Shown here: positions 1 through 64,000 of the stretch, piece by piece
Numbering within the stretch: position 1 is the first letter of the stretch
How the letters are laid out: every line of letters begins with the position of its first letter
Source of the DNA: Alcanivorax sp. DSM 26293
Lineage (GTDB): Bacteria; Pseudomonadota; Gammaproteobacteria; Pseudomonadales; Alcanivoracaceae
Reading direction: 5' to 3'
Assembly: GCF_900107995.1 (NCBI RefSeq)
Contig: NZ_FNUM01000004.1
Span: 186,001-250,000, forward strand
Length of the DNA: 64,000 nt
Notes under the pieces: model-generated
Databases searched by the model: none
Seen by the model: only the letters and a program-made list of their open reading frames with translations
Told to the model about the DNA's origin: nothing
Program-made: the position numbers and the translations under genes

Positions 1-1
1 G

Positions 2-1159
2 ATCAATCTGGGCCTGGTGCCCACCCCGGTGCTTTACTACGCCACCGAAGTACTGGAAACCCGAAGCGGCATCATGCTGACCGGCAGCCATAACCCCGCC
101 AGCCACAATGGTCTGAAAATCGTTATCAACGGCGATACCCTCTATGGTGATCGCATCACCGCCCTTCAGGAGCGCATCCGCAACAAGGCCTTCAGCGAGG
201 GCAAAGGGCGCGAGGAAGAACGCGATATCACTGACCGCTACCTGACCGATGTGACCAGCGATATCGTTCTGGCACGCCCACTGAAGATCGCCATCGACTG
301 CGGCAACGGTGCCGGCGGGGAACTGGCGCCACAGCTGTTCAAGCAACTGGGCTGTGAGGTAACGCCGCTGTACACAGAGATCGACGGCAACTTCCCCAAT
401 CATGCCCCCGACCCGGGCAACCCGGATAACCTCGCCGACCTGATCCGCATCGTGCAACAGGAAAACCTGGACCTTGGCCTTGCCTTCGACGGTGACGCCG
501 ACCGGGTCGCCGTGGTCACCAACAGCGGCGAAATCATCTGGCCAGACCGCCTGTTGATGTTGTTCGCCAAAGATCTTCTGGGACGCAGCCCCGGCGCCGA
601 CATCCTGTTCGACGTCAAATGCAGCCGGGCCCTGCCGGCCATCATCCGCAAGAACGGTGGCCGCCCCATGATGTACAAAACCGGCCACTCCCTGATCAAG
701 GCAAAAATGAAGGAAAGCGGCGCGCCCCTGGCTGGCGAGATCAGCGGCCATATCTTCTTCGCCGACCGCTGGTTCGGCTGTGATGATGGCCTGTACGCTG
801 GCGCCCGTCTGCTGGAAATCCTGTCCCTTCAGGATGACAGTGCCGGCCAGGTGTTCGATGGCCTGAAGACCGGTCTCACCACTCCGGCCCTGTACATTGA
901 TGTGAGCGAGGAGAACAAATTTGCCCTGGTGGACGCACTGACCGCCCGCGCCGAACACTTTACCGGCGGCCGTCCCACCACCATTGACGGCTTGCGGGTG
1001 GACTTCCCGGATGGCTGGGGCCTGGTGCGCGCCTCCAACACGACGCCTTCATTGGTAGCCCGCTTTGAAGGCCGCGACGAAGACGCCCTGGAAAGGGTCA
1101 AGGAGCAGTTCCGCAAACATCTGCAGGCTGTGGATGACACCCTGAAATTACCGTTTTGA
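2..1159 (+). CDS. algC: Phosphomannomutase/phosphoglucomutase, 3' part (5' end outside window)
   Basis: This enzyme interconverts hexose 1- and 6-phosphates (mannose and glucose) for exopolysaccharide and LPS precursor synthesis in the cytoplasm. The frame is open from base 2, so the gene is cut by the window edge; the GTG at 17 is an internal valine. The visible part has the phosphoserine loop TGSHNP, the metal-binding loop DGDADR, the sugar-binding GEISGH and the phosphate-binding RASNTTPSLV, which together cover all four domains of the alpha-D-phosphohexomutase family. argB follows on the same strand after about 200 bases, the order known from pseudomonads. The family is certain. The algC name rests on this context. 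Confidence 0.93.
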   Translation: MNLGLVPTPVLYYATEVLETRSGIMLTGSHNPASHNGLKIVINGDTLYGDRITALQERIRNKAFSEGKGREEERDITDRYLTDVTSDIVLARPLKIAIDCGNGAGGELAPQLFKQLGCEVTPLYTEIDGNFPNHAPDPGNPDNLADLIRIVQQENLDLGLAFDGDADRVAVVTNSGEIIWPDRLLMLFAKDLLGRSPGADILFDVKCSRALPAIIRKNGGRPMMYKTGHSLIKAKMKESGAPLAGEISGHIFFADRWFGCDDGLYAGARLLEILSLQDDSAGQVFDGLKTGLTTPALYIDVSEENKFALVDALTARAEHFTGGRPTTIDGLRVDFPDGWGLVRASNTTPSLVARFEGRDEDALERVKEQFRKHLQAVDDTLKLPF

Positions 1160-1178
1160 GTTAGAATCAAGCCGTCGA

Positions 1179-2267
<1,089 letters not shown>

Positions 2268-2283
2268 GTTGCCCGTAGCAGCT

Positions 2284-2326
2284 ATGCTTGCATGGCGAAC
2301 ATGGCAAGTGTCGCCATGGCAAGCAT
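2284..2326 (+). other. Strong RNA hairpin between argB and slmA
   Basis: ATGCTTGCATGGCGA at 2284-2298 pairs with TCGCCATGGCAAGCAT at 2311-2326 with one bulged G. No T-run follows, so it is not a classical terminator. It could attenuate read-through from argB or stabilise the argB transcript. Reading the repeat in frame extends the slmA ORF upstream artificially (Met-Ala-Asn-Met-Ala...). Confidence 0.55.
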
Positions 2327-2369
2327 GGCTTCTGCGAGAGTCGACAATATAACAAGGGAACGACGCTAC

Positions 2370-2963
2370 ATGACCGAAAAAAAACCGTCGCGAAAAGAGC
2401 AGATTCTGCAGTCGCTCGCCCATATGCTGGAAGCCGGCCCGGGAGGACGTATTACTACCGCCGGCCTGGCCAGGGAAGTGGGTGTCTCCGAAGCGGCGCT
2501 GTACCGGCATTTCCCCAGCAAGGCGAAGATGTTCGAGGGGCTGATCGAGTTTATTGAAGAAGCGATTTTTTCACGCATCAATCGCATCACCGAAGATGGC
2601 AATGCCACCAGCCAGGTGGAACAGATCCTGAACCTGATGCTGGCTTTTACCGAGCGCAACCCGGGGATCACCCGGCTGCTTACCGGGGATGCCCTGACCG
2701 GCGAAAATGAGCGCCTGCATCAACGCATCCAGCAATTCTATGATCGGGTGGAAAGTCAGCTCAAGCAGGTGCTGCGCGAGGCGGAAATCAAGGAGGGAAG
2801 GCGCACGCGAGCCACACCCACCATTACGGCCAACCTGTTACTGGCGGTGGTGGAAGGCCGCATTGCCCAGTTCGTTCGCTCCGGTTTCAAGGCCCGTCCC
2901 AGTCAAGACTGGCAAACGCAGTGGGAACTGCTGGTTCCCACCCTGTTCCGGGACCAGGACTAG
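2370..2963 (+). CDS. slmA: Nucleoid occlusion factor SlmA (TetR family)
   Basis: SlmA binds chromosomal sites and stops FtsZ rings forming over the nucleoid. The 197-aa product (E. coli SlmA has 198) opens with a TetR-type helix-turn-helix: REQIL-like first helix, ITTAGLAREVGVSEAALYRH at residues about 30-50, then FPSKAKMFEGLIEF. The ATG at 2370 is chosen over an in-frame ATG at 2292 because it follows AAGGGAA and starts at the family's conserved MTEKKPSRKEQIL. The upstream extension is low-complexity and comes from the hairpin repeat. The location next to argB supports the name. Confidence 0.93.
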   Translation: MTEKKPSRKEQILQSLAHMLEAGPGGRITTAGLAREVGVSEAALYRHFPSKAKMFEGLIEFIEEAIFSRINRITEDGNATSQVEQILNLMLAFTERNPGITRLLTGDALTGENERLHQRIQQFYDRVESQLKQVLREAEIKEGRRTRATPTITANLLLAVVEGRIAQFVRSGFKARPSQDWQTQWELLVPTLFRDQD

Positions 2964-3054
2964 CGGCGGGGGAGGATTGTCGCCAAGCAACGCCGGCAGG
3001 AAGAACAAGAGCGGCGAATCACCGGCCTGCGGAGCAGATTTCTGCAGAACGGGT

Positions 3055-3672
3055 TCAAGACTCTGCGTTCTCGATTTCCTTCAATCGCTGGATGATCGGG
3101 GCAAATTCTTTTTTCGCCGCATCAATGTCGATTTCAAATTCCTGCAGCTTTTCTTCCGTCATCTCAATCTGGCGTTTCAGTCGCTCAATGGCTTGCTGGA
3201 CGACTTCCGGCACTTCCCGGCCCGCACGCTCATTCCGGGCTGCCACGGCAATCTCCTCATCCAGTTTCATCTGCAGCTGGGCCAGGCTGTTCTCTTCATA
3301 GCTGATGCTGAGGTTCAGCGCATCAATCTTGCGATCGCGGGCACGCACCGCATCCTCCGGGCCCGCATACATACGCAACAATTCCTTGTCTTCACGGGCC
3401 TGGCGCGCGCGCTCAAGGCGCATCTTGCGGGCCTCTTCATCATTCAGGTTAACGCCTTCAACGTCTTCCAGAATGCGGCCATGCTCATCCAGCAGCTGAT
3501 AACCGCTGCGAATGGCATCACTAGTCAGGGTTCGATTCAGATGCATGACCCCGTCAGCACTGAAATGCCGAAAATAGGCACCTTCCGGCATGCGCTCACT
3601 GGCACGCTGGCCGGTACCCGCCAAGGCAGGCGCAGACACCATCAGCACCAGAACCAGAGCAATTCTTCTCAT
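3055..3672 (-). CDS. Secreted coiled-coil protein, DUF4124-like N-terminus
   Basis: This 205-aa product begins with a cleavable signal peptide (MRRIALVLVLMVSAPALA), so it is probably periplasmic. Residues about 30-70 (YFRHFSADGVMHLNR, then a hinge) resemble the short DUF4124-type domain found in many gammaproteobacterial envelope proteins. Residues about 85-205 are a charged, heptad-rich helical region consistent with a coiled coil. Its ATG lies two bases after the pyrE stop, so it is the last gene of rph-pyrE-this. No function is assigned. Confidence 0.8.
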   Translation of the reverse strand: MRRIALVLVLMVSAPALAGTGQRASERMPEGAYFRHFSADGVMHLNRTLTSDAIRSGYQLLDEHGRILEDVEGVNLNDEEARKMRLERARQAREDKELLRMYAGPEDAVRARDRKIDALNLSISYEENSLAQLQMKLDEEIAVAARNERAGREVPEVVQQAIERLKRQIEMTEEKLQEFEIDIDAAKKEFAPIIQRLKEIENAES

Positions 3673-3674
3673 TA

Positions 3675-4337
3675 TTATTCCACTCCATAACGCTCCCGGT
3701 ACTGCCGCATACGGTACACCATGGGCTCACTGTCCGGTTGCTGCTCCAGCCAGTGAATAATATCGTTCATCGCCACGATACTGCCCACCGGCACCCCCAG
3801 GGATTGTTCCACTTCCTGAATCGCCGACAGACCCTTGCCGGCCTCGGAAGGCTCTTTGCCACACTCCTGACGATCCAGCGCCACCATGACCCCCGCCATG
3901 GTCGCCTCGGTTTTCTCGAACAGGGCCGCCACTTCACGAATGGCGGTGCCTGCGGTAATCACATCATCAATGACCAGCACTCGGCCCCGCAAGGGTGCCC
4001 CTACCAGCCATCCGCCTTCGCCATGATCCTTGGCTTCCTTGCGATTGAAGGCCCAGGGCAGATCCCGGCCATGGTGCTCTGCCAGTGCCACCGCCACCGC
4101 GGCCACCAGCGGAATGCCTTTATAGGCCGGACCGAACAGCATATCGAATTCCTGCCCGGATGCGACGATGGCGTCCGCATAATAGCGACCCAGCCTGGCC
4201 AGGGCCTCTCCGGTGTTGAACGTGCCCGCATTAAAGAAATAGGGGCTTTTGCGACCGGATTTCAGCGTGAATTCACCGAATTTGAGCGCCTCACGCTCCT
4301 GGGCAAAACGCAGAAAGTGCTTCTTGTAGTTCTTCAT
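3675..4337 (-). CDS. pyrE: Orotate phosphoribosyltransferase
   Basis: PyrE joins orotate to PRPP to make orotidine 5'-phosphate in pyrimidine synthesis. The 220-aa product has the PRPP-binding motif [13 protein letters not shown] at residues about 120-132, [10 protein letters not shown] near 68 and the catalytic-loop region with [13 protein letters not shown] near 97. The E. coli enzyme has 213 residues. The gene lies nine bases downstream of rph, as in many gammaproteobacteria. Confidence 0.97.
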
Positions 4338-4346
4338 GGTCCGTCC

Positions 4347-5063
4347 TTACCAACCTAACACCTGTTGCTGGGCCTGAATGATTTCACCAATGCCTTTTTC
4401 CGCCAGGCCCAGCAGGGTATCGGACTGTTCGCGGGTGAAGGGGGCCCCCTCGGCGGACCCCTGAATCTCGATAAAGCCGCCCTGCTGGGTCATCACCACA
4501 TTCATGTCGGTACCGGCATTGGAGTCTTCGGCATAATCCAGATCCAGCACCGGCTCGTCGTTGTAGACCCCCACGGATACCGCACCGACCAACCCGGTGA
4601 GCGGGTCATCCTTGATCTTCTTGGTTTCCAGCAAGTGGGTAAAGGCATCCACCAGAGCGACGCAGGCGCCGGAAATGGAAGCCGTGCGGGTACCGCCATC
4701 GGCCTGCAGCACGTCGCAGTCCAGGAAGATGGTGCGCTCACCCAGCTTTTTCATGTCCACCGCCGCACGCAGGGAGCGGCCGATCAGTCGCTGGATCTCC
4801 AGGGTTCGGCCACCCTGCTTGCCCCGGGATGCCTCGCGACCGGAACGGGTGTGAGTGGAACGGGGCAGCATGCCGTACTCGGCGGTGATCCAGCCCTGGC
4901 CCTTGCCCTTCAGAAAGCGCGGCACACCCTCCTCCACGGACGCAGTGCAGAGCACCTTGGTATCACCGAAAGCGACCAGCACGCTGCCCTCGGCGTGAAC
5001 GGTGTAGTTGCGGGTAAAGCTCAATTCACGCAGCTGATCGTGGGCTCGGCCGGAAGGACGCAT
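4347..5063 (-). CDS. rph: Ribonuclease PH
   Basis: RNase PH trims tRNA 3' ends phosphorolytically. The 238-aa product matches the enzyme almost end to end: [20 protein letters not shown] at the start, [54 protein letters not shown] and [16 protein letters not shown]. An in-frame ATG 48 bases upstream was rejected because the family starts at MRP and an AGGAG box lies just before it. The gene is divergent from yicC. Confidence 0.96.
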
Positions 5064-5211
5064 GGAAACTCCTGAAGTATCTAGAATGCAAAAGGGCCGC
5101 CATTGTAGCAAAGGCAGGGGCCGGTCTGCCTGCCTGGCGCATTATTAGGCCACACCGGGCCCTGTGGTCTAGACTATGGGTCCGTCCCAACAGCTGTTTC
5201 GAGGTTCACCC

Positions 5212-6075
5212 ATGATCTGCAGTATGACCGCCTTTGCCCGCGCCGACCGTCATCTGGAAGGTTACAGCCTGGTCTGGGAGATCAAAGCCGTGAACCACCG
5301 GTACCTGGAAGTGAGCCCGCGTCTGCCCGATGCGCTGCGCGCCCTGGAAAACGGCGTGCGCGAGAAATGCCGCAAGGCCCTGGCCCGGGGCAAGGTGGAA
5401 GTGACCCTGCGCTACCAGCAGGACGACAGTGAGGCATCCTTGGAATTGAACGAGGAGCTGGTCAAACAGCTTTCCGACGTGTCCCGCCGGGTGGGCGACA
5501 TCGTCCAGCACCCGGGGCAAGTGAATCCCATGGAAATCCTCCGCTACCCCGGCGTTCTCAGTACCCGCCAGCTGGATGTGGAGCTGCTACAGAACGAGTC
5601 CCTGTCCCTGCTGGATGAGGCCCTGGAAGCCCTTGTCGACACCCGCCGCCGGGAAGGGGAGCAACTGGGCCAGCTGATCGTCGACCGGCTGGATGGCATC
5701 GGTACCCAGATCGAGATCGTCAAAGCCGCCATTCCCCGCATCAAGGACGCTCAGCGGGAGCGCCTGCGTACCCGCATTCAGGATGTGATCGACTCGCCGG
5801 ACCCGGACCGGCTGGAGCAGGAACTGGTGATGCTGGCCCAGAAAATGGACGTGGACGAAGAACTGGACCGGCTGGTGACCCACGTCAGCGAAGTGCGCCG
5901 CATCCTCAAGAAGGGCGGCCACATCGGTCGCCGGCTGGATTTTCTGATGCAGGAGCTCAACCGCGAAGCCAACACCCTGGCAAGCAAGTCCGTGGACAGT
6001 GAAACCACAGCGGCGGCGGTGGAACTCAAGGTGCTCATCGAGCAGATGCGGGAGCAGATCCAGAATATCGAGTAA
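5212..6075 (+). CDS. yicC: YicC-family endoribonuclease/RNase-associated protein; island target
   Basis: YicC proteins are conserved RNA-processing or RNase-associated factors. The 287-aa product is the same length as E. coli YicC and starts MICSMTAFAR, with VNHRYLEVSPRLPD and ALARGKVEVTLRY near the N-terminus and a conserved helical C-terminus (FLMQELNREANTLASKS). The ATG at 5212 follows a GAGG box, and the in-frame ATG at 5176 is not family-like. Its last 20 bases are one copy of the direct repeat flanking the island, so integration has left the protein intact. Confidence 0.94.
   Translation: MICSMTAFARADRHLEGYSLVWEIKAVNHRYLEVSPRLPDALRALENGVREKCRKALARGKVEVTLRYQQDDSEASLELNEELVKQLSDVSRRVGDIVQHPGQVNPMEILRYPGVLSTRQLDVELLQNESLSLLDEALEALVDTRRREGEQLGQLIVDRLDGIGTQIEIVKAAIPRIKDAQRERLRTRIQDVIDSPDPDRLEQELVMLAQKMDVDEELDRLVTHVSEVRRILKKGGHIGRRLDFLMQELNREANTLASKSVDSETTAAAVELKVLIEQMREQIQNIE
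6056..6075 (+). repeat. Left attachment site (attL core) of the island
   Basis: AGATCCAGAATATCGAGTAA is the last 20 bases of yicC. The same sequence with one change (G6072 to A) recurs at 62380-62399. The repeat brackets the integrase, all the cargo and the toxin-antitoxin genes, as expected for a tyrosine-recombinase core site at the 3' end of a conserved gene. Vibrio mobilizable genomic islands are reported to use the 3' end of yicC as well. Confidence 0.85.
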
Positions 6076-6180
6076 AATCCAGGTAAGTCCATAATCGTAT
6101 TTAATACGTTGTTTTTAAAGAATTAAATTCGAAACTCAATCCATGGAAATCCACTGCCATCCACCACTATCCAGACAAAA

Positions 6181-6331
6181 GTGGTGGGCAAAATGGTGGG
6201 CAAAAACGTGACTTTTCCCTCCCTGACACCTATATTGACCTGAAATGGTGGGCAGCCATCAAGAGACTGCCTGCATACCATTGATAACAGAGAATTTTTC
6301 TCTTTAATCAACAAAAAAAAAGTGGTGGGCA
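6181..6331 (+). repeat. Four 10-bp repeats near the left end (candidate integrase arm sites)
   Basis: GTGGTGGGCA occurs at 6181-6190 and 6322-6331, and ATGGTGGGCA at 6193-6202 and 6245-6254, all in the same orientation. The first two are 12 bases apart. The same pair with the same 12-base spacing occurs at 62285 and 62297 near the right end. The position between the core site and the integrase gene suggests arm-type binding sites for the integrase or an excisionase. This role is inferred. Confidence 0.65.
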
Positions 6332-6367
6332 GCCTGTTTTTATAGGCTCAAACGCCACAAGGTCAAA

Positions 6368-7585
6368 ATGAGCAAACTCAGCGCCACTCAGATCAAGTCC
6401 CTGGCAAAGCAGGCCCCCAAGAAGCATACCGATGGTGGCGGCCTCTATTTCTGCGTGCGCAAGTCAGGCACGCCCTACTGGATGCTGCGCTACAGCGCCC
6501 AAGGCAAGCGCCACGAGATTACCTTGGGCCAATACCCCCAGATGTCCCTGGGTGACGCCCGGGAAGCCGCTGTGCTGACCAAGCAAGGCATCCGAACGGG
6601 CACCGACCCAATCCAGGAAAGGGCCAAAGTTGTCCAGCCCGACATCCGCACCGTCAAAGACCTCTTCCAGGACTGGCATGAGACCGATCTGTCCCGGCGC
6701 CTGAAACACCCCAACATCCCCAAGCGCATCTACCAGAAAGAAATCCACCCGGTGATCGGCCTCTACCCGATTGCCGACGTCACCCCAAGGGATATCCGGG
6801 CAGTCCTGCAGCGCGTTCAGCGCAGCAACCGCCCCACCATCGCCAATGACACCCTGATGTACATGAAGCAGCTGTTTCGTCATGGCATCAAACTGGACCT
6901 GTGCCAGAACAACCCGGCCAGTCCCTTCACCGTCAGCGACGCCGGCGGCGTCGAAGCCAGCCGGGAGCGCACCCTGACGCTGGAAGAAATCGAACATTCC
7001 TTTGGGGTCTTCCGGGAGCACATCAGCAGCTTTGGTCGAGACAACTATCGGGCCTGCTGCTTGTTCCTGGTGCTAGGCGTGAGAAAAAGCGAGCTATGCG
7101 AGGCCCGCTGGGAAGAATTCGACCTCGAGGCCGGAATCTGGGATCTCTCCAAAGACCGCAGCAAGACTGGCGCAGCGATCACCATCCCCCTGCCAACCCA
7201 GGCCATCGAGTGGCTAACGGTACTGCATGGCCACGCCTGCGGCTCGCCGTATGTGTTCCCTGCCAGGCGGGCCAGCAAACGCCCCCACATGGGCCCTGAC
7301 ACCCTGAATCGCGCCATTTCCAAGCTATTTGGCCGAGAGCCTGGCCGAAAGGTGCAGCCACCCAACAAAATGGACGACTTGGAACACTTCACCATCCACG
7401 ACCTGCGACGCACCTTCCGCAGCCTCGCAGCTGCGGAAGGTGTGCCGAGCCATGTGGCGGAGAGGTGTTTGAATCACAAGCTGAAGGGGGTTGAGGGGAT
7501 TTATGATCGGTATGATTATTTTGAGGAGCGAAAAATAGCTCACCAGCGAGTAGCCAACGCCATAGAAGCCTTAATACACCTATGA
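6368..7585 (+). CDS. P4-type site-specific tyrosine recombinase (integrase)
   Basis: This 405-aa integrase probably catalyses insertion and excision at the yicC core site. Residues about 1-90 are the DUF4102-type N-terminal domain (TDGGGLYFCVRKSGTPYWML, then ITLGQYPQMSLGDAR), followed by a SAM-like core-binding domain. The C-terminal catalytic domain has the first Arg in GVRKSELCEARWEEFD, the HDLRRTFRSLA box, LNHKL and the Tyr in GIYDRYDYFEER. The full catalytic set and normal family length suggest an active enzyme. It reads inward from attL, and one candidate arm repeat ends 36 bases before its ATG. Confidence 0.95.
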   Translation: MSKLSATQIKSLAKQAPKKHTDGGGLYFCVRKSGTPYWMLRYSAQGKRHEITLGQYPQMSLGDAREAAVLTKQGIRTGTDPIQERAKVVQPDIRTVKDLFQDWHETDLSRRLKHPNIPKRIYQKEIHPVIGLYPIADVTPRDIRAVLQRVQRSNRPTIANDTLMYMKQLFRHGIKLDLCQNNPASPFTVSDAGGVEASRERTLTLEEIEHSFGVFREHISSFGRDNYRACCLFLVLGVRKSELCEARWEEFDLEAGIWDLSKDRSKTGAAITIPLPTQAIEWLTVLHGHACGSPYVFPARRASKRPHMGPDTLNRAISKLFGREPGRKVQPPNKMDDLEHFTIHDLRRTFRSLAAAEGVPSHVAERCLNHKLKGVEGIYDRYDYFEERKIAHQRVANAIEALIHL

Positions 7586-7909
7586 TGTACAGGTGTGTTT
7601 AGGCTGTATTTATTGACTATCGACAACCATAAGCCAAGACCCTGAACTACAACCTATACAAAGAATCGGGATTTTGATGGACTCGCTTGGACACCTCTGG
7701 ACAATCAGCAGCCTGCATCACACAACAGCAAATGTGGCCACGAATCGCTGTCCTGCTACCCTGCGCCGCCCAATGGCTTATGCATAATCTTTTAACCTGA
7801 TCCAGCTCCCTAGCGCCACAGGTTGTCGCTTCTGCCTCGGATTCATTTTTGCCAGCCAGGTTGTTTAGTCAATCTATAACCGCTCAAGATACTGGCCGCT
7901 TGCGAAAAG
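7586..7909. other. Intergenic region after the integrase
   Basis: These 324 bases hold no convincing ORF, RNA or repeat. They separate the integrase from a decayed regulator gene and look like non-coding or degraded sequence. Confidence 0.5.
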
Positions 7910-8350
7910 ATGGCGCCGCTTATACGCAGGGAAATTTGTTGGAGCCTGTTGTGCTCGCCGCTGGGGGGGGGGCGGCGGCGTTACACCAAATCGGCAGAAA
8001 GACAGCGACATCACTCGCATCGGTCGGGTCACGACTTGGATGCATGCGAATTATCAAAAGTCTTTCAAAGTCGGGGAGCTGACCGCTATGCCGAATATAA
8101 GCCCCGCGTTTTTCATCGGCATTTCAAGACCATCAGCCAGCTAACCCAGGTGCAGTTCCAGGAGCGGGTGCGTTTGCAGGAAGCCTGGCGGCTGCTATTC
8201 AGCGAGCAGGACGTGGCCAGCGTTGATTACCTGGTCGGTTATGAAAGCCCGTCCCAGTTCAGCCGCGACTACCACAAGCTTTTTGGTGCTCCGTCAGATC
8301 GAGACAAGGCGATGATGCGGTCTAGTTTGGCGATTGAGAGTGGGGTTTAG
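7910..8350 (+). pseudogene. Remnant of an AraC-family transcriptional regulator
   Basis: The last 90 codons of this frame are a good AraC DNA-binding domain: FHRHFKTISQLTQVQFQERV, LQEAWRLLFSEQD and VGYESPSQFSRDYHKLFGA. The first codons (APLIRREICWSLLCSPLGG) resemble the end of the cupin-like N-terminal domain of the same family, but the linker is scrambled and the rest of the N-terminal domain is missing. Full-length members have about 300 residues. A nearby G-run (about 7963-7972) is a possible frameshift site. Probably non-functional. Confidence 0.72.
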
Positions 8351-8583
8351 GTGCTCGTAGACATGGAGCTGGCCTACCCCCCTTTGGGGTACGAAATAAG
8401 AGATCTGGGAAGATATTGCATCATGCAGTAAAGCGCAGTGTCGAAAATGTAGTACTGCCTTAATTCATTGGCTAAGCTAATAACCCCTTCCTTAAATTGC
8501 CATCTAATCAGAACAATCCCCGCTTGCTACCGTGAATCCCATAGTCACTGACCAACCTAATGGATTCACAAGAGGGTAAGACC

Positions 8584-9507
8584 ATGAAAGCTGTGAGCTT
8601 CAAGAACCGTAATGTCGATGTGGCCGCCAATCTGTACTTCCCGGAAGGCTTTGATGCGTCCCGGCAGTACCCCACGATTATCTGTGCGCACCCGATCAGT
8701 AGCTGCAAGGAGCAGACCTCCGGTGCGATCTATGCCGCCCGGCTGGCGAAAATTGGGTATGTGACGCTGGCGTTTGATGCGTCCTTCCAGGGGGAAAGTG
8801 GTGGCGAGCCACGTTTTCTGGAAGACCCGGCGACCCGGGTGGAGGACTTCCGCTGTGCGGTGGACTATCTGGTGACCCAGGATTTTGTGGATGAGAGCCG
8901 CATCGGGGTGCTGGGTATTTGTGGCGGTGGCGGTTATGCCGTGCATGCGGCCATGACGGAGCGTCGTATCAAGGCGGTGGGCACCGTGGTGGCGGCCAAC
9001 TATGGGCGGCTGATGCGCGAGGGGGATATGTCCCCGAATGCAGCGATCCAGACCCTGGAGGCCATTGGCCAGCAGCGTACCGCCGAGGCCCGTGGGGCGG
9101 AGCCGCTGATCACCGGCTATATTCCCAACTCGAAAGACGAGTGTGAGCAGGCAGGCATTACCGATATTGATGTGGTGGAAGCGGTGGATTACTACACCAC
9201 GCCGCGCGGGCAGCAGCCGGGTTCCCCCAACAAGCTGCGTTTCTCAGGGCTGGCACCGGCAGTGGCCTTCGATGCGTTCCATCTGGCTGAGCATCTGCTG
9301 ACCCAGCCGCTGCAAGTCATCATCGGCAGCAAGACCGGGGCCTTCGGTTCTCACCGGGATGGCTACGAGCTGTATGGCCGTGCGGCGTCGAAAAACAAGG
9401 ATCTGCTGGTGGTCGATGGTGCCAGCCATTATGACCTGTACGATCAGCCGCAAGCGGTGGATCAGGCGTTGGCAAAACTGCAGCAGTTTTATCAGGATCA
9501 CTTGTAA
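8584..9507 (+). CDS. Dienelactone-hydrolase-like alpha/beta hydrolase
   Basis: The 307-aa product is a cytoplasmic alpha/beta-hydrolase of the S9/dienelactone hydrolase type; the substrate is unknown. The nucleophile elbow reads LGICGGGGY, so cysteine takes the serine position, as in dienelactone hydrolases and some relatives. ASFQGESGG (residues about 60-70) precedes it, and the catalytic His is probably in GASHYDLYD near the C-terminus. The ATG at 8584 is preferred to the one at 8560 because AGAGGG lies seven bases before it. It is convergent with the lysR remnant, which probably once regulated it or a neighbour. Confidence 0.85.
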   Translation: MKAVSFKNRNVDVAANLYFPEGFDASRQYPTIICAHPISSCKEQTSGAIYAARLAKIGYVTLAFDASFQGESGGEPRFLEDPATRVEDFRCAVDYLVTQDFVDESRIGVLGICGGGGYAVHAAMTERRIKAVGTVVAANYGRLMREGDMSPNAAIQTLEAIGQQRTAEARGAEPLITGYIPNSKDECEQAGITDIDVVEAVDYYTTPRGQQPGSPNKLRFSGLAPAVAFDAFHLAEHLLTQPLQVIIGSKTGAFGSHRDGYELYGRAASKNKDLLVVDGASHYDLYDQPQAVDQALAKLQQFYQDHL

Positions 9508-9524
9508 CACATCGCGACAGCATC

Positions 9525-9553
9525 AAGGGCGGCCAGGTTGGTCGCCCTTTTTT
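9525..9553 (+). terminator. Intrinsic terminator after the hydrolase gene
   Basis: AAGGGCGGCC at 9525-9534 pairs with GGTCGCCCTT at 9540-9549 (one G-U pair) around a five-base loop and runs into TTTTTT. It sits 17 bases after the hydrolase stop and also faces the convergent lysR remnant. Confidence 0.8.
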
Positions 9554-9581
9554 ATATTCGGTCGATTGGTTTCGAGAGCTC

Positions 9582-10467
9582 TCAGGTAAGGCGCAAGGCA
9601 TCAACCACCATGGCAAAGGCAGTGGAGGCCTTGCGGCGGCTGGTGTAATAGAGGTGATAGCCGGGAAAGGTGTGGCTATAGCGATCCAGCACGGAGATCA
9701 GGCTGCCGTCGTCCAGTCCCGGCTGGGCCAGGGCTTCTGGAAGGTAGGCCAGGCCCATGCCGTCTTTGGCCGCTTGCAGCACTTGCAGGATGCTGTTGAA
9801 TACCAGTTGTCCTTCCGTGTGGGTTTTCACTTCTTTCTTGCGTACCTGAAACAGCCAGGGGAAGACGCCGCCCTGGGTGGGCAGGCGCAGGTTGATGGCG
9901 TTGTGTGCCACCAGGTCCTGGGGTTTTTGCGGTGGCGTGTGTCGGTTGAAGTAGTCCGGTGAGCCCACCACGACCATGCGGATCGGCGGGCAGATCGGTA
10001 CTGCAATCATGTCCTTGGCAATCAGTCCGGCGCGGCGTACCCCGGCATCGAATCGTTCCTTGGCAATATCCACCAGTCCATAGTCCACGCTTAGTTCCAC
10101 CTTGATATCCGGGTGGTCACGCAGCAGGGGCTGCAGGGCTGGCCACAGCACGGTGGAGACGGCAAATTCATCGGCGGTGATGCGTACGGTGCCGGCGGGT
10201 TTGCCCTTGAGCGAGTGCAGCTCCGCCAGCCCGGCGTCGATATCGTCCAGCGCCGGCCCTACCAGTTCCAGCAGCCGGTCGCCGGCTTCCGTGGTGGTGA
10301 CGCTGCGGGTGGTGCGGTTGAGCAGCTTCAGGTCCAGCCGCTCCTCCAGGTTACGCAGGGTCTGACTGAGGGGACTGGGACACACCCAGCCCGGCGGCGG
10401 CGCGGGTAAAGCTCTGTTCCCGAGCCACGGCCATAAAGGCGATCAGATCGTTCAGGTTCTCTTTCAT
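9582..10467 (-). pseudogene. LysR-family regulator, frameshifted in the helix-turn-helix
   Basis: From the ATG at 10465-10467 the frame reads MKENLNDLIAFMAVAREQSF and TRAAAGLGVSQSP, a normal LysR start, then meets a stop after about ten more codons. The rest of the protein (LSQTLRNLEERLDLKLLNRT and the whole effector-binding domain, VRITADEF to the C-terminus) continues in another frame from about base 10371. Two missing bases in the run at about 10371-10376 would restore a typical 295-aa LysR protein. The GTG at 10385 would give only a protein lacking half its DNA-binding domain. A sequencing error cannot be excluded. Confidence 0.8.
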
Positions 10468-10661
10468 GACTAATTAGCTGCGCTAATGGCTGATTCGGTA
10501 TTGATCATGAAAGCATGAAGCGCGGAGGGGTGCCAGATTTAGTGATTCATGCGTGTCACCGACGTCTATCACGGAAAGCAGAATCGTTCTACGGGCTCAC
10601 TGAGGAAGCAATCCATGAAGGTGTAATCCACCCATTTTTCATCGCTCGTTTGAGTATAGAG

Positions 10662-10838
10662 TCACTGTAGCAATCGGGCCGGAGGCACTCCGCCAATGGC
10701 CGAATTGGGCCATCCGTTATTGTATTGCCACCGCCACTGTGTGGTTAATAGCTGGGCATGGGCAACGCAGGTGAACTCGTGGAGATCCAGCCACTCGCGC
10801 CATGTCGTTCGATTAAATCGTTGTCCCCGTTTCCACAA
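10662..10838 (-). mobile_element. IS3-family transposase remnant (C-terminal end of OrfB)
   Basis: On the minus strand this stretch reads WKRGQRFNRTTWREWLDLHE, then a run containing VAHAQLL, WRWQYNNGWPNSAIGG and VPPARLLQ before a TGA at 10662-10664. This is the typical C-terminal end of IS3-family integrase-domain transposases. Only about 58 codons remain, and no inverted repeats were recognised. It abuts the truncated alcohol dehydrogenase gene and may mark the rearrangement that damaged it. Confidence 0.72.
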
Positions 10839-10842
10839 AACC

Positions 10843-11284
10843 TCAGGCCTGCATCTTCTTCAACAGTGCCTCACACACCGTCTGATTCATATAGCGCGGT
10901 ACCGCATAACTGAAATGCGCTTCCTGCAATGCAGCCCTGGCAATGTCGGGAACATCTTCGCTGCGCAATGCGTCCAGCTTCTCGGGAATGCCAAGCTCCT
11001 GTTTCAGTTCGCGGACACGTTTGATGAATTTTCCTGCCAGCGCTTCATCGGTTTCACCGCCCTGCTCCAGGCCGCTGACGCGGGCCAGTTCGGCCAGGCG
11101 CTCAATGCAGGCGGGGGCGGAATATTCGAGTACGTGAGGCAGCACAATGGCATTCGCCAGGCCATGGGGCGTGTGATAGTGGGCGCCGAAGTTGTGGGCA
11201 ATGCCGTGGGCGTAGCCAAGACCGGCGCGGTGAGAAGCTGGCCTTTACTACCTTGCTTTTACTTTTTGTCGTTACCGCATTCAT
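10843..11284 (-). pseudogene. Iron-containing alcohol dehydrogenase with large internal deletion
   Basis: The 3' part encodes the C-terminal third of an iron-dependent alcohol dehydrogenase: HRAGLGYAHGIAHNFGAHYH, TPHGLANAIVLPHVLEYS and a helical tail to KKMQA. The histidines of the GYAHGIAH and YHTPHG segments are iron ligands in this family. The 5' part keeps a good ribosome-binding site (AAGGAGGT, about 11291-11298) and about 17 codons starting MNAVTTKSKSK, then runs out of frame into the C-terminal part near 11235. Around 230 codons are missing compared with the usual 380-390. It lies just downstream of the thiolase gene, so it was probably the last gene of that operon. Confidence 0.75.
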
Positions 11285-11309
11285 CCCGGACCTCCTTAAC
11301 AGGGAAGCC

Positions 11310-11335
11310 GGCCTGCGAACCGGCAGGCCGGCACC
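11310..11335 (-). terminator. GC-rich perfect hairpin after the thiolase gene
   Basis: GCCGGCCTGC at 11310-11319 pairs perfectly with GCAGGCCGGC at 11326-11335. It lies 31 bases past the thiolase stop and just before the ribosome-binding site of the deleted alcohol dehydrogenase. No T-run follows on either strand, so termination would be weak. It could instead be an mRNA-stabilising hairpin within the former operon. Confidence 0.5.
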
Positions 11336-11365
11336 CTGTATGTGACAGTTCAGTCTTTACGGTAC

Positions 11366-12547
11366 TCAGTCATTGCGATACATGGTTACCACACAGGCAC
11401 CACCCAGACCGAGGTTATGCTGCAAGGCCACCCGTGCACCGTCTACCTGACGCTTGTCCGCCTGACCGCGCAACTGCCACACCAGCTCAGTACATTGCGC
11501 CAGCCCGGTGGCGCCCAACGGATGGCCCTTGGACAGCAGGCCACCGGATGGATTGGTCACATACTTGCCGCCATAGGTGTTGTCACCATCCCAGATGAAT
11601 TGCTCCGCACCGCCTTCCGGGCACAGACCCAGGCCTTCATAAGTGAGCAGCTCATTGGCGGTAAAACAGTCATGCAACTCGACCACATTGATGTCTTGCG
11701 GACCAATGCCGGCCTGCTCGTACACACTCTCTGCAGCCGCGCGTGTCATGTCGTAGCCGACCATCTTGATCATGGATTTTTCGTCAAAGCTGCTGGCGAA
11801 ATCCGTGGTCATGGCCTGGGCGGCGATATACACCGGATTCTCAATGCCATGCTTTTTCGCGAACTCGTCCGAGCACAGGATCGCCGCACCGGCACCACAG
11901 GTGGGAGGACAGCACTGGAAGCGGGTGAGCGGATCAAACACCTCGTCGGACGCCATGATTTCTTCCAGCGACAGCACCTGGTTGAACAGCGCGTAGGGGT
12001 TGTTGCCGGCATGGCGGCGCGCCTTCTCGGCGATCTTGCCGAAGGTTTCCCGTTTGGTGCCGTGCTGCCACCGGTACTCGCGGCCCGCGCCACCGAACAT
12101 CTGTGCCGCCGGCGGCGCCTGGTTGAAACCCTGCGCATCCATCATCACCTGCGCATGCTGACTCATGGGGTTTTCGCGATCATTGAACTTGGAGCCCAGC
12201 GCCCCGCGTTCCATTTTCTCGAAACCGAGCGCAATCACACATTCGGCCAAGCCGCCCTCGATGGCCTGGCGGGCCAGGAACAGGGCCGACGACCCGGTGG
12301 AGCAGTTGTTGTTCACATTGACCACAGGAATACCGGTCAATCCCAGCTCATACACGGCGCGCTGACCACAAGTGGAATCGCCGTAGACATAACCGCAGAA
12401 CGCCTGCTCCACATCGCTGTACTGGATGCCGGCATCCTTCATGGCGGCGAGGCCTGCAGCCTTTGCCATCACATGGTAATCATCGCTGGCACCGGGCTTG
12501 GCAAACTTGGTCATCCCGACACCGATTACATTCACTCTACGTTTCAT
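11366..12547 (-). CDS. SCP2-type thiolase (acetyl-CoA acyltransferase / lipid-transfer family)
   Basis: This enzyme is expected to cleave 3-ketoacyl-CoA, the last step of beta-oxidation. The 393-aa product resembles the thiolase half of sterol-carrier protein X rather than FadA: nucleophile Cys in [12 protein letters not shown] near residue 80, His in [26 protein letters not shown] and the C-terminal [14 protein letters not shown]. It follows the multifunctional dehydrogenase/hydratase/SCP2 gene by 23 bases, and the two probably work as a chain with the upstream acyl-CoA dehydrogenase. SCP2 thiolases are associated with branched-chain or steroid acyl-CoAs, so such a substrate is possible. Confidence 0.9.
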
Positions 12548-12570
12548 TGTCGTTTCTCCGAATTCGGGTG

Positions 12571-15558
12571 TTACAGGATTTGTTCGAGTTTGCGTACCAG
12601 CGACAGATCACCGTCCACGCGCATGTCGCCTTGCTGATACAGGGCGCGCAAGGCCACCTTGCCGGTAATCAGATCGGCCAGCTTGCCGTCGTCCAGTGTC
12701 ATCACCGCCGCAGCGTCTTTTTCGCCGCTGGAGACAGCAGGCGACGAATCGGACAGGTCGATAAACCAGGCACTGTCAGGGCGTTGTACCTTGATCTGCA
12801 ATACACCACCCTGCCCGCCGATGGCGGACAATTTTTCCGCCAGCTGCGGCAGCACTTTTTCCGCCTGCGGTTCTTTCTGCTTTTTCGGTGGCGCGGCGGC
12901 GGTGTCCGGCTGGCCGGAGGCCAGTCGCTTGTCCCGCGCCTGATCCACCAGCTTCGGGTCCATGCCCTGCAACACGGTGAGCTTGTTGGAGGCCATCACA
13001 TTGCCGTCGATCTTCAGCTCGCCACCGAAGAACAGTTTCTGCACGGCGGCCAGGTCACCGCCAAACAGGGTCGGCGCATGTTTGGTATCCAGTTCCAGCG
13101 TCACATCCGCCTTGTCCAGTTGCCCCGGCCCGGCGGTGCCCGGTGCATTCTTCAGATCGATATAGAAATCCTGATCCGGGTTGCTGAACGCAAACTGGAA
13201 GCTGGTGCCGGTCTTCTCGATCAGGTCCGGGTTGTCGGCGATGAAGTGGCCGATGGCACTGAACACATCCGCCATGGTCGGCTCCTGCGATTCGACCGGT
13301 GCGGCGGCAGCTTGTGAACCACCACCGTCAGCCACACGCTTGTCGCGTTCCTGTTCGGCCAGTTTCGGGTCCATGTCCTGCAACACGGTCAACTTGTTGG
13401 AGGCCATCACGTTGCCGGAGATTTTCAGCTCACCACCGAAGAACAGTTTCTGCACGGCAGCGAGATCGCCACCAAACACGGTGGAAAGGTGCTCGCTGTC
13501 CAGTGCCAGGGTCACGTCCGGTTTGTCAATCGTGCCCGGCCCTGCCGCGCCCGGTGCATTTTTCAGGTCAATAAAGAACTGCTGATCCGGATTGCTGAAC
13601 TCGAACAGGAAACTGGTGCCGGTCTGGTCGACCAGTTCCGGCTTCTGCTCGATGTAGGTCGCCACCGCGGCGAACACATCGTCAGGCGTCACCGCCTGCT
13701 CCACCTGCGGCGCAGAATCTTCCTCGGCGGAAGCCTGCTCCGGCACCGGCGCCTCTGCCGGAATCTCGGAGAACAGCTCGATGGCGGCATTCTTCAGCAC
13801 CACCTCGTTACGCTCTTTCACCCAGGTTTCGAAGATGATGCGGTTATCGGATTCCTTCCACATGCGTGTTTCCAGGGTTTCACCCGGGAACACCGTCTTG
13901 GCAAAGCGCACCTTGATGCTCTTGAAGTAACGGCCATCGTTATTGCTGAACGCCTTGATCACATGGCGGCCCGCGTAACCAAAGGTACAAAGCCCGTGCA
14001 GGATCGGTTTGTCATAGCCAAAGGCCTTGGCAAACGCCGGGTCCGCATGCAGCGGGTTCCAGTCACCGCACAGGCGGTACAGCAATGTCTGGTTGGCGTC
14101 GGTTTTTTCCTCGATCACCGCATCCGGTTCGCGGGCGGGCGGCACATTGATCTCGCCGGAATCGCCACGCTCACCGCCCCAGCCACCGGCACCTTTCACG
14201 AACGAGGTCATCTCGTTGTAGGCCACCTCGTTACCGTTCTCGTCGGTGGAAGTAATGGCGAAGGTGACGACTGCGTTCGGGTCCTTGTCCAGCGCCTTCT
14301 TGAATTTGAAGGTGTGTTTCAGCTTGGCATGCGGCGGCAGTGGCCGCTTGATCTCGGTGTACTGCTCACCATGCAGTAAGCGGTCAAAACCAAAGTTCAT
14401 CCCCGGCAAGGTCAGCGCACCTTCCTTCGCCGCTTTCAGCATCGCGCCGATCTGCGGCATGACGCCATAGGTGGGCAACGCCTGGAAATTGCCGCCCAGC
14501 TCGTAGACGAATTTCAGTTCATCTTTATCGAGCGGGTCACGGGCGGCGCCAACACTCAGCGCGTACAGCGACAAATCATTTTCATCATAGGCCGATTCCA
14601 GCTCGACGCTTTCCTTGCTGGCCACATCCAGATCGATGAACTCGTTGCCGCCCAGAGACGGATTATTGATGTTGTCGAGGATCGGCGAGAAGGATTCGTT
14701 GACGTTGGACGGATGATCCGCGTCGGTAAAATCGGTGATCTTGTCCCAGCGACGGGCCACATCATCGACGCTGAATGCCTTGCCGAGCGGGAAGTTGTTG
14801 CCCTGGGTGCGCTCCCAGCGCAGCTTGCTGATGTAACCGGCGCCCACTTCGAAGATGCCCTTGGTCTCTTCACAGTCTTCATGACACAACCAGGCCACCA
14901 GTGGGCTGACCGCTTCCGGCTTCAGGTTTTCCAGCAGATTCGGCGGCATGATGGTTTCCGTCAGCCGCGAGGCGGCAATCGGCGCGATGGTATTCACATG
15001 AATGTTCTTGCTGCGCCCTTCCTCGGCCAGACAGTTGGCCAGCCCGGCCAGTCCCAGCTTGGCGGCACAGTAGTTGGCCTGACCGAAGTTGCCATACAGG
15101 CCCGCTGCCGAGGTGGTCATGATGATGCGGCCATAGCCCTTCTCGCGCATGATCGGCCAGGCCGCATGGGTCACGCTCATGGAGCCTTCCAGGTGGACTT
15201 TTAGCACCAGGTCCCAGTCCTGCTTCGACATCTTGGCGAAGCTCACATCACGCAAGATGCCAGCATTGTTGACCACGATGTCCACGGTGCCGAAGTTATC
15301 CAGGGCGGTCTGCACTATCGACTCGCCGTTTTCCACGGAGTCATAGTTGGCAACCGCTTTTCCCCCCATGGCCCGGATCTCTTCCACCACCTTGTCTGCG
15401 GCGGACGATGACTTGCCATCACCGTGGGCACTACCACCCAGATCGTTAACCACCACCTTGCAGCCGCGCTCGGCCAGGGTCAGTGCATGCTGGCGGCCCA
15501 ACCCGCCCCCGGCACCGGTGACGATGGCCACACGATCATCAAAACGACGTTCTGCCAT
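12571..15558 (-). CDS. Multifunctional beta-oxidation protein: SDR dehydrogenase + MaoC hydratase + three SCP2 domains
   Basis: The 995-aa protein has the layout of peroxisomal multifunctional enzyme 2. Residues 1-300 are a short-chain dehydrogenase ([14 protein letters not shown], Ser about 150, Tyr163 and Lys167 in NYCAAK). Residues about 310-600 are a double-hotdog hydratase with the MaoC motif around [13 protein letters not shown] and PILHGL. Then come three sterol-carrier SCP2 domains at about 624-735, 762-873 and 897-995. The first two are close copies offset by 137 residues, and their DNA is still highly similar at a 411-base offset. The third is divergent. It should hydrate enoyl-CoA and oxidise the product to 3-ketoacyl-CoA, with SCP2 domains holding lipid substrates. 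It sits between the acyl-CoA dehydrogenase and thiolase genes. Confidence 0.92.
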
Positions 15559-15614
15559 GATGCTTTCCTCTTTTCATTCCCGGGCCCACTTGCCGCGCGA
15601 GCCCGGGAAAATCT

Positions 15615-16790
15615 TTAGATAGAGCGGGAAATGAGTTCTTTCATGATTTCGTTGGTGCCGCCGTAGATGCGGTTGGCACGGGTGTCGATATAGGCGCGGG
15701 CGATGGGGTACTCGAGCATGTAGCCGTAGCCACCGTGTAGCTGCACACAGCGATCAACCACATTACTGAGCAAATCGGACACCCAGTACTTGGCCGCACA
15801 GGCTGCCTCGGGGGACAAGGCATTGCGCACCACCAACTCCATACAGCGATCCACATAGACCCGCGCAATCTGGATTTCAGAACGCATCTCGGCCAGTTCA
15901 AAACGGGTGTTCTGGAACGCCGCCACCGGCTTGCCAAACGCCTGCCTCTGTTTCACATATTCCACGGTGGTTGCCAGCGCATGCTCGGCAGCCGACGCAC
16001 AGATGATGGCGATCATCATCCGCTCCCAGGCCAACTCCTTCATCAAGGCAATAAAGCCCATACCCTCGGCGCCCAGCAGGTTTTCCTTAGGCACCTTGAC
16101 GTTGTCGAAGAACAACTCGCAGGTGTCCTGCCCGCGCATGCCCACTTTCTTCAGCGGCTTGCCCTTGGAGAAGCCCTCGCGATCCGCCTCGATAATCATC
16201 AGGGATACACTTTGTGCTCCCAGATCCGCCGGCCCGGTTCGCACCGCCACCACCGCCATGTCACAGAGGTAACCGTTGGTGATAAAGATTTTCGAGCCAT
16301 TCACCACATAGTGATCACCCTCAAGGGTGGCAGTGGTCTTGATGCGCTGCAGATCGGAACCGGTACCCGGCTCGGTCATGGCCACGGCAGTGACCGCTTC
16401 ACCGGTGGCCATTTTGGGCAACCACTGGCTTTTCTGTTCATGGGAGCCAAAGTTGTTGATGTAGTTGGCAACAATGTCCGAATGCAGCGCAAAGCCGCTG
16501 GCCGAATCACCCACCCGGGCCTGCTCTTCCATAAGAATCATCGAGTAGAGGCGGTCAACGCCGCAGCCACCGTATTCCTCGGGCATGGTGGCACACAGCA
16601 GCCCAAGCTCACCCGCCTTGTTCCACAGCTCGCGATCGAGATGCTGCTGCTCTTCCCACTTCTCGTGATAAGGGGCAATTTCCGTCTCGAAGAAACGTCG
16701 AGCGGTGGCGCGAAACGCTTCATGGTCTTCATTGAACAGGGTACGGGGAATCATTGGCGACACAGCCGCCGGTACATGCACGTCACTCAT
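15615..16790 (-). CDS. Acyl-CoA dehydrogenase
   Basis: This FAD enzyme should catalyse the first beta-oxidation step. The 391-aa product has the usual N-terminal helical domain, the FAD/substrate loop VTAVAMTEPGTGSDLQRIKT near residue 140, FITNGYLCD, and the C-terminal VQLHGGYGYMLEYPIARAY with the catalytic-region IYGGTNEIMKELI. It is the first gene of a three-gene beta-oxidation operon, with the multifunctional protein 56 bases downstream, and is divergent from a tetR gene. Confidence 0.93.
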   Translation of the reverse strand: MSDVHVPAAVSPMIPRTLFNEDHEAFRATARRFFETEIAPYHEKWEEQQHLDRELWNKAGELGLLCATMPEEYGGCGVDRLYSMILMEEQARVGDSASGFALHSDIVANYINNFGSHEQKSQWLPKMATGEAVTAVAMTEPGTGSDLQRIKTTATLEGDHYVVNGSKIFITNGYLCDMAVVAVRTGPADLGAQSVSLMIIEADREGFSKGKPLKKVGMRGQDTCELFFDNVKVPKENLLGAEGMGFIALMKELAWERMMIAIICASAAEHALATTVEYVKQRQAFGKPVAAFQNTRFELAEMRSEIQIARVYVDRCMELVVRNALSPEAACAAKYWVSDLLSNVVDRCVQLHGGYGYMLEYPIARAYIDTRANRIYGGTNEIMKELISRSI

Positions 16791-16952
16791 TACAGGTTTT
16801 CCACTGTTGATTCATAAACATGACAAGAACTCTATAACTTACAATACGTACGTTCAACTTGTTTTTAATCGTTCGCGCGCATAAGCTATATATCGTTTAG
16901 AATCAGCATCCTACGCCAGAGAAAGCAAACCCGACAACAGGCAGATAACGTC
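16791..16952. promoter_or_regulatory. Divergent promoter region between the beta-oxidation operon and tetR
   Basis: This 162-base gap must carry promoters for both directions. The palindrome ACGTACGT at 16846-16853, inside AATACGTACGTT, is the clearest symmetric element and is a candidate operator for the adjacent TetR protein. The symmetry is short, so this is tentative. Confidence 0.4.
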
Positions 16953-17618
16953 ATGAAGGCACAGCGACGAACCCAGGAACAACGTAGCGATGCCATGCGA
17001 GAACGCATCATCCAGGCGGTACTCACGTGTCTTGAGAAGGACGGATTTGCAGGCACGACAGTGAGTCGCATCATCGAGGTCGCTGGCGTTTCCCGGGGAG
17101 CACCGCTACACCATTTCCACAGCAAAGCCGCCATGATTGCCGCTGCTGCCGAGCAACTGATTCGCCAGCAATATATTCAACTGGGCAAAGCCATTGCCAA
17201 GCTGCACGGCTCTGAGGACCGACTGGAAGAGCTGATCTTTGGCGCCTGGAAAAATGTCTTTGATCAACCGGAATACATCCCGTTGATGCAGCTACTGACC
17301 GCCAGCCAGCACGATCAGGAACTCGCCGCCATTTTGCAGCGCGTCTGGACATCCAGTTATTTCATCGTGGGTAACGCAGCCGATCACTACCTGGAGGCCA
17401 CCAAGGAAGATACCGATGTGCGCTCGATGATGATGTTGACGCAATGGCTATTGCGCGGCATGGCACAGGACCTGCACATCGTTGCGGACAAGGCGCTGTT
17501 TGACCGTTATCTGAAGCTTTGGTGTGACACGCTTGCCCTTCACTTGCGAGCTAGGGCGGGCGTAACGACACCGCCCCCTTATCCACCCAGGTGGGATCTA
17601 CCGCTGACTGATGTTTGA
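16953..17618 (+). CDS. TetR-family transcriptional regulator
   Basis: The 221-aa product has a TetR helix-turn-helix at residues about 18-62 (IIQAVLTCLEKDGFAGTTV, RIIEVAGVSRGAPLHHFHSK) followed by a helical ligand-binding domain. It is transcribed away from the acyl-CoA dehydrogenase/multifunctional/thiolase operon, so it probably represses that operon in response to an acyl-CoA or related ligand. An alternative start at the internal Met (residue 15) is less likely because the upstream basic residues are family-like. Confidence 0.87.
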   Translation: MKAQRRTQEQRSDAMRERIIQAVLTCLEKDGFAGTTVSRIIEVAGVSRGAPLHHFHSKAAMIAAAAEQLIRQQYIQLGKAIAKLHGSEDRLEELIFGAWKNVFDQPEYIPLMQLLTASQHDQELAAILQRVWTSSYFIVGNAADHYLEATKEDTDVRSMMMLTQWLLRGMAQDLHIVADKALFDRYLKLWCDTLALHLRARAGVTTPPPYPPRWDLPLTDV

Positions 17619-18299
17619 CGGTAGCTATCTCAGCACGCCATGTTTATGTCAACGTATCGCTTATCCAATACTCGATATGTCACAGCATTTCGCCCCTGGC
17701 TAGCAGCGATAATGGCAGACAGGGGTATCCTCAGTTGAGCATACGCCAATAATACAAAGGTACCCGAGTATCGCTACGACTGATGCACAGGTGTTTATGG
17801 GCAAAGTCAGTGGAATTTCCAAGACAGGGAAGAGGCTGGCTACACCAATTACTACACTTTCAGTACGGTTACAGAAGCCGGACTGAAATACAGCCTAACC
17901 AGCTGATTTAAATAAAAGTACAAAGTCGAAAAAGGTGTTGCCCAACACGGTTAGCCCATCAAAAATAACCTGAAGATGGGGCCCGAACCCCTAGCGAGTA
18001 GCAGTGTATCGCAGCCCTCACGACAAGTCATCGAACGATGGAAAATCGCCAGCACAGCCAGGATCGTCCCACTGAAGAGACTCCAACACTCTATAATATT
18101 TTCCTTTCCACACAGGCATCCACCTTAGGCCCCAATGAGTGATCGTACATTCAGATGTAGTGTCAAATTAACTATCTCACTACAATTTACCCAGCCGATG
18201 CTCTCAAGGAGGCCATGCCAGTGGATCCCTCCTTTAAACCGGAATCTCTATTGGGATACCACGAAAGGATGACCGGTTACTGATCGCACTTCGCATGCT
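17619..18299. other. 681-base region without an intact gene
   Basis: No complete coding region, RNA gene or IS end was recognised. It contains a short open stretch at 17784-17906 that looks like the tail of a lost gene (listed separately). The rest has scattered stops in all frames and looks degraded. It separates the beta-oxidation/tetR block from the CYP153 operon. Confidence 0.5.
17784..17906 (+). pseudogene. Possible 3' remnant of an outer-membrane-type protein
   Basis: Forty codons read coherently up to a TGA, including GYTNYYTFSTVTEAGLKYSL near the end. The alternating aromatic and polar pattern resembles a beta-barrel strand, but the upstream frame is closed by a stop and no start is visible. 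This is pattern reading only, with no recognised family. Confidence 0.25.
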
Positions 18300-19532
18300 T
18301 CAGATTAAAGACTTCAGCTCGATATCCGTATTACTCAATGCGTCAGCGCTAACGCTCTTGCGTTGCTGGACCAACTGCTTGCCCACCATGAAAGCAATGG
18401 GCAGATTGACCGCGTCAACAGCAATGACAGAGCCCTCGAGCAGATAGAACACCGCAAATCCCTTATCATTGGTGGTGCCGCGCAGCACCCGCTGATCATG
18501 ATTTTGCGACAGCCCAACCATCTGTAAGCGGACGTCATATTGGTTCGACCAGAACCATGGTGCGCTATCGTAGGGCATCTCCTCGCCCATCAAGGTCGCC
18601 GCCGCCGTACGCGCTTGATCAACCGCGTTGGCAACAGACTCAAGCCGTTGCATCTTTTCGAAAAAAAGATTCCGGTGGCGGGTACAGTCGCCGATTGCCA
18701 AGATGTCGCGATCATCAGTGCGGGTAAATTCATCCACGACAATACCGTCATCGCAGAGTAGGCCAGCGTTCTCGGCCAATGTAGTTTCCGGTATGACACC
18801 TATTGATACGAGCACGATATCAGCCGGAACATTGCCACCATCGGCCAAGGTCACGCCTGCCACACGCCCCTTATCACCCGCTTCGAAGCCAGTTACCGCC
18901 GTGCCAAGACGCACATCAACGCCAGCAGCAGTGTGCTTGGCGTAGAAAAACGTGGACATTTCTGGCCCCGTAACACGCTGCATCAAGCGTTCGGCGGCTT
19001 CCAGGACCGTGACATTAACACCTTTCTTGATAGCGCTGGCAGCCACTTCAAGGCCAATATAACCGCCGCCCACGATGACCAGGCGTTTACCCGGCACTAA
19101 TTGATTGCGCAGAGCATCGGTGTCAGCGATATCATGCAGATAGTGTATTCCTTTCAAATCTGATCCGGGCGCTTTAAGGCGACGAACATGTGACCCCGTC
19201 GCCAGAACCAATCGATCGTATTTCAATGTGCTTTGATCCGACAACTTGATGCTTTTCGCGTATCGGTCGATCCCTTCGACGCGCACACCGAGCCGCAACT
19301 GCTGCCCCGCATTCTCATACACCGAACGCGGCTTCAGGTACAGAGACGACTGATCAACCTCTCCTGCAAGATAACTTTTGGACAAAGGTGGACGCTGGTA
19401 GGGAGGATGAGGCTCATCGCTCACCAGTACTACCTCATGCTGATATTTCTTTTGCAGCAAGGCTGTCAAGAGCGTACCGGCTGCATGTCCACCACCAACG
19501 ATGACTGTCGTATCTTTCTTTTTGTTAACCAT
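18300..19532 (-). CDS. NAD(P)H:ferredoxin reductase of the CYP153 system
   Basis: This FAD reductase should pass electrons from NAD(P)H to the ferredoxin of the CYP153 operon. The 410-aa product has the FAD-binding VIVGGGHAAGTLL at the N-terminus, the NAD-binding LVIVGGGYIGLEVAASA near residue 150 and the second FAD contact ILAIGDCTRHRN near 275, ending in a reductase C-terminal domain (PWFWSNQYDVRLQMVG). The start at 19532 (MVNKKKDTT) is preferred over the longer frame to 19658, which adds 42 non-family residues and overlaps the upstream gene. It is the last gene of the operon, 97 bases after the GMC gene. Confidence 0.9.
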   Translation of the reverse strand: MVNKKKDTTVIVGGGHAAGTLLTALLQKKYQHEVVLVSDEPHPPYQRPPLSKSYLAGEVDQSSLYLKPRSVYENAGQQLRLGVRVEGIDRYAKSIKLSDQSTLKYDRLVLATGSHVRRLKAPGSDLKGIHYLHDIADTDALRNQLVPGKRLVIVGGGYIGLEVAASAIKKGVNVTVLEAAERLMQRVTGPEMSTFFYAKHTAAGVDVRLGTAVTGFEAGDKGRVAGVTLADGGNVPADIVLVSIGVIPETTLAENAGLLCDDGIVVDEFTRTDDRDILAIGDCTRHRNLFFEKMQRLESVANAVDQARTAAATLMGEEMPYDSAPWFWSNQYDVRLQMVGLSQNHDQRVLRGTTNDKGFAVFYLLEGSVIAVDAVNLPIAFMVGKQLVQQRKSVSADALSNTDIELKSLI

Positions 19533-19629
19533 AGGTTGTCTCTTTTGTGCGCCTTGGAAGCGTATTTTCATATCCCAACACCGCAGGTGAGCAAGAGGCC
19601 GCGATATCGATCGCGCACGCACAGGATGC

Positions 19630-21285
19630 CTAACTGCTGAGCATCTCAGCATCCTCAAGTATCATCGCGGCTCCCTTCTCGCCGATCATGGTTGCCGGCT
19701 GGTTGGTGTTACCGCCGACCAGTGTCGGCATGATAGAGGCATCAACTACCCTCAAGGATCGCAGGCCGTGCACTCGCAGACGCGAATCGACCACCGCCAT
19801 CGGATCCACACCCATCTTACAGGTTCCGACTGGATGGTAGGCGGACTCGCCGCTACGCCGCACCCATGCGGCCAGGTCCTCATCATTCTGCAGCTCCGAC
19901 CCTGGCGACATCTCGACTTCGTGGTGCAAGCAGAATGCAGGCTGCGCCAAGATCTTACGCACCAGACGTACCCCGCGAACGAGCTGCTCGACGTCGGCGG
20001 ATTCGGCCATGTAGTTGGGATCTATCAACGGGGCAGTGAACGGATCAGCACTGTGCAAACCAATCCGCCCACGCGACAATGGCCTAAGTCCGTAGATCAT
20101 CACTATGTAGCCATAACCACTCATTGCGACCTTCATGTCCCTCCCGTGATCGGCGTACAGCATAGGGCCAAAGTGTAGTTGCAGGTCGGGTATCGCCTCC
20201 TCCGGCCGGGAGCGGATGAACCCGCCTGCCTCGGCGCCGTTGCTGGACAGCACACCGCGCCGACCGATCAGGTATTGCAGCAGTGCCCCCAGGCCCTTTA
20301 GCCAGTAGCTAGGATGCATCGAGATACTCTGGCGGCTGCGCGTTCTGGCGCGCACGAACACGTCGATATGGTCCTGTAGATTCTGTCCAACGCCCTCCAG
20401 GACATGACGCAATTCAATGCCATGCCGGTACAGCTCCTCACGCGGACCGATGCCGGATAACATTAGCAATTGCGGCGAGTTGAACGTTCCGCCGCAGAGC
20501 ACAACTTCGCGCCCGGCACTGACCTGCACCAGCCCCTTAGCGCTTCGGTACTCGACACCGGTGGCACGGGTGCCATCAAGCAGCACACGGGTAACATGCG
20601 CGCCGCTGCGAACCGTCAGGTTGGAACGCTCCTCGGCGGGTTCGAGATAGGCGCGCGCATTACTGCACCGCATGCCGTCTTTCTGATAAGCGTAGTAGAA
20701 CCCCACTCCCTCCTGCTCACTACCGTTGAAGTCCCTATTGAGCCGGTACCCTGCCTGCCTCGCTGCCTCAACGAAGGTCGCACTTAACGGGTTGGTGTAA
20801 CGGCGCTCGGCAACATTGAGCGGACCTCCGAGGCCATGAAATTCAACCTCGGCCGGGTTCAGCTTCGGCTCGAAATGTTCGGATCTACGAAAGTAAGGTA
20901 GAACATCAGTGTATGACCACCCATCACAGCCCTGCCGCGCCCATTCGTCGTAGTCCCAGGCATGCCCGCGGATGTAGACCTGCGCGTTCATGCCACTAGA
21001 ACCACCAAGCATTCTGCCCCGCGGCTGGAACAAGACACGGTCATGCATATGGGGCTGCGGTTCGGTATTGAACTGCCAATTGAATCGGCGGCTGAACATC
21101 AGCTGCAGGAAACCCAACGGCATGTTCACAAAAGGGTTACCGCGGCTCTCAGGTCCGGCTTCAAGCAGCAGCACCGAATAGCGGCCGCTCTCGGACAAAC
21201 GGCTTGCAACCGCACACCCAGCAGAGCCCGCGCCGACCACCACATAATCGAATGCTTCAGGCGACACCCCGCTCAGACATTTCAT
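19630..21285 (-). CDS. GMC-family alcohol dehydrogenase (AlkJ-like)
   Basis: This FAD enzyme likely oxidises the primary alcohol made by CYP153 to the aldehyde. The 551-aa product has the ADP-binding YVVVGAGSAGCAVASRL, the GMC signature GRMLGGSSGMNAQVYIRG near residue 90 and the catalytic C-terminus with His in YHPVGTCKMG and Asn in GGNTNQPATMIGE. Its ATG overlaps the CYP153 stop (TAATG), which indicates translational coupling. CYP153, ferredoxin, AlkJ-type dehydrogenase and reductase genes are also clustered in Alcanivorax. Confidence 0.92.
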   Translation of the reverse strand: MKCLSGVSPEAFDYVVVGAGSAGCAVASRLSESGRYSVLLLEAGPESRGNPFVNMPLGFLQLMFSRRFNWQFNTEPQPHMHDRVLFQPRGRMLGGSSGMNAQVYIRGHAWDYDEWARQGCDGWSYTDVLPYFRRSEHFEPKLNPAEVEFHGLGGPLNVAERRYTNPLSATFVEAARQAGYRLNRDFNGSEQEGVGFYYAYQKDGMRCSNARAYLEPAEERSNLTVRSGAHVTRVLLDGTRATGVEYRSAKGLVQVSAGREVVLCGGTFNSPQLLMLSGIGPREELYRHGIELRHVLEGVGQNLQDHIDVFVRARTRSRQSISMHPSYWLKGLGALLQYLIGRRGVLSSNGAEAGGFIRSRPEEAIPDLQLHFGPMLYADHGRDMKVAMSGYGYIVMIYGLRPLSRGRIGLHSADPFTAPLIDPNYMAESADVEQLVRGVRLVRKILAQPAFCLHHEVEMSPGSELQNDEDLAAWVRRSGESAYHPVGTCKMGVDPMAVVDSRLRVHGLRSLRVVDASIMPTLVGGNTNQPATMIGEKGAAMILEDAEMLSS

Positions 21286-22697
21286 TAACTTTTTGCCGTC
21301 AGCTTGACCATCAATTTGGAATAGCCCCGCACGAAGTTAGACTGCACACGCTCGGGCTCGCCAACAACTTCAATATTCTCGAAGCGTTTCAGTAACTCTT
21401 CCCACAGAATGCGAAGTTGCAGCTCGGCCAAGCGGTTACCCATGCAACGGTGAATGCCGTAACCAAAAGAGATATGGTTTCGCGCGTCCTTGCGATCAAT
21501 AATAAGTTGATCAGGGTTTTCGAACTTGCGTTCGTCCCGGTTTCCCGAGGCATACCACATTAACACCCGGTCCCCTTTCTTGATGGTCTGACCACGAAGC
21601 TCAACATCCTGGGTAGCAACCCTGCGCATATTCGCCAACGGGGTTTGCCAACGGATGATTTCCGAAACCATATTCGGAATCAACTCCGGTTTTGCCTTCA
21701 GTTTTCTAAATTCCTCGGGAAACTGATTCAAAGCCAGCACGCCACCACTCATCGAGTTGCGAGTGGTATCATTTCCACCAACAATAAGCAGCGCCAGATT
21801 CCCGATAAACTCCATCGGCCGATTGATCAGGTCTTTTGTATCTTCGTTGCTCTGCAGCATACTGATCAAATCGAAACCGGGTTCTTCGCCGGAAGCACGT
21901 CGCGCCTCCTTGTCTCGCCACAGCCTGGAGAACGCCCTCGCCATATCTGCCGCGTCATCAAACATGACATCTTCGTCGGTAAATTCTCCACCCGTGGCGG
22001 ATGCCGCGCCAGACAAACGATCAGACCATTCAACGAGTTTGTGACGATCCTCATAAGGGAAATCCAGCAACGTAGCGAGCATACGGCCAGTCAGTTCTTT
22101 GGACACCGCCGGCACCCAATCGAAAGGTTTATCCAGAGGCAAGCTGTCTAGCACTTCCGCCGCACGAGAACGAATCAGCCCTTCCATTTCTTTAAGGTTT
22201 TTCGGAGCAACGACGCCCTGCACCGCTCGGCGCTGTACATCATGTTTGGGCGGATCCATGGCGATAAACATTTCCACCGATAGTCCGTCCGGTGGATCAC
22301 CCAGAATAATTTGCGGCTCAGAGGAAAACAGTTCATGGCTCTTGTCGACGAACAAAATATCTTCATAGCGCGTTATTGACCAGAAAGGCCCGAATGGACT
22401 GTTCTTCTGGTAATGTACCGGAGCTTCATCTCGTAACCGCTTAAAATAGGCGCGCCACTGATCTTGTCGATACAGAAAAGGGTTGCTGGTGTCGATATCT
22501 TCCAGTGCCAAGGTGCTAACATCAGGCAGGGGAGTTTCGACAAACTCCATTTGTGTGGAGCGAGAACCCACGGCCTTTCTCTTTGCCTTCATCAACATTT
22601 TCATGGTTTTAATCTGAAAATGCATTGGCACCACTTTCGACGAAACGTTGAAAACCTTGGTCTGCAAACTGTTGCTTGAGCTTGTTTTTGTTGACAT
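21285..22697 (-). CDS. Cytochrome P450 alkane hydroxylase, CYP153 family
   Basis: CYP153 enzymes hydroxylate medium-chain n-alkanes at the terminal carbon. The 470-aa length is typical. Visible features are the I-helix GGNDTTRNSMSGG at 307-319, the ExxR motif EIIR at 346-349 with QTPLANMRR after it, and the heme loop HISFGYGIHRCMGNR with the ligand Cys418. The start follows AGGGAGAAAG. It lies between a 2Fe-2S ferredoxin gene and a GMC dehydrogenase gene, and with the reductase these form a complete class I P450 system. Confidence 0.95.
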   Translation of the reverse strand: MSTKTSSSNSLQTKVFNVSSKVVPMHFQIKTMKMLMKAKRKAVGSRSTQMEFVETPLPDVSTLALEDIDTSNPFLYRQDQWRAYFKRLRDEAPVHYQKNSPFGPFWSITRYEDILFVDKSHELFSSEPQIILGDPPDGLSVEMFIAMDPPKHDVQRRAVQGVVAPKNLKEMEGLIRSRAAEVLDSLPLDKPFDWVPAVSKELTGRMLATLLDFPYEDRHKLVEWSDRLSGAASATGGEFTDEDVMFDDAADMARAFSRLWRDKEARRASGEEPGFDLISMLQSNEDTKDLINRPMEFIGNLALLIVGGNDTTRNSMSGGVLALNQFPEEFRKLKAKPELIPNMVSEIIRWQTPLANMRRVATQDVELRGQTIKKGDRVLMWYASGNRDERKFENPDQLIIDRKDARNHISFGYGIHRCMGNRLAELQLRILWEELLKRFENIEVVGEPERVQSNFVRGYSKLMVKLTAKS

Positions 22698-22711
22698 AGC
22701 TTTCTCCCTGC

Positions 22712-23032
22712 TTACATCTGGAATTCAGGCAAATGCACGGTCATACCGTCCATCGCCTCAGTAATTTCTACCTGGCAGCCCAGACGCGAGGTTCTCGCCC
22801 GCTCCGGGGTCATGGACAGCATCTGTTCTTCCGCGTCACCAACCGTTCCGGTATTGCCGAACCACTCATCGGCAACAATCATGTGGCAGGTACCACAGGC
22901 GCACTCGCCGCCACAATCACCATCGATACCTGGCACGGCGTTATCAACCGCAACTTGCATAAGCGTAGAACCCGCCCTGAATTCCGTCACATGCTCGGTA
23001 TCGTCATGTTCAATAAAGATAATTTTTCCCAC
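22712..23032 (-). CDS. 2Fe-2S ferredoxin of the CYP153 system
   Basis: This 106-aa adrenodoxin/putidaredoxin-type ferredoxin should carry electrons from the reductase to CYP153. The cluster ligands are the cysteines of DCGGECACGTCHM (C-x5-C-x2-C, with one extra Cys between) and Cys in SRLGCQVEI near residue 86. It starts with GTG at 23030-23032 after an AGGAG box. It is the first gene of the operon, 15 bases before CYP153. Confidence 0.94.
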   Translation of the reverse strand: MGKIIFIEHDDTEHVTEFRAGSTLMQVAVDNAVPGIDGDCGGECACGTCHMIVADEWFGNTGTVGDAEEQMLSMTPERARTSRLGCQVEITEAMDGMTVHLPEFQM

Positions 23033-23093
23033 AGCGCGTCTCCTAGTATTTATGTCTAACCTGAAGATTGGCTATATAGCGGCATGCCAGCGA

Positions 23094-23132
23094 GGACATT
23101 TCTTGACAGGACGGGGACATTTAAAGACAGTA
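23094..23132. promoter_or_regulatory. Phased direct repeat, candidate AraC operator of the CYP153 operon
   Basis: GGACATTTCTTGACAGGA at 23094-23111 and GGACATTTAAAGACAGTA at 23115-23132 match at 14 of 18 positions (all but the central three bases and one near the end) and start 21 bases apart, two helical turns. They lie between the divergent ferredoxin and araC genes. AraC-family dimers usually bind such direct repeats. The second repeat ends 22 bases before the araC start, so autorepression is possible. Confidence 0.7.
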
Positions 23133-23154
23133 ATGACTTTCCGAGGAGAGGCTA

Positions 23155-24201
23155 ATGGCAATAACTACGCAGAGTGATAGCTTGCAAAGCGTGGATGCTG
23201 ATATCCCATCGAACTACTCACGCCTTATCGCCCGTGAACTTGGTCTGAGTGCACGAGAGCTGCCCCGACTCCTGCGCAAAACAGATGTGGATGTTACGCA
23301 ATTACTCAAAGATGAGAGTCGACTCACCGCAACCCAACAGATGCAGATCTTGCGTAATGCTTTGGATCTATCCGGTAAACCAGAGTTCGGCTTGCGGTTG
23401 GGCAGGCGCCTCACCCCGGCAACCCATGGGGTGATGGGCTTTGTTGCTAACAGCAGCCCCGACCTTTATACCGCGCTGCAAGCCGTTCACACTTTCCTGC
23501 CTACGCGAGCAAGCTTTATTCAGGTGAACCTGCAAAACACTGAGGATTATCTGGAATGTGTTGTGAGCTTTCAGGTAGCGATGGACAACGACGTGGAGCG
23601 CTGCTTGGCAGATACTGTGATCAAGGCTTTTTTTGAAATTGGCGAGTTCATCGTAGGTCGCCCATTGTATGAATCAGAGGTTCATTTCCCCCATCCAGCC
23701 CCCGTCTACCAGGACATGTACCGGGAGTATTTACCAGGCAAAGTTTACTTCGACTGCAATCACTTCAAACTAAAATTAGCAATGGAGTTATGTCGAAAGC
23801 CGAACGCATCAGCCAATCATGAAAGCTATCATCTGGCCTTTCAGCAGTGCGAATCCATGCTTGCGCGCCTTCAGAACCCTGAACCGGACTATCGGACTCG
23901 GCTACAGAAAATGATGCTTTTCCGACCACCCGGGACACTGAGTGAAGATGAAGCCGCCGCCTCCCTCTTCATGAGCAAACGCACCCTTGCACGGAAGCTC
24001 AAGAAAGAAAACAGCAGCTTCAGAAAGATTCGCGATGAAGTGCTATCCAGGCAAGCAGCAAGCTATTTATGCGAGAGTCAGCTCTCGGTCGAAGCAACCG
24101 CTACACTGTTGAATTATCATGACACTGCCAGCTTCAGACGGGCGTTTAAACGCTGGTTTGGTCAGACTCCTGATCAGTACAGACAAAGGACGGGCACATA
24201 A
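23155..24201 (+). CDS. AraC-family regulator of the CYP153 operon
   Basis: The 348-aa product has an N-terminal arabinose-binding-like (PF12625-type) effector domain over residues about 20-210 (LARELGLSARELPRLLRKT-like start, THGVMGFVANSSPDL) and a C-terminal AraC DNA-binding domain: EDEAAASLFMSKRTLARKLK, then SVEATATLLNYHDTASFRRA and FKRWFGQTPDQYR. It is transcribed divergently from the CYP153 operon and follows GAGGAGAGG. In Alcanivorax, AraC-type genes sit next to CYP153 operons and are thought to activate them with alkanes or their products. Confidence 0.92.
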   Translation: MAITTQSDSLQSVDADIPSNYSRLIARELGLSARELPRLLRKTDVDVTQLLKDESRLTATQQMQILRNALDLSGKPEFGLRLGRRLTPATHGVMGFVANSSPDLYTALQAVHTFLPTRASFIQVNLQNTEDYLECVVSFQVAMDNDVERCLADTVIKAFFEIGEFIVGRPLYESEVHFPHPAPVYQDMYREYLPGKVYFDCNHFKLKLAMELCRKPNASANHESYHLAFQQCESMLARLQNPEPDYRTRLQKMMLFRPPGTLSEDEAAASLFMSKRTLARKLKKENSSFRKIRDEVLSRQAASYLCESQLSVEATATLLNYHDTASFRRAFKRWFGQTPDQYRQRTGT

Positions 24202-24257
24202 GCCGTGCTGACAGTCAGCAATCAGCGCTGGTCATGACTTCTCATTCAATAGATCGT

Positions 24258-24863
24258 CTAGCGCTTGAGCACACCGTCTTTAATTACCACCCACACAAAG
24301 TCACCGATATCTTTTACGGTATACCGCCCGCCCTCGTTAAACCATGTTGCGACCCAATTTAACGCTCCCAAGCCGATAAGGCGCAAAAGATCACGATCTA
24401 CATCCGCACGAATCAGGTTTTGAGAGGACAAGGATTGGATCATAGCAGACCAAAGAAGTTCGTATCTGTCTCGTAGATCAATCATTTCCTTGCGTGACTG
24501 GCCCTGCAAGGAGCGCCATTCAAAAAGGAGGACATAGACCATATCCGACCCACCAACCAGCAACTCAAGGTGAGCATTGATCCCCTGACGCAACTGCTCA
24601 AGCGGCTCACTTTCCCCCCGAATGGCCTCAGACAAGGCCGTAGACGCTTGCTCAAGCGCAAGGCGCATCAAGTCGACCAGAATGCTTTCCTTGGAGGGGT
24701 AACGGTAATGCAAGCTGCCAGGCAGCATGCCACAAGCCTCGGCGATTTCTTTAACGGTGGTTTTATCGAACCCCTTTTGACGAAATAGACGAGCTGCAGC
24801 ACCGAGCACAAACACTCGATCCGCCTCCGCCACCGGCGTTACCTGATTTTTCTTTCTTCCCAC
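24258..24863 (-). CDS. TetR-family regulator, candidate repressor of the 25-47 kb regulon
   Basis: The 201-aa product has a TetR helix-turn-helix at residues about 20-62 (AARLFRQKGFDKTTVKEIAE, ACGMLPGSLHYRYPSKES) and a helical ligand-binding domain. The gene is divergent from the operon starting at 25045. The palindromic element shared by four operons occurs once in the gap between them, so this is the best candidate for the protein that binds it. The ligand could be a fatty acid or acyl-CoA derived from the substrate (inference). Confidence 0.88.
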   Translation of the reverse strand: MGRKKNQVTPVAEADRVFVLGAAARLFRQKGFDKTTVKEIAEACGMLPGSLHYRYPSKESILVDLMRLALEQASTALSEAIRGESEPLEQLRQGINAHLELLVGGSDMVYVLLFEWRSLQGQSRKEMIDLRDRYELLWSAMIQSLSSQNLIRADVDRDLLRLIGLGALNWVATWFNEGGRYTVKDIGDFVWVVIKDGVLKR

Positions 24864-24986
24864 AAGGCACTCCCATGCTGTAAGCCTTTGATTCTAGCAT
24901 TCCTTTTAAAGTCGGCCCAGCCTTCCTGGCCGATGGCACTATTCGATCTATACAGATAAAAACACGCTGTCTACCTTATAATCTTG

Positions 24987-25008
24987 AATTTGGTTGGTCA
25001 TACAAATA
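24987..25008 (+). promoter_or_regulatory. Shared operator, copy 1 (divergent tetR / PF10118-SDR-hydrolase-BVMO operon)
   Basis: AATTTGGTTGGTCATACAAA plus TA is the weakest of four copies of a palindrome with consensus ATTTGGTTGTTTAGCCAAAT. It matches the copy at 34398 at 17 of 22 positions. It lies 36 bases before the ATG at 25045 and 123 bases from the tetR start. Confidence 0.65.
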
Positions 25009-25044
25009 AAGTCCAATGAATGCACTTTACTTGGGAGCGATCCA

Positions 25045-25989
25045 ATGGCTCTGGCAAACCGCAAGATTGGTTACGACGAGGTTGTAACCCGTGACATTCA
25101 CTTTCCCATGAACATCGAAAACGTGGCTCGCCACTGGTTTCGCAACGACCCGTGGTCCACTCACTGGATGAATGCCATTCTCGCCGCCGTCCCCGACGGT
25201 GAACGCTGGGTGATGAATTCTGCAAGACGGCAGCTTGGCAAGCTTGACGATCCAGAAGTGCTGAACGCAGCTAAAGAATTCATTCGCCAGGAGCGCATTC
25301 ATGCTCGTGAGCACGATGAAATGAACGCCATCGGCGTGCAACACGGGGTTCCCATCGACAAGGTTGAAGGCGTGTTCAAGCTGATCCGTAAGCAACTCCA
25401 ACACCGCCTCAGTGACGATATGCAGAGCTCCATCGCAGCGGCGTTTGAACATTTCACGGCCATTATTTCCTCGGTACTGCTTGAGCACCCGGAGCTGTTT
25501 GACGAAACCCACCCGGATTTGCGTGCCATGCTCTACTGGCACTTTGTCGAAGAAACCGAGCACAAGAGCGTCAGTTATGACGTCTTCGTCGATGCCAGTG
25601 GTGGTGGCTACCGCAGTTACCGACTGCGTATCAGTGGCATGCTACTGGCCATTGCCCTGGGCTTCCCCATTATGATCGGCAACCAGACCTATCTGCTCTA
25701 CAAGGATCGTCAAATTCTGAATTTGTGGTCCGCCGCCAAAATGACCAAAGTCCTGTTCTGGCGTCCCGGCATTCTTTCCAAGGTACTCGCTGGCGTGCCC
25801 CCCTATTTCTCCCCCACTTTCCACCCGTGGGATGACGATAACCGTGATGTAATCCGGATCTGGAAACGCGCCTACGAAAGAACTGGCGACCCTCATAAGG
25901 CCTATCAAGCGCTCAGAGACCACCGAGCCAACAATGTACACGGTACATTCGAAACGCCACAACCTGAACCCGCATGGGGGCAGGCATGA
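25045..25989 (+). CDS. PF10118 'metal-dependent hydrolase' family protein, copy 1
   Basis: The 314-aa product belongs to the uncharacterised PF10118 family. It shows a regular set of metal-ligand-like residues: E53 (PDGERWVM), E83/H86 (RQERIHAREH), E135 (AAFEHFTA) and E170/H173 (VEETEHKSVSYDV). This E, ExxH, E, ExxH series, with spacings kept in the two paralogs at 37820 and 46336, is the pattern of ferritin-like diiron proteins. A hydrophobic stretch at about 197-215 may touch membrane. The ATG at 25045 follows GGGAG. It is the first gene of a four-gene operon with overlapping starts and stops. The reaction is unknown. Confidence 0.85.
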   Translation: MALANRKIGYDEVVTRDIHFPMNIENVARHWFRNDPWSTHWMNAILAAVPDGERWVMNSARRQLGKLDDPEVLNAAKEFIRQERIHAREHDEMNAIGVQHGVPIDKVEGVFKLIRKQLQHRLSDDMQSSIAAAFEHFTAIISSVLLEHPELFDETHPDLRAMLYWHFVEETEHKSVSYDVFVDASGGGYRSYRLRISGMLLAIALGFPIMIGNQTYLLYKDRQILNLWSAAKMTKVLFWRPGILSKVLAGVPPYFSPTFHPWDDDNRDVIRIWKRAYERTGDPHKAYQALRDHRANNVHGTFETPQPEPAWGQA

Positions 25990-26813
25990 AAAAGAAACCC
26001 TTGCACCCGTCAACTCAGGCGGCAGCTGTCATCACCGGGGCGGGTAGCGGCATCGGTCGTAGCTTTGCTTACGAAGTTGCCCGTCGAGGCGGTTCGGTAC
26101 TGTGTGTCGATATCAATGAAGAGCGCGCCGAACAGGTGGCGATCAGCCTGCGAGCACTCGGTACTCACGCGGTAGCCCTGGGGTGTGATGTCGGCGATGA
26201 AAAACAGATGGCATACCTGGCGGAAAATGCCGAGCCTTTGCTCGGCAGGCCGGTAACCCTGGTAATCAACAACGCCGGCGTCGGCCTCGGTGGCCCAATC
26301 GGCGAGGTGTCACTTGAAGATTGGCACTGGTGCATGAACGTCAATCTATGGGGAGTTATTCACGGCTGCCATTATTTTGCCCCTCAGCTTCGCGATCTGG
26401 GCTATGGAGGCATCATCAATGTGGCCTCTGCTGCCGCATTCGGGTCCGCCCCGGAAATGGCCGCCTACAACGTCACCAAGGCGGGGGTGCTGGCCCTGTC
26501 CGAAACGCTGTCTTCTGAACTGACCGGTACCGGCGTAAAAATCACGGCCCTGTGCCCAACCGTGGTCCCGACCAATATCGTCGAGAATGGGCGCCTGCCT
26601 GAACGTCGCCGTGACTTTGCCCGTTCAGCGATGACCCGCTATGCCCTCACCAACGCCGACCAGGTGGCCCGACAGACCCTCAGTGCCCTTGATCGAGGTG
26701 AGCTTTACATGCTGCCACAAATTGACGGCCGGCTTGCCTGGCGGTTGAAACGCCTGACGCCACGACTATACGCCCGCGCGATTGGCGAAGCTTACAGAAT
26801 GCTGGCTGATTAA
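25986..26813 (+). CDS. Short-chain dehydrogenase/reductase
   Basis: The 275-aa product is a classical SDR: VITGAGSGIGRSFA at residues about 15-28, INNAGVGLGGP near 92, and the catalytic Ser/Tyr/Lys region NVASAAAFGSAPEMAAYNVT then K. It probably oxidises an alcohol or reduces a ketone in the hydrocarbon pathway. Its ATG overlaps the PF10118 stop (ATGA). The in-frame ATG at 25974 is possible but the one at 25986 has the better spacing to the G-run at 25976-25980. Confidence 0.88.
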   Translation: MKKKPLHPSTQAAAVITGAGSGIGRSFAYEVARRGGSVLCVDINEERAEQVAISLRALGTHAVALGCDVGDEKQMAYLAENAEPLLGRPVTLVINNAGVGLGGPIGEVSLEDWHWCMNVNLWGVIHGCHYFAPQLRDLGYGGIINVASAAAFGSAPEMAAYNVTKAGVLALSETLSSELTGTGVKITALCPTVVPTNIVENGRLPERRRDFARSAMTRYALTNADQVARQTLSALDRGELYMLPQIDGRLAWRLKRLTPRLYARAIGEAYRMLAD

Positions 26814-26851
26814 ACCGCATTAGTGGAAACGAAACACGCAAGGAATTCAAT

Positions 26852-27811
26852 ATGGCCTCCATTCCTACAACAATTTTGAAGCTACTTTTTCGCGCCGGCA
26901 TGAAGCGTGATATACGCGACCCGGACAAACTGGTAAGACATCTTCGCAGGGTGATGAACGCGCCTTTGGCCCCCTCTCTGCTGCCACGCGGAGTGCGACT
27001 CAAGCGAGGCAAGGTTGCAGGAATAGCTGGCCACTGGCTAGGCACCGCAGACCCACAAATCACCATACTCTACCTGCATGGTGGCGCCTTCATCGGCGGG
27101 CGGCTTGATACCTATCACCACTTTTGTGGCCGTTTGGCTCACGCCCTGAATGCGCGGGTCTTTCTTCCGGATTACCGACTAGCCCCTGAGCACCCCTTCC
27201 CGGCAGCAACGGATGACGCCTTTAATGTGTATCGTGAACTGATCGCAGACCCTCGCCCTGTGGTCATTGCGGGAGACTCTGCGGGAGGCAACCTGACGTT
27301 AGTCACATTGCTGCGTGCCCGTGATCAGCTGCTGAAAATGCCGGCTTGCGCCCTCGCCATTTCGCCGGCATCGGATGCGCGAGGCACCCTGATGTCCAGA
27401 CAGGCGAATAGCGACAGCGATACCATGCTTTCCCATGGCATGATTGAGGTGGCAACGGATATCTATCTGGCCGGCGCGGACCCCGCTCACCCGTATGCCT
27501 CACCAATCACCGCGGATTTCACCGGCTTGCCCCCTCTACTTTTCACTGTCAGTAGCGAAGAGTGTCTGCGCGACGATACCCATGCAGCAGCACAATGCGC
27601 GCGAGATGCGGGGGTGCCCGTGCAGGTTCTGGAGCGCGATGATATGCCGCACGTGTGGCCCGTATTCACCTTTTTGCTACCAGAGGCAAAGCAGGACTTC
27701 CCTACCATCGTCCGAATTCTGGAAAAGTATCTGACCAGCAATAACGTCGGCAAAGCCCCATCCCAAACGGTCAATGCTAGCGATAGCGCCATAGTTGAGG
27801 TTGCATCATGA
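26852..27811 (+). CDS. Alpha/beta hydrolase of the hormone-sensitive lipase type (esterase)
   Basis: The 319-aa product has the oxyanion motif YLHGGAFIGG near residue 75, the nucleophile elbow IAGDSAGGNLTLV near 145 and the catalytic His in DDMPHVWPVF near 270. It fits the HSL/esterase family that cleaves acyl esters. It lies directly upstream of a Baeyer-Villiger-type monooxygenase gene and overlaps it (ATGA). The pair suggests ester formation from a ketone and then hydrolysis. Confidence 0.9.
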   Translation: MASIPTTILKLLFRAGMKRDIRDPDKLVRHLRRVMNAPLAPSLLPRGVRLKRGKVAGIAGHWLGTADPQITILYLHGGAFIGGRLDTYHHFCGRLAHALNARVFLPDYRLAPEHPFPAATDDAFNVYRELIADPRPVVIAGDSAGGNLTLVTLLRARDQLLKMPACALAISPASDARGTLMSRQANSDSDTMLSHGMIEVATDIYLAGADPAHPYASPITADFTGLPPLLFTVSSEECLRDDTHAAAQCARDAGVPVQVLERDDMPHVWPVFTFLLPEAKQDFPTIVRILEKYLTSNNVGKAPSQTVNASDSAIVEVAS

Positions 27812-29451
27812 ATATGGCTGCTGTTGCAATCCATAACCCTCGTCCCAGCGTTACTCCTGATCATGAAGTCATTATCATCGGCGCGGGAATTTCTGGAATT
27901 GGTGCGGCAATCCAGCTGCGTGCCGATGGCATCAAAGATATCTTGATCCTTGAGCGAAGCAAGGATGTGGGAGGAACCTGGCGCGACAACCGTTATCCGG
28001 GAATCGCTGTCGACATTACCTCGTTTACCTATTCATTTTCCTTCGAACAAAACGCAAATTGGTCTCGCGTTTTTGCGCCGGGAAACGAGCTTTACCAGTA
28101 TACAAGACAGGTAACAAGCAAGTATGGCATCTACCCACTGATTCGCTTTGGTGTCGAAGTCGCTAGCGCCCGTTTTGATCTCGACAGCCATGTCTGGTTG
28201 ATCGATCTTACGGATGGCAGGCGACTTAGTGCACGCCATATTGTCTCGGCCTGTGGCGGTTTGATATCACCCAAGATGCCAGATATTGAAGGGCTTGATA
28301 CGTTCCAGGGCAATGTCATTCACACTGCACGCTGGCCAGATGACCTTGATCTTAGTGACAAGCGAGTAGCGGTAATAGGCACTGGCGCCACTGCAGTGCA
28401 ACTGATTCCGAAAATTGCCCGCCAGGCTCGTCAACTTGACGTCTACCAGCGCACCCCCATCTGGGTGCTGAAGAAGCCGGATCAGACTCTGCCTGGCTGG
28501 CTCAAGGTATTGTTCCGAACCGTACCGGGCTTGCAACGCAGCCTTCGCGGCGCTACCGACACCGTCAGCGAAACCCTGATGGTGCTTTCCGCAATATATT
28601 ACCGGCAGGCCCCTTGGCTGGTTCGCATGTGTGAAAAGGCGGGCATAAACAACCTGCGCGAACAGCTGCCCAACCGCCAGGACCTGTGGCAAGCACTGAC
28701 ACCGAAATACGGCTTCGGGTGCAAAAGGCCAACGTTTTCCAACGACTATTTCCGAACCTTTGCCCGAAACAACGTTGAGCTTGTCACGACCCCGATCAAG
28801 CGTATTACGTCCCGCGGCATCACCACCCAGGACGGCCGCTCACGGCGTATCGATACCTTGATCCTCGCCACCGGTTACAAAACCTTCGAGAAAGGAAATA
28901 TTCCCTCGTTCGACGTCATCGGCAGCAACAACATCAATTTGGGCGATTTCTGGCATGACTACCGTTACCAGGCCTATGAAGGGTTGACCATTCCGGGCTA
29001 CCCGAACTTTTACATCATGCTCGGTCCCTATGCCCTTATCGGCACCTCTTACTTCAAGATGGTCGAAGGGAATGCCATCCACCTCTCTCGCTGTATTCGC
29101 GAAGCCAACCGACGTGGAGCCAGCCAAGTGGAAATACGTCAGTCCGTCCATGACGCGTATTTCCGCAATATCCAGAAACGCCAGCAAAACACCGTGTTCC
29201 TTAACCACAACTGCGCGCTGTCGAACAGTTATTACTTCGACCATCATGGTGACGCGCCAATGCTGCGGCCCTCTACCTCTCTGGAAATGCTGTGGCGAGC
29301 CAAGCATTTACCGATGGATCACTACCGGTTCAGTGTACTGGCCGGGCACACTCCCAGCAGACACGACGGCGGGAGACAAGCCTGTGAGCCACATCCCCAG
29401 CTGCCAGAGAAGGGCATTCCGGCAAAACAAACAGATAACAATTCTCAGTGA
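27808..29451 (+). CDS. Flavin-binding monooxygenase, Baeyer-Villiger type
   Basis: The 547-aa product has two dinucleotide-binding motifs (IIIGAGISGIGAA near residue 25 and VAVIGTGATAVQLIP near 190) and between them the Baeyer-Villiger fingerprint FxGxxxHxxxWP as FQGNVIHTARWPD. The LILATGYKTFEKG segment is also family-typical. Such enzymes insert oxygen into ketones to make esters or lactones using NADPH and FAD. It is the last gene of the operon begun at 25045. It is related to, but distinct from, the AlmA-like protein at 35390. Confidence 0.9.
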   Translation: MNMAAVAIHNPRPSVTPDHEVIIIGAGISGIGAAIQLRADGIKDILILERSKDVGGTWRDNRYPGIAVDITSFTYSFSFEQNANWSRVFAPGNELYQYTRQVTSKYGIYPLIRFGVEVASARFDLDSHVWLIDLTDGRRLSARHIVSACGGLISPKMPDIEGLDTFQGNVIHTARWPDDLDLSDKRVAVIGTGATAVQLIPKIARQARQLDVYQRTPIWVLKKPDQTLPGWLKVLFRTVPGLQRSLRGATDTVSETLMVLSAIYYRQAPWLVRMCEKAGINNLREQLPNRQDLWQALTPKYGFGCKRPTFSNDYFRTFARNNVELVTTPIKRITSRGITTQDGRSRRIDTLILATGYKTFEKGNIPSFDVIGSNNINLGDFWHDYRYQAYEGLTIPGYPNFYIMLGPYALIGTSYFKMVEGNAIHLSRCIREANRRGASQVEIRQSVHDAYFRNIQKRQQNTVFLNHNCALSNSYYFDHHGDAPMLRPSTSLEMLWRAKHLPMDHYRFSVLAGHTPSRHDGGRQACEPHPQLPEKGIPAKQTDNNSQ

Positions 29452-29785
29452 CTGTGCCAGAGAAAGTGTGGAGCCTGCTTGTACATGTCACGCCAGCAGA
29501 GCTCTCCAGATCCAGTTGACCGTGCGCTTTAGCGCTGCCCAGGAGGCGTTACACCACTCGATAACCCATGCCTGGTCAGCAACAGAACACGGCATCTCGT
29601 CATAGACGACGACTGGGCGTCACGCATTAATGTGTGACATTACCGGAGCGCCAGAGCACAACGTCATTACAGTCATGGACACAGACAGCTAAGCCTGAGA
29701 CCAATATTGGTTGTTTAACCAAACAAACAGAAAATCAGAACAACTCACCATCTATAACCAGAACAGCCCCCTTTAGGAGCCTGAA
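29452..29785. promoter_or_regulatory. Promoter region of the porin-lipoprotein operon
   Basis: This gap holds no gene. It carries the near-perfect palindrome TCACGCATTAATGTGTGA at 29620-29637, whose binding protein is unknown, and downstream of it the shared operator at 29704-29725. The region probably contains the promoter for 29786. Confidence 0.6.
29704..29725 (+). promoter_or_regulatory. Shared operator, copy 2 (FadL-like/lipoprotein operon)
   Basis: The core TTGGTTGTTTAACCAA at 29707-29722 is a perfect inverted repeat (6-bp arms, 4-bp centre) and is close to the consensus seen before three other operons. It lies 60 bases before the FadL-like start codon. Confidence 0.8.
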
Positions 29786-31147
29786 ATGTCTGCAAAAAAA
29801 ACAAAACGGTTACCTCTCCTTTTCTTCACGTGCACTACAGCATTGCTCTCACCCGGCTTGGCCATTGGCGGTGCTGGCGACGGAGCGAGCACTTATGGGC
29901 TAGGCCCAATGAATGCCGGCACTGCCTTGGCATTCAGTCCTTTTGCATCCAACAGCTGGTCGGTGTACTACAACCCGGCCGCCATGGCCCGCTCCCCGGA
30001 GGGCGAACTGGGAGTCATTGTGCAGTATGGCGACCAGGAATTACGTGCCAAATCACTGGGAGGAACAGACCCTTTGGAGCGAGAGAATGATATCCTCTCT
30101 GACACCAGTTCCGAACTATTATTAATCGGCTTCAAAAGCCGCGTCGCCGGCATTTCCAGCATCGACAAGCCCATTTACTTTGGCCTGAACGTGGGTGTAG
30201 ACCAATACACATCCAACCTATTGCCCTATCAGGCCAATACCAGCCAGAAAGGGCAGTTTCTACGCTATGAATCTCAGCCACTTTATCTCGCCTTTGGTGG
30301 CGCTATCAGCAACGTCCTGAGGGGCGTTGACGTCGGCGCATCAGCACGTCTTACCCTCCAGGCCAAAGCCAACCTGGAAGCAGTTTCAGACCTTGGCGGC
30401 AACACAGACTCTGAAAAACTTTCCCTGGAAGCCTCTCCATCCCTATCACCGGCACTAGGTATCAATATCCGCTCTGGAGAAATGTTTTGCGGTACAAGCG
30501 AGTGCATGCCTTTTGGAATGGATAAGATGGAGCTGGCTCTTTTCTGGCGGGGGGAAAGTAGCTATGAGGTATCCGTGGATGCCAATGTGGTTGTGCCGGG
30601 AGTTATCCCTGAACCAGGCCTGAGCCTAGCGCTTAGTACAATTGATACCTATCAACCTGAAGTTCTCGGCGCAGCCATTTTGCTTCCCGTTGGCAAATTC
30701 GAATTGACGGCAGGCATTGAGCAGCACAATTGGTCTGCGCTTGAAAGCGAGTTTGCCGACGATACTATTCGCGATCAGGCTAATCTAGCGTTTGACGACA
30801 TCACCATTCCCCGAATTGGCGTTAGCTATCAGTGGTCGGAGTCCATGAAACTCTTTGCCGGCGCAGCCCTGGAGGACTCACCTTTAAAATCCAGCCGATC
30901 CCAGGACGTTAACTATCTTGACACCGATAAAAAGGTTTTCGGTCTGGGTGCCAGCTACCGTCTGTCCAGCGCGCCAATAATAGATATGCCATTAGAACTC
31001 TCCTTCGCTTACCAGTATCAAATGCTGGATGAAGCTGATTTCGAATTGACCTCCATCAACTCTTCCACCGATCCAGCCCCTTATGAAACGGTAAGGGCTG
31101 ATGGTGAAATAAACGTATTTTCTTCCTCCCTGTCGCTAAAGTTTTAA
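29786..31147 (+). CDS. FadL/TodX-like outer-membrane transport protein
   Basis: The 453-aa product has a signal peptide (about 27 residues, MSAKKTKRLPLLFF start), then a FadL-like plug region (GLGPMNAGTALAF, NSWSVYYNPAAMARSPEGE), many alternating-hydrophobic strands and a C-terminal Phe (SSLSLKF) as in outer-membrane beta-barrels. FadL-type channels import long-chain fatty acids or hydrocarbons. The gene follows a shared operator and is followed after 34 bases by a large lipoprotein gene. Uptake of the regulon's hydrophobic substrate is the likely role. Confidence 0.85.
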   Translation: MSAKKTKRLPLLFFTCTTALLSPGLAIGGAGDGASTYGLGPMNAGTALAFSPFASNSWSVYYNPAAMARSPEGELGVIVQYGDQELRAKSLGGTDPLERENDILSDTSSELLLIGFKSRVAGISSIDKPIYFGLNVGVDQYTSNLLPYQANTSQKGQFLRYESQPLYLAFGGAISNVLRGVDVGASARLTLQAKANLEAVSDLGGNTDSEKLSLEASPSLSPALGINIRSGEMFCGTSECMPFGMDKMELALFWRGESSYEVSVDANVVVPGVIPEPGLSLALSTIDTYQPEVLGAAILLPVGKFELTAGIEQHNWSALESEFADDTIRDQANLAFDDITIPRIGVSYQWSESMKLFAGAALEDSPLKSSRSQDVNYLDTDKKVFGLGASYRLSSAPIIDMPLELSFAYQYQMLDEADFELTSINSSTDPAPYETVRADGEINVFSSSLSLKF

Positions 31148-31181
31148 CAACAGGCATGCGATTAATACCAGGAGAAGAGCA

Positions 31182-34100
31182 ATGAATAATAACCCCATCA
31201 CAATCCACCAGTTTCTGATTAGTCTGGCGGTCGCCATAGCAGCCCTTCTGACCGGGTGCGGTGGCGATCAGGGCGATGTAAGCAATCCCTGGAGCACACC
31301 AGAGACATTAATTTTTTCTTACCCTTATCCTGGCCAGACCGAGGTTCCAGCTACCGCGCCAGTAATCCTGCGATTTTCCTCTGCACTTGAGCAAGAGGTT
31401 ATTGATGACATTGACTCACGCCTACAGCTGGTCAGTGATACTGATGGGAATACCGTCATGGTTGACTATCAGGTGGTAGACAATGGCAGAGGCCTGGCCC
31501 TGTATCCTCAATCGCGGCTGGCTCCGGCGGAAGCGTACCATCTGGTTGTCAACGATGATGGCCTTGGAGCCATTGATGATAACTCCGTGGCCCGCGTTCG
31601 GTTTCGGACTGCAGGCAGTCAAGCCGGCGCATCGCAAACCATGGGAAGCGGCTCTTTCACCCTGCTTTCAGCCACGCCTCTAGACCAACCGTCATTGCTA
31701 GAGTCGATTGATGATGCCAGCCATCCCAACGACATGAGCACCTTCAGGATGTCGTTTAATCAGACGGTTGATCCGGCCAGTACAGCATATGGCGAAACCG
31801 GATCGGTTCAACTTCGTGACAACCTCGGTAAGTTGGTTCCCGCATCGCTATTTTTGCAGGGCCGCTACCTGACACTGGATCCTGACCAGGATCTGAAACC
31901 TGTGGAACACACATTAACGATTGCTGGGCTGCGGGCCCAGACTACCGGTGAACAGTTGCCGGAGTACAATCGGACTTTTGTTCCGGAAACCACACTTCCC
32001 CGTGCTACATCCGTTCTAAAAGTTGGTAGCCTTGGAGCTGAGCAACCTGAACTAGTGTCAACTTTAACCGGCAACCCGATCAATCAGGTGCCAGTACAAT
32101 CCTTTGTGCTGGGAGATGAATCATTTACCGGGTTGAGCGGGGATCTAGCTGCAGATCTGGCTTTTGCTCCCAACTTTCCTAATGCCGTTCCACTGCGAGT
32201 ACCCGCTGGTTCCGTACTCCGAGGCACCCCCGTGGACGTCAATATACTGGGCGAAATACCGTCCGGGCTGGAAACCGGTGAAGTCACCATCACGATACTC
32301 AGCGACGCTAATGGGTATCTGATCCCGAATCCATTCAGTGATTCCCCATCGTTCCCCCGCTATGCCCTGCTCAATATGGATGCAGCAATGACTGCCGCAG
32401 GTCAAGAGCCCAATGCGGCTCTCAGCCAGAATCTGCTAAATGTGCAGGTGGCGGGTTTAGCCGTTGTGAAAGATGGTGTGCTGGTACTGGATGCGGTCAG
32501 TGTTGTTGAACCTGAAGTACTGGGCTTGGAGAAGGCATCTGGCCTACTCTCATTTCGCATGGAGGCCTATCAAAACCAGCGCCAAGCGCCTACCCCAAGC
32601 CAAGACACTCGGCCTTTGCAGCTGCAGTCTTGGGCTCCGGGGGAAAAGTTCCAACCCAATGCAAGACCTGGTGACCCCGTTATCCTGAACTTCAACAAAC
32701 CATTGAACCCAGCTTCGGTTTTCCTTGACGGTGCTGTACAGGTTTCTGTTGATGATGTAGTAAAGACGTACCCAATGCGACACGATGGCGCCACCATCAT
32801 CATCGGGGGAGATATCCTTCAACATGGAAAAGACATCCAGATCAGCCTGTCCAGTATGCTTAGAGATACGCAGGGCAACCAACTTAACCAGGACCAAACC
32901 CTTGACATTCGTCTACCGGACTTCGTTCTTCCCAATGGCAACACCAATGAATTACGCGCGCCTATTGTCGCCGCCGTTTTCCCCGGTTACCCATGTGCGT
33001 TAACCGGTGCCATCCTTACGGGTAATCGCGATAACTGGCGGAATGGTCGATGCGTCGGCGGGCAAAATAGCGATCCGCTTTATCCAATACCAAACCTCTT
33101 TAAGGATTTCAGCATCAGGGTTATCTTTAGCCGCAGTATCGACACCGAAACGGTTAATGAGCAAACATTTGTTGTTGAACACTTCGATGCTGACAATAAC
33201 GCGTGGAATCCCATCAACGGTCGTTTCAAAGTACTTGAACAACGGATCGAATTTTTCCCAGACACCGCATGGCAGGTTGATGAGCTTTACCGCTATACCC
33301 TGCACTCTGAGAAGGCGTCGCCAATTTGTGGCACCAATGCCATATGCTCTATTGATGGAGCCCCACTACAAACACGTCAAATTTCTCAGTCTAGCTCTAC
33401 AGCGCCAAAACTTAGAGAAGGGGGGCCCGACCTAATCAACCATTTCGTAGTCACCGGCGAGGATGACCGCATCACACGTGTATCCTTGCGTTCACTCCCT
33501 GTCGCAGATGTTAACGCTACTCTTAGCATAGATGACAACGAGCAAGGCGCTGTGCCCGACGGTAACGGCGGAGCAGTTGCCGACGCCAACTACCTGCAGC
33601 TTAGGCTAAAAAGCAGGTCAGGTGTAATAACCAATGCCAACATTGGCTGCAGCATAGGCGACGATTGCCCGGAAAAGAAGTTTGCCTTTGTCGGGTCAGG
33701 TGCATTACAAGCGGGTGTAAGCCATTATGACTCGGATGTCCGCGTCAATCGCCGTCTAATCGATAGCGATCCCATGACGTCAAATGAAGTCACCGGCGCC
33801 GTCATTGCCAAAGTCTTCCCTACCGTTCTCCCAACGACCAGTGTATTTCTGGAAGCTCGTGCGTTGGGGTTAATCACGATACCACTAGATACCGGCCCCC
33901 TGGTGCTTCGGCTTGCATACGAAAATAATCAACCGATTACGGGCTATATTACCGAAACCCCAGATGGCCCCTGGTTTAGTACGACGTTTGACCTCATGGT
34001 GGATGCGCCAGAGTTAGAGCCACGGCTAATTATTGAGCTCGGCCATGACATACGCAGTAAGGTTATCACCGGAGTCACCTTGGAAGGCCCCCTGCGCTTT

Positions 34101-34262
34101 GTTGACGATGGCCGCCTGATTCTGAAAGTCCGCAATCCCGACCCTCTAACCATACCGGCCAAAATTGACCTCCTTAACATCGGCTTGGCCGGTGTCGAGC
34201 TGGAAGTTCCTCCCCTCGGCGTTGACCTTACCTTCACCTTTTTGCCGGTGAAGGATTTTTAA
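31182..34262 (+). CDS. Large surface or periplasmic lipoprotein with Ig-like domains
   Basis: The 1026-aa product starts with a lipoprotein signal peptide ending in LLTGC, with Cys26 as the lipidation site. Residues about 45-145 look like a bacterial Ig-like (Big_5/SbsA-type) domain (PYPGQTEVPATAPVILRFSS). Similar segments recur at about 490-590 (ARPGDPVILNFNKPLNPASV) and 645-725 (FSIRVIFSRSIDTETVNEQ). The rest is beta-rich with no enzyme motif. It pairs with the FadL-like porin in one operon, so it may help capture hydrophobic substrate at the cell surface. A terminator follows. Confidence 0.82.
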   Translation: MNNNPITIHQFLISLAVAIAALLTGCGGDQGDVSNPWSTPETLIFSYPYPGQTEVPATAPVILRFSSALEQEVIDDIDSRLQLVSDTDGNTVMVDYQVVDNGRGLALYPQSRLAPAEAYHLVVNDDGLGAIDDNSVARVRFRTAGSQAGASQTMGSGSFTLLSATPLDQPSLLESIDDASHPNDMSTFRMSFNQTVDPASTAYGETGSVQLRDNLGKLVPASLFLQGRYLTLDPDQDLKPVEHTLTIAGLRAQTTGEQLPEYNRTFVPETTLPRATSVLKVGSLGAEQPELVSTLTGNPINQVPVQSFVLGDESFTGLSGDLAADLAFAPNFPNAVPLRVPAGSVLRGTPVDVNILGEIPSGLETGEVTITILSDANGYLIPNPFSDSPSFPRYALLNMDAAMTAAGQEPNAALSQNLLNVQVAGLAVVKDGVLVLDAVSVVEPEVLGLEKASGLLSFRMEAYQNQRQAPTPSQDTRPLQLQSWAPGEKFQPNARPGDPVILNFNKPLNPASVFLDGAVQVSVDDVVKTYPMRHDGATIIIGGDILQHGKDIQISLSSMLRDTQGNQLNQDQTLDIRLPDFVLPNGNTNELRAPIVAAVFPGYPCALTGAILTGNRDNWRNGRCVGGQNSDPLYPIPNLFKDFSIRVIFSRSIDTETVNEQTFVVEHFDADNNAWNPINGRFKVLEQRIEFFPDTAWQVDELYRYTLHSEKASPICGTNAICSIDGAPLQTRQISQSSSTAPKLREGGPDLINHFVVTGEDDRITRVSLRSLPVADVNATLSIDDNEQGAVPDGNGGAVADANYLQLRLKSRSGVITNANIGCSIGDDCPEKKFAFVGSGALQAGVSHYDSDVRVNRRLIDSDPMTSNEVTGAVIAKVFPTVLPTTSVFLEARALGLITIPLDTGPLVLRLAYENNQPITGYITETPDGPWFSTTFDLMVDAPELEPRLIIELGHDIRSKVITGVTLEGPLRFVDDGRLILKVRNPDPLTIPAKIDLLNIGLAGVELEVPPLGVDLTFTFLPVKDF

Positions 34263-34292
34263 CATCTTCCCCTTGTGCTTATGCACTTTCAT

Positions 34293-34316
34293 GCCCTCCT
34301 AAGTGGGGGCTTTTTT
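34293..34316 (+). terminator. Intrinsic terminator after the lipoprotein gene
   Basis: GCCCTCCTAAGTGGGGGC forms a short GC-rich stem with imperfect pairing and is followed by six T. It lies about 30 bases past the stop codon. Confidence 0.75.
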
Positions 34317-34397
34317 ATGTCCTACCCTTAAGCCACACAGGAAAGTGATCAGCTGTATCGACAAATAGGACTTTTCTTTCAGCTGATGAGACGCTAC

Positions 34398-34419
34398 TAT
34401 TTGGTTGTTTAGCCAAATA
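34398..34419 (+). promoter_or_regulatory. Shared operator, copy 3 (hydrolase-almA operon)
   Basis: TATTTGG at 34398-34404 and CCAAATA at 34413-34419 are perfect inverted arms around TTGTTTAG. This is the most symmetric copy. It ends only 11 bases before the first candidate ATG, so a bound protein would cover the promoter or transcription start. Confidence 0.82.
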
Positions 34420-34430
34420 AATATCTATTG

Positions 34431-35393
34431 ATGACTATGCATCCTCACGATATCCCCACAAAGCTCAACTTGAACGCTTCAAGTTTCTCGGCTGAGTCTG
34501 GCAGGGACATACAATTTCTTGGAAACGGCGGGTTGGTTCTTCGTGCGACCCAGTTCGGAGATCCGCAATCACCGCAGGTGCTCCTGCTTCATGGTGGCGG
34601 ACAGACACGCCATGCCTGGGCACACACGGCAACAGCTCTGGCCAGAGCTGGGTACTGTGCTACCTGCATTGATGCACGAGGTCATGGTCAAAGCCAGTGG
34701 TGCCCTGAAGGTAATTACAGCGCCAGCGCGCTGGTAACGGACCTCCGAGCGATCATTGAGTCTCTTCCCTCATCACCCTATATCGTTGGTGCATCAATGG
34801 GCGGACTGACGGCCATGCTAGCCCTTGGAGAAGAGCCCCCCTTGGACTGTCGCGGGCTGGTATTAGTGGATGTGGCCCCGCGGCTTGAGACCAAAGGCGT
34901 TCGGAGGGTGATTGAGTTCATGCGCCGCCACCCTGACGGGTTCGACACATTGAGCCAAGTTCAAGATGCCGTGGCTGCCTATAACCCAACACGCAAAGCA
35001 CCATCAAACGCACAGGGCTTACGAAAAAATCTCCGCCAGGACGCTAATGGCCGCCTCCATTGGCACTGGGATCCAGCGTTTCTCGATCACGCGGTAATCC
35101 CTGAAGGAGATGAAGGCATGTTCTGTCGAGCGCGACTCAATCGTGCAGCGAGCAGACTCAAACTACCGATATTACTAATCCGCGGCCATCACAGTGATGT
35201 ACTCAGCGAAGCAGGAGCCCAGGAACTATTAGCCTTAGTGCCACATGCCAAGTACCGAGTGATCGGCCAAGCGGGTCATATGGTAGCGGGTGACCGCAAC
35301 AGTATTTTTACCGGAGCAGTACTGGACTTTCTTCAGCACCTTGACCCGCAATGTATCCACATACGCTCCACCGATCGGAGACTTACACCATGA
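34431..35393 (+). CDS. Alpha/beta hydrolase
   Basis: The roughly 320-aa product has the oxyanion segment LLLHGGGQTRHAW near residue 50, the nucleophile elbow IVGASMGGLTAM near 117 and the catalytic His in GQAGHMVAGDRN near 285. This is the fold of esterases and related hydrolases; the substrate is unknown. The start is uncertain: ATG at 34431 or 34437, neither with a clear Shine-Dalgarno sequence, and the operator is very close, so the message may be nearly leaderless. Its stop overlaps the almA start (ATGA). Confidence 0.85.
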   Translation: MTMHPHDIPTKLNLNASSFSAESGRDIQFLGNGGLVLRATQFGDPQSPQVLLLHGGGQTRHAWAHTATALARAGYCATCIDARGHGQSQWCPEGNYSASALVTDLRAIIESLPSSPYIVGASMGGLTAMLALGEEPPLDCRGLVLVDVAPRLETKGVRRVIEFMRRHPDGFDTLSQVQDAVAAYNPTRKAPSNAQGLRKNLRQDANGRLHWHWDPAFLDHAVIPEGDEGMFCRARLNRAASRLKLPILLIRGHHSDVLSEAGAQELLALVPHAKYRVIGQAGHMVAGDRNSIFTGAVLDFLQHLDPQCIHIRSTDRRLTP

Positions 35394-36901
35394 AACATAA
35401 ACATCTCGACGTGCTGATCATTGGCGCGGGCCTTTCAGGCGTCGGTGCGGCTTGTCATCTGAGCCGCAAGTGCCCAGATTTACGATATGGCATCCTTGAG
35501 CGACGCAAGCGCGTTGGTGGGACCTGGGATTTATTTCGCTATCCTGGTATCCGTTCAGACTCAGATATGTTCACTCTCGGCTATAACTTTCGGCCCTGGA
35601 CAGACACCAAGATGCTTGCCGATGGCCCCTCTATTCGCAATTACATCGAAGAAACCGCTGAGCATCATCAGGTCCACAAGAAAATTCATTTTGGCCTGAA
35701 AGTCACTGCCGAGGACTGGAGCAGCGAATTCAATCGCTGGACGGTTACCGCGTTGAACGAGGAAACCGGTGAAGAAGAAGTTTTCACCGCTGGGTTTGTC
35801 CTCAACTGTACCGGTTATTATAACTATGACGCCGGCTACACACCGAAAATTCCTGGAATCAATCGCTTTGGCGGCGACGTAATTCACCCGCAGCACTGGC
35901 CAGATAACTACGACTATACGGGTAAGCGAGTTGTCGTGATCGGCAGCGGCGCCACCGCCGTAACACTGGTGCCCGCGATGACCGACCGCGCTGCGCATGT
36001 CACCATGTTACAGCGCTCCCCTACTTATGTTGCCTCCGTCCCTGAGCAAGATCTCATCTCGAAAAACCTGCGCCGAGTACTGCCAGAAATGCTTGTTTAC
36101 CGCATGGCGCGCACACGCAATATCCTGCTGCAGAGAACCGTATTTAACCTATCGATTCGTAAGCCCAAAGCGATCCGCAGATTACTGCTGGCCGCTGCTC
36201 GCAAACAACTGGGGCCGGATATCGACATGAAGCATTTTCAACCTCACTACAACCCATGGGAGGAACGAATGTGCGCAGTTCCCAAGGGGGATCTGTTCAA
36301 GGTGCTTCGTGAAGGCAAGGCTTCCGTGGTGACGGATCATATAAAAAATGTCACCAAAACCGGTATAAAACTGGAATCTGGGGATTGGATACCTGCCGAT
36401 ATTATCGTCACAGCTACCGGTCTGGATTTGCAAATGTTGGGCGGCGCAGAGCTACGTGTTGATGGTACGCACGTCAATCTCTCAAACACCATGATGTACA
36501 AAGGCTTAATGCTGGAAAAAGTGCCTAATATGGCACTGGTCTTTGGCTATACCAACGCGTCCTGGACCCTCAAGGCAGATATTGCCTCCGAATTTGTTTG
36601 TCGGCTTCTCAAGCATATGCGCAAGACAGGCGCAGAAAAGGTGACCCCTATCGACGAGGAAGGGTGTGGCTCTGATGTCAACTTTCTCAACCTTCGCTCT
36701 GGCTACATTCAACGTGCTGATGACCGCCTGCCACGCCAAGGCAACAAAGATCCTTGGCAAAACCTCAACGATTATCTTCACGACCTGCCGGCGCTTCGTT
36801 ATGGAAAAATGAATGATGGCCACCTTAAATTCGAAACGACAAACCTACATAAAACGAAACGCAATCTCGTCCAAAAACTTCTGAGCAACACATCAATATA
36901 G
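35390..36901 (+). CDS. almA: AlmA-type flavin-binding monooxygenase (long-chain alkane oxidation)
   Basis: The 503-aa product resembles AlmA of Acinetobacter, a flavin monooxygenase required for growth on long-chain n-alkanes. Visible are VLIIGAGLSGVGAA at the N-terminus, GGTWDLFRYPGIRSDSDM near 45, NCTGYYNYDAGY near 145, the Baeyer-Villiger-type fingerprint FGGDVIHPQHWPD near 168, VVVIGSGATAVTLVPAM and MKHFQPHYNPWEERMCAVP. The ATG at 35390 follows CGGAG and overlaps the upstream stop. Downstream are SDR and PF10118 genes. The family assignment is strong. Alkane chain length and true reaction are inferred. Confidence 0.85.
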   Translation: MKHKHLDVLIIGAGLSGVGAACHLSRKCPDLRYGILERRKRVGGTWDLFRYPGIRSDSDMFTLGYNFRPWTDTKMLADGPSIRNYIEETAEHHQVHKKIHFGLKVTAEDWSSEFNRWTVTALNEETGEEEVFTAGFVLNCTGYYNYDAGYTPKIPGINRFGGDVIHPQHWPDNYDYTGKRVVVIGSGATAVTLVPAMTDRAAHVTMLQRSPTYVASVPEQDLISKNLRRVLPEMLVYRMARTRNILLQRTVFNLSIRKPKAIRRLLLAAARKQLGPDIDMKHFQPHYNPWEERMCAVPKGDLFKVLREGKASVVTDHIKNVTKTGIKLESGDWIPADIIVTATGLDLQMLGGAELRVDGTHVNLSNTMMYKGLMLEKVPNMALVFGYTNASWTLKADIASEFVCRLLKHMRKTGAEKVTPIDEEGCGSDVNFLNLRSGYIQRADDRLPRQGNKDPWQNLNDYLHDLPALRYGKMNDGHLKFETTNLHKTKRNLVQKLLSNTSI

Positions 36902-36911
36902 AGGCGCAACG

Positions 36912-37778
36912 ATGAAATCATTTTCAGGAAAAGTCGCGGCGATCACTGGCGCCGGGTCGGGCATCGGGCAAGCCACGGCGATTGCTCTAGCAAAAGAAGG
37001 CTGCCACTTAGCGATCTCTGATATCAGCGAAGAAAGCCTAGAGAAGACGGTCGAATTACTGGCAGGCTACGCCGTCAACATCAGCACTCATGTTGTTGAT
37101 GTCAGCAACAAAAATGCGGTTTATCAATACGCGGAAGATACCGTATCAACACACGGAAAAGTAAATCTCATCATGAACAATGCCGGTGTGGGACTGGGTG
37201 AGACCGTCGAGAACATGAGCTATGAAAACTTTGAATGGCTGATGAATATCAATTTCTGGGGTGTCGTATACGGTACAAAGGCATTTCTTCCCCATCTCCA
37301 GAAAATAGGTGAAGGCCATATCGTCAATATCTCCAGCGTTTTCGGCATTATCGGTGTTCCAACCCAGTCAGCCTACAACGCCGCAAAATTTGCTGTTCGC
37401 GGATTTACAGAATCATTACGTGAAGAGCTGGATATCGCGGGCGGCCTTGTCAGCGCGACTTGCGTTCATCCAGGTGGAGTAAAGACCAACATCGCGCGTA
37501 ATAGTCGCATGGGAGACATGGGCAGCATGAACATGGGCGACAAAGAAGAGATTGCCAGCATGTTCGAAAAAATTGCCATGACCACACCCGAAGCTGCCGC
37601 TAGAACCATCCTGAAAGGCGTGCGGAAAAACCGGCGAAGAGTTTTGGTAGGCGGTGACGCGGTCATGCTGGACACCACACAGAGACTGATACCCACAGGC
37701 TACCAACGCTTGCTTGAAATTATGTTTAAAAAACAGCAAAGCAGCAAAAATAAAAAAACGCATCAGGGCATGGCCTGA
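36912..37778 (+). CDS. Short-chain dehydrogenase/reductase
   Basis: The 288-aa product is a classical SDR with AAITGAGSGIGQATA at the N-terminus, MNNAGVGLGE near 92, the Ser of NISSVFGIIG and the YNAAK active site near 157. It is 10 bases downstream of almA and probably oxidises an alcohol from the monooxygenase pathway. It resembles the SDR at 25986, which also sits next to PF10118 and flavin-monooxygenase genes, so the two operons look like partial duplicates in content. Confidence 0.9.
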   Translation: MKSFSGKVAAITGAGSGIGQATAIALAKEGCHLAISDISEESLEKTVELLAGYAVNISTHVVDVSNKNAVYQYAEDTVSTHGKVNLIMNNAGVGLGETVENMSYENFEWLMNINFWGVVYGTKAFLPHLQKIGEGHIVNISSVFGIIGVPTQSAYNAAKFAVRGFTESLREELDIAGGLVSATCVHPGGVKTNIARNSRMGDMGSMNMGDKEEIASMFEKIAMTTPEAAARTILKGVRKNRRRVLVGGDAVMLDTTQRLIPTGYQRLLEIMFKKQQSSKNKKTHQGMA

Positions 37779-37819
37779 CATTTTTCTCTTTAACTATCAC
37801 ATTATTGATTGGAGGCGAT

Positions 37820-38704
37820 ATGCGCTCGTCTAATACGGTAAAAAGCATTAAGAAACTCAGCGGCGCACTGGTGGGCATTCCACCGCGTCATATCAATTTT
37901 CAATTTCCGGATTCCATTCCAAAGTATTTTTATGCTGGAAATGCCACAGCAACGACTTTCTTTGCCATGCTCTCCGGTTTTTTCCCACCTGGTGAACGCT
38001 ATTTCATGGAGTCCGTTAGACACTTTCGTGGTCAGGTTAAGGACGAATCTCTACGGGCGGCCATATCGGGCTTCATGGGGCAGGAGGCCATTCACGGACG
38101 AGAGCACGACAGGCTGAACCAGATTCTCGCCGAGTACGGCTATGACATGCAGTCGCCAGATCGGTTTGTCAAAATTGGCTTGGCCATACTAGAGAAGTTG
38201 CCGCCGAGCACTCGGCTAGCCGCCACCACGTTTATGGAGCACTTTACTGCGCTTCTCGCCGAGCAGCTGCTTGAAGACGAGAATTTTGTACGCCAGGCAG
38301 ACCCTGAAATGCTCAAAATATGGCAGTGGCATGCGCTCGAAGAGCTGGAACACAAATCTGTTGCCTACGACGTATATGAGCTTATTGGTAACAGCCGTAC
38401 AGAGCGCGTGGCTGCAGCCCTCGCCTCGATGGTCGTCTTGCTGCCGATGCTGGGCATCACCTGGAGCTGGATGCTTGTCAAAGACGGCCAGCTCGGCAAC
38501 ATCAGCGATAATGTTAAAGGTCTGAATATTTTGCTAGGTCGTAACGGGTTTGTATCGCAAATCCTTTCGCGCCTTCCTGAGTTCATTCAGCCGGATTTCC
38601 ACCCTGATCAACATGACACCAAAGGGCTGGAAAAACTGTGGCGTGAGAAGTTGTTCGCTGAAGGTGGCCAACTGCATGAGCTGTATAGCAATCCGGCGGC
38701 ATAA
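37820..38704 (+). CDS. PF10118 family protein, copy 2
   Basis: The 294-aa product keeps the same ligand-like series as the copy at 25045: E59 (PPGERYFM), E89/H92 (GQEAIHGREH), E140 (FMEHFTA) and E175/H178 (LEELEHKSVAYDV). A hydrophobic segment lies at about 200-216. The ATG at 37820 follows GGAGG; the TTG at 37805 is not needed. It is the last gene of the almA operon. See copy 1 for the proposed diiron interpretation. Confidence 0.85.
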   Translation: MRSSNTVKSIKKLSGALVGIPPRHINFQFPDSIPKYFYAGNATATTFFAMLSGFFPPGERYFMESVRHFRGQVKDESLRAAISGFMGQEAIHGREHDRLNQILAEYGYDMQSPDRFVKIGLAILEKLPPSTRLAATTFMEHFTALLAEQLLEDENFVRQADPEMLKIWQWHALEELEHKSVAYDVYELIGNSRTERVAAALASMVVLLPMLGITWSWMLVKDGQLGNISDNVKGLNILLGRNGFVSQILSRLPEFIQPDFHPDQHDTKGLEKLWREKLFAEGGQLHELYSNPAA

Positions 38705-38782
38705 TAATGCTCAAGGGGGTTTAGGGAACCTCTGAATAGTTGACGACTCTGTCACCACCGTTTGCTAAAAGACACACAAAAA

Positions 38783-38816
38783 AATGCCGGAATTGCTTCC
38801 ATGCAACTCCGGCATT
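38783..38816. terminator. Bidirectional intrinsic terminator between convergent operons
   Basis: AATGCCGGAATTGC at 38783-38796 pairs with GCAACTCCGGCATT at 38803-38816 (one mismatch) around a six-base loop. An A-run precedes it, giving a T-run on the minus strand, and CTTTTAT follows on the plus strand. It serves the almA operon and the converging seven-gene operon. Confidence 0.82.
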
Positions 38817-38850
38817 ACACCTTTTATCATAGCTTTTCTCTAGCCGATCT

Positions 38851-40452
38851 TTATTGCGCATCCTCTAGAATGAATTGTGCCGCTCGCTCGCCAATCATCA
38901 TACATGGCGCGTTCGTATTACCACTGATCAACAGTGGCATGATCGAGGCATCGGCGACACGCAACCCCTTCACACCGTTTACCCGCAGACGGACATCCAC
39001 CACCGCTTTTTCATCACTACCCATTCGGCAAGTGCCGACGGGATGGTAGATTGTTTCAGCGCGCTGGCGAATATCCGCGTCAATCTGGTCATCACTCTCC
39101 ACGCTGGAAGCCGGTTCGTCATCACCGCCAAAAGCAGAGCTGAAAGAATGACTGTGAAACACTTTTCTGGCTAGTTTCACGCCTTCACGGAGCACAAGAA
39201 TATCGTCAGGATGAGAAAGATAGTTTGGGTCTATCAAAGGCGCAGCAAATGGATCGCTATTGGCCAATCGAATCTGTCCTCGACTCTTAGGCCTGAGTTG
39301 GCACACATGAATCGTACAACCAAACCCTGGCGTCAACTGACGTCCATGATCTCGAAGATAAGCCGGTAAAAAGTGTAGCTGAGCATCCGGACGATCCGGC
39401 TCGCTGAGCAGGCTGACAAAAGCCCCTGCTTCCGCCGCGTTACTGGCAAGAAAGCCGCGCCGATGACGAAAATACTGGTAGAAGGCACTAATCAGCCGAG
39501 GTATAAAAAACGGTGACATGCCGATTGATTGACGGCTTTTGTCCTTGATCATGACGGTCATATCAAGGTGATCTTGAAGGTTCTCCCCAACTTCCGGCGA
39601 GTCTTGCAAACAGGTGATGCCGATTTTCGATAGGTGCTCTCGCTCTCCAATACCCGACAACATCAGCAACTGAGGGGTATTGATCGCCCCACCGGACAGG
39701 ATGACTTCTTTGTTCGTACGAATGACCGATTGAGCACCATCACTATCACAAATTTCGACGCCAATCGCCCTGCCGCAATCCAGTAACACCTTGGTTACCT
39801 GCACATCCGTCATGATGTGCAAGTTATCGCGGCCACGTGCAGGATCCAGGAAAGCACGCGCGGCACTCCACCGGCGCCCTTCTTTTTGTGTTACCTGAAA
39901 CCGGCCAAAGCCTTTCTGTTCCGGCCCGTTAAAATCATCGTTTCGGGTATAACCCAGCTCTTCACCGGACTTAATAAACAGCGGGGTTAACGGGTTAACA
40001 TCCCTGACTCGGGTAACATTCAGTGGCCCACCCACACCATGCCAATTGTCAGCGGAGTATTGTTCATTGTTTTCATGTGCATTGAATACCGGCTGCACAT
40101 CTTTCCACGCCCACCCTGTTGCGCCTTGCGCTGCCCAGTCATCATAGTCTTGTTGTTGGCCTCGAATGTAGACCATGGCATTGATTGAGCTGCTGCCCCC
40201 CAGTGTTTTTCCTCGCGGCCAGTAGAGGCGCCTTTTATTAAGGTGACTTTGTGGCGCGGTGTCGTAGCCCCAGTTTCGCTTTCCTTGTTTAATTAGACCG
40301 ATGAGTCCAAACGGAATATTAATAAAACCGCTATTATCGTGGGGGCCGGCCTCAATAAGACAAACGGAATACTTGCCGCACTCGCTTAACCGGTTGGCAA
40401 GAACACAGCCCGAAGAGCCCGCCCCCACGACGATAAAATCAAACGACTTCAT
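38851..40452 (-). CDS. GMC-family oxidoreductase (alcohol dehydrogenase)
   Basis: The 533-aa product starts MKSFDFIVVGAGSSGCVLAN and has GKTLGGSSSINAMVYIRG near residue 80, LSGGAINTPQLLMLSGIG near 257, His in YHPVGTCRMG and Asn in SGNTNAPCMMIGE at the C-terminus. It is a paralog of the CYP153-linked dehydrogenase and probably oxidises an alcohol intermediate. The start at 40452 follows GGGGGAGAAG and overlaps the upstream acyl-CoA dehydrogenase gene by 14 bases. The longer frame to 40506 is not family-like. It is the last gene of the operon from 47205. Confidence 0.9.
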   Translation of the reverse strand: MKSFDFIVVGAGSSGCVLANRLSECGKYSVCLIEAGPHDNSGFINIPFGLIGLIKQGKRNWGYDTAPQSHLNKRRLYWPRGKTLGGSSSINAMVYIRGQQQDYDDWAAQGATGWAWKDVQPVFNAHENNEQYSADNWHGVGGPLNVTRVRDVNPLTPLFIKSGEELGYTRNDDFNGPEQKGFGRFQVTQKEGRRWSAARAFLDPARGRDNLHIMTDVQVTKVLLDCGRAIGVEICDSDGAQSVIRTNKEVILSGGAINTPQLLMLSGIGEREHLSKIGITCLQDSPEVGENLQDHLDMTVMIKDKSRQSIGMSPFFIPRLISAFYQYFRHRRGFLASNAAEAGAFVSLLSEPDRPDAQLHFLPAYLRDHGRQLTPGFGCTIHVCQLRPKSRGQIRLANSDPFAAPLIDPNYLSHPDDILVLREGVKLARKVFHSHSFSSAFGGDDEPASSVESDDQIDADIRQRAETIYHPVGTCRMGSDEKAVVDVRLRVNGVKGLRVADASIMPLLISGNTNAPCMMIGERAAQFILEDAQ

Positions 40453-41554
40453 TTTGCTTCTCCCCCGCCTGAATAAACCGTGACATGTGGTGCTCTCGGT
40501 CGCCATGACTCAATGATGCATGTGTCACCAGACGGAAGTAATGGCCAATGTTCAGCTCTTCCGTAACACCAACGCCACCATGGATCTGGATACCTTGCTG
40601 AGTGATACCAACGGCCCGGTTTGCGTAGTAAGCCTTTGCCGCCGCTGTCGCGCGCCCGCGCTCACCGACGTTTGCGCTCTCTCCTTTTACTGACACCATC
40701 AAGAGCATGGATTCCAGCTGCTGGAGATCAATAAACGCATCAACAAGGTAGTGCTGGATTACCTGAAAACTGCCAATCGTTCTACCAAACTGTTTACGCG
40801 TTCGAGCGTATTCCAGAGTGGCCTGATACACCTCTCGGCAGGCGCCGTACATACGTGCGCAGTCCAATGCGCACAGATAATCGAACCAGGCAGAAACCGC
40901 TTGCTTTGCCGCATCACCACGACACAAAACCATTTCGTCTGTGATGAGCACATCATCAAGCGTCAAACTGGCAGCACGGCTTCCATCGAGCAGTCGATAT
41001 CTTTCAACGTCACAGGCGTCGAAAGGTAGCGCGACAATGACCAACTCATCACCAGACATAGCGGAGACGAGCACGGCGTCTGCAACGCCACCATCAGACA
41101 CAACGTGCTTCTGCCCGGAAAGTCGTTCTCCGTTTAGCCTCAAGGAAGGGTTCAGCACGTGATAACCGGCATGCCGGTCATAAAGACCGCAAGCCACACG
41201 TGCCTCACCAGCAATAATGCGATCAAGCAACGCCAAGGATGTTGGCGTATTGGCGAACTCCAATAACTTGCCGGGGGAAACAATTAAATCGACAAAAGGG
41301 TCAAGACAAAGCGCGGCTCCTAACTCCTGAACAATGGCGCACACGTCAAGCAATGAGCCGCCATACCCTCCAACAGATTCAGCAAACGGAAGGCCAAACC
41401 AACCCAAATCATTCATGGCCTGCCAGCGATTCGCTTCAAGGTGATTACTCTCATTCAACTGTGCAATGTAGGTGTCAAATGAATAGTTGTCTTTAAGATA
41501 ACGGCGCGCGGTATCCGCAATCATGGTGGTATTTTCGGGTAACTTGAAATCCAT
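40439..41554 (-). CDS. Acyl-CoA dehydrogenase subunit lacking the usual catalytic segment
   Basis: The 371-aa product has the acyl-CoA dehydrogenase fold (YARTRKQFGRTIGSFQVIQH near residue 245, IQIHGGVGVTEELNIGHYFR near 320). In place of the usual IYGGTNEI catalytic-region segment it reads THASLSHGDREHHM. The FAD/substrate loop near 125 is also atypical. Together with the adjacent 386-aa homolog this suggests a heteromeric enzyme in which one subunit is catalytic, as known for several steroid side-chain acyl-CoA dehydrogenases. The gap to the upstream gene is 8 bases. Confidence 0.85.
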   Translation of the reverse strand: MDFKLPENTTMIADTARRYLKDNYSFDTYIAQLNESNHLEANRWQAMNDLGWFGLPFAESVGGYGGSLLDVCAIVQELGAALCLDPFVDLIVSPGKLLEFANTPTSLALLDRIIAGEARVACGLYDRHAGYHVLNPSLRLNGERLSGQKHVVSDGGVADAVLVSAMSGDELVIVALPFDACDVERYRLLDGSRAASLTLDDVLITDEMVLCRGDAAKQAVSAWFDYLCALDCARMYGACREVYQATLEYARTRKQFGRTIGSFQVIQHYLVDAFIDLQQLESMLLMVSVKGESANVGERGRATAAAKAYYANRAVGITQQGIQIHGGVGVTEELNIGHYFRLVTHASLSHGDREHHMSRFIQAGEKQNEVV

Positions 41555-41562
41555 TTTTCACC

Positions 41563-42723
41563 TCACAATCCGAGCAACATCTTCGCCAACACGTTTTTCT
41601 GGATCTCGTTAGATCCACCATAGATGGTGCACGCACGCAGGAAGTTATAGCGGCGACTGGCCTGATTAAAAATTTGCTCCCCAATGGGCTCCTCGTTATC
41701 CCATGGCAAAGACATCAAACCTCCGATTTCCACCATCGCTTGGGAAACCCTTTGCTGTAGTTCCGTGCCTTTGATTTTCAGTCCTGACGATTCTGGGCCG
41801 AACGGCTTGCCTTCATCTGTGGCAGCAACGGTGCGAAAGTTGGTGTATTCCAGTGCCATAAGATCGACTTCCAAGCCAGCCAACCGACGCACCGCCAACT
41901 GCTTATCTGTTTCCGTTGGTAGCGCATCGATAGCACTTTTAAGGCGATTGATTTCGTAGTGAATATCCGCCACACCGGCAATGGTGGTGCGTTCGTGGGT
42001 AAGAAGAAACTTGGCAATGGTCCACCCCATTCCTTCTTGACCCACCAAATTTTCCACAGGCACTTTCACGTCGGTAAAATAGACTTCGTTAAGGTGATGA
42101 TGCCCATCAATTGAATAAATCGGCCGTACTTCAAGCCCGGGGGTTTTCATATCGATCAGCAGGAATGAAATACCCTGCTGCTGTTTCACGGTGCTATCCG
42201 TTCGCACCAAGCAAAACATCATGTCTGCCCAATGGGCCTGTGTCGTCCAGATTTTTTGACCATTAACCAAATAATGGTCGCCATTACGCGTGGCTCGCGT
42301 TTTTAACGAGGCCAGATCTGAGCCCGCATTGGGCTCAGAATAACCTTGGCACCATAGCGTTTCGCCACGCTGAATGCCGGGCAACCACCGTTCCTTCTGT
42401 GCTTCAGAACCAAAGGTATATAACACCGGCCCAACCATGGCCACACCAAAAGGACTTGTTGGCGGAGCCCCTGCCGAGGCGCGTTCCTGATCGAAAATAT
42501 ACCGCTGGGTTGCGCTCCACCCTGGGCCACCAAATTGTTCTGGCCAAGTAGACGTGAGCCAACCTTGACTGCCCAGCAAACGCTCCCATCGTTGCTGCAT
42601 ATTCTTGTCTGGCATCGCTCCTCGGGCAGTACAGCGCCGAATATCATCAGGCACATTTTCCTTCATCCACTGCCGGATACTCTTACGAAATTCTTTTTCG
42701 TCATTACTGAAATCCAGATTCAT
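41563..42723 (-). CDS. Acyl-CoA dehydrogenase (catalytic-type subunit)
   Basis: The 386-aa product has WCQGYSEPNAGSDLASLKTR near residue 120, GQKIWTTQAHWADMMFCLVR and the C-terminal CTIYGGSNEIQKNVLAKM, all typical of the active family. The start MNLDFSNDEKEF at 42723 follows GGAGG; the ATG at 42735 is less likely. It sits next to the atypical 371-aa homolog, so the two probably form a heterotetramer that oxidises a bulky or branched acyl-CoA. Confidence 0.9.
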   Translation of the reverse strand: MNLDFSNDEKEFRKSIRQWMKENVPDDIRRCTARGAMPDKNMQQRWERLLGSQGWLTSTWPEQFGGPGWSATQRYIFDQERASAGAPPTSPFGVAMVGPVLYTFGSEAQKERWLPGIQRGETLWCQGYSEPNAGSDLASLKTRATRNGDHYLVNGQKIWTTQAHWADMMFCLVRTDSTVKQQQGISFLLIDMKTPGLEVRPIYSIDGHHHLNEVYFTDVKVPVENLVGQEGMGWTIAKFLLTHERTTIAGVADIHYEINRLKSAIDALPTETDKQLAVRRLAGLEVDLMALEYTNFRTVAATDEGKPFGPESSGLKIKGTELQQRVSQAMVEIGGLMSLPWDNEEPIGEQIFNQASRRYNFLRACTIYGGSNEIQKNVLAKMLLGL

Positions 42724-42770
42724 GGAAGCCTCCAAGCCAATAAATTTCGCAATACAAGGTCATCAATTAC

Positions 42771-44321
42771 TCAATTAACCTGTTTACCGTTGCTCTCCCA
42801 AAAGGGGGCTCGCAGTTCGTTTTTCAGCACCTTACCTGCCCCACTCACCGGCAACGACTCTGCCTTAAAATCAACGCTACGAGGCACTTTGTAACCTGCA
42901 ATTCTTTCACGGCAATGTTCGATAATCTCTGCCTCACTGGCGTGCTCTCCTTCACGCAGCACCACGATTGCATGCACAGCTTCACCCCAGCGTTCATCGG
43001 GAATACCAATTACCGCGCACTCCTGTACCGCAGGATGGCTATAAATGGCACCTTCAACTTCAACAGAGAAAATATTTTCTCCACCGCTGATTACCATGTC
43101 CTTGGCTCGATCAACGATGAAGACAAATCCATCCTCGTCCATGTAGCCAAGGTCGCCGGTATGTAGCCAACCATTGCGCAAGGTATCAGCGGTTGTTGAT
43201 TCCATTCCCCAGTAACCCAACATGACGTTTGGTCCCCGCGCACATATTTCGCCAACCGTACCTTGAGATACCACCTGATCATTTTCATCAAGCACCACCA
43301 CCTCCACACCCAGTGCTGCGCGACCGGCGCTACGTAATTTTTCTCCGCCGGGAATGTGATGTTCTGGCCCGAGTGAGGTAATGATTGGGGAGGCTTCGGT
43401 CTGGCCATAGCCCTGAGCAAATGACACTGTCGGCATTTGTTCCATAGCACTAATCAATACCGCCTCTGGCATTGGCGAGGCGCCATACAGCATGCGTTTT
43501 ATGCTGCTGACATCGTAATTGGCGATGCGCCCAGATGAGGCTAGAAGATTGACCATGGTCGGCACCAACAGGGTGTTCGTGACTTTCTCCTGCTCAATGA
43601 AAGCCAGCACTTCATCAACATCAAAGCGAGGAACAATGCCATGTGTCCCCGCAGCCAGTGTCACGGCAAACGTGCTGGCCATATCAGCCAAGTGGAACAT
43701 GGGCCCGGCATGCATATATATGGTGTCACTGTCATAGCCCATCTCGGCAACCACGTTTAGGGCATTGAATACCAGGTTGTCATGACTCAGCATCACGCCT
43801 TTTGACCGCCCAGTGGTACCACCGGTATAAAACAGCCCCGCCAGATCGTCACCGCCAGCATTGGCGTCACGGATTCGATCGGCGTTGGCGACAAGGGATT
43901 CATAATCAATACACCCTTGTGGACACTCACCCTCACCCATGAAGACAACATGCTTGATAGACTCAAGCTGTGGCTGTAGGGATGGCAGCAATGCTGCAAA
44001 GGTGTCATCAACGAAAAGCACTTTAGAACCTGAGTCATTCAAGGTATAGGCGATTTCAGGTGGTGCGAGCCGAATATTGACGGGATTCACTGCCGCACCG
44101 GCCCACGGCACTGCATAGAAATACTCCAGGTAGCGATCGCTGTTTAATGCCAGTATGGCAACCCTGTCACCCGCATTGACGCCCAGACTTAGCAACCCGT
44201 TAGCAAGGCATGCGATACGGTCTTCAAACTCTCGCCAGGTTTGCCGCCGACCAGCAAAAACGGTAGCCGTACCTTGGCCGTTTAATTGAACCGCACGGCG
44301 CAAAGTCTGTGAAATATACAT
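42771..44321 (-). CDS. AMP-dependent acyl-CoA synthetase
   Basis: This 516-aa enzyme should activate a fatty or related acid to its CoA ester. It has the AMP-binding P-loop YTGGTTGRSKGVMLSHDN near residue 168, GYGQTEASP near 315, the hinge WLHTGDLGYMDEDGFVFIVD with RAKDMVISGGENI, and the catalytic Lys in PVSGAGKVLKNELR near the C-terminus. It lies upstream of the two acyl-CoA dehydrogenase genes, the order expected for feeding an acid into beta-oxidation. Confidence 0.92.
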   Translation of the reverse strand: MYISQTLRRAVQLNGQGTATVFAGRRQTWREFEDRIACLANGLLSLGVNAGDRVAILALNSDRYLEYFYAVPWAGAAVNPVNIRLAPPEIAYTLNDSGSKVLFVDDTFAALLPSLQPQLESIKHVVFMGEGECPQGCIDYESLVANADRIRDANAGGDDLAGLFYTGGTTGRSKGVMLSHDNLVFNALNVVAEMGYDSDTIYMHAGPMFHLADMASTFAVTLAAGTHGIVPRFDVDEVLAFIEQEKVTNTLLVPTMVNLLASSGRIANYDVSSIKRMLYGASPMPEAVLISAMEQMPTVSFAQGYGQTEASPIITSLGPEHHIPGGEKLRSAGRAALGVEVVVLDENDQVVSQGTVGEICARGPNVMLGYWGMESTTADTLRNGWLHTGDLGYMDEDGFVFIVDRAKDMVISGGENIFSVEVEGAIYSHPAVQECAVIGIPDERWGEAVHAIVVLREGEHASEAEIIEHCRERIAGYKVPRSVDFKAESLPVSGAGKVLKNELRAPFWESNGKQVN

Positions 44322-44379
44322 AACAGAACTCCTCTATTGAGGCAGAAAAGGAAGGGGGGAGGGTTGTTTATAGATTGGA

Positions 44380-45318
44380 TTAGCTGGAAGCGAAGGCTCT
44401 CTTATAAATGAAGCGACCTCGGGAAACCTGGGCGCCATCAAGAAACACATCCACAACAACCACAATGAAGCGCTTTCCTTCACGAATAATGTTCGGCTTG
44501 GCCACCAACGTACCCGCAAAGGCCGGGCGCAAATAATCCAGAGTCATACTTGAACATACTGGCTTATTTTGTTCAGTCTGATTCGCTGTTAAGTGCGCGC
44601 CAGCAACAAGCTCCGCGAAGCTTGCGATAATACCGCCATGAAAAGTCTTGATCAGAGGGTTGCCAATGTGCTGCTCGCGAAACGGCATTTTATAGGTTGC
44701 TTCGCCATTATCGTCCGAAGCCGTCATACCAAGAAATTTTTCGTATGGTGATACATCGCCGACCACAGTAGAGAGAGCGGTTACCCTTTCTGTTTCGAAG
44801 CTGATGATTCCTTCATCATCGATTGTTTTTTTCTTGGAGGGGGCTATCTTATTGCTAGGATTCACAGATTGATCAAAGGACGGGCCTGCCGTTCCTATCG
44901 CAAAACTGCCTGATACCGACGCCAGCAAATTGCCGCCATCACGCCCAAATGCCTCTCCACGGACATAGGCAATATTTTCTTCAACTGCAAAACAGGTGAC
45001 ATTACATGCCACCCCTTCGCCAGCCTCGGGTTTAGCGATGAAATCAACGCGCAAGTCAATTGTCGCAATTGGGCGCATGTCGCCGAGGCGCACAAAAATC
45101 GCCAAACCACATGCCGTATCAAGCAAGGTAGCGATGGCTCCCCGATGAAGCTTTCCCTGTTGATCACAAACCTCTTCCACACAAGGCATGCTCATTACCG
45201 CGCCATCTTTGGTAGTGTCATCCATTGCGATACCAAAAACCCTGAACAACGGATGCCCTGAACCAAAAAAAGCCTTTGCGGCAAGCAGTTCTCTCGGGAG
45301 TGATGTCTCAGCTGTCAT
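44380..45318 (-). CDS. Tandem hotdog thioesterase
   Basis: The roughly 312-aa product has two PaaI-type hotdog domains. The first contains KLHRGAIATLLDTACGLAIF near residue 75, and the second contains KTFHGGIIASFAELVAGAHL near 245 and MTLDYLRPAFAGTL. Such proteins hydrolyse acyl-CoA thioesters or release CoA during degradation. The start is uncertain: 45318 (MTAETS) avoids overlap with the upstream gene but has a weak ribosome site; Met codons at 45354 and 45390 are in frame. It lies upstream of the acyl-CoA synthetase gene. Confidence 0.82.
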   Translation of the reverse strand: MTAETSLPRELLAAKAFFGSGHPLFRVFGIAMDDTTKDGAVMSMPCVEEVCDQQGKLHRGAIATLLDTACGLAIFVRLGDMRPIATIDLRVDFIAKPEAGEGVACNVTCFAVEENIAYVRGEAFGRDGGNLLASVSGSFAIGTAGPSFDQSVNPSNKIAPSKKKTIDDEGIISFETERVTALSTVVGDVSPYEKFLGMTASDDNGEATYKMPFREQHIGNPLIKTFHGGIIASFAELVAGAHLTANQTEQNKPVCSSMTLDYLRPAFAGTLVAKPNIIREGKRFIVVVVDVFLDGAQVSRGRFIYKRAFASS

Positions 45319-45334
45319 AGTTAGCAACTTTTTA

Positions 45335-46336
45335 TCAGAATGTTGAAGCGGCATCCGCATACCGGGTCTCTGCAACACGCACAGATTCAATGGCGTCCGT
45401 TATTGCCTCTTCAGGGAATGTTTCACTTTCAGACCCCTTTCGCAGACAATCAGCCAGAGCGGACCATGCCGCAGCACTCGCGCGCATCAACTCGACCAAG
45501 CCTGCCTCATGTATTTCAGGAACAATTTCACTCGCTTCATCGAGAAATTCTGAATACATCGCTCTAAAACCGCTGCCCCCCGTTCCACGCTTCTCGATCA
45601 CTTGATAGGCGAAACGGAGCAACCATTGCCATTTATCCACTGCCTTCCAGCGAGGAAGTTCCTGGATCCAAGTTGTTAGCGCTTGAATACCGTGATTCCT
45701 GCTTCCTTGCAGTAGATTATCTGCATTCTTCACAATCGCACTGCGCACGTTCTCGGGAGACACCTGAACCGAAACACTTTCGGGTGCGAACAATGAACCA
45801 TGATGGATAAAGGGTGGCGACAAGGAGAATCTGGCTTCAACCAACTTGTCACGAGGCACCTCTAAAAGCCCTGGGCGCTCGGTATCGCTAACGAGCATCG
45901 TCTCGCCCTTCTCGGCTCGCTGCCAGGCGACGATGGCGTGACCGGGGAAATGTGTACTGCTCTTGAAATAAGGAAGGTAAAAAATATCAGTTAAGAGAAG
46001 CGCAGGCCGCCCCGCATCAAGATGGGCATCCAGCGCATCGGCGGCAGCACATTTATCTTGCCAAGTTTCCCAGCGAAACGGCACGCCCAGTGTAGAGAAC
46101 ACCGTTTCCTCAAATCCCATTGAACGGACATGGACAATAAACGGGGTGTCCGTGCCTGGTATTTCCACATAAGTAATACCAAGCCCGGCACCCAGCCCGA
46201 AGCAGAAAGCTTCCGTCAAATTAAGCCCATGAAACTCCAGCAGGTCTCTGATAGCTGAACTGCCACAGTGACGCCCAGGCCGATGTGTATGTGGAACATC
46301 GACGGTACTGGGGAGATCCTGCTTGTCTCCATGCAT
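45335..46336 (-). CDS. BtrH-type N-terminal domain protein with DUF4872-like C-terminus
   Basis: The 333-aa product starts with the BtrH-like pattern GRHCGSSAIRDLLEFHG and FGLGAGLGITYVE. A His in HFPGHAIVAW near residue 128 and the Asp of LVSDTERPG could complete a Cys-His-Asp set with Cys24, as in C39-like or acyl-transferring folds. BtrH moves an acyl group in butirosin synthesis, so an acyltransferase or thioesterase role is possible here. Its ATG overlaps the stop of the PF10118 gene upstream. The function in a catabolic operon is unknown. Confidence 0.8.
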   Translation of the reverse strand: MHGDKQDLPSTVDVPHTHRPGRHCGSSAIRDLLEFHGLNLTEAFCFGLGAGLGITYVEIPGTDTPFIVHVRSMGFEETVFSTLGVPFRWETWQDKCAAADALDAHLDAGRPALLLTDIFYLPYFKSSTHFPGHAIVAWQRAEKGETMLVSDTERPGLLEVPRDKLVEARFSLSPPFIHHGSLFAPESVSVQVSPENVRSAIVKNADNLLQGSRNHGIQALTTWIQELPRWKAVDKWQWLLRFAYQVIEKRGTGGSGFRAMYSEFLDEASEIVPEIHEAGLVELMRASAAAWSALADCLRKGSESETFPEEAITDAIESVRVAETRYADAASTF

Positions 46337-47205
46337 CAGGCTGCCTCACTCACTGGAGCCGGACCGTAAATGGTTTCCGATGCCCGCATCGGATCTCCAT
46401 GAGTCTCATACTCCGCCAACCACGCGGCAACCTTCTCAGGCATACCGGTATCCCAAGGGTGAAATCCAGGGCGGAACCAAGCGAGGAAATCAGGCAGCAT
46501 GCCTGTGAGAATACCTTTTCGCCCATAAAGCTTGTTCAGGCCTCGCAGAATCACACCAGGCTGGCGCGTTACGCCATCAAGCTTGAGCATATTCCAAAAT
46601 ACTGGAGCCACGACAAGGTGAACCATCAGGGTCGCAACCACCAACGCAGACGCGCGCGTCAAGTAGCCTCCACCTGCTGCGCCCTGATAAAGATCATAGG
46701 CCACGGCCTTGTGCTCTACTTCTTCGACCCCGTGCCACAGAAATAGCGCTCTCATGACGGGGTCAGCCTCGCTAAACATCTCGCTCTTCTCGCTGACCAT
46801 GGTTTCGCCCAGGGTTGCCGTAAAGTGCTCAAACGCCGCCGTCATGGCGAGCTGATACTTCTTCGGCAGGTACTTTTGTGTGGTGCGAATAAAGGTCCTT
46901 AGATTCGCAGTGACCTTATCCACATCCACGCCCTGGCTGGCCATCACATCGTTGAAACGATCATGGACAATCCCGTGCTGACCTTCCTGGCGAATAAAGT
47001 GACGAATATCCTCGCTCAGCTGATCATCTGTCACTTGATCCTTGAAGTTACGCACTGACTGGATAAAGAAGCGCTCCCCCTCCGGGAAATGCACTGAGAG
47101 GGCATCAAAGAAGCGGGTCAGCACGGGGTCACCGCCATTCCAGTGCCGTGGCACTGACGAGACATCAAAAGCGACTTTGCGCGGCTGAATTGATACAGAA
47201 CTCAT
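46336..47205 (-). CDS. PF10118 family protein, copy 3
   Basis: The 289-aa product has the conserved set E44 (PEGERFFI), E74/H77 (RQEGQHGIVH), E126 (AAFEHFTA) and E162/H165 (VEEVEHKAVAYDL), at nearly the same spacing as in the copies at 25045 and 37820. A hydrophobic segment follows at about 180-196. It is the first gene of a seven-gene minus-strand operon and lies 48 bases from a strong copy of the shared operator. See copy 1 for the diiron interpretation. Confidence 0.85.
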   Translation of the reverse strand: MSSVSIQPRKVAFDVSSVPRHWNGGDPVLTRFFDALSVHFPEGERFFIQSVRNFKDQVTDDQLSEDIRHFIRQEGQHGIVHDRFNDVMASQGVDVDKVTANLRTFIRTTQKYLPKKYQLAMTAAFEHFTATLGETMVSEKSEMFSEADPVMRALFLWHGVEEVEHKAVAYDLYQGAAGGGYLTRASALVVATLMVHLVVAPVFWNMLKLDGVTRQPGVILRGLNKLYGRKGILTGMLPDFLAWFRPGFHPWDTGMPEKVAAWLAEYETHGDPMRASETIYGPAPVSEAA

Positions 47206-47253
47206 AATTCCTCCAAATAAACAGGCTGTCTACGTAGTGACATCCCTTGATCT

Positions 47254-47275
47254 TATTTGGCTGAACAACCAAATG
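47254..47275 (-). promoter_or_regulatory. Shared operator, copy 4 (seven-gene degradation operon)
   Basis: On the minus strand it reads CATTTGGTTGTTCAGCCAAA plus TA, 20 of 22 bases identical to the copy at 34398. The inverted arms ATTTGG and CCAAAT are perfect. It lies 48 bases before the start codon at 47205. Confidence 0.82.
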
Positions 47276-47629
47276 TCAATAACCTTAGGTCGCAAGTCTC
47301 CTCTGTGAAGCAGTCATTATGCATAAAGCTGCATTTAAATGGTTTTGGAAGTGTGGTCCGACCATGGAAGATACGCTGTATAAAATTGAATCGGTGTGCT
47401 GTTTTTCGAATATTTATCTTTCCCGGAATGCCGATGAAACTTCCACCTTGAACTTTCGATGCCTGCGGGATGAGCTGAATCTGTGCAAGATTCTAGTTAT
47501 TGCAATATCCAGAATCGCAAAGAAAGAAGCGCAAGACTAAGTGATTTATCGCTGAACGTTCTGGAATGCAATCCACGACGAGGAAGACAGCACAGCAATG
47601 CGAGACCAGCAAACCAGCGCGCGAACTAA
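47276..47629. other. Region without a supported gene between the operator and an IS remnant
   Basis: Short open frames occur (for example 73 codons at 47319-47540), but none has a convincing ribosome site with a recognisable product. The stretch is AT-richer than its surroundings and adjoins a transposase remnant, so it looks like degraded mobile DNA at the junction between cargo and maintenance genes. Confidence 0.5.
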
Positions 47630-47914
47630 CGTGAACATACATTCCGGGTGATTAAAGGTATCTTCGGCTACAGAAAGGTGCCACCTTGGCCAAGCCTAGA
47701 ATACCAACAGGCTATATACCTTGGCGGGGCCAATAACCTGTTCGGAGTGAAACGGGAGCTGCCGCGCCTGATTGCTGCTTTTCTTGAGCATCATAAAACC
47801 GAAAAATGCACGATATTCAGGCCCGCCCTAACTCGTATGAGAATTCACCAAGCAGGTGCTGTCGAGAAGATGAGAGGCATGTTAGGCCGCAGCTCACCAA
47901 CATCGGCCAACTAA
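47630..47914 (+). mobile_element. IS5-family transposase remnant
   Basis: The frame opens just after a stop and reads REHTFRVIKGIFGYRKV, then after a scrambled piece QQAIYLGGANNLFGVKREL. This matches the C-terminal pattern of IS5-family transposases (VEHPFRVIK, FGYxKVRYRGL, LFxLxNL). A frameshift seems to have replaced the expected RYRGLAKN part. The N-terminal part and terminal repeats are missing. It is inactive. Confidence 0.65.
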
Positions 47915-48082
47915 ATAGAGAAGAGCGATCGGCGTAGTATCGAACTATCCAAATACTACACAGAAACTTCAACTACCCGCATGAAGAGAAATGCGGCCAC
48001 TATCCCAGATTTTTTCAACCATATATCACCTCTATGAAGCCAGGAAGGAATGGCCTTCCTGACCCTGTCTCATGGAGGTTTC

Positions 48083-48415
48083 ATGATCATTCAATGTCCG
48101 TCCTGCCGTTCCATCCGCGTTGTCGCCCTGCAGAATGGCCGCAAGGTCGGCGGCTCTGTAGGCACGGTTGCAGGTGCCGCCAGCGGCATTGCCATGGCTA
48201 GCAGCGGTGCTCGCGTGGGCGCTACGGTCGGCCTGGCGTTTGGCCCTGCCGGGTCCGCCATCGGCGGTATCGCCGGTGCCGTGTTTGGCGGTTTGGCTGG
48301 CGGCGTGGCCGGTGGTGAAGCTGGTGCTGCGCTGGGCGCCAAGCTCGACGAGACCTATCTCGACAACCTGGAATGCCTGGATTGCGGACACAGCTTCCGC
48401 CTCGATGCCGAGTAA
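48083..48415 (+). CDS. Small glycine-zipper protein with split CxxC zinc ribbon
   Basis: The 110-aa product has CPSC at residues 5-8 and CLDC at 98-101, which could form one zinc ribbon. Between them are about 65 Gly/Ala-rich residues with GxxxG-type repeats ([18 protein letters not shown]), a glycine-zipper that could span or associate with membrane. The ATG at 48083 follows TGGAGG. It opens the accessory module, and a terminator follows. Similar small proteins occur in integrative elements, but no function is assigned. Confidence 0.75.
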
Positions 48416-48448
48416 GTCCCACTCTCCCCTTACCACTCACACACCCCT

Positions 48449-48474
48449 GAAGCCCGCCCAGTGCGGGCTTCTTT
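48449..48474 (+). terminator. Intrinsic terminator before the radC-like gene
   Basis: GAAGCCCGC at 48449-48457 pairs perfectly with GCGGGCTTC at 48463-48471 and runs into TTTAT. It lies 21 bases before the radC-like start codon, so it separates the two genes. Confidence 0.78.
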
Positions 48475-48494
48475 ATGCCGCTATGGAGGCCTGG

Positions 48495-48989
48495 ATGGAT
48501 ATTCCCACTTTCGTAAAGAACGAGCAGGGCCTGTACCACGTACAGGGCTGCGTTAAGCCTGAGGAAATTGTCAGTACGGCGGCCACCATTCTTCTGGATG
48601 AGCTGACCGGTCGGGAGGCGCTAACCACTCCCACCGATGTCGCCCAGTTCCTGCAGATGGCCCTGGCCCAGAAGAAGAACGAGGTCTTCGCGGCCATCTT
48701 CCTCAACAACAAGCATAAGGTGCTCAGTTTCGAGCCCTTGTTCAACGGCACCATTGATGGCGCGGCGGTGTACCCCCGTGTGGTGGTACAGCAGGCCCTG
48801 GCCTGCAATGCCGCTGCCGTAATCTTCGCCCATAACCATCCCTCCGGGTGCTGTGAGCCCTCCCAGGCTGATCGCACCATCACTACCCGGCTCAAGGACG
48901 CTCTGGCCCTGATCGATGTGCGGGTCTTGGATCACTTCGTCGTGTCCCGCTCCGAGTGGGTCAGCTTAGCCCAGCGTGGCTGGCTCTGA
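48495..48989 (+). CDS. RadC-like JAB/MPN domain protein
   Basis: The 164-aa product is the mobile-element type of RadC (YeeS-like), without the N-terminal helix-hairpin-helix part of chromosomal RadC. It has the JAMM metalloprotease-like motif: Glu in [11 protein letters not shown] near residue 76, then [14 protein letters not shown], and ends [19 protein letters not shown]. The ATG at 48495 follows GGAGG. Its role in islands is unproven; DNA repair or anti-restriction functions have been proposed. Confidence 0.87.
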
Positions 48990-49089
48990 GCCTTCACTCT
49001 TCGGCTTTTGCTCTACCACTGACTCAACCACCTCTTCTCATTCGTTAAGCCGCCCGTTTTGGGCTCATCGTTATTCTTGGAGATTTACC

Positions 49090-50058
49090 ATGGCACATCT
49101 TGTCGAAAGCATGGCCTATGCAGGACGTACCCCCTGGCACGGGCTGGGCAACCAGCTCGCCGCCCAACAACCCCTCAATGTCTGGATGCAGGAAGCCGGC
49201 ATGGACTGGGAGATCCGTGAGACCCCTGTTCGCTTCATTAGTAGCGAGGCCGGGGCTCTCGGGCAGATCTCATCCTTCCCGGATCAGAAGGTTCTGTTCC
49301 GCTCAGACAATCAGGCGCCTCTTTCGGTAGTGAGTAACCGCTTCAAGGTGGTTCAACCCCGGCAGATCCTGGAGTTCTACCGGGATCTCACCGAGCGCTC
49401 TGGTTTTGAGCTGGAAACCGCTGGCGTCCTTAAAGGGGGCCGCAAGCTGTGGGCACTGGCCCGCACCGGGCAAACAGGCTCCTTGGCAGGCAATGACCAG
49501 ACCAACGGCTATGTGCTGCTGGCTACCGCCTGTGACGGCACCCTGGCTACCACTGCCCAGTTCACCAGCATCCGAGTGGTGTGTAACAACACCTTGGCGG
49601 TAGCTCTCAATGGCGCCGGCCAGGCGGTGAAGGTCCGCCACAACACCACCTTCGATGCCCAGGCTGTCAAGAAGCAGCTCGGGATCTCCGTCTCCGCCTG
49701 GGATGACTTCATGTATCGCCTGAAGGCCCTCAGCGAGCGGCGCATTACCCGCAAGACCGCCGAGAAGGTCATGCGCTCGGTCTTCACCGATGTGAACTAC
49801 TCCTCTGGGGACATGCTGGTGAAGCCCAACGAACAGGCCATGAAGAAGGCCATGGCGTTGTATGACGGGGCCGGTCGCGGCGCGGAGTTGCCGTCAGCCA
49901 AGAACACGGCCTACGGCCTGCTCAATGCCGTCACCGAGTTCGTGGACCACGAACGTCGCGCCCGCAGTACCGACAACCGGCTGGATTCCGCCTGGTTCGG
50001 CAAGGGGGCCCAAATCAAGCAGCGGGCCCTGAGCCAGACCCTGGAACTGGTGGCCTGA
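49090..50058 (+). CDS. DUF932 (phage/plasmid-related) protein
   Basis: The 322-aa product matches the DUF932 family seen in plasmids, phages and integrative elements: an N-terminal TPWHGLGNQL, then VVSNRFKVVQPRQILEFYRD, LWALARTGQTGS, FTSIRVVCNNTLAVAL and VRHNTTFDAQAVKKQLG. The molecular function is unknown. It lies between the radC-like and yqaJ genes, a common trio in accessory modules. The start at 49090 follows a GGAG box. A terminator follows. Confidence 0.88.
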   Translation: MAHLVESMAYAGRTPWHGLGNQLAAQQPLNVWMQEAGMDWEIRETPVRFISSEAGALGQISSFPDQKVLFRSDNQAPLSVVSNRFKVVQPRQILEFYRDLTERSGFELETAGVLKGGRKLWALARTGQTGSLAGNDQTNGYVLLATACDGTLATTAQFTSIRVVCNNTLAVALNGAGQAVKVRHNTTFDAQAVKKQLGISVSAWDDFMYRLKALSERRITRKTAEKVMRSVFTDVNYSSGDMLVKPNEQAMKKAMALYDGAGRGAELPSAKNTAYGLLNAVTEFVDHERRARSTDNRLDSAWFGKGAQIKQRALSQTLELVA

Positions 50059-50090
50059 CTGATTCCCTACTCATTCTTTTCCCTCGACTA

Positions 50091-50125
50091 AAGCCCGACC
50101 CGCTCTGTGCCGGTCGGGCTTTTTA
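50091..50125 (+). terminator. Intrinsic terminator after the DUF932 gene
   Basis: AAGCCCGACC at 50091-50100 pairs perfectly with GGTCGGGCTT at 50112-50121, followed by TTTT. It ends just before the next ribosome-binding site. Confidence 0.82.
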
Positions 50126-50142
50126 TTGTTTGGAGCCTGACC

Positions 50143-50643
50143 ATGACAGAACCTAATCACGATAACCGTGTGGGCCCGGAAGCCAGATGCTCTGCGCCTC
50201 CCCTCTCCCCGCATCTGGCCGCCATTTGGGGCGCCTTTCTCCATGAAGGGGTGATGCTGAACAAGGAGCGCGGTACCCGGCTTCTGGAGATCTGGGGTAA
50301 TGGCTGTATCGAACTGATCAGCACCCTGTGTGACTTCATCCCCGATATCTGGAAACAGGTGCAACCCTACTGGTACGGCCCGCAAGGGTTTCCTGGGGTG
50401 TTCGAGTACGAGGTGGTGTCCATCCTGGGCGAACAGCTGGGCACCTATCTGCTCGAGAATGACGGCAATCTGCCACCCCATGACGACATCCAACAGATGA
50501 TCACCGATCTGGTAGTCACCTTCTTCAGTCAAGGCGGCAGTCATGAGATCCCCTCGGATCAGACGCCCCAGACCCATCGGCTGATCAATCTCCATGATCG
50601 CTTTACCAAGCGGCTGACCCAACTGGAAGGAGGTCACTCATGA
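50143..50643 (+). CDS. Hypothetical protein upstream of yqaJ
   Basis: The 166-aa product is not recognised. It is acidic to neutral with Trp-rich stretches (YWYGPQGFPGVFEYEVV) and no signal peptide or membrane segment. The ATG at 50143 follows a GGAG box. Its stop overlaps the yqaJ start (ATGA), so it probably works with the YqaJ nuclease or is co-regulated with it. Confidence 0.75.
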   Translation: MTEPNHDNRVGPEARCSAPPLSPHLAAIWGAFLHEGVMLNKERGTRLLEIWGNGCIELISTLCDFIPDIWKQVQPYWYGPQGFPGVFEYEVVSILGEQLGTYLLENDGNLPPHDDIQQMITDLVVTFFSQGGSHEIPSDQTPQTHRLINLHDRFTKRLTQLEGGHS

Positions 50644-51647
50644 GTACACCCCGCGCTATCAAACCCTCATCCCGTCCGGCCCTGCGCCTGGTGTCCACCA
50701 AGGGCATGAACCGGGAACAGTGGCTCAAGGTCCGCAAGCAAGGTATCGGGGCCAGCGATGCCGCTGCGGCGGTGGGGCTCAACCCGTATCAGTCGCCCCT
50801 GGAGCTGTGGATGATCAAGACCGGTCGGGATGGCCTGTTACCAGCTCCTAATCCGGACGACATCCATACCCCGCTGTACTGGGGCAACCTGCTTGAACCC
50901 AAGGTGGCCGAGGCCTATGCCAAGGCGACGGGCAACAAGGTCCGGCGAGTGAATGCCGTGCTCCAGCACCCGGATGCGGACAAGTCCTGGATGCTGGCCA
51001 ATCTGGATTATTCCGTTGTGGGCAATCCAGAGGTGCAGATCCTGGAATGCAAAACCACTGGCCTTAATGGCGCCAGGCTCTGGGCCGAGGGGGTACCGGA
51101 GTACATCCAGTGTCAGGTACAGCATCAGCTGGCCGTCACCGGCAAGCAGGCGGCGGACGTGGCGGTGCTGATCTGCGGGCAGGAATTGCAGATACACCGC
51201 ATCGAGCGGGATGAAACCGTCATCAAGCAACTGATCGAGCTGGAGCGGGCATTTTGGCACTTGGTAGAAACCGATACACCACCCGACGCCGATGGCTCCG
51301 ACTCCGCCGACCAGTCATTGCGAGCGCTCTACCCTCGTGATGATGGCGAAGCCCTGGATCTCATTGAAGACACCGCACTCAACGGCGACTTCAGTGAGAT
51401 GCTGGATATCCGGGAACGCTTGGCCCGTCTGGCCGAACGGGAAGCCCGGCTCAAGCAACGCATCCAGCAACGCATGGGTGACGCCGCTCGGGCTTACTTC
51501 ATCGACGGCCAGGTGAGCTGGAAGCGCAGCAAGGACAGTACGGTGCTCGATACTGACGCCCTGCTCAAGGCTCAGCCCGCGCTACTGCAGCAATTCCCCA
51601 AGCATCGGGCCGGCAGCCGCCGGTTCCTGGTCAAGGCCACCACCTGA
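50640..51647 (+). CDS. YqaJ-type viral recombinase/exonuclease
   Basis: The 335-aa product has the YqaJ nuclease core: GASDAAAAVGLNPYQSPLEL near residue 38, GNLLEPKVAEAYA near 82, NLDYSVVG and ILECKTTGLNG near 120-145 (metal-binding Asp and Glu-x-Lys), and YIQCQVQHQLAVTG near 160. Such proteins are lambda-exonuclease-like and support recombination of phages and integrative elements. The last 100 residues include a charged helix. No RecT/Bet-type annealing protein was recognised beside it. Confidence 0.9.
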   Translation: MSTPRAIKPSSRPALRLVSTKGMNREQWLKVRKQGIGASDAAAAVGLNPYQSPLELWMIKTGRDGLLPAPNPDDIHTPLYWGNLLEPKVAEAYAKATGNKVRRVNAVLQHPDADKSWMLANLDYSVVGNPEVQILECKTTGLNGARLWAEGVPEYIQCQVQHQLAVTGKQAADVAVLICGQELQIHRIERDETVIKQLIELERAFWHLVETDTPPDADGSDSADQSLRALYPRDDGEALDLIEDTALNGDFSEMLDIRERLARLAEREARLKQRIQQRMGDAARAYFIDGQVSWKRSKDSTVLDTDALLKAQPALLQQFPKHRAGSRRFLVKATT

Positions 51648-51693
51648 TCGTTCTCGCATCACCTCATTCAACACGCCAGCCTAAAAGCATAAA

Positions 51694-51726
51694 CGCCGGG
51701 CCCTGCCCGGCGGCTGTGCGTTTTTT
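51694..51726 (+). terminator. Intrinsic terminator after yqaJ
   Basis: CGCCGGGC at 51694-51701 pairs perfectly with GCCCGGCG at 51705-51712 around three bases. TTTTTT occurs at 51721-51726 after a short spacer. It precedes the AGGAG box of the next gene. Confidence 0.7.
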
Positions 51727-51742
51727 ATAACAGGAGACTCCC

Positions 51743-52624
51743 ATGATCAAAGGACTCGCCATTACTCCACCCGTAATTGGCCGTATCAGTATTGGCCGCA
51801 TGGTGGAAAAGAACGGCAAGCGTCTGCCGGAGAAAGACGACCAATTCACCATTACTACCCAGATCCAGACCCGGGAGGGCTGGCTACCGCACCCACTGGA
51901 TGAGGCTCTGCGCCAGGAGGGTCAGGGCAAGAAACTACGCAGCATTCCCGTCACCCTGCCCTTCAATGATCCGGACCTGAATCTGCGGGCGGAGTACACC
52001 TTCTTCGAGCGCAAGAGTGGCCGGCCCCTGTGCAGTGGCGACGGTGAGAGCTGTCGACGCCGCACCGACCAGGGCCTGGAACAACTGCCCTGCCCGTCAC
52101 CCGACCTATGCGAATTCGGCGCCCACGATCTGTGCAAGCCCTACGGGCGGCTGTATGTACGGATCGGGGAAGAGGATGAACTGGGCTGCTTCGTGTTCCG
52201 GACCACCGGCTACAACAGCATCCGCACCCTGGCTGCCCGGCTGCGTTACTTCCATGCCATCAGTGGCGGCAACCTGGCCACCCTTCCCCTGGAATTGAAG
52301 CTACGCGGGAAGAGCACCACCCAGAGTCACCGGGCGCCGATCTATTACGTGGATCTGACACTGCGCGCTGAGCAATCCATGGAGGACGCCGTCAGCTACG
52401 CTAGAGAAACGGCCAAGGCCAGGGAAAACCAGGGCATCCACCAGGCAGAGCTGGACAAGGTGGCCCATGCCGGCCTGCTCAACGCTCAGTTCGAGTACTC
52501 GGAGGAGGAAGGGTTGCAGCTTGTGGAGGAGTTCGTGCCGGAGGGTGCTACACCATCGGGCAATGTCCAACCACAGTCGGCACAGGAACTCAGCCAGAAA
52601 TTAGCCGGGAAGAAGGCAGGCTAA
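51743..52624 (+). CDS. Recombination-directionality-factor-like / 'hydrolase or metal-binding' protein
   Basis: The 293-aa product resembles the Gp3-like family annotated as recombination directionality factors or metal-binding proteins in integrative elements: FTITTQIQTREGWLPHPLDE, PVTLPFNDPDLNLRAEYTFF, then a Cys cluster CSGDGESCRRR with PCPSPDLCEFGAHDLCKPYG and FVFRTTGYNSIRTLAARLRY. The four or more cysteines could bind zinc. It follows yqaJ after a terminator, and its stop overlaps the convergent XRE gene by four bases. Control of integrase direction is possible but unproven. Confidence 0.72.
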   Translation: MIKGLAITPPVIGRISIGRMVEKNGKRLPEKDDQFTITTQIQTREGWLPHPLDEALRQEGQGKKLRSIPVTLPFNDPDLNLRAEYTFFERKSGRPLCSGDGESCRRRTDQGLEQLPCPSPDLCEFGAHDLCKPYGRLYVRIGEEDELGCFVFRTTGYNSIRTLAARLRYFHAISGGNLATLPLELKLRGKSTTQSHRAPIYYVDLTLRAEQSMEDAVSYARETAKARENQGIHQAELDKVAHAGLLNAQFEYSEEEGLQLVEEFVPEGATPSGNVQPQSAQELSQKLAGKKAG

Positions 52625-52950
52625 TCAATCATGGCCAGCAGACCTTGGCGACGCTTAACGGACAGGCGCCGATAGCCCTTGAGCAGTTGGGCTTCGGCGT
52701 CATTACGTACCTGAGCGTCATACTTGGACTTCAGCTCTGAGGCACCCTCAACCTGATCACCGCAGATCAGATGATCCAGCGATACACCGAGGACCGCCTT
52801 CAACTTCGGCAGTAAACGAAATCCGGGCGAATCACGGCCATTTTCCCAGGCGGATATCGTGGATTTGGTCACATGAAGCTCGTCGCCCAACTGCTCTTGG
52901 GTCAGACCCAACGCCAACCGTGCTGCCTTCAGGCGCTCGGGAAAGCTCAT
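52621..52950 (-). CDS. XRE-family (Cro/CI-like) regulator
   Basis: The 109-aa product has a helix-turn-helix at residues about 5-60: RLKAARLALGLTQEQLGDEL, then HVTKSTISAWENGRDSPGFR, followed by a short helical tail. The ATG at 52950 (MSFPERLK) is preferred to the longer frame to 52980. It faces the 51743 gene convergently and is divergent from the GYF-domain gene at 53201, so it may repress the genes from 53201 onward or the island's maintenance functions. Confidence 0.85.
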   Translation of the reverse strand: MSFPERLKAARLALGLTQEQLGDELHVTKSTISAWENGRDSPGFRLLPKLKAVLGVSLDHLICGDQVEGASELKSKYDAQVRNDAEAQLLKGYRRLSVKRRQGLLAMID

Positions 52951-53200
52951 CACGCCCACTCCATCAATCTGATAGAGCAACGCTACGGCAGTGCCATACC
53001 TCTGTCGTACCGGAATACTTGACCCTTAAGGTATAGCATTGCAATACTTTGCGAGTCTTGAATTACATAACACTCAAACTGAGACACACCTTCCAAACCA
53101 GCGGACACAGCGCTTGGGGGAGACCGCCCTTCCCAGGCACAGCACTCGACCTGTGCTTGGCTAAAAACCATGGAAGGACAGCCACTACAAGGAATGAACA

Positions 53201-53761
53201 ATGGAAAACAGTACCACCGGGAACGAGATCTGGTTCTACGAACTCAACGGGGAAAGGAAGGGGGGCGTTTCTGAAACCGATCTTATCACCCTGATCAGCA
53301 ACGGCACACTGCGCCACGGATCATCCGTCTGGAAGAAGGGGTTCGCGGACTGGACCAACATCGAAGATACCCAGCTTCGGGAACACTTTGATGATACGAC
53401 CCCACCGCCGCTAACCGGCGCCAAAGTCAACAACACCGTTGTATGGATTCTGGCGTTTGCCCCACTGATCGGCCTCACCCTGGAATACTTTGTGGCCTAC
53501 ATGGTTCACAGCAGCGAGTACCGTGCCGAGCAAGCCGTTGCCAGCGGCCATTTCATTTACATCACTCTCATACTCAATATTGCCCTGTCTTTCCTGGATG
53601 AAAAGAGACTCAAGAAAGCCGGCACTGACACCAGCACATTTGGTGGATGGGTGTGGCTGGTGCCCGTCTATCTCTACCAACGATCCCAAGCCCTGAAGCA
53701 GAACCTGGCGTACTTCATCGTCTGGATCGTCTGTTTCCTATTAATTGTGGTTGGTGCTTAA
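53201..53761 (+). CDS. GYF-domain membrane protein
   Basis: Residues about 10-60 (WFYELNGERKGGVSETDLI, GTLRHGSSVWKKGFADWTNI) are a GYF_2-type domain that in other proteins binds peptides. After a Pro-rich linker come three or four hydrophobic segments (about 78-98, 117-132, 148-160, 167-185), so the protein is in the inner membrane with the domain facing the cytoplasm or periplasm. It is 186 aa. It precedes a lipoprotein gene by 39 bases. The function is unknown. Confidence 0.8.
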   Translation: MENSTTGNEIWFYELNGERKGGVSETDLITLISNGTLRHGSSVWKKGFADWTNIEDTQLREHFDDTTPPPLTGAKVNNTVVWILAFAPLIGLTLEYFVAYMVHSSEYRAEQAVASGHFIYITLILNIALSFLDEKRLKKAGTDTSTFGGWVWLVPVYLYQRSQALKQNLAYFIVWIVCFLLIVVGA

Positions 53762-53800
53762 GCCAATCACATCATGGAACGATTTTAAAAGAGAACCATC

Positions 53801-54589
53801 ATGAAAAACCTCAAAGTAGCCCTAGCATGCATTTCCCTGGCAGCCCTATCCGGGTGCTCTTCTGAAATAGACGTCATTCGGGAAGGGCGCCTTGAATTAC
53901 TCCCTGAATATAAAGTTGGCCAGGCCCTGGATAACCGTAAGCTTTGTGAGAGCACAGACTGGTCTGTCATTGAGGACGAACGGGGCCGAGATGTCGTTCG
54001 TTACACCTGTAATTTCAAGGACATAGAAAAGAATTACAGGGATACAGCAAATGAAATGATCGATGCTGCAAAAAACGACAGCAGGCTGATCACATTGCAG
54101 GAAAGGTTAAACGAACTCGAATCAGAAATAGCGAGAGAAAAACAACTATTAAAGAAAGCCCAAAATCATATCGATAGCGGTAATTCTTGGACTGAAAGGA
54201 AAACAGAAAACGGCTCCAGCTACACGGTTTGGCCTCGTGTCAAACAGCAATCAATAGCCGATATTGAGAATCACGAAAGAGAGGTCCGGAGCATAAAAAA
54301 CCAAATCTCGATGATTGAAAAAGAAAACCAGGACTCCCTCTCTCTGGCTCAGGAGACTCTTGAGAAATACAAAGGAGCCAGGGCCTTTGAAACCATTGAC
54401 TGGGTGGTAATGGAGGACGAAAGCTTCATGGTGCTTTCCGGAAGCATGCATCATACCAACATATTCAAAGATACCATCGAAGAAACGCCACACGAGAACA
54501 TACAGTCCGCCCTCTACCTAATTTACAACGAAAACTTCGACACACTATTTGCTTATGAAGATGCCCTACAGCAAATAGCGGAGCTTTGA
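53801..54589 (+). CDS. Hypothetical lipoprotein with coiled coil
   Basis: The 262-aa product has a lipoprotein signal peptide with lipobox LSGC (Cys about 19). Residues about 95-130 and 160-200 are heptad-rich charged helices (ITLQERLNELESEIAREKQL), so it probably forms a coiled coil anchored to a membrane. No enzymatic motif is seen. The DNA is AT-richer than the island's cargo. It may act with the GYF-domain membrane protein encoded just upstream. Confidence 0.75.
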   Translation: MKNLKVALACISLAALSGCSSEIDVIREGRLELLPEYKVGQALDNRKLCESTDWSVIEDERGRDVVRYTCNFKDIEKNYRDTANEMIDAAKNDSRLITLQERLNELESEIAREKQLLKKAQNHIDSGNSWTERKTENGSSYTVWPRVKQQSIADIENHEREVRSIKNQISMIEKENQDSLSLAQETLEKYKGARAFETIDWVVMEDESFMVLSGSMHHTNIFKDTIEETPHENIQSALYLIYNENFDTLFAYEDALQQIAEL

Positions 54590-54621
54590 TCATACTTCAA
54601 TAAGACCCAGTCGCTGACTAG

Positions 54622-54646
54622 AACGGGCAGCGAATCTGCCCGTTTT
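54622..54646 (+). terminator. Intrinsic terminator after the lipoprotein gene
   Basis: AACGGGCAG at 54622-54630 pairs perfectly with CTGCCCGTT at 54636-54644 around five bases and is followed by TT. Confidence 0.78.
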
Positions 54647-54673
54647 ATCATCTCCTCAAACTAGGACAACTCA

Positions 54674-55030
54674 ATGAGCAAAGATATTGACATCGAAAAA
54701 TACACCTCCGAAGACATCACTACTGAAAAGCTCTCCGAACTCATTGCCAAGAAAGCTTCCTTTCAAATTGTCGCGGTCAAGAACATCAGCTCCGTGGTAA
54801 ATAAAGTCGAGGGAGCCATTGAAAAAAAAGGGCTACGTTGCCGCGTGTACACAGAATACAGAGCGGCCTCCTTAGCCAGCTTCGCTATCCCGACTGGCTT
54901 TACCCAGGTTACTGGCTTTGCCTCAGTGATTGGCATCGCCGCTCATAACCTCGCCACTTTCAACCCTGATTATGAGATAGGCAAGAACAAACCTGCCGGC
55001 AAAGTGACCGTCATTTACAAAAAGGACTGA
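54674..55030 (+). CDS. Small hypothetical protein with hydrophobic middle
   Basis: The 118-aa product is not recognised. Its first half is charged and helical (DIEKYTSEDITTEKLSELIA) and residues about 75-98 are hydrophobic and Gly/Ala-rich (FAIPTGFTQVTGFASVIGIA), which could insert in membrane. The tail is basic. It follows a terminator, so it has its own promoter. Low GC content relative to the cargo suggests a separate origin. Confidence 0.65.
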   Translation: MSKDIDIEKYTSEDITTEKLSELIAKKASFQIVAVKNISSVVNKVEGAIEKKGLRCRVYTEYRAASLASFAIPTGFTQVTGFASVIGIAAHNLATFNPDYEIGKNKPAGKVTVIYKKD

Positions 55031-55160
55031 TTCTCCACAGAATCAGTTAGTCGATCAGCCCACTTCAGGTTGGTGTACAAACTCTTCTTATACATATTCG
55101 GGATGGCAAAACCCTACACCATCAAGAGGATTTGCGAACTCGAAACAACGGCAAAGAAGA

Positions 55161-55691
55161 TCAGTAACCCATGTCCTGATTTTGGGCTTGCTCGGCTAGG
55201 GAACGCATGGCTTCCTGACTCTGCTCATCCCGTCTTACTTCGATCAAAAGCTGATCCCAATCATCGGGAGGGTGGCCACTTTTCAACATCTTGCGGAAAA
55301 CCCGGTAGGCATCATCGGAGCTCTCATACGCCCGCTTGGTGCCTTCATCATTGACCCAAGCATAGACAATAACCTTGCTTGAGGCGTGGTAGCGAAAGAA
55401 CAACCGGTATTGCTGAAAGAACTTCGCACGGAACCAGTGCTTGTAATCCTCACCAAGCGTGCCCCCCTGCCGGAAATCCGGTTTTGTAGGGTCCTGCGGG
55501 ATGACCTCGAAAGCCAGCTTGGCAATCGCAGCTAACCGCTTGGTGGCATTTTTCTTGGTGAACCCCTCAGGATTTTTTTCCTTAAGGCTTTCGACTTGCC
55601 TTGCCAGGGTTTCAAGCTGTTCCAGAAATAATGGGTGAGCGAAGACCGCCCAACCATTGATAGTCAGAGCGGTCGATTGCCTCCCACTCAT
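55161..55691 (-). CDS. yhaV: YhaV-family ribonuclease toxin
   Basis: YhaV is an mRNA-cleaving toxin neutralised by PrlF. The 176-aa product aligns with E. coli YhaV throughout: INGWAVFAHPLFLEQLETLA, NATKRLAAIAKLAFEVIP, YKHWFRAKFFQQYRLFFRYH, VIVYAWVNDEGTKRAYES and DAYRVFRKMLKSGHPPDDW. Its ATG overlaps the prlF stop (ATGA), with the antitoxin first, as usual. The C-terminus is about 20 residues longer than in E. coli. Confidence 0.93.
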   Translation of the reverse strand: MSGRQSTALTINGWAVFAHPLFLEQLETLARQVESLKEKNPEGFTKKNATKRLAAIAKLAFEVIPQDPTKPDFRQGGTLGEDYKHWFRAKFFQQYRLFFRYHASSKVIVYAWVNDEGTKRAYESSDDAYRVFRKMLKSGHPPDDWDQLLIEVRRDEQSQEAMRSLAEQAQNQDMGY

Positions 55692-56011
55692 TCATCGTCT
55701 TCCTGTAAAGACGCATCCAGATCAACCTCGACACCCTTCGTCAGCGACTGGATACGCTGCATTAACGCATCCTCAACCGCAAGGATGTGCTCCGGATGCT
55801 CGGCGATATCACTCGCCAGGAAATCCAGGAACGACCCCAGAGCCGGGTCATCGCCTTCGTTGGTAGCGCGGGTCAAGACCACTTCGCCGTTTTGGCGGAT
55901 GACATACTGAATCTTGTCTCGCTTATTGAGCTTGAGAGCACGACGAACCGTTTCCGGCACGGTGGTCTGATACCGATCTGTCAGCGTGGATTCAACTTCA
56001 AGGGTGGCCAT
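55688..56011 (-). CDS. prlF: PrlF antitoxin (AbrB/SpoVT-type)
   Basis: The 107-aa product has the swapped-hairpin AbrB-type DNA-binding domain at the N-terminus (STLTDRYQTTVPETVRRALK, KIQYVIRQNGEVVLTRA) and an acidic toxin-binding tail, like E. coli PrlF. It should bind YhaV and repress its own operon. The pair is one of three toxin-antitoxin modules near the right end of the island. Confidence 0.92.
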   Translation of the reverse strand: MATLEVESTLTDRYQTTVPETVRRALKLNKRDKIQYVIRQNGEVVLTRATNEGDDPALGSFLDFLASDIAEHPEHILAVEDALMQRIQSLTKGVEVDLDASLQEDDE

Positions 56012-56097
56012 GGCCGCCTCCTGCGCGATGGGGGATGACAGGCAGATGGTAATGCAACCGCATTACATGCGTCAATGCAATCGCATTACCAAAAACA

Positions 56098-56286
56098 TCA
56101 CCCCACCTGATCCCTCTCTCCAATTCTCTCCAGAATCCAGGATTCCACCTCGTCAGAGACCCACCCCGTTGCACGGGCACCCAGCGGAACCGGCTTTGGA
56201 AAGACCCCGTCCGCAATCAGCTTGTAAATGTAGGACCGTCCCAGGCCGGTGGTATCCATCACTTCTTTCAATCGCATGATTCTCAT
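56098..56286 (-). CDS. AlpA-like regulator/excisionase
   Basis: The 62-aa product is an AlpA/MerR-type helix-turn-helix protein: MRLKEVMDTTGLGRSYIYKL, FPKPVPLGARATGWVSDEVE. AlpA-type proteins regulate integrase genes or act as excisionases in P4-like islands. The ATG at 56286 follows AAGGAGA. It is upstream of no integrase here (the integrase is 49 kb away at the other end), but the two ends adjoin in the excised circle. Confidence 0.88.
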   Translation of the reverse strand: MRIMRLKEVMDTTGLGRSYIYKLIADGVFPKPVPLGARATGWVSDEVESWILERIGERDQVG

Positions 56287-56346
56287 GAGCAATCTCCTTC
56301 ATCTCATGAGATGCGGCATGGCGGTAAAAACTAACCAGCCTGACCA

Positions 56347-57033
56347 CTACCGACGACTGCATCCAAAGCTATTGGAGCCATCCCCATATCGCTTGGTCTC
56401 GGCCTTGGCGAAGTAGCTAAGTCTCCTGAATAGATCCACATACCGGTCGAATATCGTCACTGAGTTCGCATCAATGTAGTAGGTCCCATTGGTAGGGAAA
56501 TGCACTAGCCACTGGCCAGCACCCCAAGGAAGCCTCAGCGCACTGCACCAGGCGCTACGGATTCTTCCCGACATATTTTCCGCTGCGATCCTTTCCTCTT
56601 CTTCCGGGTGGCCATTACAGCCGAATGCCCCGAGATAGCGGTAAGCGTCTCCGTTCAACAATATGCAACAATGGTAATGGCGATGGCGCGATATGTTTTG
56701 CTCTCTCGCCCAAACATATCGGAGTTCGCAGGAGTGCACTCTCTGTCCCTGCCTGGCCTTTCTCAATTGGTGGGCGTTGATTTTCGCCTGCAGAGATTCA
56801 AAGAAGCTCGATATCACACTGGAGTCTGGCTCAGGGAAGTCGACAGGGATTCTGAGATCGAAGCGGATAGCCGTGGTTCGTCGATACCTGTCCACCGCCT
56901 TCTTCATGGTTTCCAGGATTCTCTCAAGATACTGCTCAATGTAGGGAGAGTGCTTGGGCAGCAGCGGAAGACCGTTCCATTCAGTGCCTTCCACTAAGGT
57001 CAGGTTGGGGTTGTGGGGATGTCGTGTTGCCAT
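56347..57033 (-). CDS. Inovirus Gp2-type protein (YagK/YfjJ domain)
   Basis: The 228-aa product matches the YagK/YfjJ C-terminal domain family found in P4-like islands and inoviruses: AIRFDLRIPVDFPEPDSSVI, the His-rich RHRHYHCCILLNGDAYRYLG and SYFAKAETKRYGDGSNSFGC at the end. HYH followed by hydrophobic residues is an HUH-like motif, so a replication-initiator origin is plausible, though a catalytic Tyr cannot be assigned by eye. It lies just upstream of alpA on the same strand. Confidence 0.82.
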   Translation of the reverse strand: MATRHPHNPNLTLVEGTEWNGLPLLPKHSPYIEQYLERILETMKKAVDRYRRTTAIRFDLRIPVDFPEPDSSVISSFFESLQAKINAHQLRKARQGQRVHSCELRYVWAREQNISRHRHYHCCILLNGDAYRYLGAFGCNGHPEEEERIAAENMSGRIRSAWCSALRLPWGAGQWLVHFPTNGTYYIDANSVTIFDRYVDLFRRLSYFAKAETKRYGDGSNSFGCSRR

Positions 57034-57353
57034 GTCTGTGTCCTATTCGTTGTTGAACACAAGAACAGGCACACACGTAATTTCTTACTCGGATTAGCCT
57101 CCACCACGCTATAGCCATTGGCTACCAAGCGTACTTCAATGATAAAACCTATATATCTATAACAGACAGCTGAGATGCCTGAGAAAGGCACACTGCAGCG
57201 CAGCCATCAAGGGGCTCACCCTGAAGGGCAACCAAATTTCACTCTGGAAATATATGATGCACTGAAACCAGTTTTCCTCTCTTCCTACCCCATTTGAAAG
57301 TCCCGACACTCACAGTCGCCAGACCTAAGACCCTCTCTGGATTTAGACAACCT
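57034..57353. other. 320-base region without a gene
   Basis: No ORF with a start, RNA gene or clear repeat was found. It is AT-rich and lies just downstream of the 461-aa gene and upstream of the Gp2-type gene, so it probably holds the promoter for the latter. Confidence 0.5.
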
Positions 57354-58739
57354 CTAATCTGACAATCCACCGCCGAAACCTTTTCGTAGCCCCATATGAA
57401 CCAAAGAGGCATCTTTAATCTCCGTCTCTTTATTCAACCGCTCCCAGCGCTTTTTCCCTCCCTGAAAATCCCGAAACAGGAATATGCTCTCTTCCAGCTG
57501 CTTCTCACTCCCTGGGAAAATAGCCAGGGTCCATAACCTTCCGGTCTCAGCATTGATCAGCTGATACGAGCTATAAATCCTAAATTTGGTGCTCTCACAC
57601 AAAAAACACTCCAAATCAGCCCCCTTCAGAGCCTCCTTATAGAGGCTCATGGCCGCATCAGCCCATTTCTTCACCCCATGATCGACCAAATACTCCAACA
57701 CAGTAGGCAACAGCGCCCTCTTGTCTTCGGCCATATGCTCAAACCAATGCTCCGTACCCAGCTCTCGCCCCAAATCCTCACTTAATGATTCACCCTCCCC
57801 ATCACCAAGGCCATCCTCATCCACAACTCTCCTTTCAAGAACAAGGCATGCATGCTGGGCCAATAGACAGGCGAGATGCCCTGCAGTCTTAAACCACGGT
57901 CTATCCCGGAAATATTCGCTCCAACCAGCCGGCAATCCCTCTCTTTGCTCAATCTTAGCCAGCTCCTCCTTATCAAGCCTCCTAAAAGTTCTTGCTCCAA
58001 AAAGGCCATAGAAATCGCATATCCTATCAAGCGGCCTCCAAGCCAACCGATCGAATACATAGATACAATGGACCCTATCCTCCCCGAAGAAAGAATGCCC
58101 TAAATTGAGCCAATAGACCCCTGGCCTTCTCCCAAACAGATGTTTACTGCTAATACCGGGTAGCCAGTTTCCGAGCACCCCAACCTCAGCAAGTTGATTG
58201 AGCGCATACCGAAACTGTGACTTTTCAAGTCCCGCCATCTCTCTCAAAGCCTTCTCCCCATAGCCACTGACATACCCTGTCTTATCAGCAGACATCACAA
58301 GCACCCCGAGCAAGACCAAGCTGTTCACAGTCAGCGCATCGCTCCCCTCTTCCCTTTTCACCCGAATCCGACCCAACCTTTCATTTTGGCAAAAGAGCCC
58401 CCTGATCAGATTTTGATTTAGTGAAAAAGCCTTATCCCCCTCTACTAACGCAGCCAGCCTCTCAATATTGATTCTGAAGCTTTTCTGTCTCCTACCCCTT
58501 TTGCTCTCAGCTCCCGGCATAGGGCAGAGCTCAACCACACCTACCTCAACCCAAGCATTCCTAGAGCTGCTCACATAGCGGTCATTGAGCTGGATCTTTT
58601 GTGCTAGATCTTTTACTTTATCCGTGACGGTGTTGGTCCCGTAGCGCCTCCAAACCGCAATGAGGAAATACTTGTCTATTGCAGACACCCGGTCATCCCG
58701 GAGTTTGAGAGCCCAGCAGATAACATCTTCGTTAGTCAC
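57354..58739 (-). CDS. Unrecognised 461-aa protein
   Basis: No family is recognised. Residues about 20-100 could contain a winged-helix-like segment (AIDKYFLIAVWRRYG, KIQLNDRYVSSSRNAWVEV), and a second such segment is possible near 170-200 (REMAGLEKSQFRYALNQLAE), which suggests DNA binding. The rest has no membrane or signal segment. It is transcribed divergently from the 232-aa gene at 58890, and the strong ACTAGT palindrome lies between them. A regulatory or replication role is possible. Confidence 0.7.
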   Translation of the reverse strand: MTNEDVICWALKLRDDRVSAIDKYFLIAVWRRYGTNTVTDKVKDLAQKIQLNDRYVSSSRNAWVEVGVVELCPMPGAESKRGRRQKSFRINIERLAALVEGDKAFSLNQNLIRGLFCQNERLGRIRVKREEGSDALTVNSLVLLGVLVMSADKTGYVSGYGEKALREMAGLEKSQFRYALNQLAEVGVLGNWLPGISSKHLFGRRPGVYWLNLGHSFFGEDRVHCIYVFDRLAWRPLDRICDFYGLFGARTFRRLDKEELAKIEQREGLPAGWSEYFRDRPWFKTAGHLACLLAQHACLVLERRVVDEDGLGDGEGESLSEDLGRELGTEHWFEHMAEDKRALLPTVLEYLVDHGVKKWADAAMSLYKEALKGADLECFLCESTKFRIYSSYQLINAETGRLWTLAIFPGSEKQLEESIFLFRDFQGGKKRWERLNKETEIKDASLVHMGLRKGFGGGLSD

Positions 58740-58837
58740 AATTAATCCCCATATTTTTACCCTAAAATTGTAGCGACTAGAGTAGCTTCGGCGCCAATGA
58801 TGTTACAGCTCAACATTTTCTATTGCATTAATCTAAA

Positions 58838-58871
58838 ACTAGTTATAAACTAGTATCTACTAGTTTATAAC
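58838..58871. promoter_or_regulatory. ACTAGT-box palindrome in a divergent promoter
   Basis: GTTATAAACTAGTA at 58842-58855 and TACTAGTTTATAAC at 58858-58871 form a perfect 14-bp inverted repeat around two bases. ACTAGT occurs three times, at 58838, 58849 and 58859, about one helical turn apart. It ends 18 bases before the ATG at 58890. This is the expected form of an operator for a small cooperative repressor, possibly the ribbon-helix-helix-like protein encoded at 58890. Confidence 0.75.
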
Positions 58872-58889
58872 GTTACGGACACGGCAGTC

Positions 58890-59588
58890 ATGTCAATAGT
58901 CGAGCTCTTGAATCAAGGCGATACCGCTGAATACGAATGGGCTCTGAGCTACCTACGGAAGAAAGGCTACTCTCGATCAGTCCCTCCACACGACAGCACG
59001 TTTCAGCAACTACAACAGGTTAATCGCCTAGATAAAGAGGCAATGCGATTATTCGAGGCAGCCCTCGACCGCCACAGAAAGCGACAAGAATCAAAGCAAA
59101 AGGGGGAGAAAAATTACAACTTTTTTCTTAGCAAAAAAGCAGACGACCAACTCACAAAATTGCGTAACGAATACCGAAAATCCGTGCCTGAGATGCTCGA
59201 GTTTCTGATCAATCAATCAGCCAAAGATTTTGAGTGGGGGAAGAGGGAGGGAAAGCGAATGGCCATGGCAACTGCCCACACCAGAAAAGCCACTCTATTT
59301 CAGCCAGACAACTCACAAGCAATCCTAGGAAGTCAGATCGAAGGTCTTGTGAATGCTGTTCAATCCAGGGATCGAATTATCAACCAACAGATAAACATGC
59401 TATCCGAACTACAAGCAAAGCTAGAAAGCTGGGGGCTCTCCAACGAAACCCCTGGCCCAGATTATGAGACTCTAAAAGCTCAACACTTCAAGAAAACTGA
59501 TCAGTCAATCCGTCTAGAGCTCGAAAAACGCCCCCAGCAACAGACCGAGACTGACCACGACAGACAAGACCAAGATACACAGGCATGA
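58890..59588 (+). CDS. Unrecognised 232-aa protein, possibly ribbon-helix-helix
   Basis: No family is recognised with certainty. Residues about 75-110 (NYNFFLSKKADDQLTKLRNE, YRKSVPEMLEFLINQ) have the strand-helix-helix pattern of ribbon-helix-helix DNA-binding proteins. The second half has charged helical stretches and a Gln-rich, acidic tail. It starts just after the ACTAGT palindrome, so it may bind it and regulate itself and the divergent 461-aa gene. Its stop is seven bases from the convergent hipA stop. Confidence 0.7.
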   Translation: MSIVELLNQGDTAEYEWALSYLRKKGYSRSVPPHDSTFQQLQQVNRLDKEAMRLFEAALDRHRKRQESKQKGEKNYNFFLSKKADDQLTKLRNEYRKSVPEMLEFLINQSAKDFEWGKREGKRMAMATAHTRKATLFQPDNSQAILGSQIEGLVNAVQSRDRIINQQINMLSELQAKLESWGLSNETPGPDYETLKAQHFKKTDQSIRLELEKRPQQQTETDHDRQDQDTQA

Positions 59589-59595
59589 CCTCAAA

Positions 59596-60879
59596 CTAGC
59601 GACTTACCCCATACACCTTCCTTAACTCATCAAGCTGCCGACCAATCAGCTCAGCAGTACCACGATCTACTCCGAAATCTCTGGCAACGGCAGCGAAATC
59701 AGCGAGAGCATCCACGATCCCATCAATATCTTTCCGGGCCAGCTCCCACTTGGCGTACCCAGCCCGCGCCGCCAGTCCTTGGATGGCTTTTAGCGGCGGA
59801 TTCTTGCCGAAACCGGCATAAGCGGTGGCATGCTCCTGGTAGGGGTGAGGGCTAAAGGTCACATCGTAGAAAGGGGCAGGCACCCATTCGCCGGCATCAT
59901 CCTGCAGGAAAGCCCAGTTCTTGCTGTGGTCATCTTGGTTGCAGGCAAACAGGTTGAACATGGCTCTGCGGAACTGCAGCTTGCCGACCGCTGGCGACCG
60001 GCAAAGATGGCGGCTGGCCTTGAGCAGATCCTCGTAATCCAGGCTAGGCGTCCGGAAATCCGCATCCAGCAAGCCACAGGCACTGTGCATATGGAGTCGA
60101 CCTGCCTTTTGGGGATGGCTTACCCAATCGAACCGCTTTACCCCAAGCCAGGCACGGGCACCACTTTGCTCTGGCGCCTCAAACAATCGCCACTCAGGCG
60201 GCTCCAGCCCCAGCTTTCCGGCCAGGTGCAGATAGACCGCTTCACAGAGCCCTTCCTCATGGCCGAGGGGCAGATTCCTGGAGGTAAACTTGACCAGCCA
60301 GGCCTCATCGCCTGGCCTCGCCACCGTGCGGCAGCGATCTGGCTCATCCGGGGAGATGTAGAACTGCGCTTTGGGTCTGGCACCACCGGAGCTACCTGCT
60401 GCCACCAGATCCGCCAGCACCTCTTCCGTCTGACCGTCAAAAAACGCCTGCGCCTCCAGACCCAGCTTCGCCAGGTCGATGTCGCCGGTTGAGGCAAGCC
60501 GGTATTCCGAGGTCGGCGAGAATGACAGGGCCCCCATCCCGGAAGCCCCTACAAACGCCAGGCGATCCATGGCGGTGATCTGGGCAGGGAGAATGCCATG
60601 CTGTCGGAACACTCGGTCTTGCAGCAAGGAACCCCAGCCATCAGGCAGACTATCGCCGAACAGGCCATGCAGGCCGGAATGCGGCCTTTTGGGAGCAAGC
60701 TGCAGCTCAGTGGTTGCCTTCAGGCCAAAGGGCGACAGGTTTCCGAAGCGCCCGAGATAATCGGCATCGTACTGAAAAAAGACGCCCTGCCGGTTCTGCG
60801 CCAGCACGCCTACCGTCACCGCCTGCCCCGTTGCCAGCGTGCGGGTTACCGTCAGCTTGCGGACCGGTTTAAAGGTCAT
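59596..60879 (-). CDS. hipA: HipA-family serine/threonine kinase toxin
   Basis: HipA kinases phosphorylate glutamyl-tRNA synthetase or similar targets and cause growth arrest. The 427-aa product has a HipA N-terminal domain (LGRFGNLSPFGLKATTELQL, LHGLFGDSLPDGWG), a Gly/Ser-rich loop (AAGSSGGARPKAQF), a lysine in DEAWLVKF, the catalytic FNLFACNQDDHSKNWAFL and the metal-binding Asp in PFYDVTFSP. It overlaps the upstream hipB gene by 11 bases. Confidence 0.92.
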   Translation of the reverse strand: MTFKPVRKLTVTRTLATGQAVTVGVLAQNRQGVFFQYDADYLGRFGNLSPFGLKATTELQLAPKRPHSGLHGLFGDSLPDGWGSLLQDRVFRQHGILPAQITAMDRLAFVGASGMGALSFSPTSEYRLASTGDIDLAKLGLEAQAFFDGQTEEVLADLVAAGSSGGARPKAQFYISPDEPDRCRTVARPGDEAWLVKFTSRNLPLGHEEGLCEAVYLHLAGKLGLEPPEWRLFEAPEQSGARAWLGVKRFDWVSHPQKAGRLHMHSACGLLDADFRTPSLDYEDLLKASRHLCRSPAVGKLQFRRAMFNLFACNQDDHSKNWAFLQDDAGEWVPAPFYDVTFSPHPYQEHATAYAGFGKNPPLKAIQGLAARAGYAKWELARKDIDGIVDALADFAAVARDFGVDRGTAELIGRQLDELRKVYGVSR

Positions 60880-61159
60880 CGCTCAACACCTCATCGATAC
60901 TGGATGGCAACTCAGCTTCGCTGAGGGAATGGCGAGTCAACGCATACAGGCGACGTAGATCATCCAGACTCTGCCAGAGGAATAGCAGCTGCCGGAACGA
61001 AATTTGGCCGGTGAGCTCGAATTTCTTGATGGTGGATGCTGGCACACCACTACGCGCAGCTAGCGCATCGCGAGACAGCTTGGCCTGCTTGCGCAAACGT
61101 CGCAGATGGGTGGCAAATGCCTGCTGGACATCGGCATCGTCAATCAGGGACGGTGTCAT
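60869..61159 (-). CDS. hipB: HipB-like antitoxin (XRE family)
   Basis: The roughly 96-aa product has an XRE helix-turn-helix (HLRRLRKQAKLSRDALAARS, GVPASTIKKFELTGQISFRQ) and an acidic tail. It precedes and overlaps hipA, the usual order. The ATG at 61159 (MTPSLIDDAD) is chosen because the longer frame to 61288 runs through the two operator repeats. It should bind HipA and repress the operon. Confidence 0.85.
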   Translation of the reverse strand: MTPSLIDDADVQQAFATHLRRLRKQAKLSRDALAARSGVPASTIKKFELTGQISFRQLLFLWQSLDDLRRLYALTRHSLSEAELPSSIDEVLSDDL

Positions 61160-61172
61160 ATCATTCCAAATC

Positions 61173-61228
61173 AGACACAATGATGTCCAATCATTGCACA
61201 AAAACAAAAAATAGACACTATTATGTCT
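61173..61228. promoter_or_regulatory. Two AGACA-N6-TGTCT palindromes, candidate HipB operators
   Basis: AGACACAATGATGTCC at 61173-61188 and AGACACTATTATGTCT at 61213-61228 share the form AGACA-N6-TGTC. They start 40 bases apart and lie just upstream of hipB. E. coli HipB binds different palindromes arranged in a similar repeated way. Confidence 0.72.
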
Positions 61229-61414
61229 TTTCATACCCCCCCTATCCCGACTGCCAAGTATTGCTGCGATCCAGAATCTTGGAGCCATAAGCTAGCTGTA
61301 GAGGCATTACGCCCGATGAAGGCAGTGGCAAAGGGGCTGATGGGTTTTACGCAGACAACACGGACGCTGGAGGACGCTCGGCATCAAGTAACCAGAGCGC
61401 CCCACACAAGCCAC

Positions 61415-61720
61415 TCAGGCCAGCACTTCCAGCCCCTTTTCCGCCACCAGATTCAGCAGCTTTAGCGAAGGGCCATTCGGCTTTTTCTGGCCTTGCTCCC
61501 ACTTCTGCACCGTGGACACACTGGTATTCAGATAGGCAGCAAACACGCCTTGGCTGGCGCGATTTCGAGTGCGGATACGCCTGATCTGCACCGCCGTATA
61601 CTCTTTCACAGGCGGCAGACAGAGCGCATCGAACTCACGGAGAGTCGCCTCTTTCATTACCCCCGCTTCGTGCAGATCTTTCGCCGATTCATGCACTGCG
61701 TCCAGTATTGACTTACTCAT
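61415..61720 (-). CDS. HigA/NadS-like antitoxin (XRE family)
   Basis: The 101-aa product has an XRE helix-turn-helix in its second half: VQIRRIRTRNRASQGVFAAY, LNTSVSTVQKWEQGQKKPNG. N-terminal residues form a toxin-binding helix region (LPPVKEYTAV). It follows the RelE-type toxin gene with an 8-base overlap, the toxin-first order of HigBA/NadS-type modules. Confidence 0.9.
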   Translation of the reverse strand: MSKSILDAVHESAKDLHEAGVMKEATLREFDALCLPPVKEYTAVQIRRIRTRNRASQGVFAAYLNTSVSTVQKWEQGQKKPNGPSLKLLNLVAEKGLEVLA

Positions 61721-62087
61721 CGCTCTTCACCTCAATTAACGCACCACTCTTTATCGCTTTGGCCAATGCCCTATCGCTATAGCTCAGCAGCTCTTTTGCC
61801 AAATATTTCAAGGCCCTCAGCTCATCAGCAGAGATATTCGCGCGTGCGCTTTTAGCGAAGCCATAAACAAAGAAGGCCTTATCACCAACCCTGTACGCCA
61901 GCAGGGTCCTCATCCCTCCGCTTTTGCCTTGGCCACCGACAGCCACACGTTTTTTCACCACATGGCCACCCAAATTCGCATCAATCAGGCCACGCTCCAT
62001 TTCATCAACCGCCGCAAGCAGCAAGGCGTCATTCAAGCCCTCTTTTGATGCCCACTTACTGAATGGCCTGTTCTTGAATATCCGCAT
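61713..62087 (-). CDS. RelE/HigB-type toxin
   Basis: The 124-aa product belongs to the RelE-like PF06296 family: IFKNRPFSKWASKEGLNDAL, LGGHVVKKRVAVGGQGKSGG, RTLLAYRVGDKAFFVYGFAK and a C-terminal helix. Such toxins cleave mRNA on ribosomes. The adjacent XRE gene supplies the antitoxin. It is the last gene before the right end of the island. Confidence 0.9.
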   Translation of the reverse strand: MRIFKNRPFSKWASKEGLNDALLLAAVDEMERGLIDANLGGHVVKKRVAVGGQGKSGGMRTLLAYRVGDKAFFVYGFAKSARANISADELRALKYLAKELLSYSDRALAKAIKSGALIEVKSDE

Positions 62088-62284
62088 CTCATGCCCTTGC
62101 CAGCCTCGTCAAAGTATAGCACCTAGTGCCATAGACAACCACGCCACAATCATCACTCTAGTAGCAACAGCAGGAGCAGAGAACCCTCCTCATAAACCTA
62201 AAAAATCGGTTAAATTTTGACCAGCTGCGCGCAGACAAAAAGGCGCCGCGCATTTGCTCATTAAGCTAAATCAAGGGCTTAAAA

Positions 62285-62306
62285 GTGGTGGGCAGCATGG
62301 TGGGCA
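62285..62306 (+). repeat. Paired 10-bp repeats near the right end (candidate arm sites)
   Basis: GTGGTGGGCA at 62285-62294 and ATGGTGGGCA at 62297-62306 reproduce the pair at 6181 and 6193 in sequence, order and 12-base spacing. The same orientation is kept. Their presence at both ends supports a role in integration or excision. Confidence 0.7.
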
Positions 62307-62379
62307 AAGCAAAAATCACCATGCAAATAGCACAATAAGATACTGATTTTAAAATATTTTTAATTTTTAACCAACAAGA

Positions 62380-62399
62380 AGATCCAGAATATCGAATAA
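62380..62399 (+). repeat. Right attachment site (attR core)
   Basis: AGATCCAGAATATCGAATAA matches the last 20 bases of yicC except for one base (A62396 for G6072). It marks the right end of the island. The mismatch suggests that the incoming element or the old host site carried a slightly different yicC end. Confidence 0.85.
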
Positions 62400-62420
62400 G
62401 CCCCGCGCCATTTTCCTTTT

Positions 62421-63848
62421 TCAGAAACCGATATCCCGGTAATGCCGGGAGACTTTCTCGATGGCGATCACATAGGCCGCCATCCGGTAATCGTCAATTT
62501 TCGGGTTCTCGTTACGGGTACGAATGATCTCCTGCAAGGCCAGGCGCATGGAATCATCCAGCCCGGAGCGCACCAGATCGAACTCGTCGGCGCCGCGAGC
62601 CAGTTCCTTGACGATATGCTCGGGCACCTTGGTGTTGGTGGCCTGCTCGATGGCATCAATCACATGCTGGCCACGGGCTTCGTGGAAGCGCTTGTCCAGG
62701 CGTCCGAAGCGCACGTGGTTGAGGTTACGAATCCATTCGAAGTAGGAAACGATCACACCACCGGCATTGCAGTAGGCATCCGGAATAATTTCCACACCCT
62801 TTTCGCGAAGAATCCGATCCGCTTCAAACGTCACCGGCCCGTTGGCCGCTTCCGCGATCAGCTTGGCCTGAATACGCGGCGCGTTTCCGGCGGTGATGAC
62901 ACCTTCCAGTGCTGCCGGTATCAGAATATCGCACGCTCTTTCCAGCGCCTTGATGCCGTCTTCCAGATAATCCGCACCGGCAAACCCCTTCACACCGCCT
63001 GTTTCCACAATATGCTGGCGCACCGCGCCCACGTTGAGGCCGTCTTCATTAATGATAGCGCCATCCCGTTCGATGATGGCGGTAATGCGGCAATCGTCTT
63101 CCGTTTCCAGGAAGTGCGCCGCGTGATAGCCCACGTTACCCAGCCCCTGAACAATCACCCGTTTGCCTGCCAGTGAACCCGACAGCCCGGCACGCTTGAT
63201 TTCTTCCGGGTGTCGGAATAGTTCACGCAGTGCATATTGCACGCCCCGCCCGGTGGCCTCATTGCGGCCACGGACCCCGCCGTGCTCCACCGGTTTACCG
63301 GTCAGCGCGCCCATGTAATTAATGTCGTTGGGGAACATCTGTTTGTAGGTGTCCACCATCCAGCCCATTTCCTGCGGACCGGTGCCCATGTCCGGCGCCG
63401 GCACATTCTGGGACGGGCTCAGGTAGCCCTTGTTGATGAGTTCGCGGGCAAAACGGCGGGTGATGGCTTCCAGTTGGTGCCGCTCGTATTTTTTCGGGTC
63501 GATCACCAGCCCGCCCTTTGAGCCGCCGAAGGGCACATCGACAATGGCGCACTTGTAGGTCATCAGCGCTGCCAGCGCTTCCACTTCATCCTGATCCACA
63601 ATCGGGGCGTAACGAATGCCGCCCTTGGAAGGCAGCCGATGATCACTGTGGGTGGCGCGCCAGCCGGTGAAGATTTCTGCCTTTCCATTGATCTCCACGG
63701 GGAAAGACACCTGCACCACGCTCTGGCACACTTTCATGGCATTGCCCATGCCCGCATCGAGCCCCATGATGTCGATGGCATGGTCGACCATGTGTTCAAC
63801 GCTTTCCCGAAATGACATGCCCTTCTGGGCGTATTTGGTATCGCTCAT
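62421..63848 (-). CDS. Glu/Leu/Phe/Val-type dehydrogenase, probably glutamate dehydrogenase
   Basis: This cytoplasmic enzyme probably interconverts glutamate and 2-oxoglutarate with NAD(P). The 475-aa product has GWRATHSDHRLPSKGGIRYA near residue 63, the catalytic-lysine region VDVPFGGSKGGLVIDPKKY, APDMGTGPQEMGWM, the Rossmann motif VIVQGLGNVGYHAAHF near 230 and YCNAGGVIVSYFEW near 375. The start follows a GGAG box. It is core DNA outside the island and converges on yicC. The amino-acid specificity is not proven from sequence. Confidence 0.92.
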   Translation of the reverse strand: MSDTKYAQKGMSFRESVEHMVDHAIDIMGLDAGMGNAMKVCQSVVQVSFPVEINGKAEIFTGWRATHSDHRLPSKGGIRYAPIVDQDEVEALAALMTYKCAIVDVPFGGSKGGLVIDPKKYERHQLEAITRRFARELINKGYLSPSQNVPAPDMGTGPQEMGWMVDTYKQMFPNDINYMGALTGKPVEHGGVRGRNEATGRGVQYALRELFRHPEEIKRAGLSGSLAGKRVIVQGLGNVGYHAAHFLETEDDCRITAIIERDGAIINEDGLNVGAVRQHIVETGGVKGFAGADYLEDGIKALERACDILIPAALEGVITAGNAPRIQAKLIAEAANGPVTFEADRILREKGVEIIPDAYCNAGGVIVSYFEWIRNLNHVRFGRLDKRFHEARGQHVIDAIEQATNTKVPEHIVKELARGADEFDLVRSGLDDSMRLALQEIIRTRNENPKIDDYRMAAYVIAIEKVSRHYRDIGF

Positions 63849-63959
63849 GGCTGCTCCGTCAGTCCTGTTGTTCTTGGTAGAACCTGAACATTAGCAGCGC
63901 CTTTTCGGCAAGGGTGTTTATGCTTTGTTATGCCCTGTTAACGTGCACGGAGGTACCAG

Positions 63960-64000
63960 TCAGCGCGGCACCGCCAGCACCGCAAAGGTATCGCCCACAT
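63960..64000 (-). CDS. Possible 3' end of a gene running off the window
   Basis: On the minus strand the last bases read VGDTFAVLAVPR and then TGA at 63960-63962. The twelve codons look protein-like, but there is too little to identify a family or be sure it is coding. Confidence 0.25.
   Translation of the reverse strand, partial: VGDTFAVLAVPR

Follow-up and report, generated by a model that had tools for sequence, protein, structure and literature searches.

The palindrome that recurs in front of four operons in a 64,000-nucleotide stretch of Alcanivorax sp. DSM 26293 (the window) is very likely the operator of a TetR-family protein, through which all four operons would be repressed together. 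The proposed repressor, 201 amino acids in length, is encoded at 24258-24863 on the reverse strand, and sequence comparison points to it as very probably the regulator that works the palindromes. This oil-degrading marine bacterium probably uses the four operons for hydrocarbon uptake and breakdown. Alcanivorax and Marinobacter rank among the leading degraders of oil spills, and the switching of almA-type genes is poorly known; the analysis supplies a candidate operator, repressor gene and target list for such regulation, and casts doubt on how AlmR is usually understood. Both operator and repressor are found again in several families of bacteria, so that they could furthermore serve as biosensor parts.

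Operator 1 (24988-25009, forward strand) is situated between tetR and operon 1, a position that also holds a site in other genera; operators 2 (29705-29726) and 3 (34399-34420) also lie on the forward strand, and operator 4 (47253-47274) lies on the reverse strand, where it fills the 18-bp spacer between the -35 and -10 elements of operon 4. The palindromes are real and located where the original prediction had placed them, with its 22-bp frame being off by one base. The core 20-mer quoted there is exact at 34399 and has one mismatch at 47255, but misses sites 1 and 2 even at three mismatches, these two fitting a degenerate consensus only. The sites precede the first genes of operons 1-4 closely, as had been claimed, at 36, 60, 8-17 and 48 bp from the start codons (distances taken from that prediction, with the range at operon 3 reflecting an uncertain start codon).

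A degenerate motif derived from these same four sites (WWTTGGTTGKTYADMCAAAYAA) has four exact matches in the complete genome sequence (3,706,254 bases), namely the four operators, while the reversed-pattern control has none. Up to three mismatches add site 2 read backward and one stray (C6:56232), located within ORFs of which one reads as lspA-like. The motif is thus confined to the locus, rather than being scattered at unrelated loci or inside genes. A 22-column matrix was further constructed from 34 distinct, hand-picked sites (35 places) of other genera, including no site of the genus. In the window it ranks the four operators first to fourth (29.62, 28.76, 25.34 and 23.64, the last being operator 1), the best place not overlapping any site scoring 13.45; among random 64-kb sequences (100), no fourth-best score exceeded 12.3, though one top score reached 22.0. 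Operators 2 and 3 were recovered by both the motif and matrix scans, operator 3 also by the quoted 20-mer, and operator 4 by the motif, matrix and promoter scans. A loose 18-mer with two mismatches finds nine places in the genome including the four sites, against 30 for its control, which is noise level, so that the specificity of the motif rests on its fuller form. Real and control matches to this 18-mer were also similar in number among those listed for 21 genomes; it was left out of all counts and served only for reading single places in two relatives (g5 and G024). The genome pattern scans and the matrix scan rule out a chance repeat. A genome-wide regulon is likewise ruled out in this genome, where no exact site lies outside the locus, and the regulon is local.

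The 17 genes of the four operons (4+2+4+7) belong, by Pfam, to the families originally proposed. Operon 1 (25045-29451, forward strand) encodes a PF10118 protein (25045-25989), an SDR (25974-26813), an Abhydrolase_3 protein (26852-27811) and a flavin monooxygenase (27808-29451), and is taken to be a single operon because its intergenic gaps are 38 bp or less. Operon 2 (29786-34262, forward strand) encodes a FadL-like, AupA-related porin (29786-31147) and a Big_5 Ig-like lipoprotein (31182-34262). The porin scores 380 bits against the AupA model NF041571, under the cut-off of 840, and as such is a homolog that is not called equivalent. Operon 3 (34428-38704, forward strand) comprises genes for an alpha/beta hydrolase (34428 or 34431/34437 to 35393), an AlmA-type flavin monooxygenase (35351-36901), an SDR (36912-37778) and a PF10118 protein (37805-38704). 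Operon 4 (38851-47205, reverse strand; gaps of 58 bp or less) encodes a PF10118 protein (47205-46336), a BtrH_N/DUF4872 protein (46336-45335), a double-4HBT thioesterase (45390-44380), an acyl-CoA synthetase (44321-42771), two acyl-CoA dehydrogenases (42735-41563 and 41554-40439) and a GMC oxidoreductase (40506-38851). Terminator-like hairpins follow operon 2 (34293-34310) and operon 4 (38816-38783; 14 pairs), a class that is hardly more frequent than in shuffled sequence (25 versus 19.5). The operon 3 monooxygenase shares 73% identity with a protein of another genome (G029, C1:2232288), which we take to be the AlmA protein of A. dieselolei B-5, since its identity to the product of an SK2-like gene near 307 kb (63%) matches the value reported for B5T_02052 versus ABO_0282. 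The predicted pathway from uptake to CoA is plausible, for a presumed substrate.

The four sites are found in the same order and at similar spacing in 15/17 genomes of the genus (60 sites), a scan which also returned two strays and three backward readings, with five matches for its reversed control. In other genera, g2 (two genomes), g3 (two) and g4 (one) carry a site at each of operons 1-4. In g5 and g6 (one genome each) sites were seen at operons 1 and 3; the g5 cluster has two more, one of them immediately upstream of operon 4. In g2, operon 1 beside tetR consists of the PF10118 gene alone, which implies that target sets vary. Over other genera the consensus is TATTTGGTTGATCAACCAAATA, a palindrome of 20-22 bp with a variable centre. 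These sites at orthologous operons, together with the whole-genome pattern scans, back the proposal of one operator for four operons.

Relatives of the TetR protein (~50-100% identity) occur in Alcanivorax, Marinobacter, Pseudomonas, Limnobacter, Salinisphaera and others. From a set of 80 loci, L101 was dropped as its tetR gene is cut by the contig end. The motif lies within 400 bp upstream of tetR in 62 of the 79 remaining loci (threshold of at least 13 of 16 positions), counts which are not independent since the loci are related and many derive from Marinobacter. Elsewhere in the same loci this threshold yields 35 sites in 1.13 Mb, so that background would account for about one site upstream of tetR. 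Palindromes with shuffled halves (292) were found at a mean of 3.2/79 loci, with a maximum of 47, the high values being taken to be shifted forms of the repeat. Seventeen loci have no site of threshold score upstream of tetR: eight are of the Alloalcanivorax type, with tetR located elsewhere, and three (L121-L123) carry their sites in other parts of the locus. Of the rest, two reach a score of 12, while L102, L108, L141 and L164 score only 9-10. Among the 50 of 80 loci listed, tetR has moved away in the Alloalcanivorax-type loci and the site has stayed at operon 1. Among the loci examined from Marinobacter, Limnobacter, Pseudomonas and Salinisphaera, the operon divergent from tetR begins with thioesterases, yet the site is still present; the Salinisphaera hydrolase (L135) matches no protein of the window.

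The TetR protein is also present and absent together with two tested operon genes. All nine TetR-bearing genomes of the family outside the genus (TetR identity: 69-77%) have close orthologs of both the operon 3 monooxygenase (73-82%) and the operon 4 PF10118 protein (81-90%), while the other ten lack the TetR protein and close orthologs of both. The latter ten, and G012 within the genus, contain distant relatives only (monooxygenase at most 65%, PF10118 at most 44% or none). In a further draft genome of the genus (G010) the TetR protein is cut at a contig end, and neither sites nor close orthologs of the two genes are found. Along with the motif upstream of tetR across genera, this joint distribution substantiates the choice of the TetR protein as candidate regulator. 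The next gene beyond tetR encodes the AraC-family regulator CypR (23155-24201, forward strand; NF053784, 592 bits, above the cut-off of 500), known as a CYP153 activator, and this protein might instead bind the palindromes and activate the four operons. It is missing (E 1e-60) from 10/12 family genomes without a full TetR protein, and hence co-occurs with the operons almost as well as TetR does. Against this, the window's top matrix places include none before the CYP153 operon, in agreement with the original prediction; nine loci (L130, L135, L137-L140 and L143-L145, among the 50 of 80 listed) have TetR and site with no CypR seen in the fetched stretch, some stretches being short; and G027 has a 54% identical CypR but no close ortholog of either the operon 3 or the operon 4 gene. 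Control by CypR in place of TetR is very unlikely.

The promoter geometry fits repression by the TetR protein. A promoter-like site at operon 4 (47250-47279, reverse strand) consists of TTGACA, an 18-bp spacer and TAAGAT, with 10/12 consensus bases, and its -35 position is the same in relatives. At least five of the six TTGACA bases directly precede 14 of 20 operon 1 and operon 4 sites of relatives (four of the 20 being from the genus), compared to 0-1 at other offsets, in a count that took these two operons only and was made after the geometry had been spotted. At operon 4, as well as in relatives at operons 1 and 4, the operator thus occupies the spacer between the two promoter elements; an inverted repeat filling this spacer suits a repressor dimer, which speaks against activation by CypR. 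Operons 2 and 3 do not evidently share the geometry, and the promoter scan found no promoter at operon 1 of the window; over 28400-47400 it found fewer promoter-like sites than occur in shuffles (8 versus 17.6). The arms of the palindromes can pair, and the start points of operons 2 and 3 may leave room for RNA hairpins at the transcript 5′ ends. However, both at operon 4 and, in relatives, at operons 1 and 4, the palindrome falls within the promoter, between its -35 and -10 elements and upstream of where transcription is predicted to begin, and the motif also stands between tetR and different operons in other genera, which makes an RNA-level role barely conceivable. A TATAAT directly before site 1 was considered as the -10 element of operon 1, which would put the operator at +1; this reading was abandoned since other genera do not conserve the TATAAT but do conserve TTGACA ahead of the operator, as judged by eye. 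Operator 1 lies ~90 bp from a likely tetR promoter, also judged by eye, such that autoregulation of tetR is not implied.

The protein itself belongs to the TetR/AcrR family, having an N-terminal TetR HTH and a helical ligand domain, by its PF00440 (54.9 bits; cut-off: 24) and PF17932 (84.8 bits; cut-off: 26.4) matches. Its AlphaFold model is all helical (pLDDT: 83.7), the nearest PDB folds are PfiT, KstR2, PfmR and AibR, and its best PDB relatives in sequence are the PfiT entries 4mxm/4mo7 (~32% identity). The homolog of PfiT is PA2885, a protein which we take to be AtuR.

From the computed features, namely the sites, their confinement to the locus, their recurrence at orthologous operons, the linkage to tetR and the layout of the operon 1 and operon 4 promoters, we infer physical binding, repression, an inducer and an enzyme order. 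A TetR dimer at every copy would block RNA polymerase and jointly hold off the four operons with their 17 genes. All four promoters would be released by an inducer, which is probably a long-chain acyl-CoA or fatty acid produced from the earliest alkane molecules. Uptake would involve the FadL/AupA-like porin with the Ig-like lipoprotein, and oxidation the AlmA-type flavin monooxygenases, SDRs, GMC dehydrogenase and PF10118 proteins, while the two hydrolases may cleave esters; CoA activation and entry into beta-oxidation would also be encoded. The likeliest order would be a subterminal route, from ketone to ester to alcohol and acid.

The PF10118 proteins have invariant residues (E60, E90xxH93, E141 and E176xxH179; 15 sequences) which were compared with the E, ExxH, E, ExxH ligands on the four-helix bundle of ferritin-like di-iron oxygenases. 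A helical structure model (pLDDT: 85.3) has CmlI (E 0.018), ADO and an R2-like oxidase as best fold matches, none at E 0.001 or below, and a sequence search of the PDB gave nothing better than E 0.9. They appear closer to di-iron oxygenases than to hydrolases.

AlmR, published as the almA repressor of A. dieselolei, probably corresponds to the Ig-like lipoprotein encoded in operon 2. Repression of almA by AlmR, based on gene inactivation, growth and qPCR, is reported in the consulted parts of papers citing the original work, which describe the protein as having an Ig-like domain but belonging to no assigned family (PMC8784404, PMC11784139). These reports would favour AlmR as the DNA-binding regulator of the operons. 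However, the window protein and its B-5-like ortholog have Big_5 as sole Pfam domain, with no DNA-binding domain found; the window protein has no NCBIfam match, and at its start, as in four orthologs, a signal-like stretch is combined with a lipobox-like cysteine. The effect of an AlmR deletion could moreover be indirect, through uptake. AlmR is very unlikely to be the DNA-binding regulator of these operons, leaving the TetR protein as the likelier DNA-binding repressor; no PDB match was found for the Ig-like protein. We tentatively suggest, at slightly less than even chances, that the TetR protein is the true almA/ompT repressor in Alcanivorax and relatives, that AlmR is an envelope lipoprotein of the uptake operon acting indirectly, perhaps by delivering substrate or inducer, and that the three PF10118 proteins are undescribed di-iron oxygenases feeding a subterminal ketone-ester alkane pathway.

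The TetR protein may also bind the sites yet share control with further regulators, such as CypR or an AlmR/Cyo chain, so that there is no simple single switch. A chain from Cyo through AlmR to almA is described for A. dieselolei, the four sites are unequal in matrix score, and the porin gene responds differently between strains, not being raised on dodecane in SK2 but raised in A. dieselolei KS-293 (PMC5174103). Such shared control is a genuine possibility, if the less probable one. By counting from ABO_0193 and ABO_0199-0203, the SK2 tags around the porin are taken to be those of the operon genes; among ABO_0184-0187 and 0189-0198, only ABO_0193 is named in the literature searched, and in the SK2 proteome paper no tag expected for these operons appears in the main text. 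The consulted part of an Acinetobacter paper counts only one article on almA regulation (PMC11784139), and no description of this operator or this TetR protein was found in the literature collection searched.

Among known systems, the operon 2 porin and operon 3 monooxygenase probably correspond to ompT (B5T_02055; ABO_0193) and almA (B5T_02052) of the AlmR-ompT-almA system of A. dieselolei B-5, for which the published accounts, as far as consulted, give no operator sequence and no TetR regulator. The excerpted account of the AupA/AupB alkane uptake system of Marinobacter has the gene of a FadL-like porin sharing its operon with a second, downstream gene, like operon 2 (PMC5989066), but the porin here is under the AupA equivalog cut-off of 840; the comparison covers gene order and the AupA model. 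AlkX of Dietzia, likened to the TetR protein by description, is a repressor of alkane hydroxylase whose repression is reduced by fatty acids, with alkW1X as the only target listed in the part consulted (PMC8784404). FadR/YsiA of Bacillus, AibR, KstR2 and PfmR, which are TetR regulators acting in lipid or acyl-CoA catabolism, are among the nearest folds, the AibR match being a structure with isovaleryl-CoA, and the TetR_C_4 (YsiA-like) match is shared with the FadR/YsiA group. Identities are ~17-31%, and the Bacillus-type FadR model of NCBIfam scores 58.7 bits, below its cut-off of 200. A parallel in layout is AtuR/RdmA of Pseudomonas, in acyclic-terpene/DSF degradation, likewise a TetR repressor beside a divergent lipid-degradation operon with inverted-repeat operators in the account as consulted (PMC9973270). 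Its target genes are different, and the RdmA operators given there (AGCAAGCGCTTGG/CCAAGCGCTTGCT; PMC9973270) differ in type from TTTGGTTGNNCAACCAAA, the operator linked to the Alcanivorax TetR protein.

A degenerate 22-mer, WWTTGGTTGKTYADMCAAAYAA, derived from the window's own four sites, was searched against the whole 3,706,254-base genome and occurs exactly in four places, namely operator 1 (24988-25009, + strand), operator 2 (29705-29726, +), operator 3 (34399-34420, +) and operator 4 (47253-47274, - strand). These are the palindromes which the original prediction had placed before four operons, and the 17 genes and families it named also agree with our gene list and family assignments. The 20-mer it proposed is perfect at operator 3, but carries one mismatch at operator 4 and is exact nowhere else. 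Allowing up to three mismatches to WWTTGGTTGKTYADMCAAAYAA adds one stray on another contig, within ORFs (one lspA-like by reading), and operator 2 read backward, while the reversed WWTTGGTTGKTYADMCAAAYAA, used as a control, matches no place in this genome. A weight matrix built from 34 distinct sites, all from other genera and none from the genus of the window, scores the four operators at 29.62, 28.76, 25.34 and 23.64 bits, the best non-overlapping place after them in the window reaching 13.45 bits. Across 100 random 64-kb sequences the fourth-best score never exceeded 12.3 bits, with one single best of 22.0. We consider the palindrome finding real, and its original interpretation largely right.

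The same four-site set, in the same order and with similar spacing, is found in 15 of 17 genomes of the genus, giving 60 sites in total. The exceptions are G012, which is without a close TetR, and the draft genome G010, in which the TetR is cut by a contig end. The genus scan returned in addition two strays, both in G009, and three backward readings, and the reversed-pattern control gave five matches across the 17 genomes. Among other genera, the two genomes each of g2 and g3 and the one of g4 have sites at the orthologous place of all four operons. Operons 1 and 3 carry a site in the single g5 genome and, among the matches listed, in the single g6 genome; one more site in g5 lies immediately before operon 4 and another elsewhere in the cluster. 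In these genera the outer half-sites are mostly kept, with variation in the centre and flanks, and the target sets differ, operon 1 beside tetR in g2 consisting of a PF10118 gene only. A fifth site in G030 (L050:6147) precedes genes that by eye resemble a ferredoxin reductase, a MerR-like and a ferritin-like gene and lead to CYP153. One genome holds a second, rearranged cluster (L125, G024 C1), whose TetR is 59% identical and which contains four or more sites itself.

Presence of the TetR (69-77% identity) in 9 of 19 family genomes outside the genus is accompanied by an operon-3 monooxygenase of 73-82% and an operon-4 PF10118 protein of 81-90% identity. The other ten, one of which (G031) is only 64% complete, hold distant TetRs only, with a monooxygenase of at most 65% and a PF10118 protein of at most 44% or none. 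The Ig-like gene, searched in nine genomes, shows 63-65% identity in the five with the TetR and at most 41% in the four without. CypR, the AraC-family neighbour of tetR (23155..24201, +), follows nearly the same genome pattern and is as such a rival regulator, if a weak one.

The motif is linked to tetR itself (24258..24863, -) by loci of TetR relatives taken from named genomes. A site (at least 13/16 positions, up to 400 bp upstream of tetR) is present in 62 of the 79 loci counted, where about one would be expected, because the background in the same loci minus the tetR surroundings is 35 in 1.13 Mb. Control palindromes made by shuffling the halves were present in 3.2 of the 79 loci on average and in 47 at most. 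These relatives include TetRs of approximately 50-57% identity in Marinobacter, Limnobacter, Pseudomonas and Salinisphaera. In all four such loci examined, tetR is divergent from a thioesterase gene whose product resembles the first half of the operon-4 double thioesterase (28-31%), and in three of the four the product of the next gene resembles the second half (~30-33%). An operon-3-like hydrolase is matched in two of those loci, the hydrolase of a third being without a match. The halves of the double-4HBT thioesterase (44380-45390) match two adjoining genes in the Marinobacter, Limnobacter and Pseudomonas loci, and in Paraperlucidibaca (L123) a thioesterase-like pair can be observed by eye behind its own site. 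Eight loci of the Alloalcanivorax type have tetR on the far side of the CYP153 genes, and all eight keep a site (12/16) at operon 1. Marinobacter-type loci (e.g. L145:9844-9867) carry a longer palindrome, TTTTGGTTGGTTAACCAACCAAAA, readable as two overlapping operators 4 bp apart, to which two dimers may bind.

At operon 4, TTGACA and TAAGAT are 18 bases apart, a gap which operator 4 fills, and a repressor sitting in this promoter spacer would exclude RNA polymerase. At least five of the six TTGACA bases, ending directly before the site, are found at 14 of 20 operon-1 and operon-4 sites of relatives (0 or 1 at other offsets), a count covering these two operons only and made after the geometry had been noticed. 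The geometry was not seen at operons 2 and 3, and in a promoter scan the window's operon 1 gave no match. At operon 3 (34399-34440) the first start codons lie 8-17 bp past the operator, with no ribosome-binding site recognizable by eye; its transcript may be leaderless. The nearest TetR folds are KstR2, PfmR, AibR (with isovaleryl-CoA) and FadR, which suggests an acyl-CoA or fatty acid as the presumed inducer.

G015 is taken here as A. borkumensis SK2 and G029 as A. dieselolei B-5. The G029 operon-3 monooxygenase shares 73% identity with that of the window and 63% with a second such enzyme of G015, encoded near 307 kb. PMC6850023 gives 63% between B5T_02052 (AlmA) and ABO_0282, and PMC5174103 identifies ompT as B5T_02055/ABO_0193, to which the operon-2 porin corresponds. 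The G029 order of porin, Ig-like, hydrolase and monooxygenase genes is consistent with tags 02055 to 02052. AlmR is described in PMC11784139 as having a predicted Ig-like domain and a gene close upstream of almA, and is listed without a family in PMC8784404. The gene fitting this description in G029 encodes a Big_5 protein, two genes upstream of the monooxygenase, and the operon-2 Ig-like protein (31182-34262; L059:7852-10923) is probably the published A. dieselolei AlmR. No Pfam domain besides Big_5 was found in the window protein and its G029 ortholog, a hydrophobic start followed by a lipobox-like cysteine occurs in the former and four orthologs, and the gene adjoins, downstream, that of a porin related to AupA. 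AlmR is, as such, probably an envelope lipoprotein, and the TetR the better candidate for direct repression.

The Acinetobacter baylyi AlmA is reported as a Baeyer-Villiger enzyme acting on 2-ketones (PMC11784139). Monooxygenase, SDR and hydrolase would together produce a ketone, from it an ester and finally an alcohol and an acid, in a presumed order of steps, and the remaining regulon genes would oxidise and activate these products. The three PF10118 proteins (25045-25989, 37805-38704 and 46336-47205), members of a family of 'metal-dependent hydrolases', share invariant E/ExxH/E/ExxH residues, with E60, E90xxH93, E141 and E176xxH179 common to 15 sequences. The predicted structure of one is a helical bundle with weak fold matches to CmlI, aldehyde-deformylating oxygenase and R2-like oxidase (best E 0.018, TM ~0.5, none at 0.001). 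Together these features suggest a putative di-iron oxygenase rather than a hydrolase. Expression data are mixed: compared with pyruvate, dodecane raised the porin gene in A. dieselolei KS-293, whereas SK2 showed no such rise (PMC5174103). The operator and its link to the TetR were not found in the literature searched. In type, the system is a local TetR regulon, of a kind that is well known in principle.
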